DNA of 64,000 bases from Streptomyces venezuelae (GTDB lineage: Bacteria; Actinomycetota; Actinomycetes; Streptomycetales; Streptomycetaceae): positions 3,410,001 to 3,474,000 of the forward strand of contig NZ_CP029191.1 of assembly GCF_008642335.1 (NCBI RefSeq). Reading direction: 5' to 3'. Numbering within the stretch: the first letter of the stretch is position 1; each line of letters begins with the position of its first letter. The position numbers were made by a program, and so were the translations under genes. The notes under the pieces are model-generated. The model worked only from the letters and a program-made list of their open reading frames with translations. It was not told the origin of the DNA and did no database searches. This document shows, piece after piece, positions 1-64,000 of the stretch.

Positions 1-59
1 ATAAGATGGTGGCGGCCATAATCGAGCGTCGCACGACAGAACCGGGCAGCGACAGATGA
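1..59 (+). CDS. C-terminal end of an upstream gene (partial)
   Basis: An open frame enters from the left edge and ends at TGA 57-59, reading ...ERRTTEPGSDR. Its stop overlaps the ATG of the next gene (ATGA at 56-59), the arrangement also seen between the two following genes. This suggests that the DUF488 pair is the tail of a longer operon whose first part lies outside the window. The fragment is too short to identify. Confidence 0.4.
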   Translation, partial: KMVAAIIERRTTEPGSDR

Positions 60-676
60 GCTCCGACATGCTGATGACCATCGGGCACTCCAACCACGAT
101 CTCGACACGTTGGTCGGTTTGCTGCGGCAGAACGGCGTCACCGCCGTCGCGGACGTCCGGTCCGTCCCCGCCAGCCAGTTCGCTCCGCATTTCAACCGGA
201 AGTCCCTTGAGCCCGCGCTGCAGGCGACAGGCATCAAGTACGTCTTCCTCGGCGAGGAGCTCGGCGCGCGCACGGACGACATGAGCTGTTATGTGGACGG
301 GCGGGTGCAGTACGGGCGACTCGCTCAGACCCGCAAGTTCCGGGAAGGCATCGAGCGCCTGGCCAAGGGCGCGGTGACCGAGCGGATCGCCATCATGTGC
401 ACCGAGGGCGAACCCTTGAACTGCCACCGCACCGTGCTCGTTTCGCGGGTGCTCGCGGAGGGCGGTGCGGTCGTTCAGCACATTCACGGTGACGGGCGGG
501 TGGAGAGTCACGACTCGGCGATGGAACGGCTCATGGCCAAGTTCGGGCTCGCGGAGCCGGAGTTGTTCCGCACGCCGGACGAGCGTCTCGACGAGGCGCT
601 GAGCCGTCAGGAAGAGCGCATCGCGTACGTCAGACAGGACTCACCTGACGACACCGACCGGACGGCGGACGTATGA
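56..676 (+). CDS. DUF488 domain protein 1
   Basis: A 206-residue protein of the DUF488 family. Seen: the N-terminal strand MLMTIGHSN, the DVRSVPAS segment and the family signature CTEGEPLNCHR near residue 122. This Cys/His/Arg-containing motif is the most conserved part of the family, but no biochemical function is established. It overlaps a shorter paralogue by four bases (ATGA), so the two are probably made together and may form a complex. ATG 56 was chosen because it gives the stop-start overlap with the gene to the left; ATGs at 68 and 74 are possible. The C-terminal tail is acidic and specific to this copy. The family call is firm; the role is unknown. Confidence 0.88.
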   Translation: MSSDMLMTIGHSNHDLDTLVGLLRQNGVTAVADVRSVPASQFAPHFNRKSLEPALQATGIKYVFLGEELGARTDDMSCYVDGRVQYGRLAQTRKFREGIERLAKGAVTERIAIMCTEGEPLNCHRTVLVSRVLAEGGAVVQHIHGDGRVESHDSAMERLMAKFGLAEPELFRTPDERLDEALSRQEERIAYVRQDSPDDTDRTADV

Positions 677-1110
677 AGATCTACACGATCGGCTTCACGA
701 AAAAGCCCGCGGAGAAGTTCTTCGGCCTGCTGAAGACGTCCGGCGCCTCGACCCTCGTCGACGTCCGGCTCAACAACGTCTCGCAGCTGTCGGGCTTCGC
801 CAAGCGCGACGACCTCAAGTACTTCCTCGGCGAGCTCTGCGGAATGGCGTACGTTCATCGGCCCGACCTGGCGCCGACGCAGCCCATCCTGGACGATCTC
901 AAGAAGCACGGTTCCGGCTGGGCGGCCTACGAGGAGAAGTTCCTGGGCCTTATGGCACAGCGGAGCGTGTCGGAGACCGTCCCTCAGGAATTGATCACCA
1001 ATGCGGTTCTGCTCTGCAGCGAGCATGAACCGCACGAGTGTCATCGTCGACTGGTCGCGGAGTATCTGGCGGAGCGGTGGGGCGGCGCGACGATTGAGCA
1101 CCTGGTCTGA
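673..1110 (+). CDS. DUF488 domain protein 2
   Basis: A second, compact DUF488 protein (145 residues) coupled to the preceding gene through ATGA. It has the N-terminal MKIYTIGFT strand, LVDVRLNN, and the signature CSEHEPHECHRR near residue 114, which parallels the CTEGEPLNCHR motif of its neighbour. The two copies are quite divergent outside these motifs, so this is an old pair and not a recent duplication. Function is unknown. The pairing suggests a heteromeric protein or two steps on related substrates. Confidence 0.87.
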   Translation: MKIYTIGFTKKPAEKFFGLLKTSGASTLVDVRLNNVSQLSGFAKRDDLKYFLGELCGMAYVHRPDLAPTQPILDDLKKHGSGWAAYEEKFLGLMAQRSVSETVPQELITNAVLLCSEHEPHECHRRLVAEYLAERWGGATIEHLV

Positions 1111-1133
1111 CGCCGGCGCCCGGCGTACGCAGG

Positions 1134-1751
1134 CTAGTTGACGTTGTGCGTGGGGTAGACCTGCACGTCGGCGGCGATGCCCTTGATCGCGCCGGCGCCC
1201 GCGGGCCACTTCAGGGTCACGGTGTGGGTCTCGTTGGGGGGCGTCACCAGGATGTGGGTGGGGTCGGACATGCTTTCGCCGCTGTGGTCGATGTCGTAGG
1301 CCAGGTTGGCGACGGCGGCCTGACCGGGCTTCAAGGTCGTGACCCGCGGCTGGGCCTGACCGCGCTGGGTGGAGCTGGAGGTGCCGTCGGCGTCCTTGAT
1401 GTCGACGCCCGGGAAGCCCGTCGCCGAGCAGGTCTTCGAGCCACGGTTGACCATGGTGATGTCGATGCGGCCGGTGTTCTCGTCCGGCGCGGCGTCCCGC
1501 GCGTCGATCGCCAGGTCCGCGGTCCTGCAGAACGTGATCCTGGCGCCGGCCTTCTGCGCGTTGCCCGCCGCCTCGGCCTTGATGTCCTCGCCGGAACCGC
1601 CCTTCGAGGCGGCGGAAGAGGAGGACGAGTTCGAGGCCGCGGAGCCCTTGGAGGACGTGCCCGAGCCGGAGTCCTGGCCCCCGCAGGCGGTGAGCGAGAG
1701 GGCTGCGGCGACGGTGACGGCGGCGAGAGCGGTGAGGCGGGTCTTCTTCAT
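1134..1751 (-). CDS. DUF4232 lipoprotein
   Basis: A 205-residue exported lipoprotein. The N-terminus MKKTRLTALAAV followed by LSLTACGG is a lipoprotein signal peptide with the acylated cysteine at residue 23. A Ser/Gly-rich linker (about residues 25-55) leads to a DUF4232 domain with the usual paired cysteines (ITFCRT and SKTCSATGFPG). The start is ATG 1751, preceded by GGGGGA; the longer upstream frame is discarded because it would bury the signal peptide. DUF4232 proteins are common on Streptomyces surfaces and have no established function. It converges with the DUF488 pair and appears monocistronic. Confidence 0.88.
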   Translation of the reverse strand: MKKTRLTALAAVTVAAALSLTACGGQDSGSGTSSKGSAASNSSSSSAASKGGSGEDIKAEAAGNAQKAGARITFCRTADLAIDARDAAPDENTGRIDITMVNRGSKTCSATGFPGVDIKDADGTSSSTQRGQAQPRVTTLKPGQAAVANLAYDIDHSGESMSDPTHILVTPPNETHTVTLKWPAGAGAIKGIAADVQVYPTHNVN

Positions 1752-1965
1752 GGTGTCCCCCGGGGGAGTAGCGGCTGTCCGTGCGGTCTGAACTATTTGT
1801 AGCTCGCACGGAGTTACAGCCGGTCTCCCACGACGTCTTCGTTCCGTCACGGCCGCTGCCCGCATGGCCCTCGCGCTGCCCTTAACGGCCCTCTCGGGGT
1901 CACCTCCGGCCGCTCAAGGGGGCCGTAGGGCGTAGCCGGAGCCGGAGCAGGCCGGAGCGCGAGAG

Positions 1966-2451
1966 TCACGCCTCGTCTCTAGCGGTGTCGTTCAGGGGTG
2001 TGGACGTGATGATGCCCGACTTCAGTTGGGCCCTTAAGTCCTCTATCTCCCTCTGCATCGACCTGAGCTGACCGTACGTCTCGAAGAGGTAGCGCGCTTT
2101 CGTGCGGAGGGTGAGGGGGTCGATCGGTTTCAGGGCCACGTCCGCCACGCCCAGGCGGAACGCCGCCGCCGAGATCTCCCTGCTGACGTCGAAGCCCGTC
2201 AGGAGGACGATCGGTATGGCGCGGGTCTGTTCCAGGCGGCGGACGTAGCGGACCACGTCCAGGCCGCTCACGCCCGGCATGCGGACGTCCAGGAGGATCA
2301 GGCCCACGTTCCCGCGGAGGATCACGCGCAGGGCGTCGTCGCCGTTGGAGGCGCTCACCAAGGGGTAGCCGAGCGGGGCCAGCGCACTCTCCAGCGCGAA
2401 CAGGGTGTCCTTGTGGTCGTCTACGACCAGGATCACTGAGTTGTTCAGCAT
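1966..2451 (-). CDS. single-domain response regulator
   Basis: A 161-residue protein made of one receiver (CheY-like) domain and a short helical tail. The acidic pair D11-D12, the phosphoacceptor D55 in LLDVRMPG, T85 and K108 (in ALKPID) are all present, so it should accept a phosphoryl group. The tail (about 125-150, QREIEDLRAQL) is predicted coiled coil and may mediate dimerisation. There is no output domain and no histidine kinase beside it, so it probably works by protein contact with a partner encoded elsewhere. Leu139 is encoded by TTA, so full translation should depend on the bldA tRNA, placing the protein under developmental control. Confidence 0.88.
   Translation of the reverse strand: MLNNSVILVVDDHKDTLFALESALAPLGYPLVSASNGDDALRVILRGNVGLILLDVRMPGVSGLDVVRYVRRLEQTRAIPIVLLTGFDVSREISAAAFRLGVADVALKPIDPLTLRTKARYLFETYGQLRSMQREIEDLRAQLKSGIITSTPLNDTARDEA
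2035..2037 (-). promoter_or_regulatory. rare TTA codon in the response regulator
   Basis: Codon 139 of the receiver protein reads TTA, the only codon of this type seen in the gene. In Streptomyces TTA is decoded by the bldA leucyl tRNA, which is abundant only late in growth. The codon is therefore a probable post-transcriptional timing signal. Confidence 0.7.
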
Positions 2452-2603
2452 GGACGCAGGCCCCCTCTGTCAGTAACCACGCTAAACCGACACCTGGGCG
2501 TGTAATCCCCGTGTCACCACACGGGCCATAACTATGCTCATGACCGCAGTATCTTCAGCAACGGAGAAAAATGCGCCCCCCTTCCGGCACACAACTCCCT
2601 TGC

Positions 2604-3527
2604 TCAGGTACGGATACGGACCCCGTGGCGCGTCCGCATGCGGTGGAGCTCCCACAGGGCCACCGCCGTCACGGACACCGGACCGCCGAGAATCGCGCTC
2701 CACTGTGCCAGTGGCGGACCGTGCGGCAGCCCGCCGTCCAGTGCCACGCTGCAGAGCATCAGCTCCCAGACGAGTACGACGGTGAGTGCCGCCGGGAGCG
2801 CCGCGTGCACGTTCGCCGTGTTGAAGGCGTACCGCGCCGCGTACGCCGAGGCGAAGGCCAGGAACGGGAGCAGCCAGATCAGGCCGATCAGGAGGGCGAG
2901 CGCCACCAAGCCGTTCAGGAGCGTGCCGTAGTTCTGCTTGAGGAGCAGGGCGCTGCCCGCAAGGATCAGGGCGACGCCGATCAGGATTCCCACGTACCAG
3001 GCCACCGCCTTCAGCGGTGCGCCCAGGCGGGAGCGGAGGACGTGCCGCTGGTCGGCGGGTGCGTAACGGATGAACGCCAGCACCACCAGCGGACCCGTGA
3101 GAATCAGGAGGAGTGGCGCCAGGATCAGCTTCACCACGCCGTCGTTGGCCACGCCGCTCCAGCCGTCGTCCGCCCCGTACGTGTAGATCAGGTACAGGGT
3201 CGCCGTCGCGCCCGCGATCGCGCGCCACAGCTGGACCCGCGTCACCAGGCTGTCCTCCACCCGGCCCGCGCCCGGCCTGTTGAACAGCGCCTCCGCCCTG
3301 CGGCGGGCGGAACGGATCACCGGGATCAGCGGGGAGACGAAGAGGAAACCCCAGAGCGTCCGGCGGCGCCGGGGAGGCTGGGGCTGAGGGTAGGGGTATG
3401 GCGGTGGTGGGGGCTGGGGTGTGTACGGGGGCTGGGGATACGTGGGTGGTGCGTAGGGGGACGGCGTCCCGCCTCCCTGTGGCCGGCCGTTCGTCGGGTC
3501 CCAGCCCTGGTATCCCCCGTGTGCCAC
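2604..3527 (-). CDS. proline-rich integral membrane protein, unknown
   Basis: A 307-residue protein. Residues 1-52 form a Gly/Pro/Tyr/Gln-rich cytoplasmic tail (PQPPYTPQPPPPPYPYPQ) ending in RRRR. Then come about seven hydrophobic segments (for example LILAPLLLILTGPLVVLAFI, VGILIGVALILAGSALLL and LVALALLIGLIWLLPFLAFA). No enzyme motif was recognised. Pro/Tyr-rich tails of this type are common in actinobacterial membrane proteins and often bind partners. It is divergent from the P450 gene, and the 120 bases between them must hold both promoters. Function unknown. Confidence 0.8.
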   Translation of the reverse strand: MAHGGYQGWDPTNGRPQGGGTPSPYAPPTYPQPPYTPQPPPPPYPYPQPQPPRRRRTLWGFLFVSPLIPVIRSARRRAEALFNRPGAGRVEDSLVTRVQLWRAIAGATATLYLIYTYGADDGWSGVANDGVVKLILAPLLLILTGPLVVLAFIRYAPADQRHVLRSRLGAPLKAVAWYVGILIGVALILAGSALLLKQNYGTLLNGLVALALLIGLIWLLPFLAFASAYAARYAFNTANVHAALPAALTVVLVWELMLCSVALDGGLPHGPPLAQWSAILGGPVSVTAVALWELHRMRTRHGVRIRT

Positions 3528-3647
3528 TTGTCTTCCTCATCTTTCCGGTTCCGAGCTTCCCTGGACCGCCCTGATGCTTCTGAGCGCGCGCAGTTTACTG
3601 GCCTGAAAGATGTTCGCCGGAGTACGACGGACTACGGAGGTATCGCC

Positions 3648-4997
3648 GTGCGGAAACCCATGCCGATTCCAGGTCCCGCGTTACGTGACGACGGTGGCGT
3701 CGGGGCCATCTCGGACGCGGGTGGCCTGCATCTCTACCAGCTCTGGCTGCACGCCGAGTACGGCGGCGTCGTGCGGTTCCAGTTGCCGGGGGCCGGAGTC
3801 GCCGTGTCCGTCTCCGATCCGCTGGTGCTGGAGCAGACCGCTCGCGTCGACGAGCGGCCCGCTTCCCTCTTCGCGTTCCTCGAACCCTTCTGCCAAGCCG
3901 GGAACCTCCAGGTCATCGGGGCCGAGGAGCATGCGCCCTGGCGGCGCGTGCTGTTGGAGACACTCGCCGGACGGCCCTCCCACGAACGGCACTTCGGGGA
4001 GTTCGTCTCTCTGGTGGAGGGGCTCGCCGAGCGGTGGGGTGGTGCCGGTGCTGGTGCCGGTGCCGGTGCCGGTGCTGGTGCGGGCCAACCAGCCGTTCTT
4101 CTTCAGAAGGAACTGACCGCGCTCTCTCTGCGCATGATCTGCGCCTACGCCCTGGGTGGCGCCGGCAGTGACGCCGTCGACGCCGAGAAGGTCGTCGACG
4201 CCTTCGAAGTCGTGCTCAGCGAGGACGACGGTACGACGCGGGCCTCCCTCGCCCTCGACTACCTGCGTTCCACCGTCGACCGCGTCATCGCCGCACGGGA
4301 GGAGAGCGGCCAGGGCGCCGACCGGAGCGACCTCATCCGCGCCCTCCTCGCCGCCGGCACCTCCCCCGCCCGCATCCGCGACACCGTCATGGTGATCATG
4401 CTCGCCGCCCACCACACCACAGGCGTCGCCGTCTCCTGGACCCTGCACCTGCTGGGGCGCCACCCCGAGGTCGCCGAGCGTGTCGCCGCCGAACTCGACC
4501 GCGTCCTCGGCGACCGGTCGGCGCCCGACTACGGCGACCTGCGCGAGCTCACGTACCTGGACATGGTCCTGAAGGAATCCATGCGGCTCTATCCGCCCGG
4601 GCCCTACGGAGCCCGCGAGACCGCCGAGGACATGGTGCTCGACGGCGCCGACGGCACGTACGAGGTCCCCGCAGGCACCACCGTCTTCTATCCCTTCTGG
4701 GCCGTGCACATGAACCCCGACCACTGGCCCGAGCCCGAGAAGTTCCGGCCCGAGCGGTTCACCCCGGAGGCCGTGGCGGGGCGGTCGCGGTTCGCCTACG
4801 TTCCCTTCGGGCTCGGGCCGCGCAGCTGCGAGGGTGCCGGGCTCGCCATGGTCGAGGCCCAGTTGACGCTGGCCGTGCTGCTCAAGCGGTTCAGGTTCCG
4901 GCCCGTGGAGGGGCACGAGGTGACGCCCGTCGAACGGTTCGTGCTGTGGGCCGCCGACGACATCCCGATGGTCGTCACCCCGCGCGACGGCGCGTGA
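3648..4997 (+). CDS. cytochrome P450
   Basis: A 449-residue haem-thiolate monooxygenase. Seen: haem loop PFGLGPRSCEG with ligand Cys394; ExxR as E310-R313 (KESMRLYPPG); I-helix AAHHTT at 253-258; FRPERF near 367. The I-helix has His where most P450s have an acidic residue before the Thr, so oxygen activation may differ. GTG 3648 is preceded by GGAGG with a seven-base spacer; the open frame further upstream has no support. Residues 131-146 form a run of alternating Gly-Ala in the D/E-helix region, made by a hexanucleotide repeat. Codon 12 is TTA, implying bldA dependence. No ferredoxin gene is adjacent, and the substrate is unknown. Confidence 0.92.
   Translation: MRKPMPIPGPALRDDGGVGAISDAGGLHLYQLWLHAEYGGVVRFQLPGAGVAVSVSDPLVLEQTARVDERPASLFAFLEPFCQAGNLQVIGAEEHAPWRRVLLETLAGRPSHERHFGEFVSLVEGLAERWGGAGAGAGAGAGAGAGQPAVLLQKELTALSLRMICAYALGGAGSDAVDAEKVVDAFEVVLSEDDGTTRASLALDYLRSTVDRVIAAREESGQGADRSDLIRALLAAGTSPARIRDTVMVIMLAAHHTTGVAVSWTLHLLGRHPEVAERVAAELDRVLGDRSAPDYGDLRELTYLDMVLKESMRLYPPGPYGARETAEDMVLDGADGTYEVPAGTTVFYPFWAVHMNPDHWPEPEKFRPERFTPEAVAGRSRFAYVPFGLGPRSCEGAGLAMVEAQLTLAVLLKRFRFRPVEGHEVTPVERFVLWAADDIPMVVTPRDGA
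3681..3683 (+). promoter_or_regulatory. rare TTA codon in the P450
   Basis: Codon 12 of the P450 reads TTA. Early TTA codons are the most effective bldA-dependent checkpoints because they stop translation before much protein is made. Confidence 0.7.
4041..4085 (+). repeat. hexanucleotide repeat encoding (Gly-Ala)n
   Basis: Seven to eight copies of GGTGCC/GGTGCT/GGTGCG in tandem inside the P450 gene. The copies are nearly identical, which favours slippage. Gain or loss of units keeps the frame and only changes the length of a Gly-Ala linker. Confidence 0.8.
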
Positions 4998-5013
4998 GAA
5001 CGGCCCTCAGACC

Positions 5014-5460
5014 TCAGTGAAGGTCTTCGCCGTACACGCGGTCCACCGTCATCGTCATCAGCACCCTGCGGTCGGCCACCATCACCGCCCGGTACTCGTC
5101 CCAGTCCGGGTGCTCACCCGCCGCCAGGCGGTAGTAGCGCACCAGGGCCTCCACCTCGGGGCCCTCGGGGTCGGTGCCCGGGCCCGTCAGGGTCGCCGTG
5201 CCCTCGACGGTCGCCCACGAGCGGCCGTCGGGGCCGGTGACCTCCAGCGTGGCGCGCGGGTCCCTGCGCAGGTTCGCCGTCTTGGCGCGGCCCTCGGTCA
5301 TCGATACGTGGACGACGTCCGCCTCGGTGTCGTAGAAGGGCATGACGGGCGAGAGCTGGGGGCGGCCGTCCTTCTTGATCGTGGCGAGTACGCCGAGACG
5401 GGATGCCGCGAGCAGCGTGCGGGGGTCGTAGGCGGATCCGGGGGCGCGGGTTTCGGACAC
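5014..5460 (-). CDS. PPOX-class F420/FMN-dependent oxidoreductase
   Basis: A 148-residue split-barrel flavoprotein of the pyridoxamine-5-phosphate-oxidase-like superfamily. Seen: LGVLATIKKDGRPQLSPVMP near residue 25, the strand of this fold that contacts the cofactor, then GRAKTANLRRDPRATL and a C-terminal DRVYGEDLH strand. Small actinobacterial members with this pattern usually bind F420 or FMN and reduce xenobiotics or secondary metabolites. GTG 5460 is preceded by GGAGAGG; the longer frame upstream lacks a credible start. It is divergent from an MFS exporter, and an Fo synthase is encoded 32 kb away, so the organism makes F420. Confidence 0.85.
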   Translation of the reverse strand: MSETRAPGSAYDPRTLLAASRLGVLATIKKDGRPQLSPVMPFYDTEADVVHVSMTEGRAKTANLRRDPRATLEVTGPDGRSWATVEGTATLTGPGTDPEGPEVEALVRYYRLAAGEHPDWDEYRAVMVADRRVLMTMTVDRVYGEDLH

Positions 5461-5539
5461 GGGACCTCTCCGAGGGTGGGGTCGGGCCGCGGTTCCGCGG
5501 CCCCTCCTCATCAGCAAGCCGTACCCGGTCCCAGTAATT

Positions 5540-5551
5540 CCCCCGCGGGGG
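5540..5551. promoter_or_regulatory. CCCCCGCGGGGG palindrome in a divergent promoter region
   Basis: A perfect 12-base palindrome lies between the divergent oxidoreductase and MFS genes. It could be an operator or simply a GC-rich chance palindrome. Confidence 0.3.
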
Positions 5552-5558
5552 CGCCGCG

Positions 5559-5586
5559 TTGTGCGGACGCCACCGCCACCTATGCT
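5559..5586 (+). promoter_or_regulatory. candidate promoter of the MFS gene
   Basis: TTGTGC (5559-5564) and TATGCT (5581-5586) are separated by 16 bases and lie 45 bases before the ATG. They resemble -35 and -10 elements of the principal sigma factor. Confidence 0.35.
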
Positions 5587-5630
5587 GCGCGCCAAGCCGC
5601 ACACAGCACCGCCAGGAGACCCGGGGGACC

Positions 5631-6938
5631 ATGACCACGAACGACATCGGCACCGGCACCGGCACCGCAGCCGAAGGCAGCACCCACACCCCCTCCCCCC
5701 TCCGCCTCCCCGCCTTCCGCCGCTTCGTCCTCGCCCAGCTCGTCTCCGCGACCGGATCCGCGATGGCGCCCCTCGCCCTCGCCTACGCGGTGATCGGCGC
5801 GGGCGGCGGTGCCGGTGCGCTCGGGCTCGTGCTGGCCACCAGCACCGTGCCGACCGTCGCCTTCCTGCTCGTCGGCGGTGTCCTCGCCGACCGGCTGTCC
5901 CGGAGCCGGCTGCTGTTCCTCGGCAATCTGCTCGCCGCCGCCGGGCAGGGCGCCCTCGCTCTCGTGGTCGCCGCCGGGCACGCGAGCACCGGAACCATCG
6001 CGGCCTGCGGGTTCGTGTCCGGCGTGGCGATCGCCTTCACGACGCCCGCCGCGCAGGGCGTGGTCACCCGGCTCGTACCGGCGCACCAGCTCCAGCAGGC
6101 CAACGCCCTGCTCCGGCTGCCCACCAACGCCGTCAAGGTCGTCGGACCCGTGGCCGGAGGTCTCGTCGTCGCCGTGAGCGGGCCCGCCTGGGCGCTCGGC
6201 TTCGACGCGCTGACGTTCGGCGTCGCGGCCCTGCTGTTGCTGGGACTGCGGCTCGGTGCGCCCGTCGCCAAGGGCAGTGCTCTCGCCGATCTGCGGGAGG
6301 GCTGGTCCGGCTTCTGGTCGCGGACGTGGCTGTGGACGTACACGGCCGCCGGGACCGTGCTCGTCGCCGCCTGGCTCGCGGGCTACCAGCTGCTCGGGCC
6401 CGTCGTCACCGAGCAGGAGTACGACGGGGCCCGCACGTGGGGGTTGGTCCAGGGCGCTTTCTCGTCGGGGCTCCTCGCCGGGACCGTGGTGTGTCTGCGG
6501 TGGAAGCCGGAGCGGCTGCTCGTCGTCGCGGTCAGCGCGAGCTCCGGGCTCGCGCTGCCCCTCGCGGCGCTCGCGCTGGGGCTGCCGCTGCCCTGGCTGC
6601 TGCTGTCCGCCGTGCTGGCCGGCATCACGCTGGACGTCGCGGGCGTCACCTGGGTCACCGCATTTCAACAGAACGTGCCCGACGCGGAGTTGGGGCGGAT
6701 GAGCTCGTTCAACCAGGTCGGTGAGCGGCTCGCCGTTCCGCTCGGGTACCTCGTCGTCGCGCTCGTCTCGTCCGCGTTCGCGGACCGGTCCGTCCTCGCC
6801 GTCTGTACGGGGATCATCGTCGCCGCCACGCTCCTGAACCTGTGCGTCCGGGACGTCCGCAGAATCAGGCGGGCGCCGTCGCGCAACGGCGGAACGCGGC
6901 TCGAAACACGTAACCGCGAACGTACGCCGAACAGTTGA
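5631..6938 (+). CDS. MFS transporter, drug exporter type
   Basis: A 435-residue major facilitator protein with about 11-12 membrane segments. The cytoplasmic loop after TM2, [18 protein letters not shown] near residue 80, is the conserved motif A of the superfamily. The N-terminus is a Gly/Thr-rich tail. The start ATG 5631 follows a GGGGGA ribosome site. It resembles the MFS_3 / enterobactin-exporter-like group, so export of a small molecule is likely, but the substrate cannot be read. The spacing to snapalysin (157 bases) suggests a separate promoter for that gene. Confidence 0.88.
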
Positions 6939-7095
6939 TGCTTTGACGTTATCGCCGAATGACATCGGTACGAACACGCCCCGTTCCCCGAATACTCGTC
7001 CCCGACCGGAAGCCGCACCCGCAGGCCTCCGGTCCCGGCGGCCCGGACATCCCGGGCGTACCGGCTACCGGCCTTTCCCCGGAAGGGACACCCCC

Positions 7096-7776
7096 ATGAA
7101 CAGATCCCGCATCAGCCTCCTCGCCGCCCTCGGCTCGGCCGCGCTCGTCGCCTCGCTGGCCGCCGCGCCGTCCGCGCTCGCGGCCCCGGCCGCCGAGACG
7201 GTCAAGCCCTCGTCGACGTACGCCACGTCGTCGTACGTGGGCTCCGCGGAGGAGCAGGCCGCCAACAAGAAGTTCTTCGACGCCGTCATGAAGTCGGCGC
7301 TGAAGAAGCAGGCGGCGAAGCCCGGCATCCAGGTCGTGACCGTCACCTACAACACCAGCCGGGCGCCCAGTTTCCGCAGCCAGATAGCCCAGAGCACGCA
7401 GATCTGGAACTCCTCGGTCAGCAACGTGAAGCTGCAGGAGACCAGCTCGACCGGTAACTTCCAGTACCGCGAGGGCAATGACTCGCGTGGCTCGTACGCC
7501 TCCACGGACGGGCACGGCCGCGGGTACATCTTCCTGGACTACCGGCAGAACCAGCAGTACAACTCGACGCGTGTGACGGCGCACGAGACGGGTCACGTGC
7601 TCGGTCTTCCCGACCACTACTCGGGTCCCTGCAGCGAGCTGATGTCCGGCGGCGGTCCCGGCACGTCCTGCACCAACGCGTACCCGAACGCGCAGGAGCG
7701 GTCCCGGGTCAACCAGCTCTGGGCGAACGGCCTCACCGCCTTCAAGGACAAGGGTGCGCTGACCAAGGTCCGCTGA
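7096..7776 (+). CDS. snpA: snapalysin-family secreted zinc protease
   Basis: A 226-residue secreted metalloprotease (peptidase family M7). A Sec signal peptide (residues 1-29, ending SALAAP) is followed by a short propeptide. The catalytic signature [19 protein letters not shown], near residue 165, gives HExxH plus the third ligand Asp in the HExxHxxGxxD form typical of snapalysin. ATG 7096 has GGAAGGGA just upstream. In well-studied species snpA is paired with a divergent LysR gene (snpR); no such gene is here, so regulation must be different. A strong hairpin follows the gene. Confidence 0.92.
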
Positions 7777-7788
7777 TCCTCGTCGGCC

Positions 7789-7812
7789 GCGCGCGGTCTC
7801 CCCACCGCGCGC
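7789..7812 (+). terminator. terminator after the snapalysin gene
   Basis: A perfect nine-base-pair stem, GCGCGCGGT / ACCGCGCGC, with a six-base loop, 13 bases after the stop codon. There is no U-tract, as is usual in this genus. Confidence 0.7.
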
Positions 7813-7884
7813 ACGAGCGGACTGTTACGTACCGCTAACGGCTCCCGGGCCAACCCGGCCGCGTGCGGCGCGCTCTCCTCCGGC

Positions 7885-9771
7885 ATGGGTACACATGCTC
7901 AGCGGAAGAAGCCGCGTCGCCGCGGCCGGCGACGGATCGTGGACTACCCGCGCGTCGGAAGGAGCGGCGTCCGGCGCTGGCTCCCGTCGTGGCGCCAGCT
8001 CCTCGGCGCGGTGGGGTTCCTCTTCACCTCCGTGGCCATCCTCTTCGTCTGCGTGTACGTCAGCGTGGACATCCCCGACGAGAACGCGGCGGCCCGCCGC
8101 GAGGCCAACGTCTACTACTGGTCCGACGGATCGCAGATGGTCAGCACCGGCGAGATCAACCGGCAGAACGTCGAGCTGAACCAGATCGCGCCGTCCGCCG
8201 TCGACGCGGTGATCGCCGCCGAGAACGAGACCTTCTACGACGACGCCGGGGTCTCCCTCAAGGGTCTGGCCCGCGCCACCGTGAACATGGCACGCGGCCG
8301 TGAGACGCAGGGCGGCTCCACCATCACCCAGCAGTACGTGAAGAACACCTACCTCTCGCAGGACCAGACGGTCACGCGGAAGGTCAAGGAGTTCGTCATC
8401 GCCCTGAAGGTGGACCGCAAGAAGAGCAAGGGCGAGATCCTCAAGGGGTATCTCAACACCAGCTGGTTCGGGCGGGGCGCCAACGGGATCGAGGCCGCGG
8501 CCCGCGCCTACTACGGCATCCCCGCGAAGGAGCTGAACCCCAGCCAGGGCGCGCTGCTCGCCGCCATGCTGAAGGGCGCCGACCTGTACGACCCGGCGGT
8601 CAGCGCCGCCAACCACGAGCGGGCGCGGCAGCGCTGGGCGTGGATCCTGGACCGGCAGGTCGCGGTCGGGCTGATGACGAAGAAGGAGCGGGCGAAGTAC
8701 CGGACGTTTCCCGAGCCCCGGAGCCGGTCGCGCTCCACCAGCCTCGGCGGCCAGACCGGCTATCTCGTCGACGTCGCCAACCGGTACCTCAAGCAGCAGA
8801 CCGGGCTGACCGACGAGGAGCTCGCGCGCGGCGGATACAAGATCCACACCACGTTCGACAGGACCAAGGTGCGCGGCCTGGAGCAGGCGGTGCGGCGCGT
8901 CGTCGCCCGCGACCTCGACCCCAGGAAGCGGGCGGCCGACCGGCACGTGCAGGTCGGCGCGGCGTCCGTGCGGCCCTCCGACGGGGCGCTCGTCGCGCTC
9001 TACGGCGGGCCCGACGCCACCACGCACTTCACCAACAACGCCGACACGTCGGGCGTCCCCGTGGGCTCGGCGTTCAAGCCGTTCGTGCTGGCGGCGGCGC
9101 TGCAGTACGGGGTGTCGGAGCAGAACGTCGCGGCCGACAGCCACTACGCGGCGGACGGGGTCCTGCGCCGGGCAGACGGCGAGCCCCACCCGGACCGGCC
9201 GACGCTGCGCGAGGCGCTCGTCTCCGGCGGCAACGCCACGTACGTACGCCTCGGCAAGGACGTCGGGCAGGACACGGTGCGCAGGACCGCGGTCGCGGCC
9301 GGGCTGCTGCGGCAGAGCATGGCCCGCCTGGAGCCGACGTTCTCGATCGGCACGTCGACACCGAGCGCGATCCGCATGGCCGCCGCGTACGGGACGTTCG
9401 CCAACGACGGCGTCCAGCGCGACCCGTACTCGGTCACGAAGGTCGTCAAGGACGGTGAGCCGCTGTCCGGCCTCGCGCCTCCCTCCTCGCGGCGCGCGCT
9501 CGACCCGCAGGTGGCCCAGGAGGTCGCCGACGCCCTGCGCACGGCGGGAAAGCGCATGGGGGTGGACGTCGCGGCGGGGCGCACGGGCGATCAGGACCGC
9601 CTCAGGTCGGCCTGGTTCGCGGGCTTCTCGAAGGACCTGTCGACGGCGGTGACGCTGTTCCGGCTGCGGCCCGGCGAGCCGCAGCTGCTGCCCCTGTCGG
9701 GGGTGGCGGGGAAGAAGTCGGAGCGCGGCAACGTGCTGCCGCCGCGGATCTGGCGGGAGTACGAGGGGTAG
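7885..9771 (+). CDS. class A penicillin-binding protein with atypical transpeptidase motifs
   Basis: A 628-residue bifunctional cell-wall synthase. An Arg/Lys-rich cytoplasmic tail precedes a membrane anchor (about 38-60). The GT51 glycosyltransferase domain has E113 in AAENETFY, GGSTITQQYVKN and EILKGYLNTSWFGRGANG. The transpeptidase domain keeps the nucleophile in GSAFKPF (S395, K398), but the SxN motif reads SGGN (447-450) and the KTG motif is RTGD (566-569). Acylation may be altered, so the protein may act mainly as a glycosyltransferase or tolerate beta-lactams. ATG 7885 has no obvious ribosome site. It is separated from the following signalling operon by about 180 bases. Confidence 0.9.
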   Translation: MGTHAQRKKPRRRGRRRIVDYPRVGRSGVRRWLPSWRQLLGAVGFLFTSVAILFVCVYVSVDIPDENAAARREANVYYWSDGSQMVSTGEINRQNVELNQIAPSAVDAVIAAENETFYDDAGVSLKGLARATVNMARGRETQGGSTITQQYVKNTYLSQDQTVTRKVKEFVIALKVDRKKSKGEILKGYLNTSWFGRGANGIEAAARAYYGIPAKELNPSQGALLAAMLKGADLYDPAVSAANHERARQRWAWILDRQVAVGLMTKKERAKYRTFPEPRSRSRSTSLGGQTGYLVDVANRYLKQQTGLTDEELARGGYKIHTTFDRTKVRGLEQAVRRVVARDLDPRKRAADRHVQVGAASVRPSDGALVALYGGPDATTHFTNNADTSGVPVGSAFKPFVLAAALQYGVSEQNVAADSHYAADGVLRRADGEPHPDRPTLREALVSGGNATYVRLGKDVGQDTVRRTAVAAGLLRQSMARLEPTFSIGTSTPSAIRMAAAYGTFANDGVQRDPYSVTKVVKDGEPLSGLAPPSSRRALDPQVAQEVADALRTAGKRMGVDVAAGRTGDQDRLRSAWFAGFSKDLSTAVTLFRLRPGEPQLLPLSGVAGKKSERGNVLPPRIWREYEG

Positions 9772-9952
9772 GCCCCGGCACGGGCGATACCGGTGGGGCC
9801 GGTGCGCCCTGCGCGCTCCCCCGCGCTCCCTGTGTGCGCGGTCCTCCCCCTGCCTCACCTTGCAGCCCAGGCGCCTTTGGCCGCGCCCGCACCTATCCTG
9901 GGGAAACATGGAGGGGGACGCGGCAACCGCGGACGGGGGACCCGACTCACCC

Positions 9953-11710
9953 ATGGATCATGCGAGTTGGCGGGTACGCCTGCGGCGCTGGGCGGCTTCG
10001 GGCAGCGGTGACGTGCTGGGCGCCGGCGTGCTGTTCGGCACCGACCGCGTGCTCACCTGCGCCCATGTGATCCGCGACCCGGCGACCGGACAGCGCCCCG
10101 ACCGCGTCCAGGTCGAGTTCCCGCTGCTCCAGGGCCTCACCCGCACCCCGCACCGCACCGCCACCGTCGCCGCGGGCCACTGGGTGCCGCCCTTCGGCAA
10201 GGCCCAGGGCGACCTCGCCGTCCTCGTCCTGGACGACCCCGCGCCCCTCCCCTCGCCGGTCGCGCTGCACCGCACCCTCGACTACCGGGGCGCCACGGTC
10301 CTCGTCGACGGGTTCCCCGAGTACCAGTCGGGCGGGCAGTGGCTCACCGGCGTCTGCCGGGGGCCCGGCGGGGAGGGCGACGAGCGGGTACAGATCGACC
10401 TCACCGGGGCGGGGGACGGGTCCGGGCAGCGGCTGCGGGGCGGGTTCAGCGGCGCGGGCGTACGGGAAGAGGGCAGCGACCGGCTGCTCGGCATCCTGGC
10501 GCAGGCCGACGAACGGGGCGAGCACGGGTACATGATCCCGGCGGCCACCGTCGCCAAGTACTTCCGCCGCTTCGCCGAGCGGTACGTGACCGGGCCGCAC
10601 GCCATCCCCGGCCACCGCGTCGTCTCTGCGGACGCCGCCCGCACCGCCCGCCCGCACGGCCTGCAGCGCACCGTCACGCGCTGGCTGAACGGGGACGCGG
10701 ACGCCTGGGACACCGAGGTCCTCTTCATCGCCGAGGACGACGACCGGGCACGCCAGGCGCTGTACGTCGTCCTGAACATGGCCGACCGCGAACAGTCCCC
10801 GCAGCTGGCGGTGCGGCCCGTCGGGCCCGGCGCCGACGCGCCCCCCGACGGCGGCGACTCGCTCCTGTCCCGCGCCGGCATCGCGCCCCGCGTCGGCAGC
10901 ATCGGCCTCGTCCTCGACCTGGAGGGCGCCGCCCTGGAGGACCCCGACCAGCCGGAGCTCCGTGAGGCCCTCGCCGTCCTGCGGCACGAGCTGCGGCACG
11001 CCGCCGGACAACGGACGACACCGCGAAGGCGCCCCGCCGTCGCCGTGCTCTACGCCGACCGGTCCGCCACCGAACCGGCCGCCGCGGCCAAGGCACTCGG
11101 CGAACTGGCGGCCTCCGGCGCCCGGCTGCTGCTCGTGGTGCGCTCCAGCACGCACGGATTCACGTACGCCCTCGCGGAGAAACTGCTGCCCGCCGAGCGT
11201 GCCGCGCAGTGGCTGCAGCGCATCGGCGCCCGCGTCGACGCCCTCGCCGACACCGAACGCAGCGCGCGGCGCCTCTTCCACCGCGTCGAACCCCATGTCG
11301 TCGACCCGCCGGTCGCCACCGGGTACGCGGCGCGGGCCGCCCTGTGGACCGTCCAGCTCAGCAACGAGCTGCGCCCGCTGACGGGCCGGGGCGGGCCGCG
11401 CCTCCTGGAGAAGCTGTCGTACGCCGAACAGGCCGTGGACACCTACCTGCTGCGGGCCGAGCGGGCCGAGAGCGAGCTGCGCGCGGTACTCGACGAGCAT
11501 CTGCGGCTGCGCGGGCTGCTCCGCGACCACCTGGCGCGGCTCGCCCGGCGCGGTCTCGCCGAGCACCCGGACGCGGTCGGGCCCTACCGCGCGGCGCAGC
11601 AGCTCCTGCTGGCCGGGCCCTGCCCGCTGGCCGACGCCGAGCGTGCGGTGACGGCGTTCGCGCGCGTGGTGCGGCGGCTCGCGGACGCCGACCCGGGGGG
11701 TGACGTGTGA
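9953..11710 (+). CDS. trypsin-like serine protease with a large C-terminal domain
   Basis: A 585-residue cytoplasmic protein (no signal peptide). The N-terminal 220 residues are a trypsin-like fold: H38 in VLTCAHVI, D87 in GDLAVLVLD and S166 in GGFSGAG form a credible triad. The remaining 360 residues are alpha/beta and helical, include FIAEDDDRARQAL and a coiled-coil-like C-terminus, and match nothing I recognise with certainty. It is the first gene of a five-gene coupled operon and overlaps the kinase by GTGA. ATG 9953 is preferred because codons between ATG 9908 and here use A at the third position too often; 9908 remains possible and would be almost leaderless behind TATCCT. Confidence 0.82.
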   Translation: MDHASWRVRLRRWAASGSGDVLGAGVLFGTDRVLTCAHVIRDPATGQRPDRVQVEFPLLQGLTRTPHRTATVAAGHWVPPFGKAQGDLAVLVLDDPAPLPSPVALHRTLDYRGATVLVDGFPEYQSGGQWLTGVCRGPGGEGDERVQIDLTGAGDGSGQRLRGGFSGAGVREEGSDRLLGILAQADERGEHGYMIPAATVAKYFRRFAERYVTGPHAIPGHRVVSADAARTARPHGLQRTVTRWLNGDADAWDTEVLFIAEDDDRARQALYVVLNMADREQSPQLAVRPVGPGADAPPDGGDSLLSRAGIAPRVGSIGLVLDLEGAALEDPDQPELREALAVLRHELRHAAGQRTTPRRRPAVAVLYADRSATEPAAAAKALGELAASGARLLLVVRSSTHGFTYALAEKLLPAERAAQWLQRIGARVDALADTERSARRLFHRVEPHVVDPPVATGYAARAALWTVQLSNELRPLTGRGGPRLLEKLSYAEQAVDTYLLRAERAESELRAVLDEHLRLRGLLRDHLARLARRGLAEHPDAVGPYRAAQQLLLAGPCPLADAERAVTAFARVVRRLADADPGGDV

Positions 11711-14151
11711 AGGCCGTCAAGTCCTGCCCACACCCGGGGTGTTCGGGCACCGTGACGCCGACCGGGTACTGCCTGGCCAGCGGTGAGCGCGTCGACCCCG
11801 CGACCGGGTTGCACTCGGCCGTGGACACGGGACACGCGACAGCGTCCACGTCCGTGTCCGAGCCGGAGTCGGCACCGAGGCCCCCCGCATCGGCGTCGCG
11901 CCCCGCCGCGACCTCCGGCGGCGAGTCGTCCTCCCAGCACTGGATCGTCGACCTGGGCGTCACCGCCGACCCGCCGCGCCCGGCCCGTGTCGACCTGCCC
12001 CCGGAGCACCCCGACCCCACCGTCCTGCCCGAGATCACGCTCCTGGACCGGGCCGACAACGCGGGCGGCCCCGTGGCCCTCAGCGGGCTGCCCCTGCCGC
12101 CCGGCACCCTGCTCGCCGGGCAGTACCGCCTCGTGCGGCCCCTCGGGTACGGCGGGATGGGCGAGGTATGCCTCGCCCACGACACCAAGGTCGACGACCG
12201 CGCGGTCGCCGTGAAGATGCTGCACGCCGAGCTCGCCACGGAGTCGTACAGCCTCCTGGAGGGCGAGCGCAGGGAGCTGGTCGAGCTCAACCACGACGGG
12301 TTCATCCGGGTGTTCAACTACGGGCACCACGACGGGGTCGGGGACTTCCTCGTCCTCCAGTACGTCGACGGGCTCAACCTCGAAGAGGTGCGGGCCCGCG
12401 CCCACGAGCACCCCGAGGAGTTCGGCGGCGACCGCTTCCTGGAGTTTGTCCTCGCGTACGGCGTGCGGATCCTGGCCGCGCTCGCGCACCTGCACGCCCC
12501 CGAGCGCGGCAAGGTGTACGGCGACCTGAAGCCGCCCAACGTCATGCACGATGGCTCCACCACCAAGCTCGTCGACGTCGGCAGCGTGCGCCGCGCGGGC
12601 GCCCCCGGCCTCACCACCGCCCTCTACCGCGCGCCCAGCGTCGGCCCGCACGGCGAGTCCGCCCCGCAGGACGACCTGTTCAGCCTCGGCGAGACGCTGC
12701 GCACGCTGTGCGGGCTCGGGGCCACCCGCCACGACCTTGCGGACCTGGCGGCGCTCGCCCCGCTCGACGACGCCACCGGGGACCACCGCGGACTCGGCCT
12801 CGTCTCCCTCGCCAGGGCCCTGCGCCGCGCCACCCGCACCGCACGCGCCGGACGCTTCGCCACGGCCCGCGAGATGGACGAGCAGCTCCGCGGCGTCTTC
12901 CGCGAGCTGCGGTCCCTGCGCACCGGCGCCGAGACGTTCGAGCCGTCACCGCTCTTCCTCCAGTCCGCGTACGCCCTCGACGGCGGGCTCGGCGCCGCCC
13001 CCGAGGTCCGGCACTGGGCCGCCCCGCGGGCCGCCCCGCACCACCCCGCTCCCGGCCCCTCCGAGGTGGCCCGGCGGCTCCCCGTGCCGCGCCCGGACCC
13101 GGACGACGACCACCACGGCGAGCTCAGCAGGCTCAGCGACGACGACCCCGAGGCGCTGCTCCAGCACACCGGCGACTGGCGGGACTCCCCCGAGGTGCAC
13201 CTGCTGCGGTGCAGACTGCGGCTGCGGGTGGCGCTGCGGACCGAGGGCGGGGATCTCGGCGCGGAGGGCGTCGACCTCACCGGCGCCGAGACCGCGCTCG
13301 CCCTGGCCGAGGACGCCATAGGGCCCGCGAACGGGCCGCACGACTGGCGGCTCGACTGGCACCGGGGGCTGCTCGCCCTGGCCCGCTCCCGGGTGCCGGA
13401 GGCCCGCGGCCGCTTCGACCGGGTGTACGCGGCGATCCCCGGCGAGTACGCGCCGAAGCTGGCCCTCGGCTACTGCGCGGAACGCCTCGGGCGGCTGCAC
13501 GAGGCCCTCACCTTCTACGAGGCCGTGCGGCTGCGGAACCCCTCGCTGGGCAGCGCGGCGTTCGGCGCCGTCCGGGCGCGGCTCGCCCTCGGCGGCCCCG
13601 ATGCCCTCACCGACGCCATCGCCGCCCTCGACGCCGTCCCGCAGCACTCACGGCACCGCACCGCCGCCCGCACGGCCGCCGTGCGCATCCGCGTCGACCA
13701 CGCGCGGGACGCCGAAGGCCTGGGCGCGGCGGTGCGCGCGCTGGCCCAGCTCTTCTCCGCGCACGGCCTGACCGACGAACCATCCCGCGTACGGATGAAG
13801 GCGGAGGTGTGGGGCGCGGCGCACCGGCTCCTCGGTGCGGAGGACGGCGCGGGCGGTGCGATCACCGGGGACCAGCTGCGCGCCGTCGCCGCGCACGCCG
13901 ATCCGCTGCTCGAATTCCCCGCCGACGTACGGGCGTTGCGCACCGACCTGTCCCGCTTCTACCGGGTCCTGGCCCACCAGGCCGCCCGGGACGCGCCCAC
14001 GCCGGACGACGGCATACCGCTCGCCGAGATCCTCCTCGACCGCGCCTACGCGGTCCGCCCCTTCGGCTTCCTGCACGCACGATTCGGCAAGGACTTCCCA
14101 TGGCTGGGCAAGAAGATCAGGAACCGGCCGCCTCGGTCGGCCTGGAAGTGA
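11707..14151 (+). CDS. PknG-like serine/threonine protein kinase with TPR tail
   Basis: An 814-residue soluble kinase. The N-terminus has CPHPGCSGTVTPTGYC (Cys 7, 12, 22), which resembles the metal-binding start of PknG, then a disordered Ser/Pro region. The kinase domain (about 137-400) has glycine loop GYGGMGEV, catalytic K170, YGDLKPPNVM (D273, K275, N278) replacing HRD, and VDVGS (D290) replacing DFG. The YGD and DVG variants parallel the PknG subgroup. Residues about 450-800 are helical repeats like the PknG TPR domain. Start GTG 11707 overlaps the upstream stop (GTGA). No membrane segment: signals must come through the operon partners. Confidence 0.9.
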   Translation: MKAVKSCPHPGCSGTVTPTGYCLASGERVDPATGLHSAVDTGHATASTSVSEPESAPRPPASASRPAATSGGESSSQHWIVDLGVTADPPRPARVDLPPEHPDPTVLPEITLLDRADNAGGPVALSGLPLPPGTLLAGQYRLVRPLGYGGMGEVCLAHDTKVDDRAVAVKMLHAELATESYSLLEGERRELVELNHDGFIRVFNYGHHDGVGDFLVLQYVDGLNLEEVRARAHEHPEEFGGDRFLEFVLAYGVRILAALAHLHAPERGKVYGDLKPPNVMHDGSTTKLVDVGSVRRAGAPGLTTALYRAPSVGPHGESAPQDDLFSLGETLRTLCGLGATRHDLADLAALAPLDDATGDHRGLGLVSLARALRRATRTARAGRFATAREMDEQLRGVFRELRSLRTGAETFEPSPLFLQSAYALDGGLGAAPEVRHWAAPRAAPHHPAPGPSEVARRLPVPRPDPDDDHHGELSRLSDDDPEALLQHTGDWRDSPEVHLLRCRLRLRVALRTEGGDLGAEGVDLTGAETALALAEDAIGPANGPHDWRLDWHRGLLALARSRVPEARGRFDRVYAAIPGEYAPKLALGYCAERLGRLHEALTFYEAVRLRNPSLGSAAFGAVRARLALGGPDALTDAIAALDAVPQHSRHRTAARTAAVRIRVDHARDAEGLGAAVRALAQLFSAHGLTDEPSRVRMKAEVWGAAHRLLGAEDGAGGAITGDQLRAVAAHADPLLEFPADVRALRTDLSRFYRVLAHQAARDAPTPDDGIPLAEILLDRAYAVRPFGFLHARFGKDFPWLGKKIRNRPPRSAWK

Positions 14152-15581
14152 GCCAGGTCGTCGAGCTGCCCCGCCCCCGTACTCCGGGCGGGGCGGACAC
14201 GGCCCGCATGTACGCCGTCCTCACCGTGACGGTCCGCAGGACGGGCACCGCGCACGCGCCGCCCGCCGCCACCGAGCGCGACCCAGCGGCCGGAACCACG
14301 ACGGGTACGGCCGGGGCCCGGCTCGCGGAAGTGCTGCTCATCGACCACTCCTCCTCGATGGTGATGCCGCCGAGCCGTCTCGCCGCCGCCCGCGCCGCCG
14401 CCGTCGGCGCCCTGGCCCGCATCCCCGACGGGTCGCTGTTCGCCCTGGTCGCCGGGGGCGATCGGACCGCCATGATCTACCCGAGGCGGCCGGGGCTCGC
14501 CGTCGCGCATGCCGAGTCGCGGGCCGCCGCCGAGGCCGCCCTGCACGACTGCACCCCGGGCGGCGGCACCGCGATGGGCACCTGGCTGGAGCGGGCCCGG
14601 CAGCTCTTCCGGGAGCTGCCGGCCTCGGGCGACGGCGGCTGGGTGCGGCACGCGCTGCTCCTCACCGACGGCAAGAACGAACCCGGGTACGAGACGCGGG
14701 CCGAGCTGCAGGAGCGCGTCGAGCGGTGCGCGCGGGCCTTCGCCTGCGACGTCGTGGGCATCGGCGACGCGTGGGAGACCGACGAACTCCTGCTCATCGC
14801 GCGGGCACTGGGCGGGCGCACGCGGGCCGTCGCGGATCTGACGCGGCTCCCTGACGAGCTGGCCTCGCTCACCGGGCAGGCCGCCGGACGCGACGTCACG
14901 GGCCTGCGGCTGCGCCTCTACCACCGTGCCGGGGTGCGCCCGCACTCCTTCGAGCAGGTCCACCCCACGCGGGTCGCGCTCCGGCCCGACCGCGTCGACC
15001 TGTCGGGCGTCGGGACGGGCGCGGGCGGCCCCGTCGAGGAGTACGACCTCGGCCCGTGCGGCGAGGAGACCCGTGCCTATCTGCTCTGCGTCGGTGCGCC
15101 CTACGACCCCGCCAAGATGGGCAAGGAACTCCTCCTCACGGAGGTCGAGCTGGACGCGGAGAGCCCGGCGGCGCTGCGGCTGCCCGCGCCGCAGCCCGTG
15201 CTGGTGCGCTGGACCGACGACCCCGACCTGTACAGCCGCCTCGACCCGCAGGTCGCCCACTACCGGCAGGAGGAGGAGCTGCACCGCACCTTCGAGGAGG
15301 CCTGCGCGGAGCTGAAGCTCGGCAGGCGCGCGGCCGCCGAGGCGCTGCTCGGCACCGCGTGGCGCCTCGCCGCCGAGACGGGTGACACCGCCATGCAGGA
15401 GCATCTGCGCCGCCTCGTCCGCGTCCGCGACCCGGCGGCCGGACGGGTCGAACTCCGTGACCGCATCGCGAAGTTCGACGTGGAGGCCGCCCGCATCCAG
15501 ACCAGCACGACCGTCCTGCCCGGCGTCCATCTGCCCGGCCCCCGGCCTCCCGGCCCCCGGCCACCCGGAGCGGCCCGGTGA
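14100..15581 (+). CDS. VWA-domain protein
   Basis: A 493-residue protein with a von Willebrand factor A domain (about 76-260). The metal-dependent adhesion site is intact: DHSSS (D82, S84, S86), the threonine in GGGTAMG and the aspartate in LLTDGKN. The C-terminal half is beta-rich, then helical (EEELHRTFEEACAELKLGRRAAAEALL), ending in a Pro-rich tail. ATG 14100 has AAGGA seven bases upstream and overlaps the kinase gene by 52 bases; GTG 14148, in a GTGA overlap with the kinase stop, is the alternative. VWA proteins commonly act as metal-dependent docking factors, so it may link the kinase to the membrane sensor. Confidence 0.87.
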   Translation: MAGQEDQEPAASVGLEVSQVVELPRPRTPGGADTARMYAVLTVTVRRTGTAHAPPAATERDPAAGTTTGTAGARLAEVLLIDHSSSMVMPPSRLAAARAAAVGALARIPDGSLFALVAGGDRTAMIYPRRPGLAVAHAESRAAAEAALHDCTPGGGTAMGTWLERARQLFRELPASGDGGWVRHALLLTDGKNEPGYETRAELQERVERCARAFACDVVGIGDAWETDELLLIARALGGRTRAVADLTRLPDELASLTGQAAGRDVTGLRLRLYHRAGVRPHSFEQVHPTRVALRPDRVDLSGVGTGAGGPVEEYDLGPCGEETRAYLLCVGAPYDPAKMGKELLLTEVELDAESPAALRLPAPQPVLVRWTDDPDLYSRLDPQVAHYRQEEELHRTFEEACAELKLGRRAAAEALLGTAWRLAAETGDTAMQEHLRRLVRVRDPAAGRVELRDRIAKFDVEAARIQTSTTVLPGVHLPGPRPPGPRPPGAAR

Positions 15582-16756
15582 CGGCCTTGTGGCGCGCCGT
15601 CCCGCCGCTCGCCGCCGACGCGCTGCGCGCCCTGCGCCGGTACGCGTGGCCGGTGCCGCTCGCCGAACGCCCGCGCAACCGCTCGTACCTGCGGGACCGG
15701 CTCGTCGCGCTGCCGCTGCTCACCGTCGTCGCGGCCGTCACGTTCGGCTGGGCGTACGCCGACGTCCGCGAGGACTCGGCGACGCTGCGGGACAGCTTCC
15801 TGCCCGCGCTCGTCGGGCTCGCCGAGGCCGAGACGTCCCTGCGCATCGCCGACCACGAGGCCGCCAAGAGCCTCGCGGCCGGGGAGGCCGTGCAGCTCAG
15901 CGGGTTGAGCAAGCGGTACACGACGCGCACCACACGCGCCGTGCAGCACCTCAACCAGGTGGCCCGCAGCGGCGCCCTGACCACCGTCGAGCGCCAGGAG
16001 CTCGACGTGGTCTCCGGGCTCGTCGTCGACTACGGCACCTGGATCACCTTCGCGCAGAACAACGTCGCCGACCCCACGCTGCGGGACGCCGGACTCTCGT
16101 ACGCGCGCAGCATGCTCTGCTCGACGCCCGGGCCCGCGCCCGGCGGGAAGGCCGACGCGGACGGCTATCCGGCCTGCCGTCCCGCCACCGGTTCGCGCTC
16201 CGACGCGACCGCCGTCGTCGACCGCATCTCCTCCCTTGAGGACCGGCTGCGCGACCGGCTCGCGGACCGGGCGGCGCCGGGCGGCCGCGTCCTGGCCGCG
16301 GGGTCCCTGTCGGTGCTCGCCCTGGTGCTGCTCGCGTTCGGGCACTGGCGCACCCAGGTGTTCCTCCACCACCGCCTGCACCTGTACGTCAGCATCCCGC
16401 TCCTCGTCGCCGCCCTGCCGCTGCTCGCCGTGCCGTTCCTGACGGCCGACGCCGCCCTCGCCCACCGGGCGCAGCAGCGCGTGGTGTCCACGGCGGCCGA
16501 GATGGCCGAGCGGACGACCCCGGCGATCGAGTCGACCGTCGACGAGGACCCGTTCGGCGAGCGCCACCCGCTCCTGATCCGGTCCCTGGACGAACACGCG
16601 GGCCACGACCTGTCCGCGGGCCGCCTCTCCTCGCTGGACGGGGTCGCACCGTGGGTGGCGCCCGCCGGCCTTCTCAGCGCGGGCGTCACCGCGGTCACGC
16701 TCCACGCCTACCGCCGCGAGTACGTCCTCATCTCCCGCCCAGGAGCCACCCCATGA
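15578..16756 (+). CDS. GlnX-like four-helix membrane sensor protein
   Basis: A 392-residue membrane protein. TM1 is about 44-63 (LLTVVAAVTFGWAYA), followed by an extracytoplasmic stretch of some 170 residues that is strongly helical (ETSLRIADHEAAKSLAAGEA, LSKRYTTRTTRAVQHLNQV), like the four-helix-bundle sensor domain of chemoreceptors. TM2 and TM3 follow (240-300), then a second outside helix and TM4 near 370. This topology is that described for mycobacterial GlnX, which relays binding-protein occupancy to PknG. Start GTG overlaps the upstream stop. Assignment to GlnX is by topology and neighbours, not by sequence identity that I can measure. Confidence 0.8.
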   Translation: MTALWRAVPPLAADALRALRRYAWPVPLAERPRNRSYLRDRLVALPLLTVVAAVTFGWAYADVREDSATLRDSFLPALVGLAEAETSLRIADHEAAKSLAAGEAVQLSGLSKRYTTRTTRAVQHLNQVARSGALTTVERQELDVVSGLVVDYGTWITFAQNNVADPTLRDAGLSYARSMLCSTPGPAPGGKADADGYPACRPATGSRSDATAVVDRISSLEDRLRDRLADRAAPGGRVLAAGSLSVLALVLLAFGHWRTQVFLHHRLHLYVSIPLLVAALPLLAVPFLTADAALAHRAQQRVVSTAAEMAERTTPAIESTVDEDPFGERHPLLIRSLDEHAGHDLSAGRLSSLDGVAPWVAPAGLLSAGVTAVTLHAYRREYVLISRPGATP

Positions 16757-18027
16757 GCCCCCGCACGAGCCGCCGCGCGAGGCCGCGCACCGCGTTCCGC
16801 GCCTTCCTGGCGACCTGCCTGCTGGCCGTCACCGCGGGGGCCTGCGGGAGCGAGCGGCCCGAGACCCTCGTCGTGCTCGGCCCCTGGACGGGCCCTGAGG
16901 GCAAGGCCTTCGAGGCGATGCTGCACCGCCTCGACGACGGCACCGGCAAGTCGTACACCTACCAGGGCACGCGTTCGCTGCGGGAGACGCTCGGCGCGCA
17001 GCTGGAGGCGGGCGACCCGCCCGACGTGGCGATCCTCAACAGCATCGGCGAACTCGTGGAGCACGCCCGCGCCGGACACCTCACCCCGCTCGACCGCGCC
17101 GCCACCGCCCGCGCGTATCCGCCGTGGGCGCCCCGCCTCGACGTGGACGGCGGACGCCGCACGTACTGGGTGCCGCTGAAGGTCGACCTGAAGAGCCTGG
17201 TGTGGAGCAAGGAGGGCAGCTCCGCCGGCCGCCCCAGGTGGTGCGTGGGTCTCGCCTCGCAGGCCACGTCCGGGTGGCCCGGCACCGACTGGATCGAGGA
17301 CATCCTCCTCCACCAGGCGGGCCCCGCCACGTACACGCGGTGGGCCACCGGGGAGGTCCGCTGGCGCGACCCGCGGGTCCGCAAGGCGTGGACGACCTGG
17401 GCCGAGCTGCTCGGCAAGCGCACGGAGGCGTCGATCGACCGGTCCCTGACGACGCCGTACGTGGGTCCGCGCGGCCTCCTCGACTCCCAGGAGCCCCGCT
17501 GCACGCACGAGCACCAGAGCGCCTTCATCCGGTACGTGTACGCGCACGACCGGGTCCGCGTCGACCCGGCGGCGGGCTACCTCGGCGGGCGGCCCGAGCA
17601 CGACGGCGCGTACGAGGTGGCGGGCGACATGGCCGCCGTGTTCAGCGACGACCCGGCGGCGCGCGCCCTCGTCGACCGCCTCTCCGGCAAGCGGGCCCGC
17701 ACGCTCTGGCGGGCCCGGGCCGCGGACGGGCTGCAGCCGTTCTTCCCCGACGCGACCGACCCGCAGCCGACCGATCCGACGGGCCGGCGCATCGCGGGCA
17801 TCCTGACCGCGAAGGCGCGGACGCTCTGTTTCGACGCGTCGGACGTGATGCCGCCGGGCGTGCGCGACGCGTTCCACCGGGCCGTCCTGCAGTACTTCGG
17901 CGACCCGACGGTGAAGCGCCTCGACAGACTCCTCGCCCAACTGGACACCGTGCGCACCGAAGCCGCGAAGGACGCGGCCCCCGGACACATGCCGGAGTCG
18001 GAGGTCTGCGCCCCGCCCGGCGGCTGA
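16753..18027 (+). CDS. extracellular solute-binding lipoprotein (family 1 type)
   Basis: A 424-residue lipoprotein with a twin-Arg-rich basic N-terminus, a hydrophobic core and AVTAGACGS as lipobox. The mature protein begins ETLVVLGPWTGPEGKAFEAML and continues to GDPPDVAILNSIGELVEHA, the pattern of sugar-type family 1 binding proteins. No permease or ATPase gene accompanies it, so it is unlikely to serve transport. As the last gene of a coupled operon with a four-helix membrane protein and a PknG-like kinase, it is the probable ligand sensor. The equivalent mycobacterial protein GlnH belongs to a different (amino-acid) binding family, so the ligand here is probably different. Confidence 0.85.
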   Translation: MSPRTSRRARPRTAFRAFLATCLLAVTAGACGSERPETLVVLGPWTGPEGKAFEAMLHRLDDGTGKSYTYQGTRSLRETLGAQLEAGDPPDVAILNSIGELVEHARAGHLTPLDRAATARAYPPWAPRLDVDGGRRTYWVPLKVDLKSLVWSKEGSSAGRPRWCVGLASQATSGWPGTDWIEDILLHQAGPATYTRWATGEVRWRDPRVRKAWTTWAELLGKRTEASIDRSLTTPYVGPRGLLDSQEPRCTHEHQSAFIRYVYAHDRVRVDPAAGYLGGRPEHDGAYEVAGDMAAVFSDDPAARALVDRLSGKRARTLWRARAADGLQPFFPDATDPQPTDPTGRRIAGILTAKARTLCFDASDVMPPGVRDAFHRAVLQYFGDPTVKRLDRLLAQLDTVRTEAAKDAAPGHMPESEVCAPPGG

Positions 18028-18050
18028 GCGCCTGCCCCCCCCCGCCCGCG

Positions 18051-19901
18051 TCAGCGGCCGAGCTCCTCCGGGCAGGGCGTGCCGCGGGGAATCTGGTAGG
18101 GCGAGCCGAGCCGGTAGGTGCCCGCCTTCGGGGCGAGCAGTTCGACCCACTTGTCGCCCGCCCGGTCCTCGCGCGCCTCGGACAGACAGCCGTTGAGGTT
18201 CTCGTACACCTTGGGCCGCTTCTCGTTCAGCTCGCGCTGCCGCTTCGAGGCCTCGGTCTCCTGCGGCGCCTTCACGCCCTTGCCGTGCTCGTCGACGATG
18301 CTCAGCCACGGCGAGTACGGAATGCGGATCAGGACGCGGCCCGGCTTGTCGACGCGCAGCGTCATCTCGCCCTGCTCGGCGCGCGTCACGACGGCGTTCG
18401 GCTCGGCGAGCGGACGCGGGTCGGTGACCTCGTACAGCTGCCAGTTGTCGTCGACCCACACCTTCTTCAGGTACGGCAGGCCGTCCGTGATGAGCTGCGC
18501 CTCACGCTTGCCGCCGTCGCCGTCGGGCTCGCCCTTGGGGAGCGCCACGTAATGCACGGACCAGCGCTGCAGCCACTCGTGGTAGTTCGCCGAGTTCAGG
18601 GTGTCGTCGTAGAAGAGCGGGTTGCGCTCCATGTCGGCCTGCCGGTTCCAGCCCCGCGCGAGCTGTACGTACGCGGGGAGCGCGGACGCCTCGCGGTGGC
18701 TGCGGGCCGGCACGACTTCCAGGCGGCCCTTCGCGGCGCCCTTCTCCTTCAGCTCGTTGACCAGCGGCGCGACCTCACGCGTCCAGGAGGCGTCGGAGCG
18801 GGTGTGCACGATGTCGTCGACGGCCTTGTAGCCGATCCACCCGGTGAAGCCGACGAACGCCACGATGATCACGTACCAGGTACGGGACTTCGGGACCGCG
18901 TACGGCAGCGCGGCGATCAGCGCGACGCCCGCGAAGGACATCGCGAGACGCGAGATGTTGGAGCCGATCTGCGAGCTGATCAGCCAGACGCCGAGCACGA
19001 ACGCCGCGTACACGGCGGTGGTGATCCGTACCGTCTTCCACTGCTTCGGCACGACAAAGTAGACGATGATCGAGGCGATCAGCGGCAGCGACGCCGAGCC
19101 GAACGACATCGGCTGCGTGCCGGAGAACGGGAAGAGCCACGCGGAGAGGCCCACGACGATGGCGGGCGCGATGCCCAGCGCGTACGCGCCCGGGTACCGC
19201 TTGCTGAGGAACAGCGCGACGGCGACGAGCCCGACGAAGAGGCCCGCGACCGGGCTGCCCATCGTCGCGAGCGCCGCGAACGGGGCGGCGACCAGGGCCT
19301 TCGCCCACCGCTTGTAGCGCCAGCGGTGCGGCCAGCAGAAGACGGCGGCGACGGCCGCGAGCGCGAACATCTGGCCGAGGCCGTAGGTCACGCGGCCCGA
19401 CACCGCGTTGGCGAGCAGCGCGAAGACGCCCGCGGCGACCGGCCACAGCAGCCGGCCCTTCACCGCGCGGCTGCGCATGAGGATCATGGTGAGCAGCGCC
19501 GCCGAGACGGTGCCCGCGATCATCATCGTGGTCCGCACACCGAGCACCGACATCAGATACGGCGAGATCACGCTGTACGACACCGGGTGCATGCCGCCGT
19601 ACCAGCCGAGGTTGTACGCCGACGCCGGGTGCCGTCCGACGAACTCGGCCCAGGCGTCCTGCGCCGCCAGGTCGCCGCCGCTGTTGGCGAAGACGAGGAA
19701 CCAGACGACGTGCAGCACGGCGGCGACCGCCGTCGTGATCGTCACCGGGTGGCGCAGGAAGCGCTTCTGCCACGGTTGCGCGGGCCCGCCCTCGGGCGTG
19801 CTGCGCTGGGCCGGCAGCTTGACCCGCCCACCGGTGCGGGGGCCGTCGCCCGTGTCAGGTGCGGCGGCGTCGTCGGCGCGCGTCGGCTCCGCTGTTGCCA
19901 C
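18051..19901 (-). CDS. polytopic membrane protein, glycosyltransferase-like, unknown
   Basis: A 616-residue protein. After a charged 50-residue tail come about 11-12 hydrophobic segments up to residue 370, then a C-terminal extracytoplasmic domain of some 230 residues (VVPARSHREASALPAYVQLARGW onward, split here by a Tyr/Trp-rich stretch). The layout of many helices plus a soluble C-terminal domain resembles GT-C type lipid-linked sugar transferases, but no DxD or DE motif was clearly identified in the first loop (GGDLAAQDAWAEF is a weak candidate). GTG 19901 is preceded by GGGGAG. It lies downstream of the carboxypeptidase gene, separated by a terminator, suggesting envelope function. Confidence 0.8.
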   Translation of the reverse strand: MATAEPTRADDAAAPDTGDGPRTGGRVKLPAQRSTPEGGPAQPWQKRFLRHPVTITTAVAAVLHVVWFLVFANSGGDLAAQDAWAEFVGRHPASAYNLGWYGGMHPVSYSVISPYLMSVLGVRTTMMIAGTVSAALLTMILMRSRAVKGRLLWPVAAGVFALLANAVSGRVTYGLGQMFALAAVAAVFCWPHRWRYKRWAKALVAAPFAALATMGSPVAGLFVGLVAVALFLSKRYPGAYALGIAPAIVVGLSAWLFPFSGTQPMSFGSASLPLIASIIVYFVVPKQWKTVRITTAVYAAFVLGVWLISSQIGSNISRLAMSFAGVALIAALPYAVPKSRTWYVIIVAFVGFTGWIGYKAVDDIVHTRSDASWTREVAPLVNELKEKGAAKGRLEVVPARSHREASALPAYVQLARGWNRQADMERNPLFYDDTLNSANYHEWLQRWSVHYVALPKGEPDGDGGKREAQLITDGLPYLKKVWVDDNWQLYEVTDPRPLAEPNAVVTRAEQGEMTLRVDKPGRVLIRIPYSPWLSIVDEHGKGVKAPQETEASKRQRELNEKRPKVYENLNGCLSEAREDRAGDKWVELLAPKAGTYRLGSPYQIPRGTPCPEELGR

Positions 19902-19974
19902 TGGAGGCTCTCCCCGTGTCGTCCATTGTTCCGGAGTACCCCGGGTCCCCGAGCTTGTGACGCTAGCACGCACG

Positions 19975-20009
19975 CGCGAGGGGAGACCCGTCCCGGGCCT
20001 CCCCTCGCG
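19975..20009 (-). terminator. terminator after the carboxypeptidase gene
   Basis: A perfect 11-base-pair stem (CGCGAGGGGAG / CTCCCCTCGCG) with a 13-base loop lies just beyond the stop codon of the carboxypeptidase gene and before the next start. Confidence 0.65.
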
Positions 20010-20024
20010 GGCTCGGCGCGGGGC

Positions 20025-23000
20025 TCAGCCGACCCGGGTCAGCTTGGCGCCGAAGCCCGGTTCGCTGAGGTCCTTCTGCAGTGCCACAGGCACCTCGACG
20101 GCATCACCCTTGCCGTCGCCGACGTGCAGCACACCGACCTCGGTGCCCGCCTTGGCCGTGTTCGGAATGGTCTTGCCCTTCATCTCGTCGAGCTCCAGCT
20201 TGACGGTCAGGCCGGACCAGCCGACGGCGGAGACGTCCTTGGTGGCGACGACCGGGGTCGTCCCGCCGAGACCGTCGTCGACCTGCCCGACGACGTCGCC
20301 CTTCTTCACGATCGTCTTGGCCTTCAGCGCGTCCTGCCCGGCCGCGATCAGGTTCTTGGTGACGTCGGTGACCTTGTCGATGTTGGCGACGCCGTTGCTG
20401 CCGTACTGGCCGAGGGCGGCGCCGATGATCGTCTGCGTCTCGCCGCCGACCTTCTTCTCCGCGGCGAAGAGGATGTTGCCGCCGGCGGCGGTGGTGGTGC
20501 CGGTCTTGATGCCGATGGCGACGGTCGGGACGAGCTTGAAGAAGTTCGTCTGCTTCTCGTTGTTGAGGTCCATGTAGCTCGGCTGGCGGGAGATCTCGTT
20601 GAAGACGGGGTTCTCCATGGCCGCGCGGCCCAGCTTCACCAGGTCCTCGGCGGTCGACACGGTCGTCTTGTCCAGGCCGCTGGGGTCCGTGTAGTGGGTG
20701 TTCTTCATCCCCAGCTCCTTGGCGGTCTTGTTCATCTTCTCGACGAACGCGTCCTCGGAGCCGCTCTTGGTGTCCCAGCGGGCGAGCAGCTTGGCGATGT
20801 TGTTCGCCGACGGCAGCATGACCGCCTGCAGCGCCTCGTACTCGGTGATCTTCTGGCCCTCGGTGACCTTGACGACCGACTCGTTGGCCGGCTTGCCGGT
20901 CTCGTAGTGCTTCTGCGCCGCGGCGTCGACGGGGATCTTCGGGCCCTCCTTGCCCTTCTCCAGCGGGTGGTCCCGCAGGATCAGGTAGACCGTCATGACC
21001 TTGGCGATGCTCGCGATCGGCACGGGCTTCTGCTCACCCGACGTACCGAACGTGCCGATGCCGTTGACGTCCATCGCGGCCTGGCCGTCGGCCGGCCACG
21101 GCACGTCCGGCTTGCCGCCCTCGAACTTCACGGTCTCCTGCGCGGTGAGCTGCAGGGTGGGCGTCGGGAGCGGCCGCACGACCTGTACGACTGCAAACAC
21201 CACCAACAGAAGCAGCACCAGCGGCGTCCAGATCTTCACCCTCCGCACGGCGGTGCGGACCGGAGTCTCCGGCGGCGGCGGGGTGTTGGTCAGCTCGGCG
21301 AGCAGATCGATCGGCGGCTTCGGCGGCAGCGGCTGCTGGGTGGTGGGCTCGACGGGCGGGGGGACGGCGGGGCCCGCGGGGGCGGCCTTGGCCTGCGACA
21401 CCTTGGTCGCAGACCCCTTGGGCTCCGCCGCGGAGGCGCCCTTCGGCCCCGCCTTGGGCCCCGCCTCGGGCCCCGCCTTCGGCTCGTCGAGCGGCTTCAG
21501 CGCGACGAACTTGCTGGTCCGCTCGGCATCGGCCTCGGGCTTCGGGGCGCCCTTCTTTGCAGTTCCCTTTGCGGCGTCGCCCAGCTTGAGCATGGTGGTG
21601 GGCTGATCGACGCCCTTGCCCCCGGCCTCCGGAACCTTCGGCGCCTTGAAGACGGCGGTGGCCTGGTCGACACCGCTGGACTTGGCGTCAGCGGCATCGG
21701 CCTCGGCCGGATCGTCCTCGGCAACGGCGTCGAGCTCAGGAGCAGGATCGGACTCGGGCTCAGCATCAGCCTTCGAGGCAGCGGCGGGCCACGAGACGGG
21801 GGCGGGCGTGGAACCCGGGGCGGACGTGGAACCCGGGGCGGACGTGGAACCCGGGGCGGACGTGGAACCCGGGGCAGACGTGGAACCCGGGGCAGACGCC
21901 GAACTCGGAGCGGGCGTCGAACCGGGCGCGGACGCCGAGCCCGGGGCGGGCGTCGAACCGGGGGCGGACGTCGAACCCGGGGCAGACGCCGAACCGGGGG
22001 CAGACGCCGAGCCCGGGGCAGGCGTCGAACCCGGGGCGGGGCTCGATGCGGGCTCGGCCTTCGAGCCGGGCACGGGCTTCGACGCAGCCTCGGGGCTGGA
22101 GGCAGACTCGGCCTTCGAGCCGGGTGCGGGCGTCGTGCCGGTTGCGGGCCTCGACGCAGGCTCGGCCTTCGAGCCGGGCGCGCCCTGCGAGCCGGGCTCG
22201 GCCTTCGAGCCGGGCGCGCCCTGCGAGCCGGGCTCGGCCTTCGACGCAGGCTCGGCCTGCGATGCGGCTTCGGGCCTCGACTCGGGCCCAGCCTTCAACG
22301 CGGGCTCGCCCTGCGACCGGGGCTCGTGCCTCGACGCGGTCTCCCCCTTCGATGCGCCCTCGGGCCACGAGGCCGGCTCGGGCTTCGAACCGGGCTCGGC
22401 CTTCGACGCGGCCGCAGGCTTCGACGTGGACTCGGACCTCGACATGGACTCGGACCTCGACGTGGGCTCGACCTTCGACGCAGGCTCGGGGCTCGACGCG
22501 GCCGCAGGCTTCGACGCGGCCGCAGGCTTCGACGTGGACTCGGACCTCGCAGCGGGCTCGCCCGTCGACGCAGGCTCGGGGATCGACGCGGCCGCAGGCT
22601 TCGACGTGGACTCGGGCCTCGACGCAGGCTCAGGCCTCGGCGCGGCCGCAGGCTTTGACGCGGCCTCCGGGTTCGGGTCCGCCTCGGACTCGGCTTCGGG
22701 CTTCGCCGACCCGCTCGGCTCCGGCTTCGCAGAAGCCGGGGGCCCGGCGGCGGTCGCACCGGCCGTGTCCGACACCTCAGCCGTGTCCGATCCTTCGGGC
22801 TTGTCCGGCGTTTCCGAATGCGTCTCGCCGGAGCTCTCCTCCGCCGACTTCGGCGCGGAGTCAGCCGGCGACTCCGCGTCGTCGTCCGACGTGGCGACCC
22901 ACGCCGCCACCGCGTTGCGCAGCCGCGCGTCCCCGCCGGCCTCGCTCTTGGGAGCGTCGTCCGGCTCGGCGGAACCGGCCGCCGACTCGGCGACGTCCTT

Positions 23001-23177
23001 CGTCGAGAAGACGGCGGTTGCCCGGTCCTCCGGGACCTCCCCCCGCACCTGCGGCGTCTCGCGCGTGATCGCGAGACGCGGGTCGCGTTCCTCCGGCGCC
23101 GGCCCGGAGGTCTCCTCCGGGGTCGGGTTCCCCGACGACTTCCGCTGCTTCGATCTGTCGGGGGTCTCGCCCGCCAC
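20025..23177 (-). CDS. D-alanyl-D-alanine carboxypeptidase with giant repeat-rich cytoplasmic extension
   Basis: A 1050-residue member of peptidase family S11. The enzyme domain is C-terminal and outside the cell: SIAK (about 723), SANN (about 790) and KTGTT (about 891) are the three catalytic motifs. A single membrane helix lies near 648-668. The preceding 640 residues are cytoplasmic and disordered, with hundreds of Ala/Pro/Ser/Glu residues in EPASK, AEPGS and APGSTS repeats. Three short TAVF-like motifs recur (ATAVFSTKD, ATAVFKAPK, PTTMLKLGD). GTG 23177 is preceded by GAGGAGG with a five-base spacer, better than ATG 23198. Ordinary S11 enzymes are about 400 residues, so the extension is exceptional. 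Confidence 0.9.
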   Translation of the reverse strand: MAGETPDRSKQRKSSGNPTPEETSGPAPEERDPRLAITRETPQVRGEVPEDRATAVFSTKDVAESAAGSAEPDDAPKSEAGGDARLRNAVAAWVATSDDDAESPADSAPKSAEESSGETHSETPDKPEGSDTAEVSDTAGATAAGPPASAKPEPSGSAKPEAESEADPNPEAASKPAAAPRPEPASRPESTSKPAAASIPEPASTGEPAARSESTSKPAAASKPAAASSPEPASKVEPTSRSESMSRSESTSKPAAASKAEPGSKPEPASWPEGASKGETASRHEPRSQGEPALKAGPESRPEAASQAEPASKAEPGSQGAPGSKAEPGSQGAPGSKAEPASRPATGTTPAPGSKAESASSPEAASKPVPGSKAEPASSPAPGSTPAPGSASAPGSASAPGSTSAPGSTPAPGSASAPGSTPAPSSASAPGSTSAPGSTSAPGSTSAPGSTSAPGSTPAPVSWPAAASKADAEPESDPAPELDAVAEDDPAEADAADAKSSGVDQATAVFKAPKVPEAGGKGVDQPTTMLKLGDAAKGTAKKGAPKPEADAERTSKFVALKPLDEPKAGPEAGPKAGPKGASAAEPKGSATKVSQAKAAPAGPAVPPPVEPTTQQPLPPKPPIDLLAELTNTPPPPETPVRTAVRRVKIWTPLVLLLLVVFAVVQVVRPLPTPTLQLTAQETVKFEGGKPDVPWPADGQAAMDVNGIGTFGTSGEQKPVPIASIAKVMTVYLILRDHPLEKGKEGPKIPVDAAAQKHYETGKPANESVVKVTEGQKITEYEALQAVMLPSANNIAKLLARWDTKSGSEDAFVEKMNKTAKELGMKNTHYTDPSGLDKTTVSTAEDLVKLGRAAMENPVFNEISRQPSYMDLNNEKQTNFFKLVPTVAIGIKTGTTTAAGGNILFAAEKKVGGETQTIIGAALGQYGSNGVANIDKVTDVTKNLIAAGQDALKAKTIVKKGDVVGQVDDGLGGTTPVVATKDVSAVGWSGLTVKLELDEMKGKTIPNTAKAGTEVGVLHVGDGKGDAVEVPVALQKDLSEPGFGAKLTRVG
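21808..22050 (-). repeat. 18-bp tandem repeats coding for (APGSTS)n
   Basis: The unit GTGGAACCCGGGGCGGAC recurs every 18 bases (starts at 21808, 21826, 21844, 21862, 21880), then degenerates while keeping the period. It encodes six-residue APGSTS/APGSAS units in the carboxypeptidase extension. Near-identity of the first five copies indicates recent expansion. Confidence 0.85.
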
Positions 23178-23418
23178 CGATGCCTCCTCGTACGCCATGC
23201 CGTTTGCCGATACTGATGCTTGCCGTGTGCTGACCGTGCGCCAAATCCGGCCGGACAACCACTGTCCGAACCGTGTACCAGTGTCCTGTGTGAGGGCTTA
23301 ACCCCCGTGGTAGACGAGAACGACATACCTACTGGTTCCCGTACATCCCGACCACGCGCTCTCGACAGACCAATGTGAGAGGGGTCACCCTGTCATTCAT
23401 CCACGCGGGGAGGCATGG

Positions 23419-24183
23419 ATGGGCAGGAGCCGCAGAACAATTCCGGAGGAGCTTCTGCTGCTCGCTTTGGACCCGGCCACGGGTACCACAGCGCAGCCGC
23501 AGTCGCTCGACCTCGGTCTGGCCGGAGCACAGCTAGTGGAGCTGGCGCTGGCCGGACGGATAGCCCCAGACGGGGATCGTATCGCCGTGGTGATGCCACG
23601 GCCGACCGGAGATCCGACTCTGGACTCCGCACTGGAACTGCTGCGCAGGCGCGGCAGCCCGGTTCGGGCCGTCCACTGGATCGGCGGGCCCAGGCTTGGG
23701 CTCCGCCAGACGTATCTCTCGCACCTGGAGCGGTGCGGCATGGTGCATGCCGTCGCCGGTCAGATGTGCGGGGTACTGCCGACGACTCGCTACCAAGCGA
23801 CGGACACGGCCATCAGCCGGGAGATCAGGTCCCGGCTCGATTCGGCGATCCGCACCGGTGTACCGCCGGACCCGCGGACCGCCGCGCTCGCCGCCCTGGC
23901 CCACGCGGTCGGTCTCGGCAAGCATCTGTACCCCGGGAACGAGGGGCGTTCATCGCGCTCCCGGCTCCGGGACCTGATCAGGCACGACCCCATGGGCGGC
24001 CTCGTGGCGCACGCCGTGATGGACGTCCAGAACGGCGTGGCGGCCCAGCCGCGACGCAGCGCCGCTCCCGCGGGTCCCACAGGACCGGGCGGCGGCAGGC
24101 AGCCGGCGAGGGCGACAGCGGACCCCGGCGGGGTGCCGATGCAGCCACGCCGCGGATCCATGGCACGCGCCGTCGCCCACTGA
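23419..24183 (+). CDS. GPP34 (GOLPH3/Vps74-like) family protein
   Basis: A 254-residue protein with the GPP34 start TIPEELLLLALDPATG, the following GLAGAQLVELALAGRI helix and the C-terminal AALAALAHAVGLGKHLYPG segment. Eukaryotic relatives bind phosphatidylinositol-4-phosphate at the Golgi; bacterial members are widespread in Streptomyces with no proven role, possibly membrane or vesicle related. The last 45 residues are a disordered Pro/Gly/Arg tail. GGGGAGG sits five bases before ATG 23419. It is divergent from the carboxypeptidase gene. Confidence 0.87.
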   Translation: MGRSRRTIPEELLLLALDPATGTTAQPQSLDLGLAGAQLVELALAGRIAPDGDRIAVVMPRPTGDPTLDSALELLRRRGSPVRAVHWIGGPRLGLRQTYLSHLERCGMVHAVAGQMCGVLPTTRYQATDTAISREIRSRLDSAIRTGVPPDPRTAALAALAHAVGLGKHLYPGNEGRSSRSRLRDLIRHDPMGGLVAHAVMDVQNGVAAQPRRSAAPAGPTGPGGGRQPARATADPGGVPMQPRRGSMARAVAH

Positions 24184-24578
24184 GCACGCACACACGCACA
24201 CCGCTCGCACCGGGCACGGCCGGCACCAGCATCAGCACCAAGCGCCGAGCACAAGGCGCCAGGCATCAAGCACCCAGCACCAAGCACCAGCTCGTGAACG
24301 CGCACCATCACCGCGCGACCGCGCACCACCGTCGCGCGACCGCTCAGCACCACCGCACCAGCGCCGCGCCGCAGTCCCCAGACCCGGTTCGGGAGCCGCT
24401 GGGCCGCGTGGGGCGTGGAATCGGACCGTCCGGACGACGGCACCCGGTTCCACCGCCCCGCGCGGCCGCCTCACGTTCGCACATCCGCTGTTTCCCAGCG
24501 GTGCCGGCCAGGTTGGTGGCACTCTGCTGAGCAGTAGATACGCAAAGTAGAGGAATGCAAGCCGGAGGTGCACGTCCC
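24184..24578 (+). other. 395-base intergenic stretch, no gene seen
   Basis: The left half is low-complexity and Cys/Ala-codon-like (repeated GCACCAAGC and GCGCGACCG units at 24230-24360) without coding character. The right part should hold the promoter of the XRE gene; the palindrome CTGCTGAGCAG (24524-24534) about 45 bases before the start is a possible operator. Confidence 0.5.
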
Positions 24579-25436
24579 GTGGCGTCCAATGTCAATCCCA
24601 CCGTCAGGCGGCGCCGGTTGGGCCAGGAGCTCCGCCGGCTCCGCGAGCTCAAGGGCATGACGGCCGAGGAGGTCGCCGAGCGACTGCTCGTCTCGCAGTC
24701 GAAGATCAGCCGCCTGGAGAACGGCCGGCGCTCGATCAGCCAGCGCGACGTCCGCGACCTGTGCGGCGTCTACGAGGTCGAGGACCACCGCGTCGTCGAC
24801 TCGCTCATGCAGATGGCCAAGGACTCGCGCCAGCAGGGCTGGTGGCACTCCTTCGGCGACATCCCCTACAGCGTGTACATCGGCCTGGAGACGGACGCCG
24901 CCTCCTTGCGCGTGTACGACCCGCAGGTCGTCCCCGGTCTCCTGCAGACCCGGGCGTACGCGGAAGCGCTGATCACCGGCGCGCTCCCGGAGACCACGCC
25001 GACGGACATCGAGAAGCGCGTCCAGGTGCGCATGCGCAGACAGGACCGCATCTCGGCCCCGGACATGCCGCTGCGCCTGTGGACCGTGCTCGACGAGTCC
25101 GCGCTGCGCCGCGTCGTCGGCTCCCGGCATCTGATGCGCGACCAGCTGGAGCACCTCGTCGAGCAGTCCCAGCTGCCGCACGTGACGGTCCAGGTGATCC
25201 CCTTCGAGATGGGCGCGCACCCGGGCCTCAACGGGCAGTACGCGATCCTGGAGTTCCCCGACGCGGCCGATTCCAGCGTGGTCTACATCGAGGGCGTCAC
25301 CAGCGACCTGTACCTGGAGAAGGCGAACGACGTGCAGCAGTACAGCGTCATGTACGAACACCTGCGGGCGCAGGCGCTGAACGTCGAGCAGTCGCGGCAG
25401 CTGATCGCGGACATCGCGAAGGACTACGCCCGCTGA
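24579..25436 (+). CDS. XRE-family regulator with DUF5753 domain
   Basis: A 285-residue DNA-binding protein. The helix-turn-helix occupies about 15-70 (AEEVAERLLVSQSKISRLENG is the recognition region, with SQSKISRLENG the signature). The rest is a DUF5753 domain: WWHSFGDIP, YDPQVVPGLLQTRAYAEAL and the C-terminal FPDAADSSVVYIEG. GTG 24579 (MASNVNPTVRRRR) follows GGAGGTGC; ATG 24555 is an alternative with weaker support. Such regulators work with small DUF397 proteins, and one is encoded 190 bases downstream. The pair is probably a Streptomyces-type developmental or antibiotic regulator; the target is unknown. Confidence 0.9.
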   Translation: MASNVNPTVRRRRLGQELRRLRELKGMTAEEVAERLLVSQSKISRLENGRRSISQRDVRDLCGVYEVEDHRVVDSLMQMAKDSRQQGWWHSFGDIPYSVYIGLETDAASLRVYDPQVVPGLLQTRAYAEALITGALPETTPTDIEKRVQVRMRRQDRISAPDMPLRLWTVLDESALRRVVGSRHLMRDQLEHLVEQSQLPHVTVQVIPFEMGAHPGLNGQYAILEFPDAADSSVVYIEGVTSDLYLEKANDVQQYSVMYEHLRAQALNVEQSRQLIADIAKDYAR

Positions 25437-25536
25437 GCGAGAGCCCCTGAGCGGCGGCTCCTGAGCGAAAGCGCCGCACGGTACACCCTTGTCACGCCGC
25501 CGCGTAAGCCCTCACTGGAATATGCCATCCGGTTGA

Positions 25537-25553
25537 GTGAACGATCCCTTCAC
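25537..25553. promoter_or_regulatory. GTGAA-N7-TTCAC inverted repeat before the DUF397 gene
   Basis: A perfect five-base inverted repeat lies 73 bases upstream of the DUF397 start, with another GTCATTCACG further down. A candidate site for the neighbouring XRE protein. Confidence 0.3.
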
Positions 25554-25626
25554 GCCACGATGTTGGCGAGTAGCGTCATTCACGCCATCGAGCAGCAACT
25601 CATCGACTGGATAGACCGGAGCGGAC

Positions 25627-25836
25627 ATGGCGATTCAGCAGGGTACTTCGCACACGTGGGTCAAGTCTTCCTATTCGACCGGCAACGGCGCGTGCGTCGA
25701 GGTCAAATCACCGGTGCGGCACGGGATTTCCGTGCGCGACTCGAAGGTCGTGGAGGGCCCGGTCCTCGCCTTCCCCGCCGAGTCGTGGAACGCGTTCGTC
25801 AGTGAGGTGGGCAGGGGGGCCGCCGACCTCGCGTGA
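25627..25836 (+). CDS. DUF397 protein, partner of the XRE regulator
   Basis: A 69-residue protein with the family hallmarks WVKSSYSTGNGACVEV, VRDSK and FPAESWNAFV. DUF397 proteins are typically encoded beside XRE/DUF5753 regulators and interact with them genetically, often as toxin-antitoxin-like or activity-modulating pairs. The 190-base gap and inverted repeat suggest it has its own promoter as well as possible read-through. Confidence 0.9.
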   Translation: MAIQQGTSHTWVKSSYSTGNGACVEVKSPVRHGISVRDSKVVEGPVLAFPAESWNAFVSEVGRGAADLA

Positions 25837-25965
25837 GAACGCAGCGCACACCGGAAGAGGCACGACCGCAGCAGAACAACCGCATAGGCAGCATCTTCAT
25901 GAGCCCTCTCGACTGGCCCGCCGTCCCGGCCGAGGGGGCTCGGCCGTGCCCGGTCCGTACCGGCG

Positions 25966-26811
25966 TCACCTGAGGGCGTCGACGTACAGGTCCGTCCCCG
26001 GCACCGTGGGGATGAAGGGCGCCACCAGTTCCACCCGCCCGAGCCCCGACTCCGCGACCGCCTCGTCGCGCCCGGTGAAGTACGCCGCCCAGCAGTCCCG
26101 CGGGTCCTCCTGGAGGAACCACAGCAGTGTCAGCCGGGTGTCCACGCCCTCGACCTGTTTCACGTACGTCATCCGGTCCCCCGGCAGCGGCGTCGGCCGG
26201 AAGAGCGTGACCATGGCGGCGGGCGACCCCGCGAGCGCCCGCGGCAGGTGCCGGGCCCGCAGCCATTCGAGGAGTTCGGCGCGCTGCCCCGCCCCCTCGG
26301 CGTCGACGACTTCCAGGACCAGTCCCTTGTACGGGTGGTCGAGGGCGTGGAAGTCGCGGGGGCCCGCGGCGCCGTCGCGGTAGACGGTCGCCTCGTGGTC
26401 CTGGAAGGCGGTGAAGACGTGGGTGCGGGCCTGGTGGACGCGGCCGTCGCGGTTGAGGCGCTTGTTGATGCCGACGGTCCACTTCATGTGGTCGTCGTAG
26501 CGCCCCTCCGTCACCCAGTACGTGGAGAGGTAGCACCCCGCGGTGACCGGCTCGGCGATCGCGGACTTGTCGGGGTAGCGCAGGAGCTGGAGGTCGCGGG
26601 TGGCCACCCAGCGGCGCCCCGCGTACATCCAGGGCATGGCCATCGCGCCCGCGTAGTAGTGGTCGTCCTCGTACCAGCGGTTGTACGCGAACTCGTGCCC
26701 CGGGTGCGGCTCGACCATGGTGATCAGGGCGTGGCCCGGATGGACCCCGTAGGGGCCGACGGCGGCCAGCTCGGCGTAGACGTCGCTCCGGGTGTCCGGG
26801 TCATCACTCAC
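25966..26811 (-). CDS. EthD-like dimeric alpha-beta barrel protein, unknown
   Basis: A 281-residue protein that appears to contain two ferredoxin-like (dimeric alpha-beta barrel) halves. The first has FAYNRWYEDDHYYAGAMAM and the second LEWLRARHLPRALAGSP, the Trp/Tyr-Asp/Glu-His pattern of EthD-like proteins. These often assist oxygenases or bind hydrophobic intermediates. GTG 26811 follows AGGGGAGAGAC. It is divergent from an SDR gene and they share one perfect CTGACG-N3-CGTCAG operator, linking it to the catabolic genes at 43-60 kb. Function in that pathway is inferred from the operator alone. Confidence 0.75.
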   Translation of the reverse strand: MSDDPDTRSDVYAELAAVGPYGVHPGHALITMVEPHPGHEFAYNRWYEDDHYYAGAMAMPWMYAGRRWVATRDLQLLRYPDKSAIAEPVTAGCYLSTYWVTEGRYDDHMKWTVGINKRLNRDGRVHQARTHVFTAFQDHEATVYRDGAAGPRDFHALDHPYKGLVLEVVDAEGAGQRAELLEWLRARHLPRALAGSPAAMVTLFRPTPLPGDRMTYVKQVEGVDTRLTLLWFLQEDPRDCWAAYFTGRDEAVAESGLGRVELVAPFIPTVPGTDLYVDALR

Positions 26812-26848
26812 GTCTCTCCCCTTCCTTCCTCCGATGCTCGCCCATACT

Positions 26849-26863
26849 CTGACGCCCCGTCAG
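26849..26863. promoter_or_regulatory. operator CTGACGCCCCGTCAG (perfect)
   Basis: A perfect 6-3-6 palindrome between divergent genes, 38 bases from the EthD-like start and 29 from the SDR start. The same sequence class recurs at five promoters between 47.9 and 58.3 kb. The size and symmetry fit a TetR-family repressor site. Confidence 0.75.
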
Positions 26864-26891
26864 CAAAACTGCCAGAGCCGGGAGGCGCCCC

Positions 26892-27686
26892 ATGCAGTCG
26901 TCGCTCCTCGAGGGAAAGACCGTCGTCGTCTCGGGCGTCGGCGCCGGGCTCGGCCACCAGGTCGCGGCGGCGGTGGTGCGCGACGGCGGCCACGTCGTGC
27001 TCGGGGCGCGCACGGAGGCGAACCTCGCCAAGACGGCCGCCGAGATCGACCCCGAGGGCGCCCGCGCCGCCTACAAGGTCACGGACATCACGGACGAGCG
27101 CCAATGCGAGGCCCTCGCGGAGCTTGCGGTGGAACGCTTCGGCGGGATCGACGCGGTCGTCCATGTCGCCGCCTGGGACAGCCACTTCGGCGGCCTGGAG
27201 GACGCGGACTTCGCCACCTGGGAGCAGGTCATCAACGTCAATCTCCTCGGCACCCTGCGCATGACGCGCGCCTGCCTGCCGGCGCTCAGGGAGCGGACCG
27301 GCGGCTCGGTGGTGTTCATCGGCACGCAGTCGGCGATCGCGGCGCCCTCACAGGTGCGGCAGGCGGCGTACGGCGCGTCGAAGGGCGCGCTGACCTCGGC
27401 GATGTACTCGCTGGCGCACGAGCTCGGCCCGGACCGCATCCGGGTCAACACCGTGCTGCCGGGCTGGATGTGGGGCCCGCCGGTCGAGGCGTACGTCCAG
27501 TTCACCGCGCACACCGAGGGCGTACCGGAGGACGAGGTCCTGGACCGCCTCGCGGCGCGCATGGCGCTGCCGGACCTGGCCACGGACGGGGACGTGGCGG
27601 ACGCGGTGGTGTTCCTCGCGTCGGACCGGGCGCGGTCGATCACGGGTCAGTCGCTGCTGGTCAACGCGGGGGAGATCATGCGGTAG
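26892..27686 (+). CDS. SDR-family oxidoreductase
   Basis: A 264-residue short-chain dehydrogenase. The nucleotide-binding motif is VVVSGVGAGLGHQ, the NAG-equivalent reads HVAAWDS, and the catalytic Tyr-x-x-x-Lys is YGASKGAL after a Ser-containing FIGTQSAIA. The VSGVGAGLG form with a small acidic pocket suggests NAD(H). ATG 26892 follows GGGAGG by seven bases. Shares the operator with the divergent EthD-like gene, so it is probably induced with the CoA-linked catabolic genes further right. Confidence 0.9.
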   Translation: MQSSLLEGKTVVVSGVGAGLGHQVAAAVVRDGGHVVLGARTEANLAKTAAEIDPEGARAAYKVTDITDERQCEALAELAVERFGGIDAVVHVAAWDSHFGGLEDADFATWEQVINVNLLGTLRMTRACLPALRERTGGSVVFIGTQSAIAAPSQVRQAAYGASKGALTSAMYSLAHELGPDRIRVNTVLPGWMWGPPVEAYVQFTAHTEGVPEDEVLDRLAARMALPDLATDGDVADAVVFLASDRARSITGQSLLVNAGEIMR

Positions 27687-27930
27687 CCGGGGCGGCGGGG
27701 ACGCGCGAGGGCCGTACGGGAGGCAACTTCCGTACGGCTTTCGTGCGTTCGGGGGCAGATGCGGTGCGGTCATGTACGTGAACGAAGGTCAGCTCGACGA
27801 ACGATTTTACTTGCTCTTGACTCAGCGACAGGTTGTCGTCGACTGGCGCCCGAACCCACGATGAGCGGGCACTTCTGGGCCGCTCTCGTCCCCATCGGCC
27901 CGTTCACCAGGCGGACCCCTGGAGGGCCAT

Positions 27931-29490
27931 ATGAACAGTCTCGACTGGGCGGTGCTCATCGGCCACTTCGGCGTGATGGTCGCCATCGGCGTGTGGTCCC
28001 ACAAGCGGGTCGACAACGTCAGCGACTTCTTCACGGCCGGCGGGAAGATGCCGTGGTGGCTGTCCGGCATCTCGCACCACATGTCGGGCTACAGCGCGGT
28101 GATGTTCACCGGGTACGCGGGCATCGCGTACACCTACGGCGTGACGTCCTTCGTCACCTGGTCCTTCCCCATCGCGCTCGGCATCGCCATCGGCGCCCGG
28201 CTCTTCGCGCCCCGGATCAACCGGCTGCGCTCACGCCTGCACGTGGCCTCGCCGCTGGAGTACCTGAAGAACCGCTACAACCTGCCGACCCAGCAGGCAC
28301 TCGCCTGGTCGGGCATGCTCCTGAAGATCGTGGACGTGGGCGCCAAGTGGGCGGCGATCGCGACGCTCTTGTCCGTCTTCACCGGCGTCTCCCTCAATCA
28401 GGGCATCCTCGTCACCGGCGTCATCACGGCGATCTACTGCACGATCGGCGGGCTCTGGGCCGACGCGCTGACGGAGCTCGGCCAGTTCATCATCCAGCTC
28501 CTCGCGGGCATCGCGATGTTCGTGGCGGTCGTCGCCGAGCTCGGGCCGCACGGCGGGTTCTTCGGCGTCTGGGACGAGCCCGAGCTCGCGGGCCACGGCA
28601 AGCCGCTGGTCGGCCCCTACGGCACGGTCTTCCTGCTCGCGTTCCTGTTCATCAAGCTCTTCGAGTACAACGGCGGCATGCTCAACCAGGCGCAGCGCTA
28701 CATGGCGACCGCCAACGCGAAGGAGGCGGCGCGCTCCGCGAGACTCTCCGCGATCCTGTGGCTGGTCTGGCCCGTCGTCCTCTTCTTCCCCATGTGGATG
28801 TCGCCGCTGCTGGTCGACGCGGAGAAGCCGGACGGTTCGGACGCGTACGCGCTGATGACGGAACAACTGCTTCCGCACGGCCTGTTGGGCCTGGTCATCG
28901 TCGGCTTCTTCTCGCACACCATGGCCATGTGCTCGTCCGACGCCAACGCGATCGCGGCGGTCTTCACGCGGGACGTGGCGCCCGCGTTCTCCGCGAAGGC
29001 GCGGGCCTGGACGGAGCGCAAGGGTCTCATCGCGGCCCGCCTCACCACGGTGGTCTTCCTCGGCCTGTCCATGGCGGTGGCCACGCAGGTCAACTCCCCC
29101 ACGTTCAAGGACATCATCACGGTCGTCATCAAGTGGGTGGCCGGCCTGATGGGACCGATCGCGATCCCGATGATGCTGGGCCTGCTGCGCACGTTCCGGA
29201 AGTCCGGTCCGACGGCGGCGCTCACCAGTTGGGCGGCGGGCCTTTTCGCCTTCTACCTGGTCAACTACCCGATCGACGAGGCGGTGTCGGGCGGGGTCGC
29301 CCTCGAGTACCAGGTGTCGATCCCGCTGGCCGTCTCCCTCGTCCTCTACGTCGTCATCGGCTACGTGAAGCCGGAGGACACGCCGGAGCGGGATGCTCTC
29401 ATCGAGCGGATCAATACGGACGGCGACGCGTCCGGTGCGGCGGTCGTGCCTGCGCCTTCGCAGCCGCGGGGGGATGCGGTGGCCCCGTAG
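27931..29490 (+). CDS. sodium:solute symporter (SSS family)
   Basis: A 519-residue transporter with about 12-13 membrane segments. The start DWAVLIGHFGVMVAIGVW, the unwound TM1 region GGKMPWWLSGISHHMSGYSAVMFTG split across two helices and the LFIKLFEYNGGMLNQAQRYM loop are of the sodium:solute symporter type, nearest to the sugar/organic-acid branch. The substrate is unknown. GGAGG lies before ATG 27931. The 244-base upstream stretch contains no gene; a CGACA-GGT-TGTCG inverted repeat (27826-27838) is a possible regulatory site. It converges on the MFS gene across two large palindromes. Confidence 0.88.
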   Translation: MNSLDWAVLIGHFGVMVAIGVWSHKRVDNVSDFFTAGGKMPWWLSGISHHMSGYSAVMFTGYAGIAYTYGVTSFVTWSFPIALGIAIGARLFAPRINRLRSRLHVASPLEYLKNRYNLPTQQALAWSGMLLKIVDVGAKWAAIATLLSVFTGVSLNQGILVTGVITAIYCTIGGLWADALTELGQFIIQLLAGIAMFVAVVAELGPHGGFFGVWDEPELAGHGKPLVGPYGTVFLLAFLFIKLFEYNGGMLNQAQRYMATANAKEAARSARLSAILWLVWPVVLFFPMWMSPLLVDAEKPDGSDAYALMTEQLLPHGLLGLVIVGFFSHTMAMCSSDANAIAAVFTRDVAPAFSAKARAWTERKGLIAARLTTVVFLGLSMAVATQVNSPTFKDIITVVIKWVAGLMGPIAIPMMLGLLRTFRKSGPTAALTSWAAGLFAFYLVNYPIDEAVSGGVALEYQVSIPLAVSLVLYVVIGYVKPEDTPERDALIERINTDGDASGAAVVPAPSQPRGDAVAP

Positions 29491-29513
29491 GGGGCGGGCG
29501 GACTGCGTCCCGT

Positions 29514-29632
29514 CAGGGGCGCGGGGAACTGCGCGCTCAGCACGCGAAAAGCCGCAGCCGCGTCTGCGGGGATCCCGGCAGACGCGACTGCGGCTTGTTT
29601 CCTGGTTGCTCGCGCAGTTCCCCGCGCCCCTG
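29514..29632. repeat. nested palindrome, copy 1
   Basis: A perfect 22-base inverted repeat (arms 29514-29535 and 29611-29632, beginning CAGGGGCGCGGGGAAC) encloses a second stem AAGCCGCAG...CTGCGGCTT around a GGATCC centre. It probably ends transcription from both sides. The outer arm is the common Streptomyces GGGGCGCGGGGAACTGCGCG dispersed element. Confidence 0.8.
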
Positions 29633-29660
29633 AAGCGGCTCCGCCGCTCAGGTGGCCTTA

Positions 29661-29774
29661 GGGGCGCGGGGAACTGCGCGGCCAGCCACAGAAAAGCCGC
29701 AGACGCGTCTGCCGGGATCCCGGCAAGCGCGGCTGCGGCTTGTTTTCGGTTGCTCGCGCAGTTCCCCGCGCCCC
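29661..29774. repeat. nested palindrome, copy 2
   Basis: The same structure repeated: arms 29661-29680 and 29755-29774 (GGGGCGCGGGGAACTGCGCG and its complement), with the inner AAAAGCCGCAG stem. The right arm touches the stop codon of the MFS gene. The two copies differ at several inner bases, with compensating changes in places. Confidence 0.8.
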
Positions 29775-31256
29775 TTACGGGGCTCCCACCCGCTCCGGTA
29801 CGGGCGCCGGGGCCGTCGAGGGCTTCGGAGCGTGGTGGGGCCTGAGGCCCAGGAGGGCCACGGTCACCACCAGGGCGAACGCGGCGCCCGCGATGGCGAA
29901 GCTCAGGGTGAACTGGCTCTCCTGGGGGAGGGCCGGCATACCCGCGGGAAGCGCAATCGTCTTCGACGCGAGCAGTGACGTGATCATCGCGCTGGCGACC
30001 GCGCTGCCCACGGAGCGGGAGATGGAGTTGATGCCGTTGGCGATGCCCGTCTGGTGGGCGGGCACGCTGGCGACGATGAGCGCGGGCATCGACGCGTACC
30101 CGAAGCTGATCGCGAGACCGATGACCATGCCCGCACCGATGACGGACGCACTCGTGTCGTGCGCCAGGGTCAGCCACGCGAAGCCGGCCACGCCGAACGC
30201 GGCGCCGACCGCGAGCGTGACGCGCGCGCCGATCCGGCGGACCAGGATCCCACCGAACTGGGCGGCGAGCAGCGAGACGATCGTCGTGGGCAGCAGGTAG
30301 ACGACGGAGGCGCCGAGCACCGACGCGCCGAACCCGTACCCGGCGATGTCCTCGGGCATCTGCACGAGGTACGAGACGCCGATGAACTGGGCGAACATCG
30401 CGAAGCCGAGGAGCAGTCCGGCCAGGTTGGTGAAGAGGACGGGGCGGTGGGCGAACATCTTCATGTCGACCATCGGCTCCTTGACCTTCAGTTCGGTCAG
30501 GACCCACACGCCTGCCATGACCACGGCGCCCGCGAAGGAGCCGAGGGTGCGGCCCGAGGTCCAGCCCCACTCGTGGCCCTGCGAGATCGGCAGGAGCAGC
30601 AGGACGAGGAGCAGCGCGAGCGTGCCCGCGCCGAGCCAGTCGGTGCGGCCGCCGGTCTTGGAGCGGGAGGCGGGGACGGCGAACACGACGCCGACGAGGG
30701 CGGCCACGGCGAGTACGACCGCCAGCCAGAACACGCGGTGGTAGTCCGGGTCCGAGCCCTGGGTCAGCAGGCCCGCGCCCACGAGGGCGAGGCCGCTGCC
30801 GAACGCGAGCGTGCCGCTGACCAGTGCCATCGCGCCGTGGAGCTTGGCGGGCCTGATCTCCTCGCGGAGCACGGAGAGCGCGAGCGGGAAGATCGCGGTG
30901 GCGGCACCCTGCATGATCCGGCCGACGATCAGCCAGGTCAGGGAGGTCGTCGTCGCGGCAAGCACCGAGCCCGCGATCATCACGAGCAGCACGCCGATCA
31001 GCGTGGGCTTCTTGCCGTGCTGGTCGCCGAAGCGGCCGAGCAGCGGGGTGAAGACGGCCGCGGAGAGCAGCGTGGCGGTGGTCACCCAGCTGACGCCCGC
31101 GGTCGTGGCGTCCAGGTCCTTCTGGATGATCGACAGGATCGGCACGACCAGGGTCTGCATCATCGAGACGACCATGGCGGCGAGCCCGAGGACCAGGACG
31201 ACGGCGGTCTGTCCGGTGGGTTTCGGCGGGGCCGCGTGCGGCTGTGCGTAGGACAC
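29775..31256 (-). CDS. MFS drug efflux transporter (DHA2, 14-TM type)
   Basis: A 493-residue transporter with 14 predicted membrane segments. Motif A appears as LLGRFGDQHGKKPTLIG near residue 72 and the antiporter motif C-like GSGLALVGAG near 155, both typical of DHA2 multidrug exporters. GTG 31256 is the only good start. It is divergent from a MarR gene with MarR-type inverted repeats in between, so the regulator almost surely controls this exporter, released by its substrate or a related phenolic compound. Confidence 0.9.
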   Translation of the reverse strand: MSYAQPHAAPPKPTGQTAVVLVLGLAAMVVSMMQTLVVPILSIIQKDLDATTAGVSWVTTATLLSAAVFTPLLGRFGDQHGKKPTLIGVLLVMIAGSVLAATTTSLTWLIVGRIMQGAATAIFPLALSVLREEIRPAKLHGAMALVSGTLAFGSGLALVGAGLLTQGSDPDYHRVFWLAVVLAVAALVGVVFAVPASRSKTGGRTDWLGAGTLALLLVLLLLPISQGHEWGWTSGRTLGSFAGAVVMAGVWVLTELKVKEPMVDMKMFAHRPVLFTNLAGLLLGFAMFAQFIGVSYLVQMPEDIAGYGFGASVLGASVVYLLPTTIVSLLAAQFGGILVRRIGARVTLAVGAAFGVAGFAWLTLAHDTSASVIGAGMVIGLAISFGYASMPALIVASVPAHQTGIANGINSISRSVGSAVASAMITSLLASKTIALPAGMPALPQESQFTLSFAIAGAAFALVVTVALLGLRPHHAPKPSTAPAPVPERVGAP

Positions 31257-31313
31257 GGTGGTTTCTTCTCCAGCTGCTCAACTGCCTGAGGCCCCGATGC
31301 TTGAAGACCTCGA

Positions 31314-31332
31314 TACTTGAGTACTTCAAGTA
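31314..31332. promoter_or_regulatory. MarR-type operator TACTTGA-N5-TCAAGTA
   Basis: A perfect 7-5-7 inverted repeat in the 139-base gap between the divergent MFS and MarR genes. The TTGA...TCAA core is the usual form for this family. Confidence 0.75.
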
Positions 31333-31350
31333 ACTCGACAGACGGTAAGC

Positions 31351-31363
31351 CTCAATATTTGAG
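31351..31363. promoter_or_regulatory. second inverted repeat CTCAATATTTGAG
   Basis: A perfect 5-3-5 inverted repeat, AT-rich in a GC-rich genome, 33 bases before the MarR start. It may overlap the MarR promoter, giving autoregulation. Confidence 0.6.
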
Positions 31364-31395
31364 ATCGTCAAGTTTTATGGCGTAAGGTGGCTCAC

Positions 31396-31854
31396 ATGTC
31401 TGGATCACCGAGCGGCCCGAGCGGCGACAAGGCCCGGCTCATGGAGCTCCTCGCGGTGTCGCTCCGTGCGTACTACGCGGACTTCACGGAGGCCTCGGCG
31501 GCCGAGAACCTCACCGCGAGCCAGGGCAAGACGCTGAGCGTGCTGCGTCAGGGCCCCGCCGCGATGCGGGCCCTCGCCCGGTCGCTGTCCTGCGACGCCT
31601 CCAACATCACCGGGATCATCGACCGCCTGGAGAAGCGCGGCCTGGTCCACCGGGAGCCGAGCCCCACCGACCGCCGCGTCAAGAACGTCGTGCTCACCCC
31701 CGAGGGCGAGCGGGCCATCGACGCGATCCGCGCCAACATGCACGCCACGATGGCCGGTCTGGACGCCCTGGACGACGCCGAGCGCGCCACCCTCCACGAC
31801 CTCCTGAGCCGCACGTTCGAGGCGGCGTCGGCCGCTGCGACCGCCCAGGCCTAG
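31396..31854 (+). CDS. MarR-family transcriptional regulator
   Basis: A 152-residue winged-helix repressor. The recognition helix lies in LSCDASNITGIIDRLEKRGLV and the wing is REPSPTDRRVKNVVLT, the DxRxxxxxLT signature with Lys for the usual variable position. ATG 31396 has AAGGTGG six bases upstream; the GTG at 31387 overlaps that site and is rejected. It is divergent from the DHA2 exporter, its probable target. Confidence 0.9.
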   Translation: MSGSPSGPSGDKARLMELLAVSLRAYYADFTEASAAENLTASQGKTLSVLRQGPAAMRALARSLSCDASNITGIIDRLEKRGLVHREPSPTDRRVKNVVLTPEGERAIDAIRANMHATMAGLDALDDAERATLHDLLSRTFEAASAAATAQA

Positions 31855-31881
31855 GGCGACACAGGCCCTGGGAGCCGTCGG

Positions 31882-33000
31882 TCACGCCCGCGGGTAGCGG
31901 GCCAGCCAGCCCGGCGACGAGAGCGCGGGGCCGTGCAGCGCGGGTCCCTGCGTCATCTCCATGGCGAAGTCGTCCGCCAGTTCCAGGATCGTGGGGCGGC
32001 CCTCCAGCTCGGTCAGCCACCCCGGCGGCAGCGCGGTCTCCCCGTGCAGCGCGCCGAGCAGCGCCCCGCACAGCGCGCCGCAGGCCGCCGACGCCCCGCC
32101 GTGGTTCACGGCGAGCCGCAGCCCGTGCCGGAGGTCCTCGCCCACGAGGGCGCAGTACACGGCCCCGGCCAGGACCCCCTCGGCCGTGCCGTCCCCGATC
32201 AACTCCTCCACGCGCGTGGGCGTGGGCATGCCCTGCCGCACGGCGCCCAGCGCGTGCCGGAGCGCCTCCGCGACGGGCTGGTGCCCCGGGCGCGTGGCGA
32301 GCAGGGCCAGGCACCGCTGGATCGCGCCGTCCAGGGACTCCCCGCGGGCCAGGCCGTGCACGATGACCGTGTGGGCGCCCGCCGCGAGATGGGCGGTGGG
32401 ATGGCCGTGCGTCTGGACGGCGCACTCGACGGCCAACTGCAGGACGAGCTGCGGCTCCCAGCCGACGAGGAGACCGAACGGCGCGGATCTGACGGCGGCC
32501 TCCGCGCCGCGCTCGTCGGGGTTCTTGGGAGCGTCGAGGGTGCCCATCACCGCGTCGCCGAGCCCCGTCAGGCAGGCGCGGGACGGGTTCCGCCGCGCGT
32601 ACAGCCACTCCTCGCGGGCCAGCCAGCCGTCCTCCTCGCGCCGCTCGTCCGGGCCCCAGTCGCTCTGCGTCGCGGCCCAGCGGCGGTAGGCGCGGTGCAG
32701 GTCGGTCGGCGGGTGCCAGGCGCCGGTGTCGCGGCGCACCTGGGCGCGTATGAGCCCGTCGACGGTGAAGAGGGTGAGCTGGGTGCCCGCGGTGACGGCG
32801 CCGCGGCGGCCGTGGGCGGGGGCGGGCTCGGTGAGGCCCTCGGCGCCGTGGGCCTCACGAATCGCGTCGAGCGTGAGCCCGTCGACGGGCGCGCCCAGCG
32901 CGTCGCCCACGGCGGCCCCGAGGAGCGTGCCGCGGACCCGGCTCCGGAAGTCCTGCTGCTCGGCGCGGCCCCAGACACCGGTGGCTGCTGCGGTACCCAC
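31882..33000 (-). CDS. ADP-ribosylglycohydrolase-fold protein, predicted inactive
   Basis: A 372-residue member of the DraG / ADP-ribosylglycohydrolase family. The opening RGTLLGAAVGDALGAPVDG and the overall length are typical. However, the first metal motif, normally TDDT, reads TAGT (70-73), and the second, normally GDSDS or GDTDT, reads GGASA (301-305) in AVNHGGASAACG. All aspartates that hold the catalytic Mg2+ are therefore missing. The protein may bind ADP-ribosyl groups without removing them. GTG 33000 follows GGGAGG. Its upstream neighbour is a STAND-like ATPase on the same strand. Confidence 0.85.
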   Translation of the reverse strand: MGTAAATGVWGRAEQQDFRSRVRGTLLGAAVGDALGAPVDGLTLDAIREAHGAEGLTEPAPAHGRRGAVTAGTQLTLFTVDGLIRAQVRRDTGAWHPPTDLHRAYRRWAATQSDWGPDERREEDGWLAREEWLYARRNPSRACLTGLGDAVMGTLDAPKNPDERGAEAAVRSAPFGLLVGWEPQLVLQLAVECAVQTHGHPTAHLAAGAHTVIVHGLARGESLDGAIQRCLALLATRPGHQPVAEALRHALGAVRQGMPTPTRVEELIGDGTAEGVLAGAVYCALVGEDLRHGLRLAVNHGGASAACGALCGALLGALHGETALPPGWLTELEGRPTILELADDFAMEMTQGPALHGPALSSPGWLARYPRA

Positions 33001-33259
33001 GCGGGCCTCCCTCGGTGCGGTGACGTGCCGTGACGTGCCTCGTCGCACCCCGACCGGTTGCGACTTCGCAGCACTGTAATCGACCGGGAACGATCGGTTC
33101 AGGCCCGAAGAGGTATGCGAAGAGTCGCCCTTGAGGTCGCATTTGAACGACGTTCACGTGAGCTTCGCGGTAGCTACGGAATTGTCGGTTCCGGGACGTG
33201 TGTCACGGCCGTCGCCGCGTACTGGTCGGCGCGTACGTCGCCGTGTACGTCGCCGCGCA

Positions 33260-35788
33260 CTAGGGGCTGGTTTCCGCCCCCAGCATCCGCTCCCGCTGCT
33301 CCCGCGCCCACCCGTACCCGGGGTCGATCCGCAGCGCCTCGTCCAGGGACGCGACGGCCTCCGCCACGCGTTCCAGGGCCTCCAGGGAGAGGGCCCTGCT
33401 GCCCCACGCCCAGGTGAGGTCCGGGTCCAGGGTCAGGGCCGTGTCGTACGCGGCGATCGCCTCCTCGTGGCGGCACGCGAAGCGCAGGATGTCACCGCGG
33501 TCGCTGTACGCACCCGGCGCGTCCGGTGCCAGTTCGTGGGCGCGGTCGAGGTCGGCGAGGGCGCCCGGCAGATCGTCGAGGGCCTGGCGCACGCGTGCCC
33601 TGCGCAGCAGTGCCCACGGGTAGTCGGGCCACAGGTCGAGCGCGCGGTCCAGGTCGTCCAGGGCCTCGCGGGGGCGGCCGAGCACGAACTTGGCCTGGCC
33701 GCGGCTGCCCAGCGTCAGCGGCTCCCGCGGATCGATGGCGTGCGCGCGGTCGAGCCAGGGCAGCGCCTCGTCGGGGCGGCCCATGCGCCGGTACGTCTCG
33801 CCGCGCTGGCGCGCCACCCACTCCGCGCCGGGCGCCGCCTCGTCGGCCGCGGCCAGGTGGCGCAGGGCCGCGTCGAAGTCGCCGAGGGCCCTGCGGGTGA
33901 CGGCGAGACCGTGGTGGCCCCACGGGTCGCCGGGGTCGATGGCGAGGGCCCGCTCGTGGTCTTCCAGGGCCTCGTCCAGCCGGCCGAGGTGGAAGAGGCG
34001 CAGGCCGTGCTGGTTGTGTGCGGCCACCCGGTCCGCGTCGTCGAATCCGGCGCGGGCCAGGAGGAGTTCCAACACGCGCAAGGCGCCGAGCGTCTCGTCG
34101 GCGAGCGCGTCGCGCAGGTCGTCGGACCAGACCCGCAGATGGTCCGCGCCCGTGTCCTCGGCGGCGTCCGTCACCACCCGCGCCCATTCGCGGGCCACCG
34201 CCGTGTCGAAGCGGCAGGCCTCGATGCCCTCGCGCAGGACGCCCGGGAGCGCGGCACGCGGGCCCGCGCACAGGGAGTGGTACAGCTCGTCGACGCGCAG
34301 GGCACGCCACTCCGGGCGCATCCAGGGGCGGCCCGGCGCGTCACGCAGCTCCTCGTCCAGCGCCGCGCGGCGCCGCGCGTACAGCTCGGCCAGGCGGGTG
34401 TGGCCCGCGCTCCACAGGGCGGGCGCGGTGTTGCGGCGCAGGCGCAGCATGGGGGCGCGCACGACGTCGTGGTAGCGGGCGGTGCCCCTGCGGTCGGGCC
34501 GGACGAACGGCATGGCGCGCAGCCACGCGTACAGCTCCGCGGGGCCGTCGCCCGTGCCGTCACCGCCCCCACCGGAGGCGCCCCGGTCCACGCCGCCCCG
34601 GGCCGAGTCACCCACACCGCCACCGCCCCGGCCCGAACCGCCCCCGCTCGGGCCACCCCCGCCCGAGGCGCCCCGGCCCCCGCCGTCCCCGCCCACCGCC
34701 GCCCGCACGATCTCCTCGTCGAGGCGTCTGGGCAGTGCGCAGTCCAGGGCGGCCGCACGCCTGGCCGGGTCCTGTTCGCCCCGCAGGAAGCGTTCCACGG
34801 CGGTGGCGCTGGGGTCGCCGACGTCGTCCGGTGCCGTGGGTCCCGTCTCGGCGAGCGTGGAGACGAGCACGGGCAGTCGGCCCGAGAGCCGCAGGACCTC
34901 CGCGACCACCGGCTCCTCGGTGACGCCCTTGGCCGCGAGCAGGCCGCGCGCCTCGCTCTCCGTGAAGGGCCGCAGCGGCAGTTCGGCGGCGAAGTCCGCG
35001 GCGCCCTCCCAGCGGTCGGGGTCGAGGGGGCGCTGTCCCGCGGTGACCACGACGGTGTTGGCCGGAAAATCGCCGTAGCGGTCGGTCGTCATCACGTCGT
35101 GCAGCCAGCGGTCGAGGAACGGCGCGGTCCGCTCGTACGCGTCGAGGAACAGCACGAGCCACGGCGCGGCGTCGGCGGCCCCGGCCAGCTCGTCCAGGAG
35201 CACGGGCGTCAGCGCGCGCTCGGGTTCCAGGGCGAGGCGGGCGTCCTCGGGGGTGCGGAAGCGGGCCCGGAGCCGTTCGGCGCGCAGGGCGACCCGTTCG
35301 GCGTCGACGACTCCGGAGAACGCGCCGACGAAGGGCACCATGCCGAGCCCGACGACGCCCGCGCGGGCCAGCGCCACGCTTCCCGCCGACGGAGTGTCGG
35401 GTTCCGGTGCGCGGGCCGCGGCGGCGACGGCCTCGTGGAGGCGCTGGCGGTGCGCGGCGAGGGCGCGGTCAAGGGACTTCAGGGCGCGGCCCTGCTGCGC
35501 GTACTGCGCCGCGATCTCGCCGAGCGCCTCGGGGAGGTCCGGGACGCCGTCGTCCACGTGGGCGACAAGTGCCCCGCGTTCCGCGGCGAGTTGTCCCATC
35601 TCGCGTACGAGCGAGGTCTTGCCGACGCCTGCCGGGCCGTGCACGTGGAAGAGGAAGCGGTGCCGGTCGTCCTCGGGTGACAGCTCGAAGTTCGCTCTGA
35701 AGACCCGTAGTTCGTCACGGCGGCCGACGAAGGCCGCGCGACGTCTGCGCCGGATGAGCTCCTGCATCGACACTTTCGCCCGCGCCAT
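33260..35788 (-). CDS. STAND-like AAA ATPase with TPR repeats
   Basis: An 842-residue signalling ATPase. The P-loop is GPAGVGKTSLV (51-61) and a Walker B-like strand is WLVLFLDAYERT near 215. A Gly/Ser/Arg low-complexity linker lies near 390-430. From about residue 560 at least six TPR units follow (for example DEALEDHERALAIDPGDPWG, EALPWLDRAHAIDPREPLT). There is no N-terminal effector domain that I recognise. STAND ATPases act as ligand-triggered switches; here the TPRs would be the sensor. ATG 35788 follows GGGGAGGGA. It is divergent from a secreted FG-GAP protein. Confidence 0.85.
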   Translation of the reverse strand: MARAKVSMQELIRRRRRAAFVGRRDELRVFRANFELSPEDDRHRFLFHVHGPAGVGKTSLVREMGQLAAERGALVAHVDDGVPDLPEALGEIAAQYAQQGRALKSLDRALAAHRQRLHEAVAAAARAPEPDTPSAGSVALARAGVVGLGMVPFVGAFSGVVDAERVALRAERLRARFRTPEDARLALEPERALTPVLLDELAGAADAAPWLVLFLDAYERTAPFLDRWLHDVMTTDRYGDFPANTVVVTAGQRPLDPDRWEGAADFAAELPLRPFTESEARGLLAAKGVTEEPVVAEVLRLSGRLPVLVSTLAETGPTAPDDVGDPSATAVERFLRGEQDPARRAAALDCALPRRLDEEIVRAAVGGDGGGRGASGGGGPSGGGSGRGGGGVGDSARGGVDRGASGGGGDGTGDGPAELYAWLRAMPFVRPDRRGTARYHDVVRAPMLRLRRNTAPALWSAGHTRLAELYARRRAALDEELRDAPGRPWMRPEWRALRVDELYHSLCAGPRAALPGVLREGIEACRFDTAVAREWARVVTDAAEDTGADHLRVWSDDLRDALADETLGALRVLELLLARAGFDDADRVAAHNQHGLRLFHLGRLDEALEDHERALAIDPGDPWGHHGLAVTRRALGDFDAALRHLAAADEAAPGAEWVARQRGETYRRMGRPDEALPWLDRAHAIDPREPLTLGSRGQAKFVLGRPREALDDLDRALDLWPDYPWALLRRARVRQALDDLPGALADLDRAHELAPDAPGAYSDRGDILRFACRHEEAIAAYDTALTLDPDLTWAWGSRALSLEALERVAEAVASLDEALRIDPGYGWAREQRERMLGAETSP

Positions 35789-35892
35789 CGGTCCCTCCCC
35801 GTCCCGTGAGCCCCCAGTCTGGCGTACCGAATCGGACAGAAAGAAGCCGATATCCGGTGAACGGGAACCGAGTTCGGACATAAGTGCGTGTG

Positions 35893-35914
35893 CACCACAG
35901 AAGTCTCTGCGGTG
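35893..35914. promoter_or_regulatory. inverted repeat CACCACAGA-N4-TCTGCGGTG
   Basis: Nine-base arms with one mismatch, in the 190-base region between the divergent ATPase and FG-GAP genes. A candidate operator serving either or both. Confidence 0.4.
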
Positions 35915-35978
35915 TACAACCTTCCCCGCGGAACGATCGTCTTCCTTCACGACCACACAAATTCCCACAGGAGGAACA

Positions 35979-37388
35979 GTGCGCCGCAGTCTCATCACCG
36001 CCGTCGCAGTCGCCTCGCTCGCGGCCCCTCTCGCCCTGGCCACCGCCGGTACGGCGGCGGCCGCACCCATCCCGCCCAAGGCCCCGGTCACCGACTTCAA
36101 CCACGACGGGTACGCCGACCTCGCCATATCGGCCCCGGGCAACTACAACAACGAAGAGCCCGGCAGCGTCTCCGTCGTGTACGGCTCGGCGAACGGCCCC
36201 GACAAGGCCCACGCCGTCACCATCAGCCGTGAGACGGCCGGCGTACCCGGCACCGCCGCGGACGGCGGGCACTTCGGCAACACGACCGCCGCCGCCGACC
36301 TGGACGGCGACGGCTACACCGACCTCGTCGTCAACGGCGGCAAGAAGGCCGTCGTCCTGTGGGGCTCCGCCCAGGGCCTCAGCGGCCAGGGCAGCGTCGA
36401 GCTGGACTCGAACGGCGCGCACGTCACCGCGGGTGACTTCAACGGCGACGGCAAGCGGGACCTGGTCACGGCCGAGTACCCGGAGCCCGAGGACCCGATG
36501 GACAACGACGACGCGGGCATGACCATCGCGTACGGCCCGTTCCAGAAGGACGGCAAGGCCGCGAGCACCCAACAGGTCGTCACCAGCCAGACCTTCGGCC
36601 CCGGCGACTTCGTCACGGGCGACGTGACCGGCGACGGCATCGACGACATCGTCAGCAGCCACGGCTTCGAGGAGATGGCTTACAAGAGCCAGCTGTGGAA
36701 GGGCGGCAAGGACGGGGTGGCCACCACCTCGCAGAAGCTCGCGCCCTCCCTCGGTGGCGCCATCGCGGACGTCGACGGCGACGGCTACGGCGACTTCGTC
36801 ACCCGCGACATCGGCACCAACTTCGAGGACATGCCGTACCAGAAGGGCACCGTCCTCGTCCGCTACGGCTCGGCGTCCGGCCTCTCGGACCGCTCCGCGA
36901 AGATCACCCAGGACAGCGCGGGCGTCCCCGGCGTCGGTGAGGACGGCGACGAGTTCGGCTCCTCCATCAGCGCGGGCGACGTGAACGGCGACGGCCTCGC
37001 CGACATCGCCGTCGGCGTCCCGGGCGAGGACATCGAGACGACCGCCGACGCCGGCAGCGTCGTCATCCTCAAGGGTGCCCGCACCGGCCTCTCCGGCACG
37101 GGCGCGCAGGCCTTCGACCAGTCGAAGCCGGGCATCCCGGGCGCCTCCGAGAAGGGCGACAAGTTCGGCGCGACCGTCCTGCTCTCGGACACCAACAAGG
37201 ACGGCAAGGCCGACCTGACGGTGGGCGCGCCCGCCGAGGACGGCACCAAGGCCGACACCGGCGCCGTCTGGCACCTGCGCGGCTCCGCGAGCGGCACCAC
37301 CACCACCGGCATCGACTCGTTCGGCCCCGCCGCGGTCGGCTCCCCGGACAAGGCGGGCGTGAGCTTCGGCGCGTTCCTGGCGCGCTGA
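35979..37388 (+). CDS. secreted FG-GAP repeat (integrin-like propeller) protein
   Basis: A 469-residue secreted protein. The Sec signal peptide ends near residue 29 (GTAAAAPIPP). The mature part has about seven FG-GAP blades, each with a calcium-binding DxDGDGxxD loop: DFNHDGYADL, DLDGDGYTDL, DFNGDGKRDL, DVTGDGIDDI, DVDGDGYGDF, DVNGDGLADI and DTNKDGKADL. It should fold as a beta-propeller on the outside of the cell. No catalytic residues were found, so binding is more likely than catalysis. GTG 35979 follows AGGAGGA. A strong terminator follows. Confidence 0.9.
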   Translation: MRRSLITAVAVASLAAPLALATAGTAAAAPIPPKAPVTDFNHDGYADLAISAPGNYNNEEPGSVSVVYGSANGPDKAHAVTISRETAGVPGTAADGGHFGNTTAAADLDGDGYTDLVVNGGKKAVVLWGSAQGLSGQGSVELDSNGAHVTAGDFNGDGKRDLVTAEYPEPEDPMDNDDAGMTIAYGPFQKDGKAASTQQVVTSQTFGPGDFVTGDVTGDGIDDIVSSHGFEEMAYKSQLWKGGKDGVATTSQKLAPSLGGAIADVDGDGYGDFVTRDIGTNFEDMPYQKGTVLVRYGSASGLSDRSAKITQDSAGVPGVGEDGDEFGSSISAGDVNGDGLADIAVGVPGEDIETTADAGSVVILKGARTGLSGTGAQAFDQSKPGIPGASEKGDKFGATVLLSDTNKDGKADLTVGAPAEDGTKADTGAVWHLRGSASGTTTTGIDSFGPAAVGSPDKAGVSFGAFLAR

Positions 37389-37400
37389 CGTACTGACGTA

Positions 37401-37426
37401 CCGATACACCGATACACCGATACACC
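37401..37426 (+). repeat. CCGATACA octamer, three tandem copies
   Basis: Three exact copies of CCGATACA, then CC, between the FG-GAP stop codon and its terminator. Unusually AT-containing for this genome and probably a slippage product. Confidence 0.7.
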
Positions 37427-37432
37427 TCATGA

Positions 37433-37464
37433 CTTCGGCACCCGGCGGCGGCCGGGTGCCGAAG
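37433..37464. terminator. bidirectional terminator between convergent genes
   Basis: A perfect 14-base-pair stem, CTTCGGCACCCGGC / GCCGGGTGCCGAAG, with a GGCG loop between the FG-GAP gene and fbiC. Confidence 0.85.
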
Positions 37465-37480
37465 GCGTGTCGGTCCCTCC

Positions 37481-40090
37481 TCAGTCCACCAGCGGCAGCA
37501 GTTCCGGCAGATGTCCGTCCGATGCCGCGGCCGCCCGCTGCCGCTCCTCGGGCACCTCGCCGTACAGCGTCGTGCGCGGCTTCGCGGGGCGCCCGGCGGC
37601 CTCCGCGATGGCGACGAGGTCCTCGACGGACCGGTACGAGCCGTAACTGGAGCCCGCCATCCGGGAGATGGTCTCCTCCATCAGCGTCCCGCCCAGGTCG
37701 TTCGCGCCGGACCTGAGCATCTCGGCGGCGCCCTCCTGGCCGAGCTTCACCCAGCTCGTCTGGATGTTGGGGATGTACGGGTGGAGCAGGACGCGCGCCA
37801 TCGCCGTGACGGCCCGGTTGTCGCGGGTGGTCGGTCCCGGCCGGGCGATGCCGGCCAGGTAGACGGGCGCGTTGGTGTGGATGAACGGCAGCGTCACGAA
37901 CTCCGTGAACCCGCCGACGTCGTGGGACAGTGCGGACTGCTGGACGGCGGCCAGCGTCCGGAAGTGGCCGAGCCAGTGCCGCGGCTGGTCCACGTGTCCG
38001 TACATCATCGTCGAGCTCGACCGGATGCCGAGCTCGTGCGCGGTCTTGATCACCTCGATCCAGGTGGCCGTCGGCAGCTTGCCCTTGGTGAGGATCCACC
38101 GCACCTCGTCGTCGAGGATCTCGGCGGCCGTTCCCGGGATGGAGTCGAGCCCCGCCTCCTTCGCGGCGGTGAGCCACTCGCGGATCGAGAGGCCGGTCCG
38201 CGTCGCTCCGTTGACGACCTCCATCGGCGAGAACGCGTGCACGTGCATGCCCGGCACGCGCTCCTTCACCGCCCGCGCGATGTCGAAGTAGGCGCTGCCC
38301 GGCAGGTCGGGGTGGATGCCGCCCTGCATGCACACCTCGACGGCACCGACGTCCCAGGCCTGGGCGGCGCGGTCGGCGACCTGGTCCAGGGAGAGGGTGT
38401 AGGCGTCCGCGTCGGTCCTGCGCTGCGCGAAGGCGCAGAAGCGGCAGCCGGTGTAGCAGACGTTGGTGAAGTTGATGTTGCGGGTGACGATGTACGTGAC
38501 GTCGTCGCCGTTGACCGTCTTGCGGATGTCGTCCGCGACGGCGCAGAGCGCGTCGAGCGCGGGCCCGTCGGCGTGCAGCAGCGCGAGCGCCTCGTCGTCG
38601 GTGAGCTTCGTCGGGTCGTCGGCGGCCTGCTTGAGTGCCGCGCGTACGTCGCCGTCGATGCGGGACGGCACCATGCCGGGCGCCGCCTGCTCGCGCAGGG
38701 CCTCCCAGTCGCCGTACACCTCGTCGAAGTCGTCACGCCGGTCCGAGGTGCGCCCGGTGGTGTCGATGGTCGCGTGCAGGTCGGTGCGGCCGGAGGAGGC
38801 CACGTACCCCTCGTCGGGCTCCTGCCAGGGGTGGCCCTCGACCACCGCGTCCGGGCGGGCGAGGCCGGTCTCCGGGTCGGCGAGGGCCCGCAGGTGCGGC
38901 AGGAGCCGCGGGTCGAGCCACGGCTCGCCGCGCAGCACGAACTCCGGATAGACGCAGAGTCGTTCGGCGAGTCGGAACCCGGCCGCCGCCGACCGCTCGG
39001 CCAGCTCCTCCACCTGCGGCCACGGCTTCTCGGGGTTGACGTGGTCGATGGTGACCGGCGAGACGCCGCCCCAGTCGTCGATGCCCGCCCCGATGAGCCG
39101 CTCGTACTCGCCCGCGATGAGGTTCGGCGGCGCCTGGATGTTCCCCGCGGGGCCCATGATGTGCCGGGCGACGGCGATCGTGGCGACCAGGTCGTCGATC
39201 TCCGCGTCGGGCATGCCGCGCATCGCCGTGTCCGGCTTGGCGCGGAAGTTCTGGATGATCAGCTCCTGGATGCCGTGGTATGAGCGCGCCACGCGGCGCA
39301 GCGCGAACAGCGAGTCGGCCCGCTCCTCGTACGTCTCGCCGATCCCGATCAGCAGCCCGCTCGTGAACGGCACCGACGAACGCCCGGCGTCCTCAAGGAC
39401 CCGCAACCGGACGGCGGGCTCCTTGTCGGGCGAGCCGTAGTGCGGCTGCCCCGGCTCGCTCCACAGCCGCTCCGACGTCGTCTCCAGCATCATGCCCATG
39501 CTGGGCGCGACGGGCTTGAGCCGCTGGAAGTCCGTCCACGTCATGACGCCCGGGTTGAGGTGCGGCAGGAGGCCCGTCTCCTCCAGGATGCGGATCGAGA
39601 TGGCGCGGACGTACGCGATGGTGTCGTCGTACCCCTCCGCCTCCAGCCACTCCCGCGCCTCGGGCCAGCGGTCCCCCGGCTTGTCGCCGAGCGTGATCAG
39701 GGCTTCCTTGCAGCCCATCGCGGCGCCGCGCCGCGCGATGTCCAGGACCTCGTCCGGGGACATGAACATGCCGTGGCCGTCCCGGCGCAGCTTGCCCGGC
39801 ACGGTCGCGAAGGTGCAGTAGTGGCACTTGTCCCGGCAGAGGCGGGTGAGCGGGATGAACACGCTCTTCGAGTACGTGATGACGCCGGGGCGGCCCGCCG
39901 CCGCCAGGCCCGCGTCGCGCACCCGGGCCGCGGACGCGGTGAGGTCGTCGAGATCCTCGCCGCGCGCCTGCAGCAGGACCGCGGCCTCGCTCACGTCGAG
40001 CGCGACGCCGTCCCTGGCTCTCCTGAGCGCGCGGCGCATGGCGTTCGCGGTGGGTCGTCCGGCCTCTGGGGGCTGCGCGCTGTTGGTCAT
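37481..40090 (-). CDS. fbiC: bifunctional Fo synthase (CofG/CofH fusion)
   Basis: An 869-residue radical SAM enzyme that makes Fo, the deazaflavin core of coenzyme F420, from tyrosine and 5-amino-6-ribitylamino-uracil. Two [4Fe-4S] motifs are visible: CRDKCHYC (C85, C89, C92) in the CofG-like half and CYTGCRFC (about 544-551) in the CofH-like half. Length and two-domain fusion match actinobacterial FbiC. ATG 40090 follows CGGGGAC; ATG 40102 is possible. An LLM oxidoreductase of the F420 type is divergent-adjacent in order and same strand upstream, a common arrangement. Confidence 0.96.
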
Positions 40091-40172
40091 GTCCCCGAGC
40101 ATACGAGCGAGTACACCTGCCTCTTACAGATAGTTCCGCGTGGTCTGTCACCCGGGGAATGAAGGGCGCTCG

Positions 40173-41036
40173 TCACGGCGTGACGTACCGCCCGAGTCCG
40201 TCGAGCGCCGCGCACACCTCCGCCTCCCCGGCGGGCGGCAGCTGCACGATCACCTCGTCGACGCCCAGCTCCTCGTAGTACGCGAGCTTGCCCGGCACCG
40301 GCGCGACGGCCGTCACCGCGACATACAGGTCCTGTGCCCCGCGCCCGGCGTCGGCCCACGCCGCCCTGAGCACCGGCAGCGCCTCGCGCAGGCCGCTGCC
40401 CCCGACGGGCATCCAGCCGTCCGCGTACTCCGCGACGTGCGCGAAGAGACCGGGCCCCGCCGCGCCGCCGATGAGCGTGCGCGGACCGAACAGCGGCCCC
40501 CTCGCCGGCCGTTTCCGCGGCGCCCGCGCGGGCTTCGGATGGACCTCGCTCGCCCGTACGCCGCCGAACTCCCCCTCGTACTCCTGCGGCCGGTCCGCCC
40601 ACAGCGCCCGCATGACCGCCATCCGTTCCCGCACGACCGCCCGGCGCCGCGGCCACGACACGCCGTGGTCCTCCGCCTCCTCGCGGTTCCAGCCGAAGCC
40701 GATGCCGAGGGTGACGCGGCCGCCGGAGAGGTGGTCGAGGGTCGCTATCTGCTTCGCGAGGTCGATGGGGTCGTGCTGGGCGACCAGGGCGATGTTCGTG
40801 CCGAGGGTCAGACGTTCGGTGACGGCGGCGGCCTGGGCGAGGGCGACGAACGGGCTGAGCATGCGGGCGCACTCGGGCGGCAGGTCGCCGCCCGGGTAGG
40901 GGGATTCGCGGGGCACCGGGATGTGCGTGTGCTCGGGGAGGTAGAGCCCGGCGAAGCCGCGCCGCTCCAGTTCGCGGGCCAGGCTCACCGGAGTGATCGT
41001 CTCGTCGGTCATGTAGAGCGTGGCGGAGATGCGCAC
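40173..41036 (-). CDS. LLM-class F420-dependent oxidoreductase
   Basis: A 287-residue luciferase-like (TIM barrel) enzyme. Seen: LPEHTHIPVPRESPYPGG, VTERLTLGTNIALVAQHDP and the flavin-type DHLSGGRVTLGIGFGW. The LPEHTHIP form is that of F420-dependent actinobacterial enzymes, which reduce or oxidise small hydrophobic molecules. GTG 41036 has GGAGGAAAC directly upstream. Adjacent to fbiC on the same strand. Substrate unknown. Confidence 0.88.
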   Translation of the reverse strand: MRISATLYMTDETITPVSLARELERRGFAGLYLPEHTHIPVPRESPYPGGDLPPECARMLSPFVALAQAAAVTERLTLGTNIALVAQHDPIDLAKQIATLDHLSGGRVTLGIGFGWNREEAEDHGVSWPRRRAVVRERMAVMRALWADRPQEYEGEFGGVRASEVHPKPARAPRKRPARGPLFGPRTLIGGAAGPGLFAHVAEYADGWMPVGGSGLREALPVLRAAWADAGRGAQDLYVAVTAVAPVPGKLAYYEELGVDEVIVQLPPAGEAEVCAALDGLGRYVTP

Positions 41037-41139
41037 GTTTCCTCCGAGCGTGTCCGGGAGTGTCGGTCGGTCCGGAGCCCTCTTCCTATCCCCGTAAACG
41101 CGGTTGGTCCATGGCCACGCGCTCATTAACCTGACGCCG

Positions 41140-41589
41140 GTGAACAGACGGAAGCAGAAGAAGCTCACCCACCGCCTGGTGTGGGCGGCGGCGGTCGGCG
41201 ACACCCACACGGTCCGCACCGTGCTCCGGACCGGGATCGACCCGGAGCTGCCCGAGGCCGACGGCACGACCGCCCTGTACGCCGCGTCGGTGCACGGCGC
41301 GGCCTCCACGGTGCGGGCGCTGCTGCGGGCGGGCGCGCTGCCCGACACGGAGAGCCGTGGCCTCACCGACGGCACTCCCCTGTGCGGGGCCGCCGCCTGG
41401 GGGCACGTCGCCACGGTCCGCGAACTCCTCGCCCACGGCGCCGACCCGAACCTCCGCGAGGACCAGGGCACGGGACGTACGCCACTGCGGTGGGCGCGCG
41501 ACGGGGCGGGCGGGCCGCACCCGGAGACGGAGGCGGTACTGGTCGCGGCGGGGGCGGTGGAGCACCCGCACTCCGGCAACCGGGCGTAA
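41140..41589 (+). CDS. ankyrin-repeat protein
   Basis: A 149-residue soluble protein with three to four ankyrin repeats: LVWAAAVGDTHTVRTVLRTG, TALYAASVHGAASTVRALL and TPLCGAAAWGHVATVRELL followed by TPLRWARDG. No other domain. Start is uncertain: GTG 41140 (MNRRKQKK) lacks a clear ribosome site, and TTG 41104 would add 12 residues. It probably binds a partner protein. It stands alone between the LLM gene (divergent) and the PHP hydrolase. Confidence 0.8.
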   Translation: MNRRKQKKLTHRLVWAAAVGDTHTVRTVLRTGIDPELPEADGTTALYAASVHGAASTVRALLRAGALPDTESRGLTDGTPLCGAAAWGHVATVRELLAHGADPNLREDQGTGRTPLRWARDGAGGPHPETEAVLVAAGAVEHPHSGNRA

Positions 41590-41691
41590 AACTGCCAACC
41601 GCCTTCCCTTGCCGCGCAGTTCACGGCTCAATACCAGGGTTGCACGCACCACCCACGTCACCGTCGACACGACACCCTGGGGAGCCGCAGC

Positions 41692-43233
41692 ATGTGCGAG
41701 GACGTACACCACCCGATCGGCCCGAACCGGCGCGGACTGTTCGTGACGGGCGCCGCCGCCGCGATTACGTTGGGCACCGTGAGCTTCGCGAGCGGCGCCG
41801 AGCGGCGCGCCCCCGCCGGGGGCCGGAAGCCGGGCGGCACGGAGACGAGAACGGTGCGCGGGACGCTGCCCACCGGCTCGCCCGACTTCGTGTACCTGCC
41901 CATCGAAGTGCCGGACGGGGTACGCGAGTTCCGCGCCTCCTACACCTACGAGAAGCCGACCGTGCCGCCCGGCACCCAGGGCAACGCCCTCGACATCGGC
42001 GTCTTCGACGAGCGCGGCACGGAGCTCGGCGGCAAGGGCTTCCGCGGCTGGTCCGGCGGCGCCCGCACCGAGTTCTTCATCCGCGCCGACGAGGCGACGC
42101 CGGGCTACATCCCGGGCCGCGTCCGCGAGGGCACCTGGTACATCGCACTCGGCCCGTACACGGTCGCCCCCGAGGGTCTCCCCTACGAGGTGACGGTCAC
42201 CCTCACCTACGGGGCACCCGGTAAAATCCCGAAGCCGGTCTACCCGCCCGAGCGCGCCAAGGGCCGCGGGCGCGCCTGGTACCGCGGCGACTGCCACCTG
42301 CACTCCGTCCACTCCGACGGCAGGCGCACCCCCGCCGAGATCGCCGCGCTGGCCCGGGAGGCGGGCCTCGACTTCATCAACAGCTCGGAGCACAACACGC
42401 ACTCCGCGCACCCCCACTGGGCCGACCTCGCGGGCGACGACCTCCTGATCATGCTCGGTGAGGAGGTGACGACCCGCAACGGCCACGTCGTCGCCCTCGG
42501 CGTGGACCCCGGCACGTTCATCGACTGGCGCTACCGCGCCCGCGACAACCGCTTCGGGAAGTACGCGCGGAAGGTCAGGGACGCGGGCGGCCTCGTCGTC
42601 CCGGCCCACCCGCACGCCACCTGCGTCGGCTGCAACTGGAAGTTCGGCTTCGGCGACGCGGACGTCATCGAGGCGTGGAACGGCGCGTACACGCCGGACG
42701 ACGAGATCGCCCTCGCCGACTGGGACAGCCGGCTCGTCGCCTCGGTGCGCGGCGGCCGCCCGTGGATTCCGGCCATGGGCAACAGCGACGCGCACCGCGA
42801 CCCGGACCGCATCGGCGGCCCGCAGACCGTCGTCCTCGCCGACGACCTGACGCGCGAGGCCATCCAGGACGGCATCCGCCGCGGCCGCTCCTACATCGCC
42901 GAGTCCAAGGCCGTGGAGCTCGCCTTCTCGGCGGCGGGCGGCAGGGGCAGGCACGCGGGCATCGGCGGCCGCCTCGACATCGGCCGCGACGACCCCGTCA
43001 CGGTCCGCCTCGACGTGAAGGGCGCCCCGGGCTGCACGGTCCGCTTCGTCACCGACCAGGGCGTCCTGCACACGAGCCCCGCGCTGCCGGAGTCGGGCAC
43101 GGGGACGGTGGAGTGGCGCACGACGGCGTCGTACGCCGCCTACGTGCGGGCGGAGGTACGCCACGCGCCCGTGACCCCCGGCCTGCCGGGCCCGCTGACG
43201 GCGTTCACGAACCCGATCTTCCTGGGCCGGTAG
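41692..43233 (+). CDS. Tat-exported CehA/McbA-like PHP-domain hydrolase
   Basis: A 513-residue exported metallohydrolase. The N-terminus NRRGLFVTGAAAAITLG is a Tat signal. Residues 50-180 form a beta-sandwich. The PHP domain starts at GDCHLHSVHSDG (about 199), continues with SSEHNTHSAHP and GEEVTTRNGHVVALG, and ends in GNSDAHRDPDRIGG; these His/Asp/Glu residues bind two or three metal ions. CehA/McbA-type enzymes hydrolyse phosphoesters or carbamates such as carbaryl; the substrate here is unknown. ATG 41692 follows GGGGAG. Confidence 0.9.
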   Translation: MCEDVHHPIGPNRRGLFVTGAAAAITLGTVSFASGAERRAPAGGRKPGGTETRTVRGTLPTGSPDFVYLPIEVPDGVREFRASYTYEKPTVPPGTQGNALDIGVFDERGTELGGKGFRGWSGGARTEFFIRADEATPGYIPGRVREGTWYIALGPYTVAPEGLPYEVTVTLTYGAPGKIPKPVYPPERAKGRGRAWYRGDCHLHSVHSDGRRTPAEIAALAREAGLDFINSSEHNTHSAHPHWADLAGDDLLIMLGEEVTTRNGHVVALGVDPGTFIDWRYRARDNRFGKYARKVRDAGGLVVPAHPHATCVGCNWKFGFGDADVIEAWNGAYTPDDEIALADWDSRLVASVRGGRPWIPAMGNSDAHRDPDRIGGPQTVVLADDLTREAIQDGIRRGRSYIAESKAVELAFSAAGGRGRHAGIGGRLDIGRDDPVTVRLDVKGAPGCTVRFVTDQGVLHTSPALPESGTGTVEWRTTASYAAYVRAEVRHAPVTPGLPGPLTAFTNPIFLGR

Positions 43234-43239
43234 CGGTCC

Positions 43240-43263
43240 TCTCCGCCCCTGCCGGGGTGGAGA
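43240..43263. terminator. terminator between convergent genes
   Basis: TCTCCGCCCC / GGGGTGGAGA with a TGCC loop and one G-T pair, in the 45-base gap between the PHP hydrolase and the aldehyde dehydrogenase. Confidence 0.65.
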
Positions 43264-43278
43264 AGGGCCCCGCCTTTC

Positions 43279-44757
43279 TCACCCCGGCCACACCAGGGAC
43301 TGCAGTTCGCTGTACGCGTGCAGGGCGTACGAGCCGACGTCCCGTCCCACCCCGCTCTTCTTGAAGCCGCCGAACGGCGCCTCCATGTTCCGGGCGATCG
43401 TGTTGACGCCGACACCGCCCGCCCTCAGCCGCCGGGCGACGCGGAAGGCGCGGGCGACGTCGCCCGACCACACGTAATCGATCAGGCCGTAGTCGCTGGC
43501 GTCGGCGAGGGCGATCGCCGTCTCCTCGGCGTCCTCGGGCCCGTCCGCGTCGAAGGGGACCACGACCACCACGGGCCCGAAGATCTCCTCGCGGACCACC
43601 CGCATGTCGTGGGTGCAGTCGGCGAGGAGGGTCGGCGCGACGTAGAAGCCCTTGTCGAACGCCGGCCGTTCCCCGCCCGCGACGACCCGCGCGCCCTCCT
43701 TCCGCCCGTCCTCCACGTACGCCTCGATGCGGTCGCGGTGGGCGGCGGAGATCACGGGCCCGACGATGGTGCCGGGCGCGACCGGGTCGCCGACTTTCAA
43801 GTACCCGATATAAGCGGCGAGTCTGCTGACGAGCTCCTCGTACACGCCCCGCTGGACGATGACGCGGGTCGGCGCCGTGCAGATCTGCCCGCTGTAGAAG
43901 GAGAACGTCGTGCCGATGCCCGCCACCGCGGCGTCCAGGTCGGCGTCGTCGAGGACGATCGCCGCGCCCTTCCCGCCCAGCTCCATCAGCTGCCGCTTCA
44001 TGTCGCGGCCGCACACCTCGCCGATGCGCTGCCCGACGGCCGTGGAGCCGGTGAAGCTCACCATGTCGACGTCGGGAGAGGCGACGGCCGCCTCGCCCAC
44101 GGCGGAGTCCGTGCCGGAGACGACGTTCACGACGCCGGGCGGCACACCGGCTTCCTCCAGCGCGGCCGCCATCCCGTACACGGACAGCGGGTCCTGCGGG
44201 GCGGGCTTCACGACGACGGTGTTGCCCATCGCGAGGGCGGGCGCGATCTTGCCCGCCGGGTTGGCCCAGGGGTTGTTGTACGAGGTGATGCAGGTGACGA
44301 CGCCGACGGGCCTGCGCACGGCGAGCGCCCCCACGACACCGGCCTTGCCCATGGGTCCCGCCTCATGGATCTGCGGCGGGAGCGCGGCCTCGACCGGCTC
44401 CAGCGCCCCCTTCGCGTACCGCTCGAAGCGCGCCACGGCCACCGCGACCTGCATGCCGCGTGCCGTCGCGGTCGTGGCGCCGCTCTCGGCCTGCGCGAGC
44501 TCGGCGTGGGCGGCGAAGTCGCGCCGCAGGACGGCGGCGGCACGGGACAGGATCCCGGCACGCTCCTCGGGCGTCGTGCGCGACCAGCCCGCGAACGCCT
44601 CGCGGGCGGCCGAAGCCGCCGCGCGGACCTGCGCGCCACTGGCCTCGGGCGCGAGCCCGACGACGCCTTCGGTGGCGGGGTTGACGACTTCGTAGTGCCC
44701 GCGCTCGGGCTCGACCCATTCCCCTCCGATGAACAACCGCCGCGCGTCGGCGCTCAC
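43279..44757 (-). CDS. NAD-dependent aldehyde dehydrogenase
   Basis: A 492-residue aldehyde dehydrogenase. The catalytic Cys is in FYSGQICTAPTR (about 293), the general base Glu in MELGGKGA (about 258), the coenzyme loop is VSFTGSTAVGQ, and NPWANPAGKIAPALAMGN holds the Asn and Lys that orient substrate and coenzyme. GTG 44757 overlaps the stop of the upstream amidohydrolase (GTGA), so the two are coupled. Probably oxidises an aldehyde produced in the catabolic pathway encoded to its right. Confidence 0.92.
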   Translation of the reverse strand: MSADARRLFIGGEWVEPERGHYEVVNPATEGVVGLAPEASGAQVRAAASAAREAFAGWSRTTPEERAGILSRAAAVLRRDFAAHAELAQAESGATTATARGMQVAVAVARFERYAKGALEPVEAALPPQIHEAGPMGKAGVVGALAVRRPVGVVTCITSYNNPWANPAGKIAPALAMGNTVVVKPAPQDPLSVYGMAAALEEAGVPPGVVNVVSGTDSAVGEAAVASPDVDMVSFTGSTAVGQRIGEVCGRDMKRQLMELGGKGAAIVLDDADLDAAVAGIGTTFSFYSGQICTAPTRVIVQRGVYEELVSRLAAYIGYLKVGDPVAPGTIVGPVISAAHRDRIEAYVEDGRKEGARVVAGGERPAFDKGFYVAPTLLADCTHDMRVVREEIFGPVVVVVPFDADGPEDAEETAIALADASDYGLIDYVWSGDVARAFRVARRLRAGGVGVNTIARNMEAPFGGFKKSGVGRDVGSYALHAYSELQSLVWPG

Positions 44758-46493
44758 TTGGTGCTCACCGTCCGGGTGTCGCGCCCGGACCGAAGGATCT
44801 TCCCGGGCACGGCCCCGGTGACCACGTCGTCACGAATGGCCTCGACACCGTTGACCCAGACCGCGTCGATGCCGATCGCCTGGGAGTCGAGCCGGGGGCT
44901 GTCGCCCGGCAGGTCGTGGACGAGGGTGGCCTTGCCCGCGTCGATGCGCTCGGGGTCGAAGAGGACGAGGTCGGCGTGGTACCCCTCGGCGATCCGCCCC
45001 CGCTCGCGCAGCCCGAACAGCTGGGCCGGATCGTCGGTCAGCATCTTCACGGCCTGCTCGAGCCCGACGAGCTTCCGCCCGCGCAGACAGTCCCCGATGA
45101 ACCGGGTCGTGTACGGGGCTCCGCACATGCGGTCCAGATGCGCGCCGGCGTCCGAGCCGCCCAGCATGACGTCCTCGTGCTGCCAGGTCTCGGCGCGCAG
45201 CGCCCACGAGTCCGGGTCGTTGTCGGTGGGCATGGGCCACAGCACGGTGCGCATGTCGTCGTTGGCGCAGATCTCCACGATGCAGTGGAAGGGTTCCTGC
45301 CCGCGCTCGGCCGCGATGTCACCGACGACGCGCCCGGTGAGCCCTTGGTTGGCGGCGGAGTACGTGTCCCCGATGACGTACCGGTCGAACCGCGCGAGCC
45401 GCCGGAACACTCCGGCCTCCTTGCTCGCGGCCCGCCGCAGCATCTCCTCGCGTACGGCGGGGTCGCGCAGCGCGGCGATCCGCTCGGGCACGGGCAGCCC
45501 CAGGACGTCACCCCAGCCGGGGATCAGATTCAGGGCGCAGAACGTGCCGAGGGACATGTTCATGGGCGTGAGGATCGGCATGGTGAGCGCGACGATGCGG
45601 CCGCCCGCCTTGCGGGCGCGCTCACTGGGCACGAGCTGGCGGGGCACCCGCTCGGGCACGGCGGCGTCGATGGTGAGCACGTTCCAGTTGAGCGGCCGCC
45701 CGGCTGCGGCACTCATGTCGACGAGGAGGTCTACCTCGTCATCGCTGAACTGATCGAGGCACCCGGCGACGATGGCCTCGATCTGCGTCCCCTCGTGCTC
45801 GCCGACGGCACGGCTGAGCGCGAGCAGCTCATCAGGCCTGGCGTGCCGCGAGGCGACGGGCTGCCCGTCGCCGTCCGAGTGGGTGGACGACTGGGTGGTG
45901 GAAAGCCCCCACGCCCCGGCGTCCATCGCCTCGTGCAGGAGACGCAACATGGCGTCCAACTGCTCACTGGACGGCTGCCCGCCGACGGCGTCCTCACCCA
46001 TGACGTACCGCCGCAGCGCGCAGTGCCCCACCATGAACCCCGCGTTCACGGCGACGCGCCCCTCCAGGGCGTCGAGATACTCCCCGAAGGAACTCCACGA
46101 CCAGGGCGCGCCCTCCTCGAGCGCCACGAGCGACATCCCCTCCACCTTGGACATCATCCGCCGCGTGTAGTCGGCGTCGCCGGGCCGGTCGGGATGGAGC
46201 GGAGCGAGCGTGAACCCACAGTTGCCGCCCGCGACGGTGGTCACGCCGTGATTGAGGGACGGCGTCGCGTACGGGTCCCAGAACAGCTGCGCGTCGTAGT
46301 GCGTATGCGGATCGACGAACCCCGGCGCGAGCACGCGCCCTCGCGCCTCCTCACTGCTCCGCGCCTCCTCGGCGACGGTGCCGGGCTCGGCGACGACGGC
46401 GATGCGCCCGTCCCGTATCCCGACATCGGCGACGCGTCCGGGCGCACCGGTCCCGTCGACGACGGTCGCACCCTTGATGAGATGGTCGAGCAT
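44754..46493 (-). CDS. D-aminoacylase-like amidohydrolase
   Basis: A 579-residue zinc amidohydrolase of the N-acyl-D-amino-acid deacylase group. The first metal motif is VDPHTHYDAQ (H63, H65). GGNCGFTLAP is also typical, as is GGSDAGAHLDRMCGAP near residue 450, holding the catalytic Asp. Related actinobacterial proteins are found in catabolic gene sets, where the true substrate may be a ring lactam or ester in place of an acylated amino acid. ATG 46493 is supported by AAAGGGG. Coupled to the aldehyde dehydrogenase. Confidence 0.9.
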   Translation of the reverse strand: MLDHLIKGATVVDGTGAPGRVADVGIRDGRIAVVAEPGTVAEEARSSEEARGRVLAPGFVDPHTHYDAQLFWDPYATPSLNHGVTTVAGGNCGFTLAPLHPDRPGDADYTRRMMSKVEGMSLVALEEGAPWSWSSFGEYLDALEGRVAVNAGFMVGHCALRRYVMGEDAVGGQPSSEQLDAMLRLLHEAMDAGAWGLSTTQSSTHSDGDGQPVASRHARPDELLALSRAVGEHEGTQIEAIVAGCLDQFSDDEVDLLVDMSAAAGRPLNWNVLTIDAAVPERVPRQLVPSERARKAGGRIVALTMPILTPMNMSLGTFCALNLIPGWGDVLGLPVPERIAALRDPAVREEMLRRAASKEAGVFRRLARFDRYVIGDTYSAANQGLTGRVVGDIAAERGQEPFHCIVEICANDDMRTVLWPMPTDNDPDSWALRAETWQHEDVMLGGSDAGAHLDRMCGAPYTTRFIGDCLRGRKLVGLEQAVKMLTDDPAQLFGLRERGRIAEGYHADLVLFDPERIDAGKATLVHDLPGDSPRLDSQAIGIDAVWVNGVEAIRDDVVTGAVPGKILRSGRDTRTVSTK

Positions 46494-46540
46494 GACGGGA
46501 CGGCCCCTTTCGAGGGTAAGAGGGTTCGGGGGTGAAATAT

Positions 46541-46621
46541 CCAGCCCGTCCGGCGTTCGAGGACGAGCCCGAAGGGCGATTCCAGCCCGTCCGGCGTTTG
46601 AGGACGAGCCCGAAGGGCGAT
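46541..46621. repeat. tandem pair of the Streptomyces CCAGCCCGTCCGGCG element
   Basis: Two copies, 46541-46580 and 46582-46621, of a 40-base element starting CCAGCCCGTCCGGCGTT and containing GAGGACGAG. They differ by one base. The element is dispersed in many Streptomyces genomes. It lies in the 243-base gap before the amidohydrolase gene. Confidence 0.85.
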
Positions 46622-46686
46622 GGACGGGGGCCCGGGGGGCCCGCCCCCGCGACGGCACCCCGTGACACCCGCAGCCGTCCGCCAGG

Positions 46687-46722
46687 ACCCCGGCTTCCCG
46701 TCCGGGAGGGGGAAGCCGGGGT
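46687..46722 (-). terminator. terminator after the LLM gene
   Basis: A perfect 13-base-pair stem (ACCCCGGCTTCCC / GGGAAGCCGGGGT), ten-base loop, 15 bases beyond the LLM stop codon on the minus strand. It separates that gene from the amidohydrolase operon. Confidence 0.8.
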
Positions 46723-46736
46723 GGCTCAGAGGCGGT

Positions 46737-47864
46737 TCACTCTCCCGCCGCCAGGCGAAACCGCGTCGTCCGGTGGACCGGATCCGTGTCGATCTTCGGG
46801 ATCACGTGCTCACCGATCAGCCGGATCGTGTTCTTCGTGTCCTCGGGCGAGATCCCGATCGGCAGCCCGAAGCTGAGCTGGTCCGCCCCGGCCTGCTCCC
46901 AGCGCTTGCACTGCGTGAGCACCTCGTCCGGGTCGCCGCAGATCATCAGCTCCTCGGCGATGAGCAGCTCGATGAGCTCCTCCGTGTACTCGGGCAGCAG
47001 CTCGGGCCACTCGGGAATGCCCTCGGGCCGCGGGAACGTGTCGTGGTAGCGGAAGAGAAGCGACTGCAGGTAGTTCAGACCGCCGCTGACCGCGATCTCG
47101 ACCGCCTTCTTGTGCGTCTCCGCGCAGATCGCCGTCGACGTCACCATGACGTTGTCGTTGACGAAGTCCCCGATCGCCTGCGCCTCCTTGACCGCCGTCT
47201 TGTACGACTCGACGACCCACTCCATGTCGGAGACCTTCTGCACGCTGAAGCCGAGGACCCCGAGCCCCTTCTTCCCTGCCATGGCGTACGAGGACGGGGA
47301 CCCGGCGGCGTACCACATCGCGGGGTGCGACTTCCCGTACGGCTTCGGGAGGATCTTGCGCGGGGGCAGCGACCAGTGCTTGCCCTGGAACCCCACGTAC
47401 TCGTCCTGCAGCCACATCTTGGGGAACTCGGCGATGGTCTCTTCCCAGATCTCCTTGGTGTGGTTCATGTCCGTGATGCCCGGCATGAAGCCGAGGATCT
47501 CGTGCGAACCGGCACCGCGCCCCGTGCCGAACTCGAACCGTCCCCGGGAGAGATGGTCGAGCATCGTCACCTTCTCCGCCACCTTCACGGGGTGGTTGAC
47601 GGGTGCGAGCGGGTTGAAGATGCCCGAGCCGAGGTGGATGCGGTCGGTGGCATGGGCGAGGTAGCCGAGGTAGACGTCGTTGGCGGAGAGGTGCGAGTAC
47701 TCCTCCAGGAAGTGGTGCTCGGACGCCCAGGCGTACTTGAACCCGGACTTGTCCGCCTCGATGACGTACTCGGTCTCCTCGATGAGCGCCTTGTGCTCCG
47801 CTTCGGGGTCGACCTTGGCCCGCTGGGCGGGCACGTATCCCTGAACAAAGAGACCGAATTCCAA
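46737..47864 (-). CDS. LLM-class flavin-dependent oxidoreductase 1
   Basis: A 375-residue bacterial-luciferase-like monooxygenase. Seen: MEFGLFVQGYVP at the N-terminus, WASEHHFLEEYSHLSAN, IHLGSGIFNPL and the DHLSRGRFEFGTGRGAGSHE loop. It is longer than the F420 group, and the EHHF motif is that of FMN-dependent monooxygenases. TTG 47864 is chosen since relatives begin MEFGLF and the operator at 47899-47915 then falls upstream; the frame runs on to ATG 47939, which would put the operator inside the gene. Two operators lie upstream. Confidence 0.85.
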   Translation of the reverse strand: MEFGLFVQGYVPAQRAKVDPEAEHKALIEETEYVIEADKSGFKYAWASEHHFLEEYSHLSANDVYLGYLAHATDRIHLGSGIFNPLAPVNHPVKVAEKVTMLDHLSRGRFEFGTGRGAGSHEILGFMPGITDMNHTKEIWEETIAEFPKMWLQDEYVGFQGKHWSLPPRKILPKPYGKSHPAMWYAAGSPSSYAMAGKKGLGVLGFSVQKVSDMEWVVESYKTAVKEAQAIGDFVNDNVMVTSTAICAETHKKAVEIAVSGGLNYLQSLLFRYHDTFPRPEGIPEWPELLPEYTEELIELLIAEELMICGDPDEVLTQCKRWEQAGADQLSFGLPIGISPEDTKNTIRLIGEHVIPKIDTDPVHRTTRFRLAAGE

Positions 47865-47898
47865 GGGAGGTTCACCGTCCTCGTGAGGTCTGACGGTT

Positions 47899-47915
47899 TC
47901 TGACGCTCCGTCAGA
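47899..47915. promoter_or_regulatory. operator TCTGACGCTCCGTCAGA (perfect)
   Basis: A perfect 7-3-7 palindrome 35 bases before the TTG start of LLM 1. Same class as the other CTGACG-N3-CGTCAG sites. Confidence 0.8.
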
Positions 47916-47962
47916 TTGCGATGGGGTCGACTGTTCCACCGCCCCGCCGGAGCGTCAATAGC

Positions 47963-47977
47963 TGACGCAACGTCAGG
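47963..47977. promoter_or_regulatory. operator CTGACGCAACGTCAG (perfect)
   Basis: A second perfect 6-3-6 palindrome, centred 63 bases from the previous one (six helical turns), suggesting cooperative binding or looping. Confidence 0.8.
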
Positions 47978-48004
47978 TGGCGTACGTGGTGTGTTCGGGG
48001 CAGG

Positions 48005-48790
48005 TCACACCACGCTGACCCCGGCCAGCCAGCCCCCGTCGATGACGAACGGCTGCCCCGTGATGTACGCCGAGTCGTCCCCGGTCAGGAACAGCGCCAG
48101 TGCGGCCACCTCCTGCGGCCGGCCGATCCGCCCGAGCGGCACGAGCTTCCTGTACAGCTCCGCGACCGCCTCGTCCGCGGCGCGTGGGTCGGCGTCCGGG
48201 TCGAGCTGCGCGGGGTTGGTCATGGGGGTGTCCACGGCCCCGGGGCACACCGCGTTCACGCGGATGTTCCGTCCCGCGAGCTCCAGCGCGGCGACGCGGG
48301 TGAGGCCGAGGATGGCGTGCTTCGTCGCCGCGTACGCGCCCACGTACGCCATGCCCGTCAGGGCCGTGTAGGAGGCGGTGTTCACGATCGTGCCGCCGCC
48401 GGCCGCGGCGATCTCGGGCGCGACCGTCCGAATGCCGAGGAAGCAGCCGATCTGGTTGACGCGGATGATCTGCTCGAACTCTTCGAGGGGGGTGCTGAGC
48501 AATTCGTTGAAGCGCAGGATTCCCGCGTTGTTGACGAGGCCGTCGACTGTGCCGAAGGCGTTCTTGGCGGCGGCCAGCGCCGCGCGCCAGTCGTCTTCGA
48601 CGCCGACGTCGAGGTGTACGTACGCCGCGGACTCCTCCCCCAGCTCCTTCGCCAAGGCCTCGCCCTGCTCGTCCAGCACGTCGGCTACGACGACGCGGGC
48701 GCCCTCCGCCACGAAGAGGCGCGCCTCCTGCTCGCCCTGTCCACGCGCGGCGCCGGTCACGATGACGACGCGGCCGTCCAGCTTGCCCAT
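48005..48790 (-). CDS. SDR-family oxidoreductase
   Basis: A 261-residue short-chain dehydrogenase: cofactor motif [14 protein letters not shown] (LVNNAGIL), catalytic YAATK preceded by the Ser in [10 protein letters not shown], and C-terminal [12 protein letters not shown]. The classical type uses NAD(P)H on secondary alcohols. ATG 48790 has AGGAG upstream. Eight bases separate it from LLM 2, so they form one operon. Confidence 0.92.
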
Positions 48791-48798
48791 GGGGACTC

Positions 48799-49737
48799 CT
48801 ACGGTTGATTGAGGTGCGGGGCGACGTCGGTGGCGAAGGCCGCCATCTGGTCGGTGAGTTCGGTACGGCTGCGGCTGCGGAAGCGCACCTGGATCTGGTC
48901 GACGCCCATCGCGGCGTAGGCGCGGAGGGACTCGGCGAGGGCGTCGGGCTCTCCGCTGAGCGTGCGGCGGCCGACGGGCCATCGGGGCTTTCCGACGTAC
49001 AGCGGCTCGGTGATGGCGCCGATGGTGAAGGGCCCGGCGATCCCGGCCTCCTCGCGCAGACTCTTGATCCTCGCGATCTGCGCGGGCAGCTTGTCGCGCG
49101 GGTCGCCCTGGGGCAGCCACCCGTCGGCGCGGGTCGCTGCGCGGCGTACGGCGGCGGGGGACGAGCCGCCCACCCAGAGGGGTACGCGGGTCTGGGCGGG
49201 TCGCGGCAGCTGCCCCAAGTCCTTGAAGGCGAAGGTCTCCCCGGAGTACTCGGGGTACTCCTCGGGCCCCAGGGCCGCCCTCAGGGCGTCGATCGTCTCG
49301 TCGAGGAGGGGCCCGCGCCGAGCGAAGTCGACGCCGAGCGCCTCGAACTCCTCCTGTACGTGCCCCGCCCCCACTCCGAGGATCAGCCTTCCTCCGCTGA
49401 GGTGGTCGAGGGTGGCGTACTGCTTGGCGGAGAGGAGGGGGTGACGGAGGCCGACGATGGCGACGTGGCTCATCAGGCGGACGTTCTCGGTGACTGCGGC
49501 GAGGTGGGCGAGGGTGGCGACGGGGTCGTACCAGACGGTGCTCATGGCTTCGGCGAGGTGGCGGGGGATGGCGATGTGGTCGCAGGTGGCGATGTAGGCG
49601 AAGCCGGTGCGGTCGGCGACGCGGGCGAGCTCGACGAGGTCGGCGGCTCCGGCTCCCGCTTCCCACCCCTCCGCATACATGGAACTCTGCGACTGAACGG
49701 GCAACTGCATCCCGTACTCCACGACCTCACCACTCAC
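48799..49737 (-). CDS. LLM-class oxidoreductase 2
   Basis: A 312-residue luciferase-like enzyme. Seen: EYGMQLPVQSQSS, DHIAIPRHLAEAMSTVWYDP, ENVRLMSHVAIVGLRHP and DHLSGGRLILGVGAGH. The DHIAIP form and the length point to the F420-dependent group. Start GTG 49737 is uncertain; GTG 49719 (EYGMQ immediately after) is an alternative. The two operators at 49764-49821 lie directly upstream in either case. First gene of the LLM 2 / SDR operon. Confidence 0.85.
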   Translation of the reverse strand: MSGEVVEYGMQLPVQSQSSMYAEGWEAGAGAADLVELARVADRTGFAYIATCDHIAIPRHLAEAMSTVWYDPVATLAHLAAVTENVRLMSHVAIVGLRHPLLSAKQYATLDHLSGGRLILGVGAGHVQEEFEALGVDFARRGPLLDETIDALRAALGPEEYPEYSGETFAFKDLGQLPRPAQTRVPLWVGGSSPAAVRRAATRADGWLPQGDPRDKLPAQIARIKSLREEAGIAGPFTIGAITEPLYVGKPRWPVGRRTLSGEPDALAESLRAYAAMGVDQIQVRFRSRSRTELTDQMAAFATDVAPHLNQP

Positions 49738-49763
49738 ACCCCACCCACTCTCCCGCCAGCAAC

Positions 49764-49778
49764 CTGACGAGCCGTCAC
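49764..49778. promoter_or_regulatory. degenerate operator CTGACGAGCCGTCAC
   Basis: One mismatch from the palindrome (last base). It lies 41 bases upstream of a perfect site. Confidence 0.55.
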
Positions 49779-49804
49779 CTACCGGAACGGACCACATGCT
49801 CGTA

Positions 49805-49821
49805 CCTGACGCCCCGTCAGG
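49805..49821. promoter_or_regulatory. operator CCTGACGCCCCGTCAGG (perfect)
   Basis: A perfect 7-3-7 palindrome in front of LLM 2. The core is identical to the site at 26849. Confidence 0.8.
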
Positions 49822-49840
49822 CAAGGGTTCTGGCGGGTCG

Positions 49841-50031
49841 CCTTGACCGGTACGCCTACGGTCTGCCGGTGGGTCGGAGCGGCGGACGAACCGCCTTGGC
49901 CGGTACGCCTACGGTCCGCCGGCGGGGCGGAGCGGCGGACGAACCGCCTTGGCCGGTACGCCTACGGTCCGCCGGTGGGGCGGAGCGGCGGACGAACCGC
50001 CGTGGCCGGTACGCCTACGGTCCGTCGGTGG
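49841..50031 (+). repeat. 53-bp tandem repeat, about 3.6 copies
   Basis: The unit starting CCTTGGCCGGTACGCCTACG repeats exactly every 53 bases (starts 49841, 49894, 49947, 50000) with one or two substitutions per copy. Not a multiple of three, and the open frames through it shift, so it is not coding. No gene occupies 49822-50486. Confidence 0.88.
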
Positions 50032-50043
50032 GCGCGGGGCCGC

Positions 50044-50132
50044 GGGGGTATGTGCGTACTCGCCATCCCTGCGCCGCGCCAGACGCCCCTGCACGCCCCG
50101 GTTCGCTCGGTGCTCCGTGCGCACATACCCCC
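50044..50132. repeat. 13-bp inverted repeat, widely spaced
   Basis: GGGGGTATGTGCG (50044-50056) and its exact complement CGCACATACCCCC (50120-50132), with 63 bases between. Possibly a large hairpin or the trace of an old terminator. Confidence 0.6.
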
Positions 50133-50239
50133 ACGTCCCCTCCGGCGCGCTTGCGGCTGCGGCCCCGTGGGGGCAGGACGCGACCACCCCCACCCGATGG
50201 ATCGCCGGGGCGCCGCCCACCCGCCCCTACCCCCGCCGA

Positions 50240-50486
50240 ACGTCGCGGGGCAAACGGGTGGGTGGGTGGGGAACATCCGCCGCGAAGCGGCGGGGGCGGT
50301 GCCCCTACCCGAGCAGGGCGGTGCGGGGTGAACGGGTGGGTGGGTGGGGACCATCCGCCGCGAAGCGGCGGGATCGGTGCCCCTACCCGCACGGGGCGTC
50401 GCGGGGTGAACGGGTGGGTGGGTGGGGATCATCCGCCGCGGAGCGGCGGGGGCGGTGCTCCTGCCCGGGCGGGGCGGTGCCGGGGG
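50240..50486 (+). repeat. 78-bp tandem repeat with G-quadruplex cores
   Basis: Three copies with starts of the CATCCGCCGCG block at 50274, 50352 and 50430 (period 78). Each copy is preceded by GGGTGGGTGGGTGGGG (50256-50271, 50334-50349, 50412-50427), four G-tracts with single-T loops, the ideal form for a parallel G-quadruplex. Confidence 0.88.
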
Positions 50487-51725
50487 CTACGCGCCGGGCC
50501 AGAGGCCTGCTTCCGTGAGGCCCAAAAGAGCAACCGCATTGCCCCGCACGATGCGCTCCACCACCTCCCGCGACAGGTGGGACATCTGGGACTCCCCGAC
50601 CTCCCGGGACTTGGGCCACGTCGAGTCGGAGTGCGGGTAGTCCGTCTCGTACAGGACGTTCCCGACTCCGATCGAGTCGAGGTTCCGCAGTCCGAACGCG
50701 TCGTCGAAGAAGCAGCCGAAGACGTGTTCGGAGAAGAGCTCGGAGGGCGGGCGCGTCACCTTGTCCGCCACCCCGCCCCACCCCCGGTTCTCCTCCCACA
50801 CCACGTCCGCCCGCTCCAGGATGTAGGGGATCCAGCCGATCTGGCCCTCCGCGTACATGACCTTCAGGTTCGGGAAGCGTTCGAACTTGCCGCTCATCAG
50901 CCAGTCGACCATCGAGAAGCAGCAGTTGGCGAACGTGATCGTGGACCCGACGGCGGGCGGCGCGTCCGCCGAGGTCGACGGCATCTTGCTGGAGGAGCCG
51001 ATGTGCATGGCGACGACCGTGCCGGTCTCGTCGCAGGCGCGCAGGAAGGGATCCCACGCGTCGGTGTGGATGGAGGGAAGGCCGAGGTGAGGCGGGATTT
51101 CGGAGAAGGCGACCGCTCGTACGCCCCGTGCCGCGTTGCGCCGTACCTCCGCGGCGGCGAGCTCCGCGTCCCAGAGCGGAATAAGAGTGAGCGGTATGAG
51201 ACGGCCGGCCGCCTCCGGCCCGCACCACTCCTCCACCATCCAGTCGTTGTACGCGCGGACCGACAGGAGCGCGAGCTCCCGGTCCTTGGCCTCCGTGAAC
51301 GTCTGCCCGCAGAACCGCGGGAACGTGGGGAAGCAGAGCGCGGACTGGACGTGGTTGACGTCCATGTCCGCGAGGCGGTCCGGCACGCTGAACGACCCCG
51401 GCCGCATCTGCTCGTACGTGATGACCTCGAGTTTGATCTCGTCCCTGGAGTAGCCGACCGACGTGTCGAGGCGGGTCAGAGGGCGGTGCAGGTCCTCGTA
51501 GATCCACCAGTCGCCGATGGGGCCTTCTTCCCCCTTCTCCCCCATGACCGGGGCGAACTTTCCGCCCAGGAAGGACATCGACCGCAAGGGGGCGCGCACG
51601 ATCCGGGGGCCGCGGTCCTGGTACTTCGACGGGAGCCGGTCCCGCCAGACGTGTGGAGGCTCGACCGTGTGGTCGTCCACCGAGATGATCTTCGGGAAGG
51701 TCTCCGGGCTCTCCATGGTCTCCAT
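50487..51725 (-). CDS. amidohydrolase-2 family protein
   Basis: A 412-residue metal-dependent hydrolase or decarboxylase. The N-terminal metal motif is SVDDHTVEPP (a DxHxxE form). VVAMHIGSSSKMPS and the C-terminal YETDYPHSDSTWP complete the site. Relatives include ACMSD-like decarboxylases and hydrolases of aromatic or alicyclic degradation. ATG 51725 is taken; ATG 51716 has better ribosome-site spacing and is possible. A perfect operator lies 21 bases upstream, and afsR is divergent. Confidence 0.9.
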   Translation of the reverse strand: METMESPETFPKIISVDDHTVEPPHVWRDRLPSKYQDRGPRIVRAPLRSMSFLGGKFAPVMGEKGEEGPIGDWWIYEDLHRPLTRLDTSVGYSRDEIKLEVITYEQMRPGSFSVPDRLADMDVNHVQSALCFPTFPRFCGQTFTEAKDRELALLSVRAYNDWMVEEWCGPEAAGRLIPLTLIPLWDAELAAAEVRRNAARGVRAVAFSEIPPHLGLPSIHTDAWDPFLRACDETGTVVAMHIGSSSKMPSTSADAPPAVGSTITFANCCFSMVDWLMSGKFERFPNLKVMYAEGQIGWIPYILERADVVWEENRGWGGVADKVTRPPSELFSEHVFGCFFDDAFGLRNLDSIGVGNVLYETDYPHSDSTWPKSREVGESQMSHLSREVVERIVRGNAVALLGLTEAGLWPGA

Positions 51726-51745
51726 ACGGCCACGGTAGCGCCGAT

Positions 51746-51760
51746 CTGACGACCCGTCAG
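51746..51760. promoter_or_regulatory. operator CTGACGACCCGTCAG (perfect)
   Basis: A perfect 6-3-6 palindrome 21 bases before the amidohydrolase start and 258 bases before afsR. Confidence 0.8.
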
Positions 51761-52017
51761 CTAGTCGGACGCGGATCGGCTGCGGGCGGCTGCGGAGGCC
51801 TGCGGACGGCTGCGGGCGGCAAAGCGATGCGGAATGTCGTGCGAGGACCCTGTGAGAGCCGTCTCCCACGGCTGACGCATCCGCCATGAACAAGGCAAAC
51901 TGGCGGGGAGCAAGAACCACGCACGACGGAAAGGGCCGCACGGCGGCTTGGGCACCACCGCGGGCGGGCAGGTCCGCGACCGGCAGGATTGGGAACGGCA
52001 GGGCGGCAGGGGGAGCG

Positions 52018-54996
52018 ATGGTCGATGTACCGCGAGTACCGGAGCAGCGGCGTCCGGCCTCGGGGAACACCCCCGAGGGGCGGACCGAGGGGCATCCCCC
52101 CGAGGTACCGGCGTCGCGCTTCAGCGTGCTCGGACCGGTGCGCGCGTGGCTCGGCCCGGACCAGCTCAACACCGGTTCGCCCCAGCAGAGGGCGCTGCTC
52201 GCGGCCCTGCTGCTGCGGGACGGCCGTACGGCCACGGCCTCGGAGCTGATCGACGCCCTGTGGGGCGAGGAGCCGCCGTCGCAGGCCCTGGCGGCGGTGC
52301 GTACGTACGCGTCCCGGCTCCGCAAGGTGCTGCCTCCGGGCGTCCTCGTCAGCGAGTCCGGGGGGTACGCGGTCCAGGTCGCCGACGGCGCACTCGACCT
52401 CGCCGTGGCGGAGGACCTGTGGTCGGCGGCGGAGAAGGCCCGCGGCGCGGGTGATCTCTGCCAGGCGCGGACGCTGGTGAACAAGGCGCTCGGCCTCTGG
52501 GACGGCGAACCCCTCGCCAACGTCCCGGGTCCGTACGCGGACACGCAGCGCACCCGCCTCGACGAGTGGCGCCTCCAGCTCCTGGAGACCCGCCTGGACA
52601 TGGACCTGGAACAGGGCTGCCACGCGGAGGCCGTCTCGGAGCTGACGGCTCTGACCGCGGCGCACCCGCTGCGGGAGCGGCTGCGCGAGCTGCTGATGCT
52701 GGCGCTCTACCGCAGCGGGCGCCAGGCGGAGGCCCTCGCGGTCTACGCGGACACGCGCCGTCTGCTCGCCGACGAGCTCGGCGTCGACCCGAGGCCCGGC
52801 CTCAAGGAGCTCCAGCAGCGCATCCTCCAGGCCGACCCCGGCCTCGCGGAGCCGTCCACGCCCGCGCAGGAACCGGCGACGACGGTGGTGCGCCCCGCGC
52901 AGCTCCCGGCGACGGTCCCCGACTTCACGGGCCGCGCGTCCTTCGTCGACGAACTCAGCGACATCCTGTCGACCGCCGAGGGCCGCGTGATGGCGGTCTC
53001 CGCGCTCGCGGGCATCGGCGGCGTCGGCAAGACGACCCTCGCGGTGCATGTCGCTCATGTGGCGCGCGCCCACTTCCCCGACGGCCAGCTGTACGTGGAC
53101 CTCCAGGGCGCGGGCGCACGCGTCGCCGAGCCGGAGACGGTCCTCGGCGCGTTCCTGCGCGCCCTCGGCACGGCCGACTCGGCGATCCCGGACTCCCTGG
53201 AGGAGCGGGCCGCGCTGTACCGGTCGGTCCTCGACGGCCGCCGGGTCCTCGTCCTCCTCGACAACGCGCGCGACGCGGCGCAGGTCCGGCCGCTGCTGCC
53301 CGGCATGGAGGGCTGCGCGGCGCTGGTCACGAGCCGTGTCCGCATGGTCGACCTGGCGGGCGCGCACCTCGTGGACCTGGACGTGATGTCCCCCGAGGAG
53401 GCGCTGCTCCTCTTCACCCGCATCGTCGGCGAGGAGCGGGTCACCGCGGAGCGGGAGGCGGCGCTCGACGTGGTGGCGGCGTGCGGGTTCCTGCCGCTCG
53501 CCATCCGCATCGCGGCGTCCCGGCTCGCGGCGCGCCGCACGTGGACGGTCTCCACGCTCGCGGCGAAGCTGGCGGACGAGCGGCGGCGTCTGGACGAGCT
53601 CCAGGCGGGCGACCTCGCGGTCAAGGCGACGTTCGAACTCGGCTACGGCCAGCTGGAGCCGGCCCAGGCCCGCGCCTTCCGCCTCCTCGGCCTGGCGGAC
53701 GGCCCCGACCTGTCCCTCGCGGCGGCCGCGGCGGTCCTGGACCTCCCCCTGGACGAGACCGAGGACGTCCTGGAGTCCCTGGTCGACACGTCCCTGGTCG
53801 AATCCGCGGCACCGGGCCGCTACCGCTACCACGATCTCGTACGCCTCTACGCCCGCGCCTGCGCCGAACGCGACGAACAGCCCCCCGGCGAGCGGGACGC
53901 GGCGATGTCCCGCCTCCTCGACTTCTACCTGGCCTCCGCGGCCCGGGTCTACGCGATCGAACGCCCCGGCGACCGCACGGTGGACCACCTGGAGCCCACG
54001 GAACACGCGGGCCAGGACTTCACCGACGACACGAAGGCCCTGGACTGGCTGCACTCCGAGGCGGCGTGCATCCTGGCGTGCGTGCAGCAGTCGCTGGGGG
54101 CGGGGATGCTGCGGCGGGCGGTCTCGCTGCTGCTGGCCTCCAAGGACCTCGCCGAGTCCGGCGCCAGCTCGCTGCGGTACGAGTCGGTCACCTGCGCGGC
54201 GCGCGACGCGGCGGCCGCGCTGGGCGACTCCCTCGCCGAGGGACAGGCCCGGGTCGCCCTCGCCCAAGTCCTCAGCAAGGTCGGCCACTTCGACAGGGCG
54301 TCGGAGGAACTGGCCCGCGGCGTGGAGCTCGGCTCCGTGTCCAAGGATCCGTGGACCATAAGCAACGCGTTGAACGAGCAGGGCATCATCGCGTACTGCG
54401 TCAACCAGCAGGCCGCGAGCGAGGCCTATCTGCACAAGGCCGTCGAGGCGTTCCGCGCGGACGCCAACCGGGCCGGCGAGGCCAGCGCCCTGTGCAATCT
54501 GTCGCGCGTGCTCGCCGCGAACGGCCGGACGCCGCAGGCCATCGACCTCGCCCGGCAGGGCATGTCCATCTACGACGACCTGGGCTACAACTTCCGGCTC
54601 GCCAACGCCCGGAGCGCGCTGGGCATCGCCCTCAGCGACGCCGGTCAGCACACGGAGGCGCTGGTCGAACTCAACGAAGCCCTGCGGGTGTTCGCCGAGG
54701 TCCGCCAGCGCCTGTGGGAGGGGACGACGCACTTCCGCATCGCCCAGGTGCACCTCTCGGCCCGCCGCCCGGCCCAGGCGGCGCAACATGCGGAGCAGGC
54801 GCTCAGCACCGGCTGTGTCGGAGGGGACTGGATGCGTGCAAACGCTCTGACCCTTTTGGGCAGGTCTCTCGACACCATCGGGCAGGTCGACCGTGCGCGC
54901 GCCTGCTGGCGTGAGGCCCTCACCATCTACGAGGCTTCAAGGGCCCCCGAAGCCGAAGAGGTCAGGGCGCTCCTCGCCCCGGTGGCCGCGGCCTAG
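52018..54996 (+). CDS. afsR: AfsR, SARP-type global regulator of secondary metabolism
   Basis: A 992-residue regulator, matching the 993-residue S. coelicolor AfsR. Order: SARP winged helix (about 35-110, FSVLGPVRAWLGPDQL), bacterial transcriptional activation domain (120-280), NB-ARC ATPase with GIGGVGKTTLA (about 330-340) and C-terminal TPRs (700-980). In S. coelicolor AfsK phosphorylates AfsR, which then activates afsS and so antibiotic production. ATG 52018 follows AGGGGGAG. The next gene is afsS and an AfsR-type box stands in front of it. The upstream 258 bases carry imperfect GGCTGCGG repeats. Confidence 0.95.
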   Translation: MVDVPRVPEQRRPASGNTPEGRTEGHPPEVPASRFSVLGPVRAWLGPDQLNTGSPQQRALLAALLLRDGRTATASELIDALWGEEPPSQALAAVRTYASRLRKVLPPGVLVSESGGYAVQVADGALDLAVAEDLWSAAEKARGAGDLCQARTLVNKALGLWDGEPLANVPGPYADTQRTRLDEWRLQLLETRLDMDLEQGCHAEAVSELTALTAAHPLRERLRELLMLALYRSGRQAEALAVYADTRRLLADELGVDPRPGLKELQQRILQADPGLAEPSTPAQEPATTVVRPAQLPATVPDFTGRASFVDELSDILSTAEGRVMAVSALAGIGGVGKTTLAVHVAHVARAHFPDGQLYVDLQGAGARVAEPETVLGAFLRALGTADSAIPDSLEERAALYRSVLDGRRVLVLLDNARDAAQVRPLLPGMEGCAALVTSRVRMVDLAGAHLVDLDVMSPEEALLLFTRIVGEERVTAEREAALDVVAACGFLPLAIRIAASRLAARRTWTVSTLAAKLADERRRLDELQAGDLAVKATFELGYGQLEPAQARAFRLLGLADGPDLSLAAAAAVLDLPLDETEDVLESLVDTSLVESAAPGRYRYHDLVRLYARACAERDEQPPGERDAAMSRLLDFYLASAARVYAIERPGDRTVDHLEPTEHAGQDFTDDTKALDWLHSEAACILACVQQSLGAGMLRRAVSLLLASKDLAESGASSLRYESVTCAARDAAAALGDSLAEGQARVALAQVLSKVGHFDRASEELARGVELGSVSKDPWTISNALNEQGIIAYCVNQQAASEAYLHKAVEAFRADANRAGEASALCNLSRVLAANGRTPQAIDLARQGMSIYDDLGYNFRLANARSALGIALSDAGQHTEALVELNEALRVFAEVRQRLWEGTTHFRIAQVHLSARRPAQAAQHAEQALSTGCVGGDWMRANALTLLGRSLDTIGQVDRARACWREALTIYEASRAPEAEEVRALLAPVAAA

Positions 54997-55051
54997 GTCT
55001 GGGCCGGAAGTTCCGCCCACCCCCGCCGGCCCGGCCGGCCCCGCCCGTAGG

Positions 55052-55069
55052 CGTTCATCGAACGTTTAT
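55052..55069 (+). promoter_or_regulatory. AfsR box in the afsS promoter
   Basis: Two direct heptamers, CGTTCAT (55052-55058) and CGTTTAT (55063-55069), start 11 bases apart, the helical spacing used by SARP proteins. In S. coelicolor AfsR binds repeats of this kind overlapping the afsS -35 region. The distance to the afsS start (173 bases) implies a long leader. Confidence 0.8.
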
Positions 55070-55155
55070 GGGCGGCTGCCACTCTCTACTCACGATCCGT
55101 CGCGTCGGGGGGCAGACGGGTCGCTTGGGGCCCCACAGATAGGGTGAGCGGCCCA

Positions 55156-55203
55156 AGAACGCCCGTTCGGCGACCCTCGGGGGAGTTGCCGAACGGGCGT
55201 TCT
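55156..55203 (+). promoter_or_regulatory. 16-bp stem-loop in the afsS leader
   Basis: A perfect stem, AGAACGCCCGTTCGGC / GCCGAACGGGCGTTCT, with a 16-base loop, 38 bases before the afsS start and downstream of the AfsR box. It has terminator strength but no U-tract. It may end afsR read-through or control afsS. Confidence 0.7.
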
Positions 55204-55241
55204 GCCCCAGCGAACCGTCAGAACTCAGGAGGTTGTCCGCC

Positions 55242-55424
55242 ATGAGCGACGCCACGAGGAACCAGAACATCACCACCATGGGTGACGGCCACATTCCCGC
55301 GCCGCCGAAGGACGGCGGCGCCACCACGCAGGGCGACGGGCACATCCCCGCGCCTCCCAAGGACGGCGGCGCCACCACGCAGGGCGACGGGCACATCCCC
55401 GCCCCTCCCGCCAAGGACGCCTAA
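55242..55424 (+). CDS. afsS: AfsS, small activator of antibiotic production
   Basis: A 60-residue protein with the AfsS hallmark: the unit TxGDGHIPAPPKDGGAT repeated (GDGHIPAPP at about 18, 35 and 52). AfsS acts downstream of AfsR by an unresolved mechanism. It has no signal peptide and no predicted fold. ATG 55242 has AGGAGG with an eight-base spacer; TTG 55233 would abut the ribosome site and is rejected. The repeats are nearly identical at DNA level (51-base period). Confidence 0.93.
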   Translation: MSDATRNQNITTMGDGHIPAPPKDGGATTQGDGHIPAPPKDGGATTQGDGHIPAPPAKDA

Positions 55425-55444
55425 AGACTTTTTTCCCGACGGGG

Positions 55445-55485
55445 GTCGGCCGCGGCGGCGCGGAGGGGGAGCCGTCGCGGCCGAC
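55445..55485 (+). terminator. terminator after afsS
   Basis: GTCGGCCGCG / CGCGGCCGAC, ten base pairs, preceded by a run of six T just after the stop codon. Confidence 0.6.
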
Positions 55486-55620
55486 GCATGTCCGGTCGGA
55501 CACGGGGCACAGGCCAGGCAGATGGCGCCGCGCCCGAACGATCAGCGGAATCGAACATTCAGCCGCACCCCTCGCTAGGGTCACGTGGCGTTGGATGTCC
55601 GCCTCTTCAGAGGAGCAGGA

Positions 55621-55788
55621 ATGACACGTACCAAGAAGGTCTTCGTCGCTTTGGCCTTAGCTGCCGCCACGGCTGGTGCAGCAGCGTCTCCGGCACTCGC
55701 CGACAGCCACATACCGGCTCCGCCGCGGGACGGTCACACCGCCTCCGTCCAGGGCGACAGCCACATCCCCTCGCCGCCGGGGAACTGA
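55621..55788 (+). CDS. secreted peptide with AfsS-type HIP motifs
   Basis: A 55-residue protein. Residues 1-27 are a clear Sec signal peptide (MTRTKKVFVALALAAATAG, cleavage after ALA). The mature 28 residues begin DSHIPAPPRDGHT and end GDSHIPSPPGN, two copies of the motif that defines AfsS. ATG 55621 has AGGAGCAGGA upstream. Leu13 is a TTA codon, so translation should need bldA. A TAGGGT -10-like element lies 45 bases upstream. It has its own terminator. I know of no function; an extracellular counterpart or competitor of AfsS is a hypothesis. Confidence 0.8.
   Translation: MTRTKKVFVALALAAATAGAAASPALADSHIPAPPRDGHTASVQGDSHIPSPPGN
55657..55659 (+). promoter_or_regulatory. rare TTA codon in the HIP peptide
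   Basis: Codon 13, within the signal peptide, is TTA. The only one seen in the right-hand part of the window. Confidence 0.75.
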
Positions 55789-55792
55789 CGGA

Positions 55793-55835
55793 CGGCCGCC
55801 GCCGAGGCGTGGGGCGCCGGTGTCGGCGGCGGCCG
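55793..55835 (+). terminator. terminator after the HIP peptide gene
   Basis: A perfect 13-base-pair stem (CGGCCGCCGCCGA / TCGGCGGCGGCCG) with a 17-base loop starting five bases after the stop codon. Confidence 0.75.
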
Positions 55836-56246
55836 CGGTGTGCGCGCCGGCGTCGCGGCTCCCCTCCACGTACCGGTGCGCACACGCGCCCCCACGGCAC
55901 CGGGGCACGCGGGAGTGAGCCCCGGTTGGACAGGCCGCAAGGGCGTGGGCCGGGGCTGTGCGAGGTCGGCGGTACGGCCCCGGCCGCGGGTCACTGGGAC
56001 GACCCTGCTGGTCCGGGGTCTCGGGACCGAAGAGCGATGGACACGACGAGCGATGGTCACTCGCGAGGAGCGCCACCGCAGGGTCTCCTCCCTTGTGAGG
56101 CTAGGCCCGCCCCGCCCCCGACGGAACCCACGGCACCGCACCAGGGTTCCTGCGGCAACCGACGTAGGGAAGAGCTCCCTTGTGCGACGGACCCGGCCGC
56201 GAATATCCGTGGACACGCCCGCCCCGCGCAGCGAATAGTGCCGCCC
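55836..56246 (+). other. 411-base intergenic stretch, no gene seen
   Basis: Open frames here (for example 55840-56238) have the wrong codon composition: Arg/Pro-rich with no ribosome site and no recognisable domain. No repeat or operator of the local regulon was seen. Confidence 0.5.
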
Positions 56247-56642
56247 ATGACTTCTCTCGTGCGTCACCTCACGTTCGATGCCCACGACGCCTACCGCCAG
56301 GGGGCCTTCTGGGCCGAGGTCCTCGGCGGACGCCTCTCCGACGACGACTCTCCCGGCGACCCGGAGGCCCTGGTGGAGGCCGACGGCATCGCCCTGCTCT
56401 TCGTGACCGTGCCGGACGCCAAGTCCGTCAAGAACCGGCTGCACGTCGACCTCCAGCCGCAGGACCGCACCCGCGACGAGGAGGTCGAGCGGCTCCTCGC
56501 GCTCGGCGCGAAGCTGCACGAGGACCACCGCAGGCCGAACGGCCGCGGCTGGGTCACCCTCACCGACCTGGAGGGCAACGAGTTCTGCGTGGAGTGCGGA
56601 GCCGCCGAGCGCGAGGCCCTGATCGCCGCCGGCGCCAGCTAG
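56247..56642 (+). CDS. VOC-superfamily (glyoxalase-like) protein
   Basis: A 131-residue single vicinal-oxygen-chelate module with a paired beta-alpha-beta-beta-beta layout: LTFDAHDAYRQGAFWAEVLGG at the N-terminus and LTDLEGNEFCVECG at the C-terminus, the Glu of which would bind metal. The ribosome site of ATG 56247 is weak. Members range from glyoxalases to antibiotic-binding proteins. It stands between the afsS region and the FadD3-like gene (convergent). Confidence 0.82.
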   Translation: MTSLVRHLTFDAHDAYRQGAFWAEVLGGRLSDDDSPGDPEALVEADGIALLFVTVPDAKSVKNRLHVDLQPQDRTRDEEVERLLALGAKLHEDHRRPNGRGWVTLTDLEGNEFCVECGAAEREALIAAGAS

Positions 56643-56657
56643 CCGCGGCCCTGCCCC

Positions 56658-58256
56658 TCAGCTCCCCCTCAGCTCCCCCTTCACCACCTTCCCGCTCGCG
56701 TTCCTCGGCAGCTCCGTCACGAACTCGACGGTCCTCGGCACCTTGTAGTTCGCCATCTCACGCCGCGCCCACGCGATCAGGTCGTCCGCCGTGACCACGG
56801 ATCCGGGGCGCCGCACCACGTACGCCTTGCCGACCTCGCCGAGCCTCGGGTCGGGCACCCCGATCACCGCGACGTCGGCGACGGCCGGGTGCACGCCGAG
56901 GAGCTGCTCTATCTCGGCGGGGTAGGCGTTGAACCCGCCGACGATGAACATGTCCTTGATGCGGTCCGTGATGCGGAGGTTGCCCGCCGTGTCGAGGACG
57001 CCGACGTCGCCCGTCCGCAGCCAGCCGTCGGGCGTCAGGCACCGTGCCGTCTCCTCCGGGTCCTCGAAGTAGCCCCGCATGACGTGGTGGCCGCGGACGA
57101 GCACTTCGCCGGGGTGGCCCGGCGGGAGCGGTTCGCCGCCGGGGGCCGCCACCCGTACCTCCGTGTCGGGGATGGCCCGGCCCGACGTCGCCGCGATGAC
57201 GTCGACCGGGTCGCCCCGTCGGCACATCGTGACGATGCCGCTCGCCTCCGAAAGGCCGTACGCCGTGAGGACGGTGGCGATGCGCAGCTCCGCCCGCAGC
57301 CGTTCCACGAGCTGCAGCGGCACCACCGCCGCGCCGGTCACGACGAGCCGCAGCGCGGAGAGGTCGTGCTGGTCGCGGGACGGGTGGTCGAGGATCGACT
57401 GGTGCAGGGTGGGCGGGCCCGGCAGGACGGAGATGCGTTCGGCGGCGACGTTGGCGAGGACCGTGTCCACGTTGAAGACCGGCTGCGGCACCATCGTCGC
57501 GCCCCGCATCAGGCACGCGATGATCCCCGCCTTGTAGCCGAAGGTGTGGAAGAACGGGTTCACGATCAGATAGCGGTCGCCCTCGCGCAACCCGGCCAGG
57601 TCGCTCCATATGTCGTAGCAGCGCAGGGTCTGGGCGTGGGTGATGACGGCGCCCTTGGGGCGGCCGGTCGTGCCCGAGGTGAAGACGATGTCGGAGGGCG
57701 CGGAGCCCTCGACGGACGCCGCGCGCGTACGGACCGCGTCCGCCGACACCCTGTCGCCGCTCGCCAGGAAGTCCTTCCAGGTGCGGAAGTCCTGCGGCGC
57801 GTCGTCGGCGAGCACGACGACCTGCTCCAGGTGCGGCAGCCCCGGCAGCGGTCCTTCGCCCGGCCCGTCGGCGGCGGCGCGGCGCAGCGAGGCGACGTAC
57901 GACGTACCGAGGAACGTGCCCGTGACGAAGAGGACCTTGGCGCGGCTGCGGGCGAGGACGTACGCCGCCTCCGTGCCCTTGAAGCGGGTGTTGAGGGGGA
58001 CGAGGACCGCGCCCGCGCCGACGGCGCCGAGCGCGGAGACGATCCAGTCGAGGGTGTTCGGCGCCCAGACGGCGACGCGGTCGCCGGGCTCGACGCCGTT
58101 GGCCATGCAGGCGGCCGCCGCGTGCTCGACGCGCTCGCCCAGTTCCGCGTACGAGATGCGGGTGCGGCCCTCGACGACCGCCTCCCGCGTGCCGTACCGC
58201 TCGGCGGCCGCCCGTACGAGTCCCGGGATGCTGCCCCACTCCAGGTCGCCGCGCAT
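56658..58256 (-). CDS. FadD3-like acyl-CoA synthetase
   Basis: A 532-residue AMP-forming CoA ligase. The phosphate loop is FTSGTTGRPKGAV, followed by NPFFHTFGYKAGI, TAYGLSEASG, DGWLRTGDVG and the catalytic lysine in NASGKVVKGELR. The FFHTFGYKAGI and LPGPPTLHQSILDHP segments closely resemble FadD3, the ligase that activates the last two steroid rings in actinobacteria. The substrate here may be a similar alicyclic propionate. ATG 58256 follows GGGAGAGG. Divergent from the thiolase gene with two operators between. Confidence 0.9.
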   Translation of the reverse strand: MRGDLEWGSIPGLVRAAAERYGTREAVVEGRTRISYAELGERVEHAAAACMANGVEPGDRVAVWAPNTLDWIVSALGAVGAGAVLVPLNTRFKGTEAAYVLARSRAKVLFVTGTFLGTSYVASLRRAAADGPGEGPLPGLPHLEQVVVLADDAPQDFRTWKDFLASGDRVSADAVRTRAASVEGSAPSDIVFTSGTTGRPKGAVITHAQTLRCYDIWSDLAGLREGDRYLIVNPFFHTFGYKAGIIACLMRGATMVPQPVFNVDTVLANVAAERISVLPGPPTLHQSILDHPSRDQHDLSALRLVVTGAAVVPLQLVERLRAELRIATVLTAYGLSEASGIVTMCRRGDPVDVIAATSGRAIPDTEVRVAAPGGEPLPPGHPGEVLVRGHHVMRGYFEDPEETARCLTPDGWLRTGDVGVLDTAGNLRITDRIKDMFIVGGFNAYPAEIEQLLGVHPAVADVAVIGVPDPRLGEVGKAYVVRRPGSVVTADDLIAWARREMANYKVPRTVEFVTELPRNASGKVVKGELRGS

Positions 58257-58277
58257 CGCATGCACCTCTCCCGCTAG

Positions 58278-58292
58278 CTGACTAACCGTCAG
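58278..58292. promoter_or_regulatory. degenerate operator CTGACTAACCGTCAG
   Basis: One mismatch from the palindrome (left arm), 22 bases before the ligase start. Confidence 0.6.
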
Positions 58293-58304
58293 ATTAGCTG
58301 TAGC

Positions 58305-58319
58305 CTGACGCGCTGTCAG
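58305..58319. promoter_or_regulatory. degenerate operator CTGACGCGCTGTCAG
   Basis: One mismatch from the palindrome (right arm), 42 bases before the thiolase start. Its centre is 27 bases from the site to its left. Confidence 0.6.
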
Positions 58320-58360
58320 CAGTGGTGACATGCTCGCGACCGGCGGAGGTGCCGTTGTCC

Positions 58361-59512
58361 ATGGCTTCACTCAAGGACGCCACAGCGATAGTGGGAATCG
58401 GCCAGACGCCGTTCGCGAAACAACTCCGGTCGACCGAGAAGGAGTTGGCGTGCCGGGCGATCGTCGCCGCGCTCGACGACGCCGGCATCGCGCCGTCCGA
58501 GGTCGACGCCTTCGCCTCGTACACGATGGAGGAGACCGACGAGGTCGAGGTCGCCAAGGCCGTCGGCGCGGGTGACGTCACCTTCTTCAGCAAGGTCGGC
58601 TACGGCGGCGGCGGTTCCTGCGCCACGGTCGGCCACCTCGCGTCCGCCATCGCCACCGGGCAGGCGAGCGTCGGCATCGCCTGGCGCTCCCGCAAACGCG
58701 GCAGCGGCCCGCGCCCCTGGAAGAACACCACGGTCCAACTCCCCACCCCGGCACAGTGGACGCGCCCCTTCGGCCTGCTCCGCCCCGCCGACGAGATCGC
58801 GATGCTCGCCCGCCGCCACATGCACGAGTACGGCACGACCCGCGACCACCTCTTCAACGTCGCCCTCGCCTGCCGCAACCGCGCCAACCAGAACCCGGCC
58901 GCGATGATGTACGAGCGTCCGCTGACCCGCGACATGTATATGACGTCCCGCTGGATCAGCGAACCGCTCTGCCTCTTCGACAACTGCCTGGAGACGGACG
59001 GCGCGCTGGCCTGCGTGATCGTCTCCGCCGAGCGGGCGCGCGACTGCCGCCGGAAGCCGGTGTACGTCCACTCCGTCGCGCAGGGGCTGCCCGCCCAGCA
59101 CCACGGCATGGTCAACTACTGGACGGACGACCCGCTCTCGGGCCCCGCATGGACGGCGGCCCGACACCTGTGGAAACAGGCGGACTTCGGCCCGCAGGAC
59201 GTCGACGTCGCCCAGATCTACGACGCGTTCACCCCGCTCATCCCGCTCTCCCTGGAGGGGTACGGCTTCTGCGACCGCGGCGAGGGCGGCGCGTTCACGG
59301 AGGGCGGCGCCCTGGAGAGCGGCGGCCGCCTCCCCATCAACACGGGCGGCGGCGGCCTCAGCGAGGCCTACGTCCACGGCTTCAACCTCATCAACGAGGG
59401 CGTGAAGCAGCTGCGTGGCACGAGCACGGCCCAGGTCCCGAACGCGACGACCTGCCTGGTGACGGCGGGCGAAGGCGTCCCGACCTCAGCGCTGCTCCTG
59501 AGGGCCCCGTAG
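58361..59512 (+). CDS. thiolase-like lipid-transfer protein (Ltp2 type)
   Basis: A 383-residue protein of the SCP-x/thiolase superfamily. GIGQTPFAK opens it, GGGGSCATVGHLASAIATG carries Cys87 at the usual nucleophile position, and INTGGGGLSEAYVHG is the C-terminal site. The usual thiolase CIGGG box is replaced by LVTAGEG. This pattern, with a DUF35 gene directly downstream, fits the aldolase-type Ltp2-DUF35 complexes of steroid side-chain cleavage. ATG 58361 follows GGAGG at ten bases; TTG 58355 is possible. Confidence 0.88.
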   Translation: MASLKDATAIVGIGQTPFAKQLRSTEKELACRAIVAALDDAGIAPSEVDAFASYTMEETDEVEVAKAVGAGDVTFFSKVGYGGGGSCATVGHLASAIATGQASVGIAWRSRKRGSGPRPWKNTTVQLPTPAQWTRPFGLLRPADEIAMLARRHMHEYGTTRDHLFNVALACRNRANQNPAAMMYERPLTRDMYMTSRWISEPLCLFDNCLETDGALACVIVSAERARDCRRKPVYVHSVAQGLPAQHHGMVNYWTDDPLSGPAWTAARHLWKQADFGPQDVDVAQIYDAFTPLIPLSLEGYGFCDRGEGGAFTEGGALESGGRLPINTGGGGLSEAYVHGFNLINEGVKQLRGTSTAQVPNATTCLVTAGEGVPTSALLLRAP

Positions 59513-59520
59513 GGGACCTT

Positions 59521-59542
59521 CAGGGGCGCGGGGAACTGCGCG
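59521..59542 (+). repeat. single arm of the GGGGCGCGGGGAACTGCGCG element
   Basis: An exact match to the 22-base outer arm of the palindromes at 29.5 kb, but without a partner arm, so it cannot form the hairpin. It is in the 69-base gap between the thiolase and DUF35 genes. Confidence 0.85.
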
Positions 59543-59581
59543 ACCAGCCACAACGAGCCCGCACTCGCGAGAGAAGAGACC

Positions 59582-60037
59582 ATGGCAGACGCGACGGCAA
59601 AAACGGAACCCCTCCTGACGCCCACGCAGGACGAAGACGGCGCCCCCTTCTGGGAGTACGCCGCCGCAGGCGAGCTACGGATACAAGCCTGCACCGCCTG
59701 CGGCGCCCTCCGTTTCCCCCCAAGACCCTGCTGCCCCCACTGCCAGTCCTTCGACAGCAATTGGCGCCGCATGAGCGGCAGAGGCCGCATCTGGTCGTAC
59801 GTCTTCCCCCACCCCCCGCTCCTCCCCGCCTACGCCGAACAGGCCCCCTACAACGCGATCATCGTCGAGCTCGCCGAAGCCCCGAGGATCCGCCTCGTCG
59901 GCAACCTCGTCGCCGCGCCCGACGCTCCCCTGAACTCGATCCCCCCGGAACGCCTCCGCATCGGCGCGAAGGTCCAGGTCGTCTTCGCCGAGGTCGCCGG
60001 AACCGTGGTCCCGCGCTGGGTCCTGGAGCGCCCATGA
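59582..60037 (+). CDS. DUF35 (zinc-ribbon / OB-fold) acyl-CoA partner protein
   Basis: A 151-residue protein. The zinc ribbon is CTACGALRFPPRPCCPHC (residues about 39-56) followed by an OB-fold (GRIWSYVFPHP... to the end). Such proteins bind acyl-CoA and pair with thiolase-like enzymes, as ChsH2 does with Ltp2. ATG 59582 follows AGAAGAG. It overlaps the next gene by ATGA. Confidence 0.9.
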   Translation: MADATAKTEPLLTPTQDEDGAPFWEYAAAGELRIQACTACGALRFPPRPCCPHCQSFDSNWRRMSGRGRIWSYVFPHPPLLPAYAEQAPYNAIIVELAEAPRIRLVGNLVAAPDAPLNSIPPERLRIGAKVQVVFAEVAGTVVPRWVLERP

Positions 60038-60834
60038 CCACCCCGGCCGGGGCCGCGCCCGGCGCCCTGCGCACGGCCGTCGACAAGGACACGGGCGTCG
60101 CCGTCCTGACCCTGGACCGCCCGGAGCGCCACAACGCGATCGACGTACGGACGGCGGACGAACTGTCCGCGACCTGGCGCCGCTACCGGTTCGACGACAC
60201 GGTACGGGCCGTCGTCGTGACCGGCGCGGGCGCGAAGGCGTTCTGCACCGGCATCGACCGGGACGCGGACGTCCCGCAGCCCGCCTCCCCGTACACGATC
60301 GACGACCCGCTCATCGCGATCGGACCGAAGGCCAACGACCTGTGGAAGCCGGTGATCGCCGCCGTCAACGGCATGGCGTGCGGCGGCGCCTTCTATCTCA
60401 TCGGGGAGTCCGAGTTCGTCGTGGCGGACGAGCACGCCACGTTCTTCGACCCGCACACCACGTACGGGATGGTCAGCGCGTACGAGACGATCCACATGGC
60501 GCAGCGCATGCCGTTCGGCGAGATCGCGAGGATGGCGCTGATGGGCACGGCCGAACGGGTCTCGGCCCGGCGCGCGTACGAGACGGGCCTGGTCTCCGAG
60601 CTGACGCCGTCCGGCGGCGCGGTCGCCGCGGCCGTCCGCGCCGCCGAGACCATCGCCTCGTACCCCACGGAGGCCGTGCAGGGCACGGTGCGGGCCGTCT
60701 GGTCGGCGAAGGAGGCCGCCCGCACGCAGGCCCTGGCGCACGCGCCCCACCTGATCGCCCTGGGCAACCTGCCGCGGGACCGCCAGGCGGAGCTGTTCAC
60801 GCACCGCAGGAGCGGCGACTTCCGTACGAGGTGA
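60034..60834 (+). CDS. enoyl-CoA hydratase / isomerase family protein
   Basis: A 266-residue crotonase. The oxyanion-hole motifs are RPERHNAID and AAVNGMACGGAFYL. The segment FFDPHTTYGMVS replaces the usual Glu-containing loop, so the chemistry may be hydration, isomerisation or C-C cleavage. Start ATG 60034 overlaps the DUF35 stop. Together with the thiolase-like and DUF35 genes it makes a three-gene unit for shortening or ring-opening a CoA thioester. Confidence 0.9.
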   Translation: MTTPAGAAPGALRTAVDKDTGVAVLTLDRPERHNAIDVRTADELSATWRRYRFDDTVRAVVVTGAGAKAFCTGIDRDADVPQPASPYTIDDPLIAIGPKANDLWKPVIAAVNGMACGGAFYLIGESEFVVADEHATFFDPHTTYGMVSAYETIHMAQRMPFGEIARMALMGTAERVSARRAYETGLVSELTPSGGAVAAAVRAAETIASYPTEAVQGTVRAVWSAKEAARTQALAHAPHLIALGNLPRDRQAELFTHRRSGDFRTR

Positions 60835-60852
60835 AAGCCCGCACGAGACGGG

Positions 60853-63252
<2,400 letters not shown>

Positions 63253-63434
63253 TTGCCCTGCCACCTCCCCGTACGCGGCCGCCGAAGAAGACAGCCCCGT
63301 GCAGCGTCTCACCACCGAGCCGCTACGGCGGCACGCACCCTGATTCTTCCTGTCCGAGGCGGCGGTGGCGAACCCGGGGCGGGATCGGGGTGTCTACGGA
63401 CAAAACCCCGCCTCCGGGCCTCCGGGACGGCCGC

Positions 63435-64000
63435 TCAGCCCTGAAGGACCGCGAACGTCGCCCCTTGATTGTCCGTGAACACCGCGATCCGACCGTACGG
63501 GGTGTCGGCCGGCGGGGTCCGGACGCGCCCGCCGAGGCGGGTCACCGCGGCGGCGCTCGCGTCGGCGTCGGCCACGTTGAAGTAGACGAGGAAGTGTGCG
63601 GGCATCCGCGCGGGGACGTACCGGTCGGAGACGGGGACGGCCGGGGAGAGCCCGGCCAGGAGGCTGCGGCCGCCGATCGCCGTGTCGGGTCCTGGCTCGG
63701 TGCCCGCGGGCGACCAGATGCGGAAGTCCTCGCCGTCGAGGTCCAGGTCGAGGCCGCCGTATCCGAAGACGTGCTCGTAGAACGGGTCGACCAGGTCCTT
63801 GTCCCGGGAGTACACCTCGGTCCAGCAGTACGAGCCGGGCTTCCCCTGCTTTCCGAAGCCCTGGTGCGTCCCGGCCTGCCAGAGCCCGAAGACGGCGCCC
63901 TCGGGGTCGGCGGCCAGGCCCATGGAGCCGAAGGGCCCCACCGGCATGACGTCCGTGATCATCGAGCCGCCCGCGCGCCTGATCCGCTCGGCGAGCGCGG
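63435..64000 (-). CDS. VOC-family protein, 5' end beyond the window (candidate KbpA)
   Basis: The frame stays open to the right edge; the residues upstream of Met 63962 (ALAERIRRAGGS) fit the family, so that Met is not the start. The visible 188 residues hold one complete VOC module (SYCWTEVYSRDKDLVDPFYEHVFGY split at the middle, to YGRIAVFTDNQGATFAVLQG) and the end of another, as in two-domain VOC proteins of about 250 residues. In S. coelicolor the AfsK-binding inhibitor KbpA is encoded directly upstream of afsK; this gene has that position. Identity is by position only. Confidence 0.8.
   Translation of the reverse strand, partial: ALAERIRRAGGSMITDVMPVGPFGSMGLAADPEGAVFGLWQAGTHQGFGKQGKPGSYCWTEVYSRDKDLVDPFYEHVFGYGGLDLDLDGEDFRIWSPAGTEPGPDTAIGGRSLLAGLSPAVPVSDRYVPARMPAHFLVYFNVADADASAAAVTRLGGRVRTPPADTPYGRIAVFTDNQGATFAVLQG

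Follow-up and report, generated by a model that had tools for sequence, protein, structure and literature searches.

Predicted operator of an SCO4421-type TetR regulator at acyl-CoA catabolic and sterol-type promoters in Streptomyces

Results

Genes and Palindromic Sites in the Window

The window, by which we mean the whole stretch of 64,000 nucleotides of Streptomyces venezuelae DNA that was analyzed, contained genes for monooxygenases, dehydrogenases, and acyl-CoA enzymes as well as genes for an AfsR-like regulator and an AfsK-like kinase (Table 1). A palindrome of the form CTGACG-N3-CGTCAG, or roughly AT-CTGACG-N3-CGTCAG-AT, was identified at 8 full sites by a pattern scan of the window, 5 of which were perfect and 3 of which contained one mismatch, and every one of them was located in promoter DNA. 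The perfect site at 26849 was present at the same orthologous promoter in 2 other Streptomyces genomes (G001 and G311).

A half-site, CTGACG, was also observed at position 47890, beside the site at 47900. It had been counted as a ninth site in a first-pass annotation of the window, which correctly placed the other 8 in promoters and assigned their mismatch classes, with 3 start positions displaced by one nucleotide (47900, 47962, and 49806 are correct). The label EthD-like given there to the protein encoded at 25966 to 26811 was dropped, since no Pfam match was obtained at E-values up to 0.1. The absence of a TetR gene from the window was borne out by a profile search, in which there was no TetR_N match within the window.

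Table 1. Genes and predicted operators in the window, and the candidate regulator gene downstream of it
Feature	Position	Strand	Remarks
281-aa protein	25966..26811	-	no Pfam family found
Predicted operator, perfect	26849..26863		between the 281-aa protein gene (-) and SDR1 (+)
Short-chain dehydrogenase SDR1	26892..27686	+	
Luciferase-like monooxygenase LLM1	46737..47834	-	
Predicted operator, perfect	47900..47914		upstream of LLM1
Predicted second operator, perfect	47962..47976		upstream of LLM1
Short-chain dehydrogenase SDR2	48005..48790	-	
LLM2, F420-dependent type	48799..49737	-	TIGR03619 above its cut-off
Predicted operator, 1 mismatch	49764..49778		upstream of LLM2-SDR2 operon
Predicted operator, perfect	49806..49820		upstream of LLM2-SDR2 operon
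Amidohydrolase_2	50487..51716	-	nearest solved relatives DitZ and PtmU3
Predicted operator, perfect	51746..51760		between amidohydrolase (-) and afsR-like gene (+)
AfsR-like SARP regulator	52138..54996	+	BTAD, NB-ARC, TPR
FadD3-family acyl-CoA ligase	56658..58256	-	NF005801 above its cut-off
Predicted operator, 1 mismatch	58278..58292		FadD3/thiolase divergent promoter
Predicted operator, 1 mismatch	58305..58319		FadD3/thiolase divergent promoter
Lipid-transfer/thiolase-like protein	58361..59512	+	PRK07855 above its cut-off
ChsH2-type DUF35 protein	59582..60037	+	
Enoyl-CoA hydratase	60034..60834	+	
AfsK-like Ser/Thr kinase with PQQ repeats	60853..63252	-	synteny marker
Candidate regulator, 215 aa	G000:C1:3474413-3475060	+	TetR_N and TetR_C_38; 413 bp past window end

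Frequency of the Palindrome

With up to two mismatches allowed, the window contained 9 matches in total, compared to a mean of 8.58 expected by chance, and the single extra match was intragenic (14885). Since this total was equal to chance, the signal was confined to sites with 0 to 1 mismatches, and scanning with two mismatches was dropped. In the non-coding DNA of a 164-kb region, 17 sites with at most one mismatch were observed, 9 of which were perfect. The chance model, a first-order Markov resampling of this non-coding DNA, gave no perfect sites and 0.1 sites with at most one mismatch, with never more than 1 in any of the 40 runs. Eleven control stretches (220 kb) contained no perfect sites and 3 one-mismatch sites, all three of which were coding.

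A scan of the whole genome, which had been proposed as a check in the first-pass annotation together with a search for TetR genes next to the hits, yielded 13 perfect sites and 103 sites with at most one mismatch. A candidate TetR gene was located 413 bp beyond the window end. The reversed pattern gave no perfect sites and 19 with at most one mismatch. The distal one-mismatch sites were listed for mismatch positions 0, 4, and 5, and for positions 1 to 3 only up to 3.19 Mb. Genome-wide, 18 of the 40 one-mismatch sites that were classified were coding and were taken as background, and not all of the distal one-mismatch sites are members of the regulon.

A Conserved Cluster Extends beyond the Window

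Nine of the 13 perfect sites in the genome were located within 63 kb that extend 26 kb beyond the window end. The 17 sites in the S. venezuelae region (9 perfect and 8 one-mismatch) were all non-coding and were distributed over 11 promoter regions. A TetR-type regulon defined by the palindrome, as previously suggested, is well supported, although the five promoter regions originally assigned to it were too few, given the 11 in the cluster and additional distal members. The genes in the cluster of about 63 kb encode acyl-CoA ligases, acyl-CoA dehydrogenases, thiolase/ChsH2-like pairs, and hydratases, as well as luciferase-like and FMO monooxygenases, a flavin reductase, and hydrolases.

In 3 other Streptomyces genomes (G001, G174, and G311), the palindrome was found at the same orthologous promoters, and the promoter sites had been retained although the intervening genes and the N3 bases differed. 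In the four Streptomyces regions taken together, all 57 site centres were located 11 to 140 bp upstream of a gene start and none was coding; an equal density in coding DNA had been named beforehand as evidence against a regulon. The perfect sites were clustered within 40 kb of the candidate TetR gene, with 9 of 13 in S. venezuelae, 6 of 15 in G001, and 7 of 14 in G174 (binomial p of 7e-16, 2e-9, and 2e-11, respectively). The perfect motif was identified in all 61 Streptomyces genomes, with 2 to 32 sites in each compared to 0 to 3 for the reversed control.

A Candidate TetR Regulator next to the afsK-like Gene

The gene for the candidate TetR protein was separated from the gene for the AfsK-like kinase by one gene. 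From this position beside afsK, we infer that it is the ortholog of SCO4421 in S. coelicolor, which is located close to afsK (SCO4423) according to the accessible text of PMC3878966. The S. venezuelae genome contained 112 TetR_N matches, of which the candidate was the only one between 3.394 and 3.528 Mb, and the protein was matched in 292 of the 293 genomes sampled from its order. The predicted structure (pLDDT 93) was helical throughout and EthR-like, and the sequence ATFYQYF in the recognition region was invariant across 40 aligned homologs.

In Streptomyces (G000, G001, G174, and G311; L108 to L122), there was no site with at most one mismatch at the TetR gene itself. A two-mismatch site overlapped the ATG of the TetR gene in all 30 Streptomyces loci, which was not taken as autoregulation because the overlapping coding start would be conserved anyway. 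A site that overlapped the start of the TetR match or lay no more than 40 bp from it was found in eight relatives, including 6 of the 14 class-wide relatives (L125, L127, L128, L131, L132, and L133) and also L183 and L188.

Co-occurrence of the TetR Protein and the Palindrome

We examined 197 Actinomycetes genomes, in which a match at E-values up to 1e-25 was scored as presence of the TetR protein. At least 6 perfect sites were found in 26 of the 36 genomes with the TetR protein versus 1 of the 161 genomes without it, and in 8 of 15 versus 1 of 161 if Streptomyces and family f15 were left out. No correlation between the TetR protein and site counts was observed within family f20 (p 0.38). Two genomes (G361 and G370) contained a TetR match yet no sites, and the copy in G370 had an in-frame stop codon, whereas G480, a genome that was 68% complete, contained 10 sites and no TetR match. 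Motif matches identified without using the TetR protein as query were located on the same contig as the TetR gene and within 6 kb of it in G351, and tens of kb from it in G445 and G464.

The Sporichthya-type genomes contained 109 to 218 scattered copies of the palindrome, often at the 3' ends of genes or overlapping stop codons, and 24 of the 45 loci fetched with the Sporichthya-type TetR protein were without any site with at most one mismatch. The sites in family f15 were not promoter-like in position, and they differed in place between G391 and G421 in the single informative alignment. Once the positions had been examined, the site counts in f15 were rejected as support for a promoter regulon.

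Sterol-Type Genes and KstR Boxes

KstR is a TetR repressor of cholesterol catabolism with the box TnnAACnnGTTnnA (PMC1995591), and KstR2 binds a 14-bp operator, AnCAAGnnCTTGnT (PMC3068626). Exact copies of the KstR box and of the KstR2 operator were both absent from the four cluster regions. The palindrome was located in front of the CYP125 gene at 28 of 30 Streptomyces loci, at 27 of which it was accompanied by a KstR-like box within 80 bp, and three distal sites had exact KstR boxes nearby. The S. venezuelae genome also encodes a separate KstR-like protein, which matched KstR structures at an E-value of 1e-40 and whose gene was preceded, at a distance of about 145 bp, by an exact KstR box. 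At sterol side-chain genes, control by a second TetR protein thus seems to be superimposed on that by KstR. Both CYP125 and FadA5 of canonical actinobacterial sterol catabolism were present, the former in 45 of 61 Streptomyces genomes, along with a FadD3 equivalog; the match to the IpdE2 model was far below the cut-off (198 of 450 bits).

Discussion

Regulation by the Candidate TetR Protein

Judging from the sequence comparisons, we consider it highly probable that the palindrome serves as the operator for the TetR protein whose gene starts 413 bp beyond the window. The DNA binding, repression, inducer, and substrate that we infer for this protein can be outlined as a model: the TetR dimer would most likely sit on the promoters of the acyl-CoA catabolic cluster and prevent transcription as long as no intermediate of the pathway, probably an acyl-CoA, is bound to it. 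In a distal second tier (CYP125/FadA5, MaoC, and acyl-CoA dehydrogenases), the predicted operator is placed next to KstR-like boxes, and two TetR repressors would therefore gate sterol-type side-chain oxidation. Against the model stand the lack of a site with at most one mismatch at the TetR gene in Streptomyces, the exceptions noted above in family f20, in G361, G370, and G480, and at the Sporichthya-type loci, the site positions in f15, and the published deletion of SCO4421 without an overt phenotype (PMC3878966).

It is improbable that the SCO4421-type protein is a mere neighbor and that the palindrome is instead recognized by a different regulator, either another TetR protein or the product of the AraC-family gene near 79.6 kb. 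Other TetR proteins abound in the genome, five Streptomyces loci (L192, L199, L201, L202, and L204) contain a second TetR gene with nearly the same recognition region, and the Streptomyces TetR gene is itself without a site of at most one mismatch. However, the paralog-bearing loci are devoid of sites, except for one that is 9 kb away in L204, no other TetR_N match is present in the surrounding interval, and the eight relatives bear a site at the start of this very gene. The AraC-family regulator was rejected, since orthologs of the AraC/MFS pair are missing from the G174 region compared, where the motif regulon is kept. The presence of the TetR gene at motif-rich loci counts less, because these were fetched by TetR similarity, whereas the matches in G351, G445, and G464 were found independently of it and lie near it. 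That the palindrome serves as a terminator or structural signal, or is a genomic repeat with no regulatory role, is hardly credible. The scattered copies in Sporichthya-type genomes, which often overlap stop codons, fit such an element, but in the Streptomyces regions the sites were not equally frequent at the ends of genes or within coding sequence. They lie just upstream of gene starts there, and the two half-sites and their 3-bp distance are invariant, unlike the bases of the spacer.

The identity of the pathway is a separate question. It is quite conceivable, at somewhat short of an even chance, that the regulator is correct and the pathway breaks down some other isoprenoid, cyclic or branched (diterpenoid-type or alicyclic acids), with CYP125 and FadA5 having been borrowed. 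The amidohydrolase is closest to DitZ and PtmU3, the latter a diterpenoid-pathway protein, the second AMP ligase is nearest to cyclohexanecarboxylate-CoA ligase, far below the cut-off, and the cluster regions are without exact KstR boxes. Furthermore, according to the accessible text of a published survey (PMC4810484), no steroid pathway was detected in 55 of the 57 Streptomyces genomes covered. Against a non-sterol pathway stand the FadD3 equivalog, the FadA5 steroid thiolase equivalog, and CYP125, together with the lipid-transfer thiolases, the ChsH2-type proteins, and the adjacency to KstR boxes.

These results provide predicted targets and an exact candidate operator for a nearly order-wide TetR protein, the S. 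coelicolor deletion mutant of which has no overt phenotype. A search of open-access literature, mostly at the level of titles and abstracts, turned up no account of CTGACG-N3-CGTCAG as an operator for a TetR protein. Double TetR control of CYP125 is predicted in a genus mostly scored as lacking steroid pathways in that survey, and the purpose of the sterol-type genes in Streptomyces therefore becomes testable. Antibiotic production is regulated by AfsR, and the predicted operator at 51746 lies in the intergenic DNA ahead of the afsR gene. More speculatively, and with a low probability in our view, the TetR protein and its operator may represent an old actinobacterial module that is superimposed on KstR promoters in Streptomyces and serves there as a second lock on sterol-type side-chain oxidation, where it may also touch the afsR promoter via 51746, and as a genome-wide factor with more than 100 sites, many at 3' ends, in Sporichthya-type genomes.

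Comparison with Known Systems

Like the candidate, KstR belongs to the TetR family, and it resembles the model for the candidate in its palindromic operator and in a regulon of multiple promoters, which include those of genes for acyl-CoA catabolism and for the sterol side chain, CYP125 among them. The operator sequences differ, however, and the C-terminal domain of the candidate is TetR_C_38 rather than TetR_C_20; a search against PDB sequences retrieved EthR and others, and no KstR at an E-value of 0.001. KstR2 is a TetR repressor of a FadD3-type ligase and acyl-CoA dehydrogenases, and its position as a second tier of steroid catabolism resembles the role suggested for the candidate. The KstR2 operator is different, and KstR2 was not matched by the candidate in sequence or among the best 50 folds. 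The nearest solved structure by fold was EthR (TM 0.76 to 0.88), which was also the best weak sequence match, with an identity of about 17% in the structural alignment.

Another TetR protein that has been studied in S. coelicolor is Sco4385, the gene for which adjoins genes for a CoA ligase and an enoyl-CoA hydratase. It belongs to a separate cluster, sco4383-sco4386, and its genuine operator is not established in the accessible text of PMC12093943. SCO4421 is taken as the ortholog by synteny, and for it the accessible text of PMC3878966 gives no operator or regulon and describes a deletion without overt phenotype. According to the same text, SCO4421 is whiA-dependent and active in spore chains.

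Palindromic sites in and beyond the window

The first-pass annotation had listed nine CTGACG-N3-CGTCAG sites, all in promoter positions. A pattern scan of the window for CTGACGNNNCGTCAG recovered 8 of these as full copies (5 perfect and 3 with one mismatch), to within 1 base of the coordinates assigned earlier, while the ninth proved to be a half-site at 47890. The promoter placement was borne out, as all 8 full sites are intergenic; for 7 of them the closest start that they could serve is 22 to 69 bp away, and the outer site of LLM1 (the first luciferase-like monooxygenase gene) is at 128 bp. With up to two mismatches allowed, the window count was 9 compared with 8.58 expected by chance, and only the strict class with no or one mismatch is therefore informative.

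The source genome (8.05 Mb in one contig) contained 13 perfect sites, 9 of which were located within 3,436,849-3,499,856, that is, from window position 26849 to 26 kb beyond the window end. The predicted regulon thus extends beyond the window. Including one-mismatch copies, this cluster comprised 17 sites at 11 promoter regions (see table), compared with 0.1 sites (maximum 1 in 40 runs) when the non-coding sequence of the 164-kb region was resampled with a Markov model. Three of the 4 perfect sites outside the cluster precede similar genes, namely a DUF35/lipid-transfer thiolase pair, a luciferase-like monooxygenase and an amidohydrolase, and the fourth, at 2303385, precedes a MaoC gene by about 150 bp.

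It was also noted that the putative operator of the amidohydrolase (51746-51760) lies in intergenic DNA upstream of the afsR-like gene in all 4 genomes examined, a placement that might tie catabolism to antibiotic control. Less than 220 bp from the contig start (G000:C1:173-220; L014, L015), two one-mismatch sites are separated by 33 bp; these may belong to terminal palindromes instead of being operators.

Promoter regions of the predicted regulon cluster and the KstR-like gene in the source genome
Feature	Genes served	Coordinates	Remark
Cluster promoter region 1	281-aa protein/SDR1
Cluster promoter region 2	LLM1
Cluster promoter region 3	LLM2-SDR2
Cluster promoter region 4	amidohydrolase
Cluster promoter region 5	FadD3/thiolase
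Cluster promoter region 6	acyl-CoA dehydrogenase/thiolase
Cluster promoter region 7	DUF35/FMO
Cluster promoter region 8	ATP-grasp CoA ligase
Cluster promoter region 9	flavin reductase
Cluster promoter region 10	SDR/cyclase
Cluster promoter region 11	acyl-CoA dehydrogenases/AMP ligase
KstR-like TetR gene		L023:9593-10372	5.5 kb from distal putative operator 2317246

Conservation and shape of the site

In G001, G174 and G311, all from other Streptomyces, the palindrome was retained at orthologous promoters wherever the region was covered, although the intervening genes differ and the 3 spacer bases vary; for G174 the comparison spanned the LLM1 operon to about the ADH gene, covering promoter regions 2 to 9 of the table. 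The CTGACT/CTGTCAG pair at FadD3/thiolase was kept in both copies in G001 and G311 and in one copy in G174. In G001 and G311, LLM2 directly follows the amidohydrolase gene and has no site of its own. In the four Streptomyces regions, all 57 site centres were located 11 to 140 bp upstream of a gene start. The spacer was always 3 bp, with a single exceptional pair of 8 bp in the source genome; within each half-site, mismatches fell mainly on the outermost base and the two inner ones, and A and T were preferred at flanking positions -2, -1 and +16.

Distal perfect sites recurred before orthologs of the polyketide_cyc2 gene (L066), the second amidohydrolase (L067, L074), the DUF35 gene (L070, L075) and the distal LLM (L082). 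This comparison covered 30 loci with one first-listed site per genome; 5 of these sites fell in coding sequence, and for 11 any start was more than 300 bp away.

A candidate regulator and its association with the palindrome

As stated in the first-pass annotation, the window contains no TetR gene (no TetR_N matches). The sole TetR_N match in 3.394-3.528 Mb is a gene starting at 3,474,413, 413 bp beyond the window, which encodes a candidate regulator of 215 amino acids with TetR_N and TetR_C_38 domains, here called the TetR. Of 293 genomes from the order, 292 gave a match to it. A gene for an AfsK-like kinase is located one gene away, and an AfsR-like gene is close by. The predicted structure was a confident TetR fold, closest to EthR. 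The peptide ATFYQYF was invariant in 40 homologs; for the scan-derived loci this reflects selection in part, as TFYQYFAD was a search peptide. Five loci (L192, L199, L201, L202, L204) contained a Streptomyces paralog with a nearly identical recognition region (RARTSPATFYQYFAD) and no nearby palindrome, apart from a single site in L204 at a distance of 9 kb. Elsewhere in the source genome, three TetR_N matches occurred in mirrored, equal-score pairs (G000:C1 156605-166084 and 8026509-8035989), which suggests that a large inverted repeat is present towards the ends of the chromosome.

In a set of 197 genomes from the class, 26 of the 36 with the TetR had 6 or more perfect sites versus 1 of the 161 without it, the single exception being 68% complete. 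When Streptomyces and the Sporichthya-like family f15 were removed, the values were 8 of 15 versus 1 of 161, and within family f16 they were 7 of 7 versus 1 of 5; family f20 showed no association in this sample. In the source genome, G001 and G174, perfect sites were concentrated at distances of up to 40 kb from the TetR.

A scan of genome contigs with search peptides identified 45 loci (Actinomadura, Acidimicrobiia, Microthrixaceae, a Myxococcota MAG and others), 21 of which contained one or more sites of the strict class (16 perfect and 29 one-mismatch sites in total). Control palindromes built from six unrelated halves gave totals of 0 to 2 over the same loci; the self-palindromic halves CGATCG, CAGCTG and CTCGAG gave 35, 5 and 27 and were judged unfair as controls. 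Most of the 13 loci read in detail had several neighbours homologous to Streptomyces regulon genes, the Sporichthya locus L172 being one without such homology. A site touched, or was within 40 bp of, the start of the TetR match in 8 relatives (6 of the 14 loci L123-L136, plus L183 and L188).

The homolog in L134 (G370) contained an in-frame TGA in a genome without perfect sites, and is possibly a lost regulator. Three MAG records labelled Bifidobacterium breve (L182, L197, L206), with 58% to 69% GC, contained relatives of the TetR; the label looks wrong.

The five f15 genomes (G352, G374, G391, G406, G421), all with the TetR, contained 109 to 218 scattered perfect sites each per 4.3 to 5.5 Mb (see also L137-L171). 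Their positions are not promoter-like: in 359 kb of G421, made up of stretches picked for holding sites, 14 of 30 perfect sites were coding, 8 overlapped a stop codon and 8 were otherwise non-coding. At the 8 stop-codon sites the TGA/TCA of the motif itself forms the stop, and 4 of these serve both convergent genes. The mismatch profile in f15 was similar to that of the putative operators.

Sterol side-chain genes and KstR boxes

The site at 2343712 lies between the genes for CYP125 (matching CYP125 structures, E 1e-150) and FadA5 (steroid 3-ketoacyl-CoA thiolase equivalog, 695 bits, cut-off 515). CYP125 was present in 45 of 61 Streptomyces, with a median of 15 perfect sites per genome versus 5.5 in the 16 genomes that lack it. 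In 30 loci from the 45 genomes, 28 had a site with at most one mismatch directly upstream of CYP125, the other 2 had CTGATGGTCCATCAG at the equivalent position, and 27 had a KstR-like box (one mismatch to TnnAACnnGTTnnA) within 80 bp of the site. Many of these CYP125/FadA5 intergenic regions (L278-L307) also contained a conserved ACTAGTACGCGTTCTAGT palindrome and a GCAAGGGTCTTGC-like repeat.

In the source genome, exact KstR boxes were located within 63 bp of the sites at 2303385, 2312263 and 4091639, representing 3 of 13 distal windows hand-selected as promoter-like, against a background of one in 220 kb. The four cluster regions (source genome, G001, G174 and G311) contained no exact KstR box. 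The KstR-like TetR protein of this genome matched KstR structures (E 1e-40), and an exact KstR box precedes its own gene by about 145 bp. Our reading is that the side-chain genes have a two-repressor arrangement, and the cluster is controlled by the TetR alone.

Proposed mechanism and comparison with known regulators

Sites centred 11 to 140 bp upstream of starts would suit repression, and the paired sites at six promoter regions in the source genome suggest tighter control. The substrate of the cluster may be the side chain of a sterol or a different cyclic isoprenoid. The inducer would probably be a pathway acyl-CoA, in analogy to KstR and KstR2, TetR repressors of steroid catabolism whose effectors are cited in passages of PMC9782250. 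According to passages of PMC3878966, array data show SCO4421 of S. coelicolor to depend on whiA, and it is active in spore chains but not in vegetative hyphae; from this activity we speculate that the TetR may keep the cluster silent in spores. The same passages place the SCO4421 gene near afsK, which matches the position of the TetR gene here close to that of the AfsK-like kinase.
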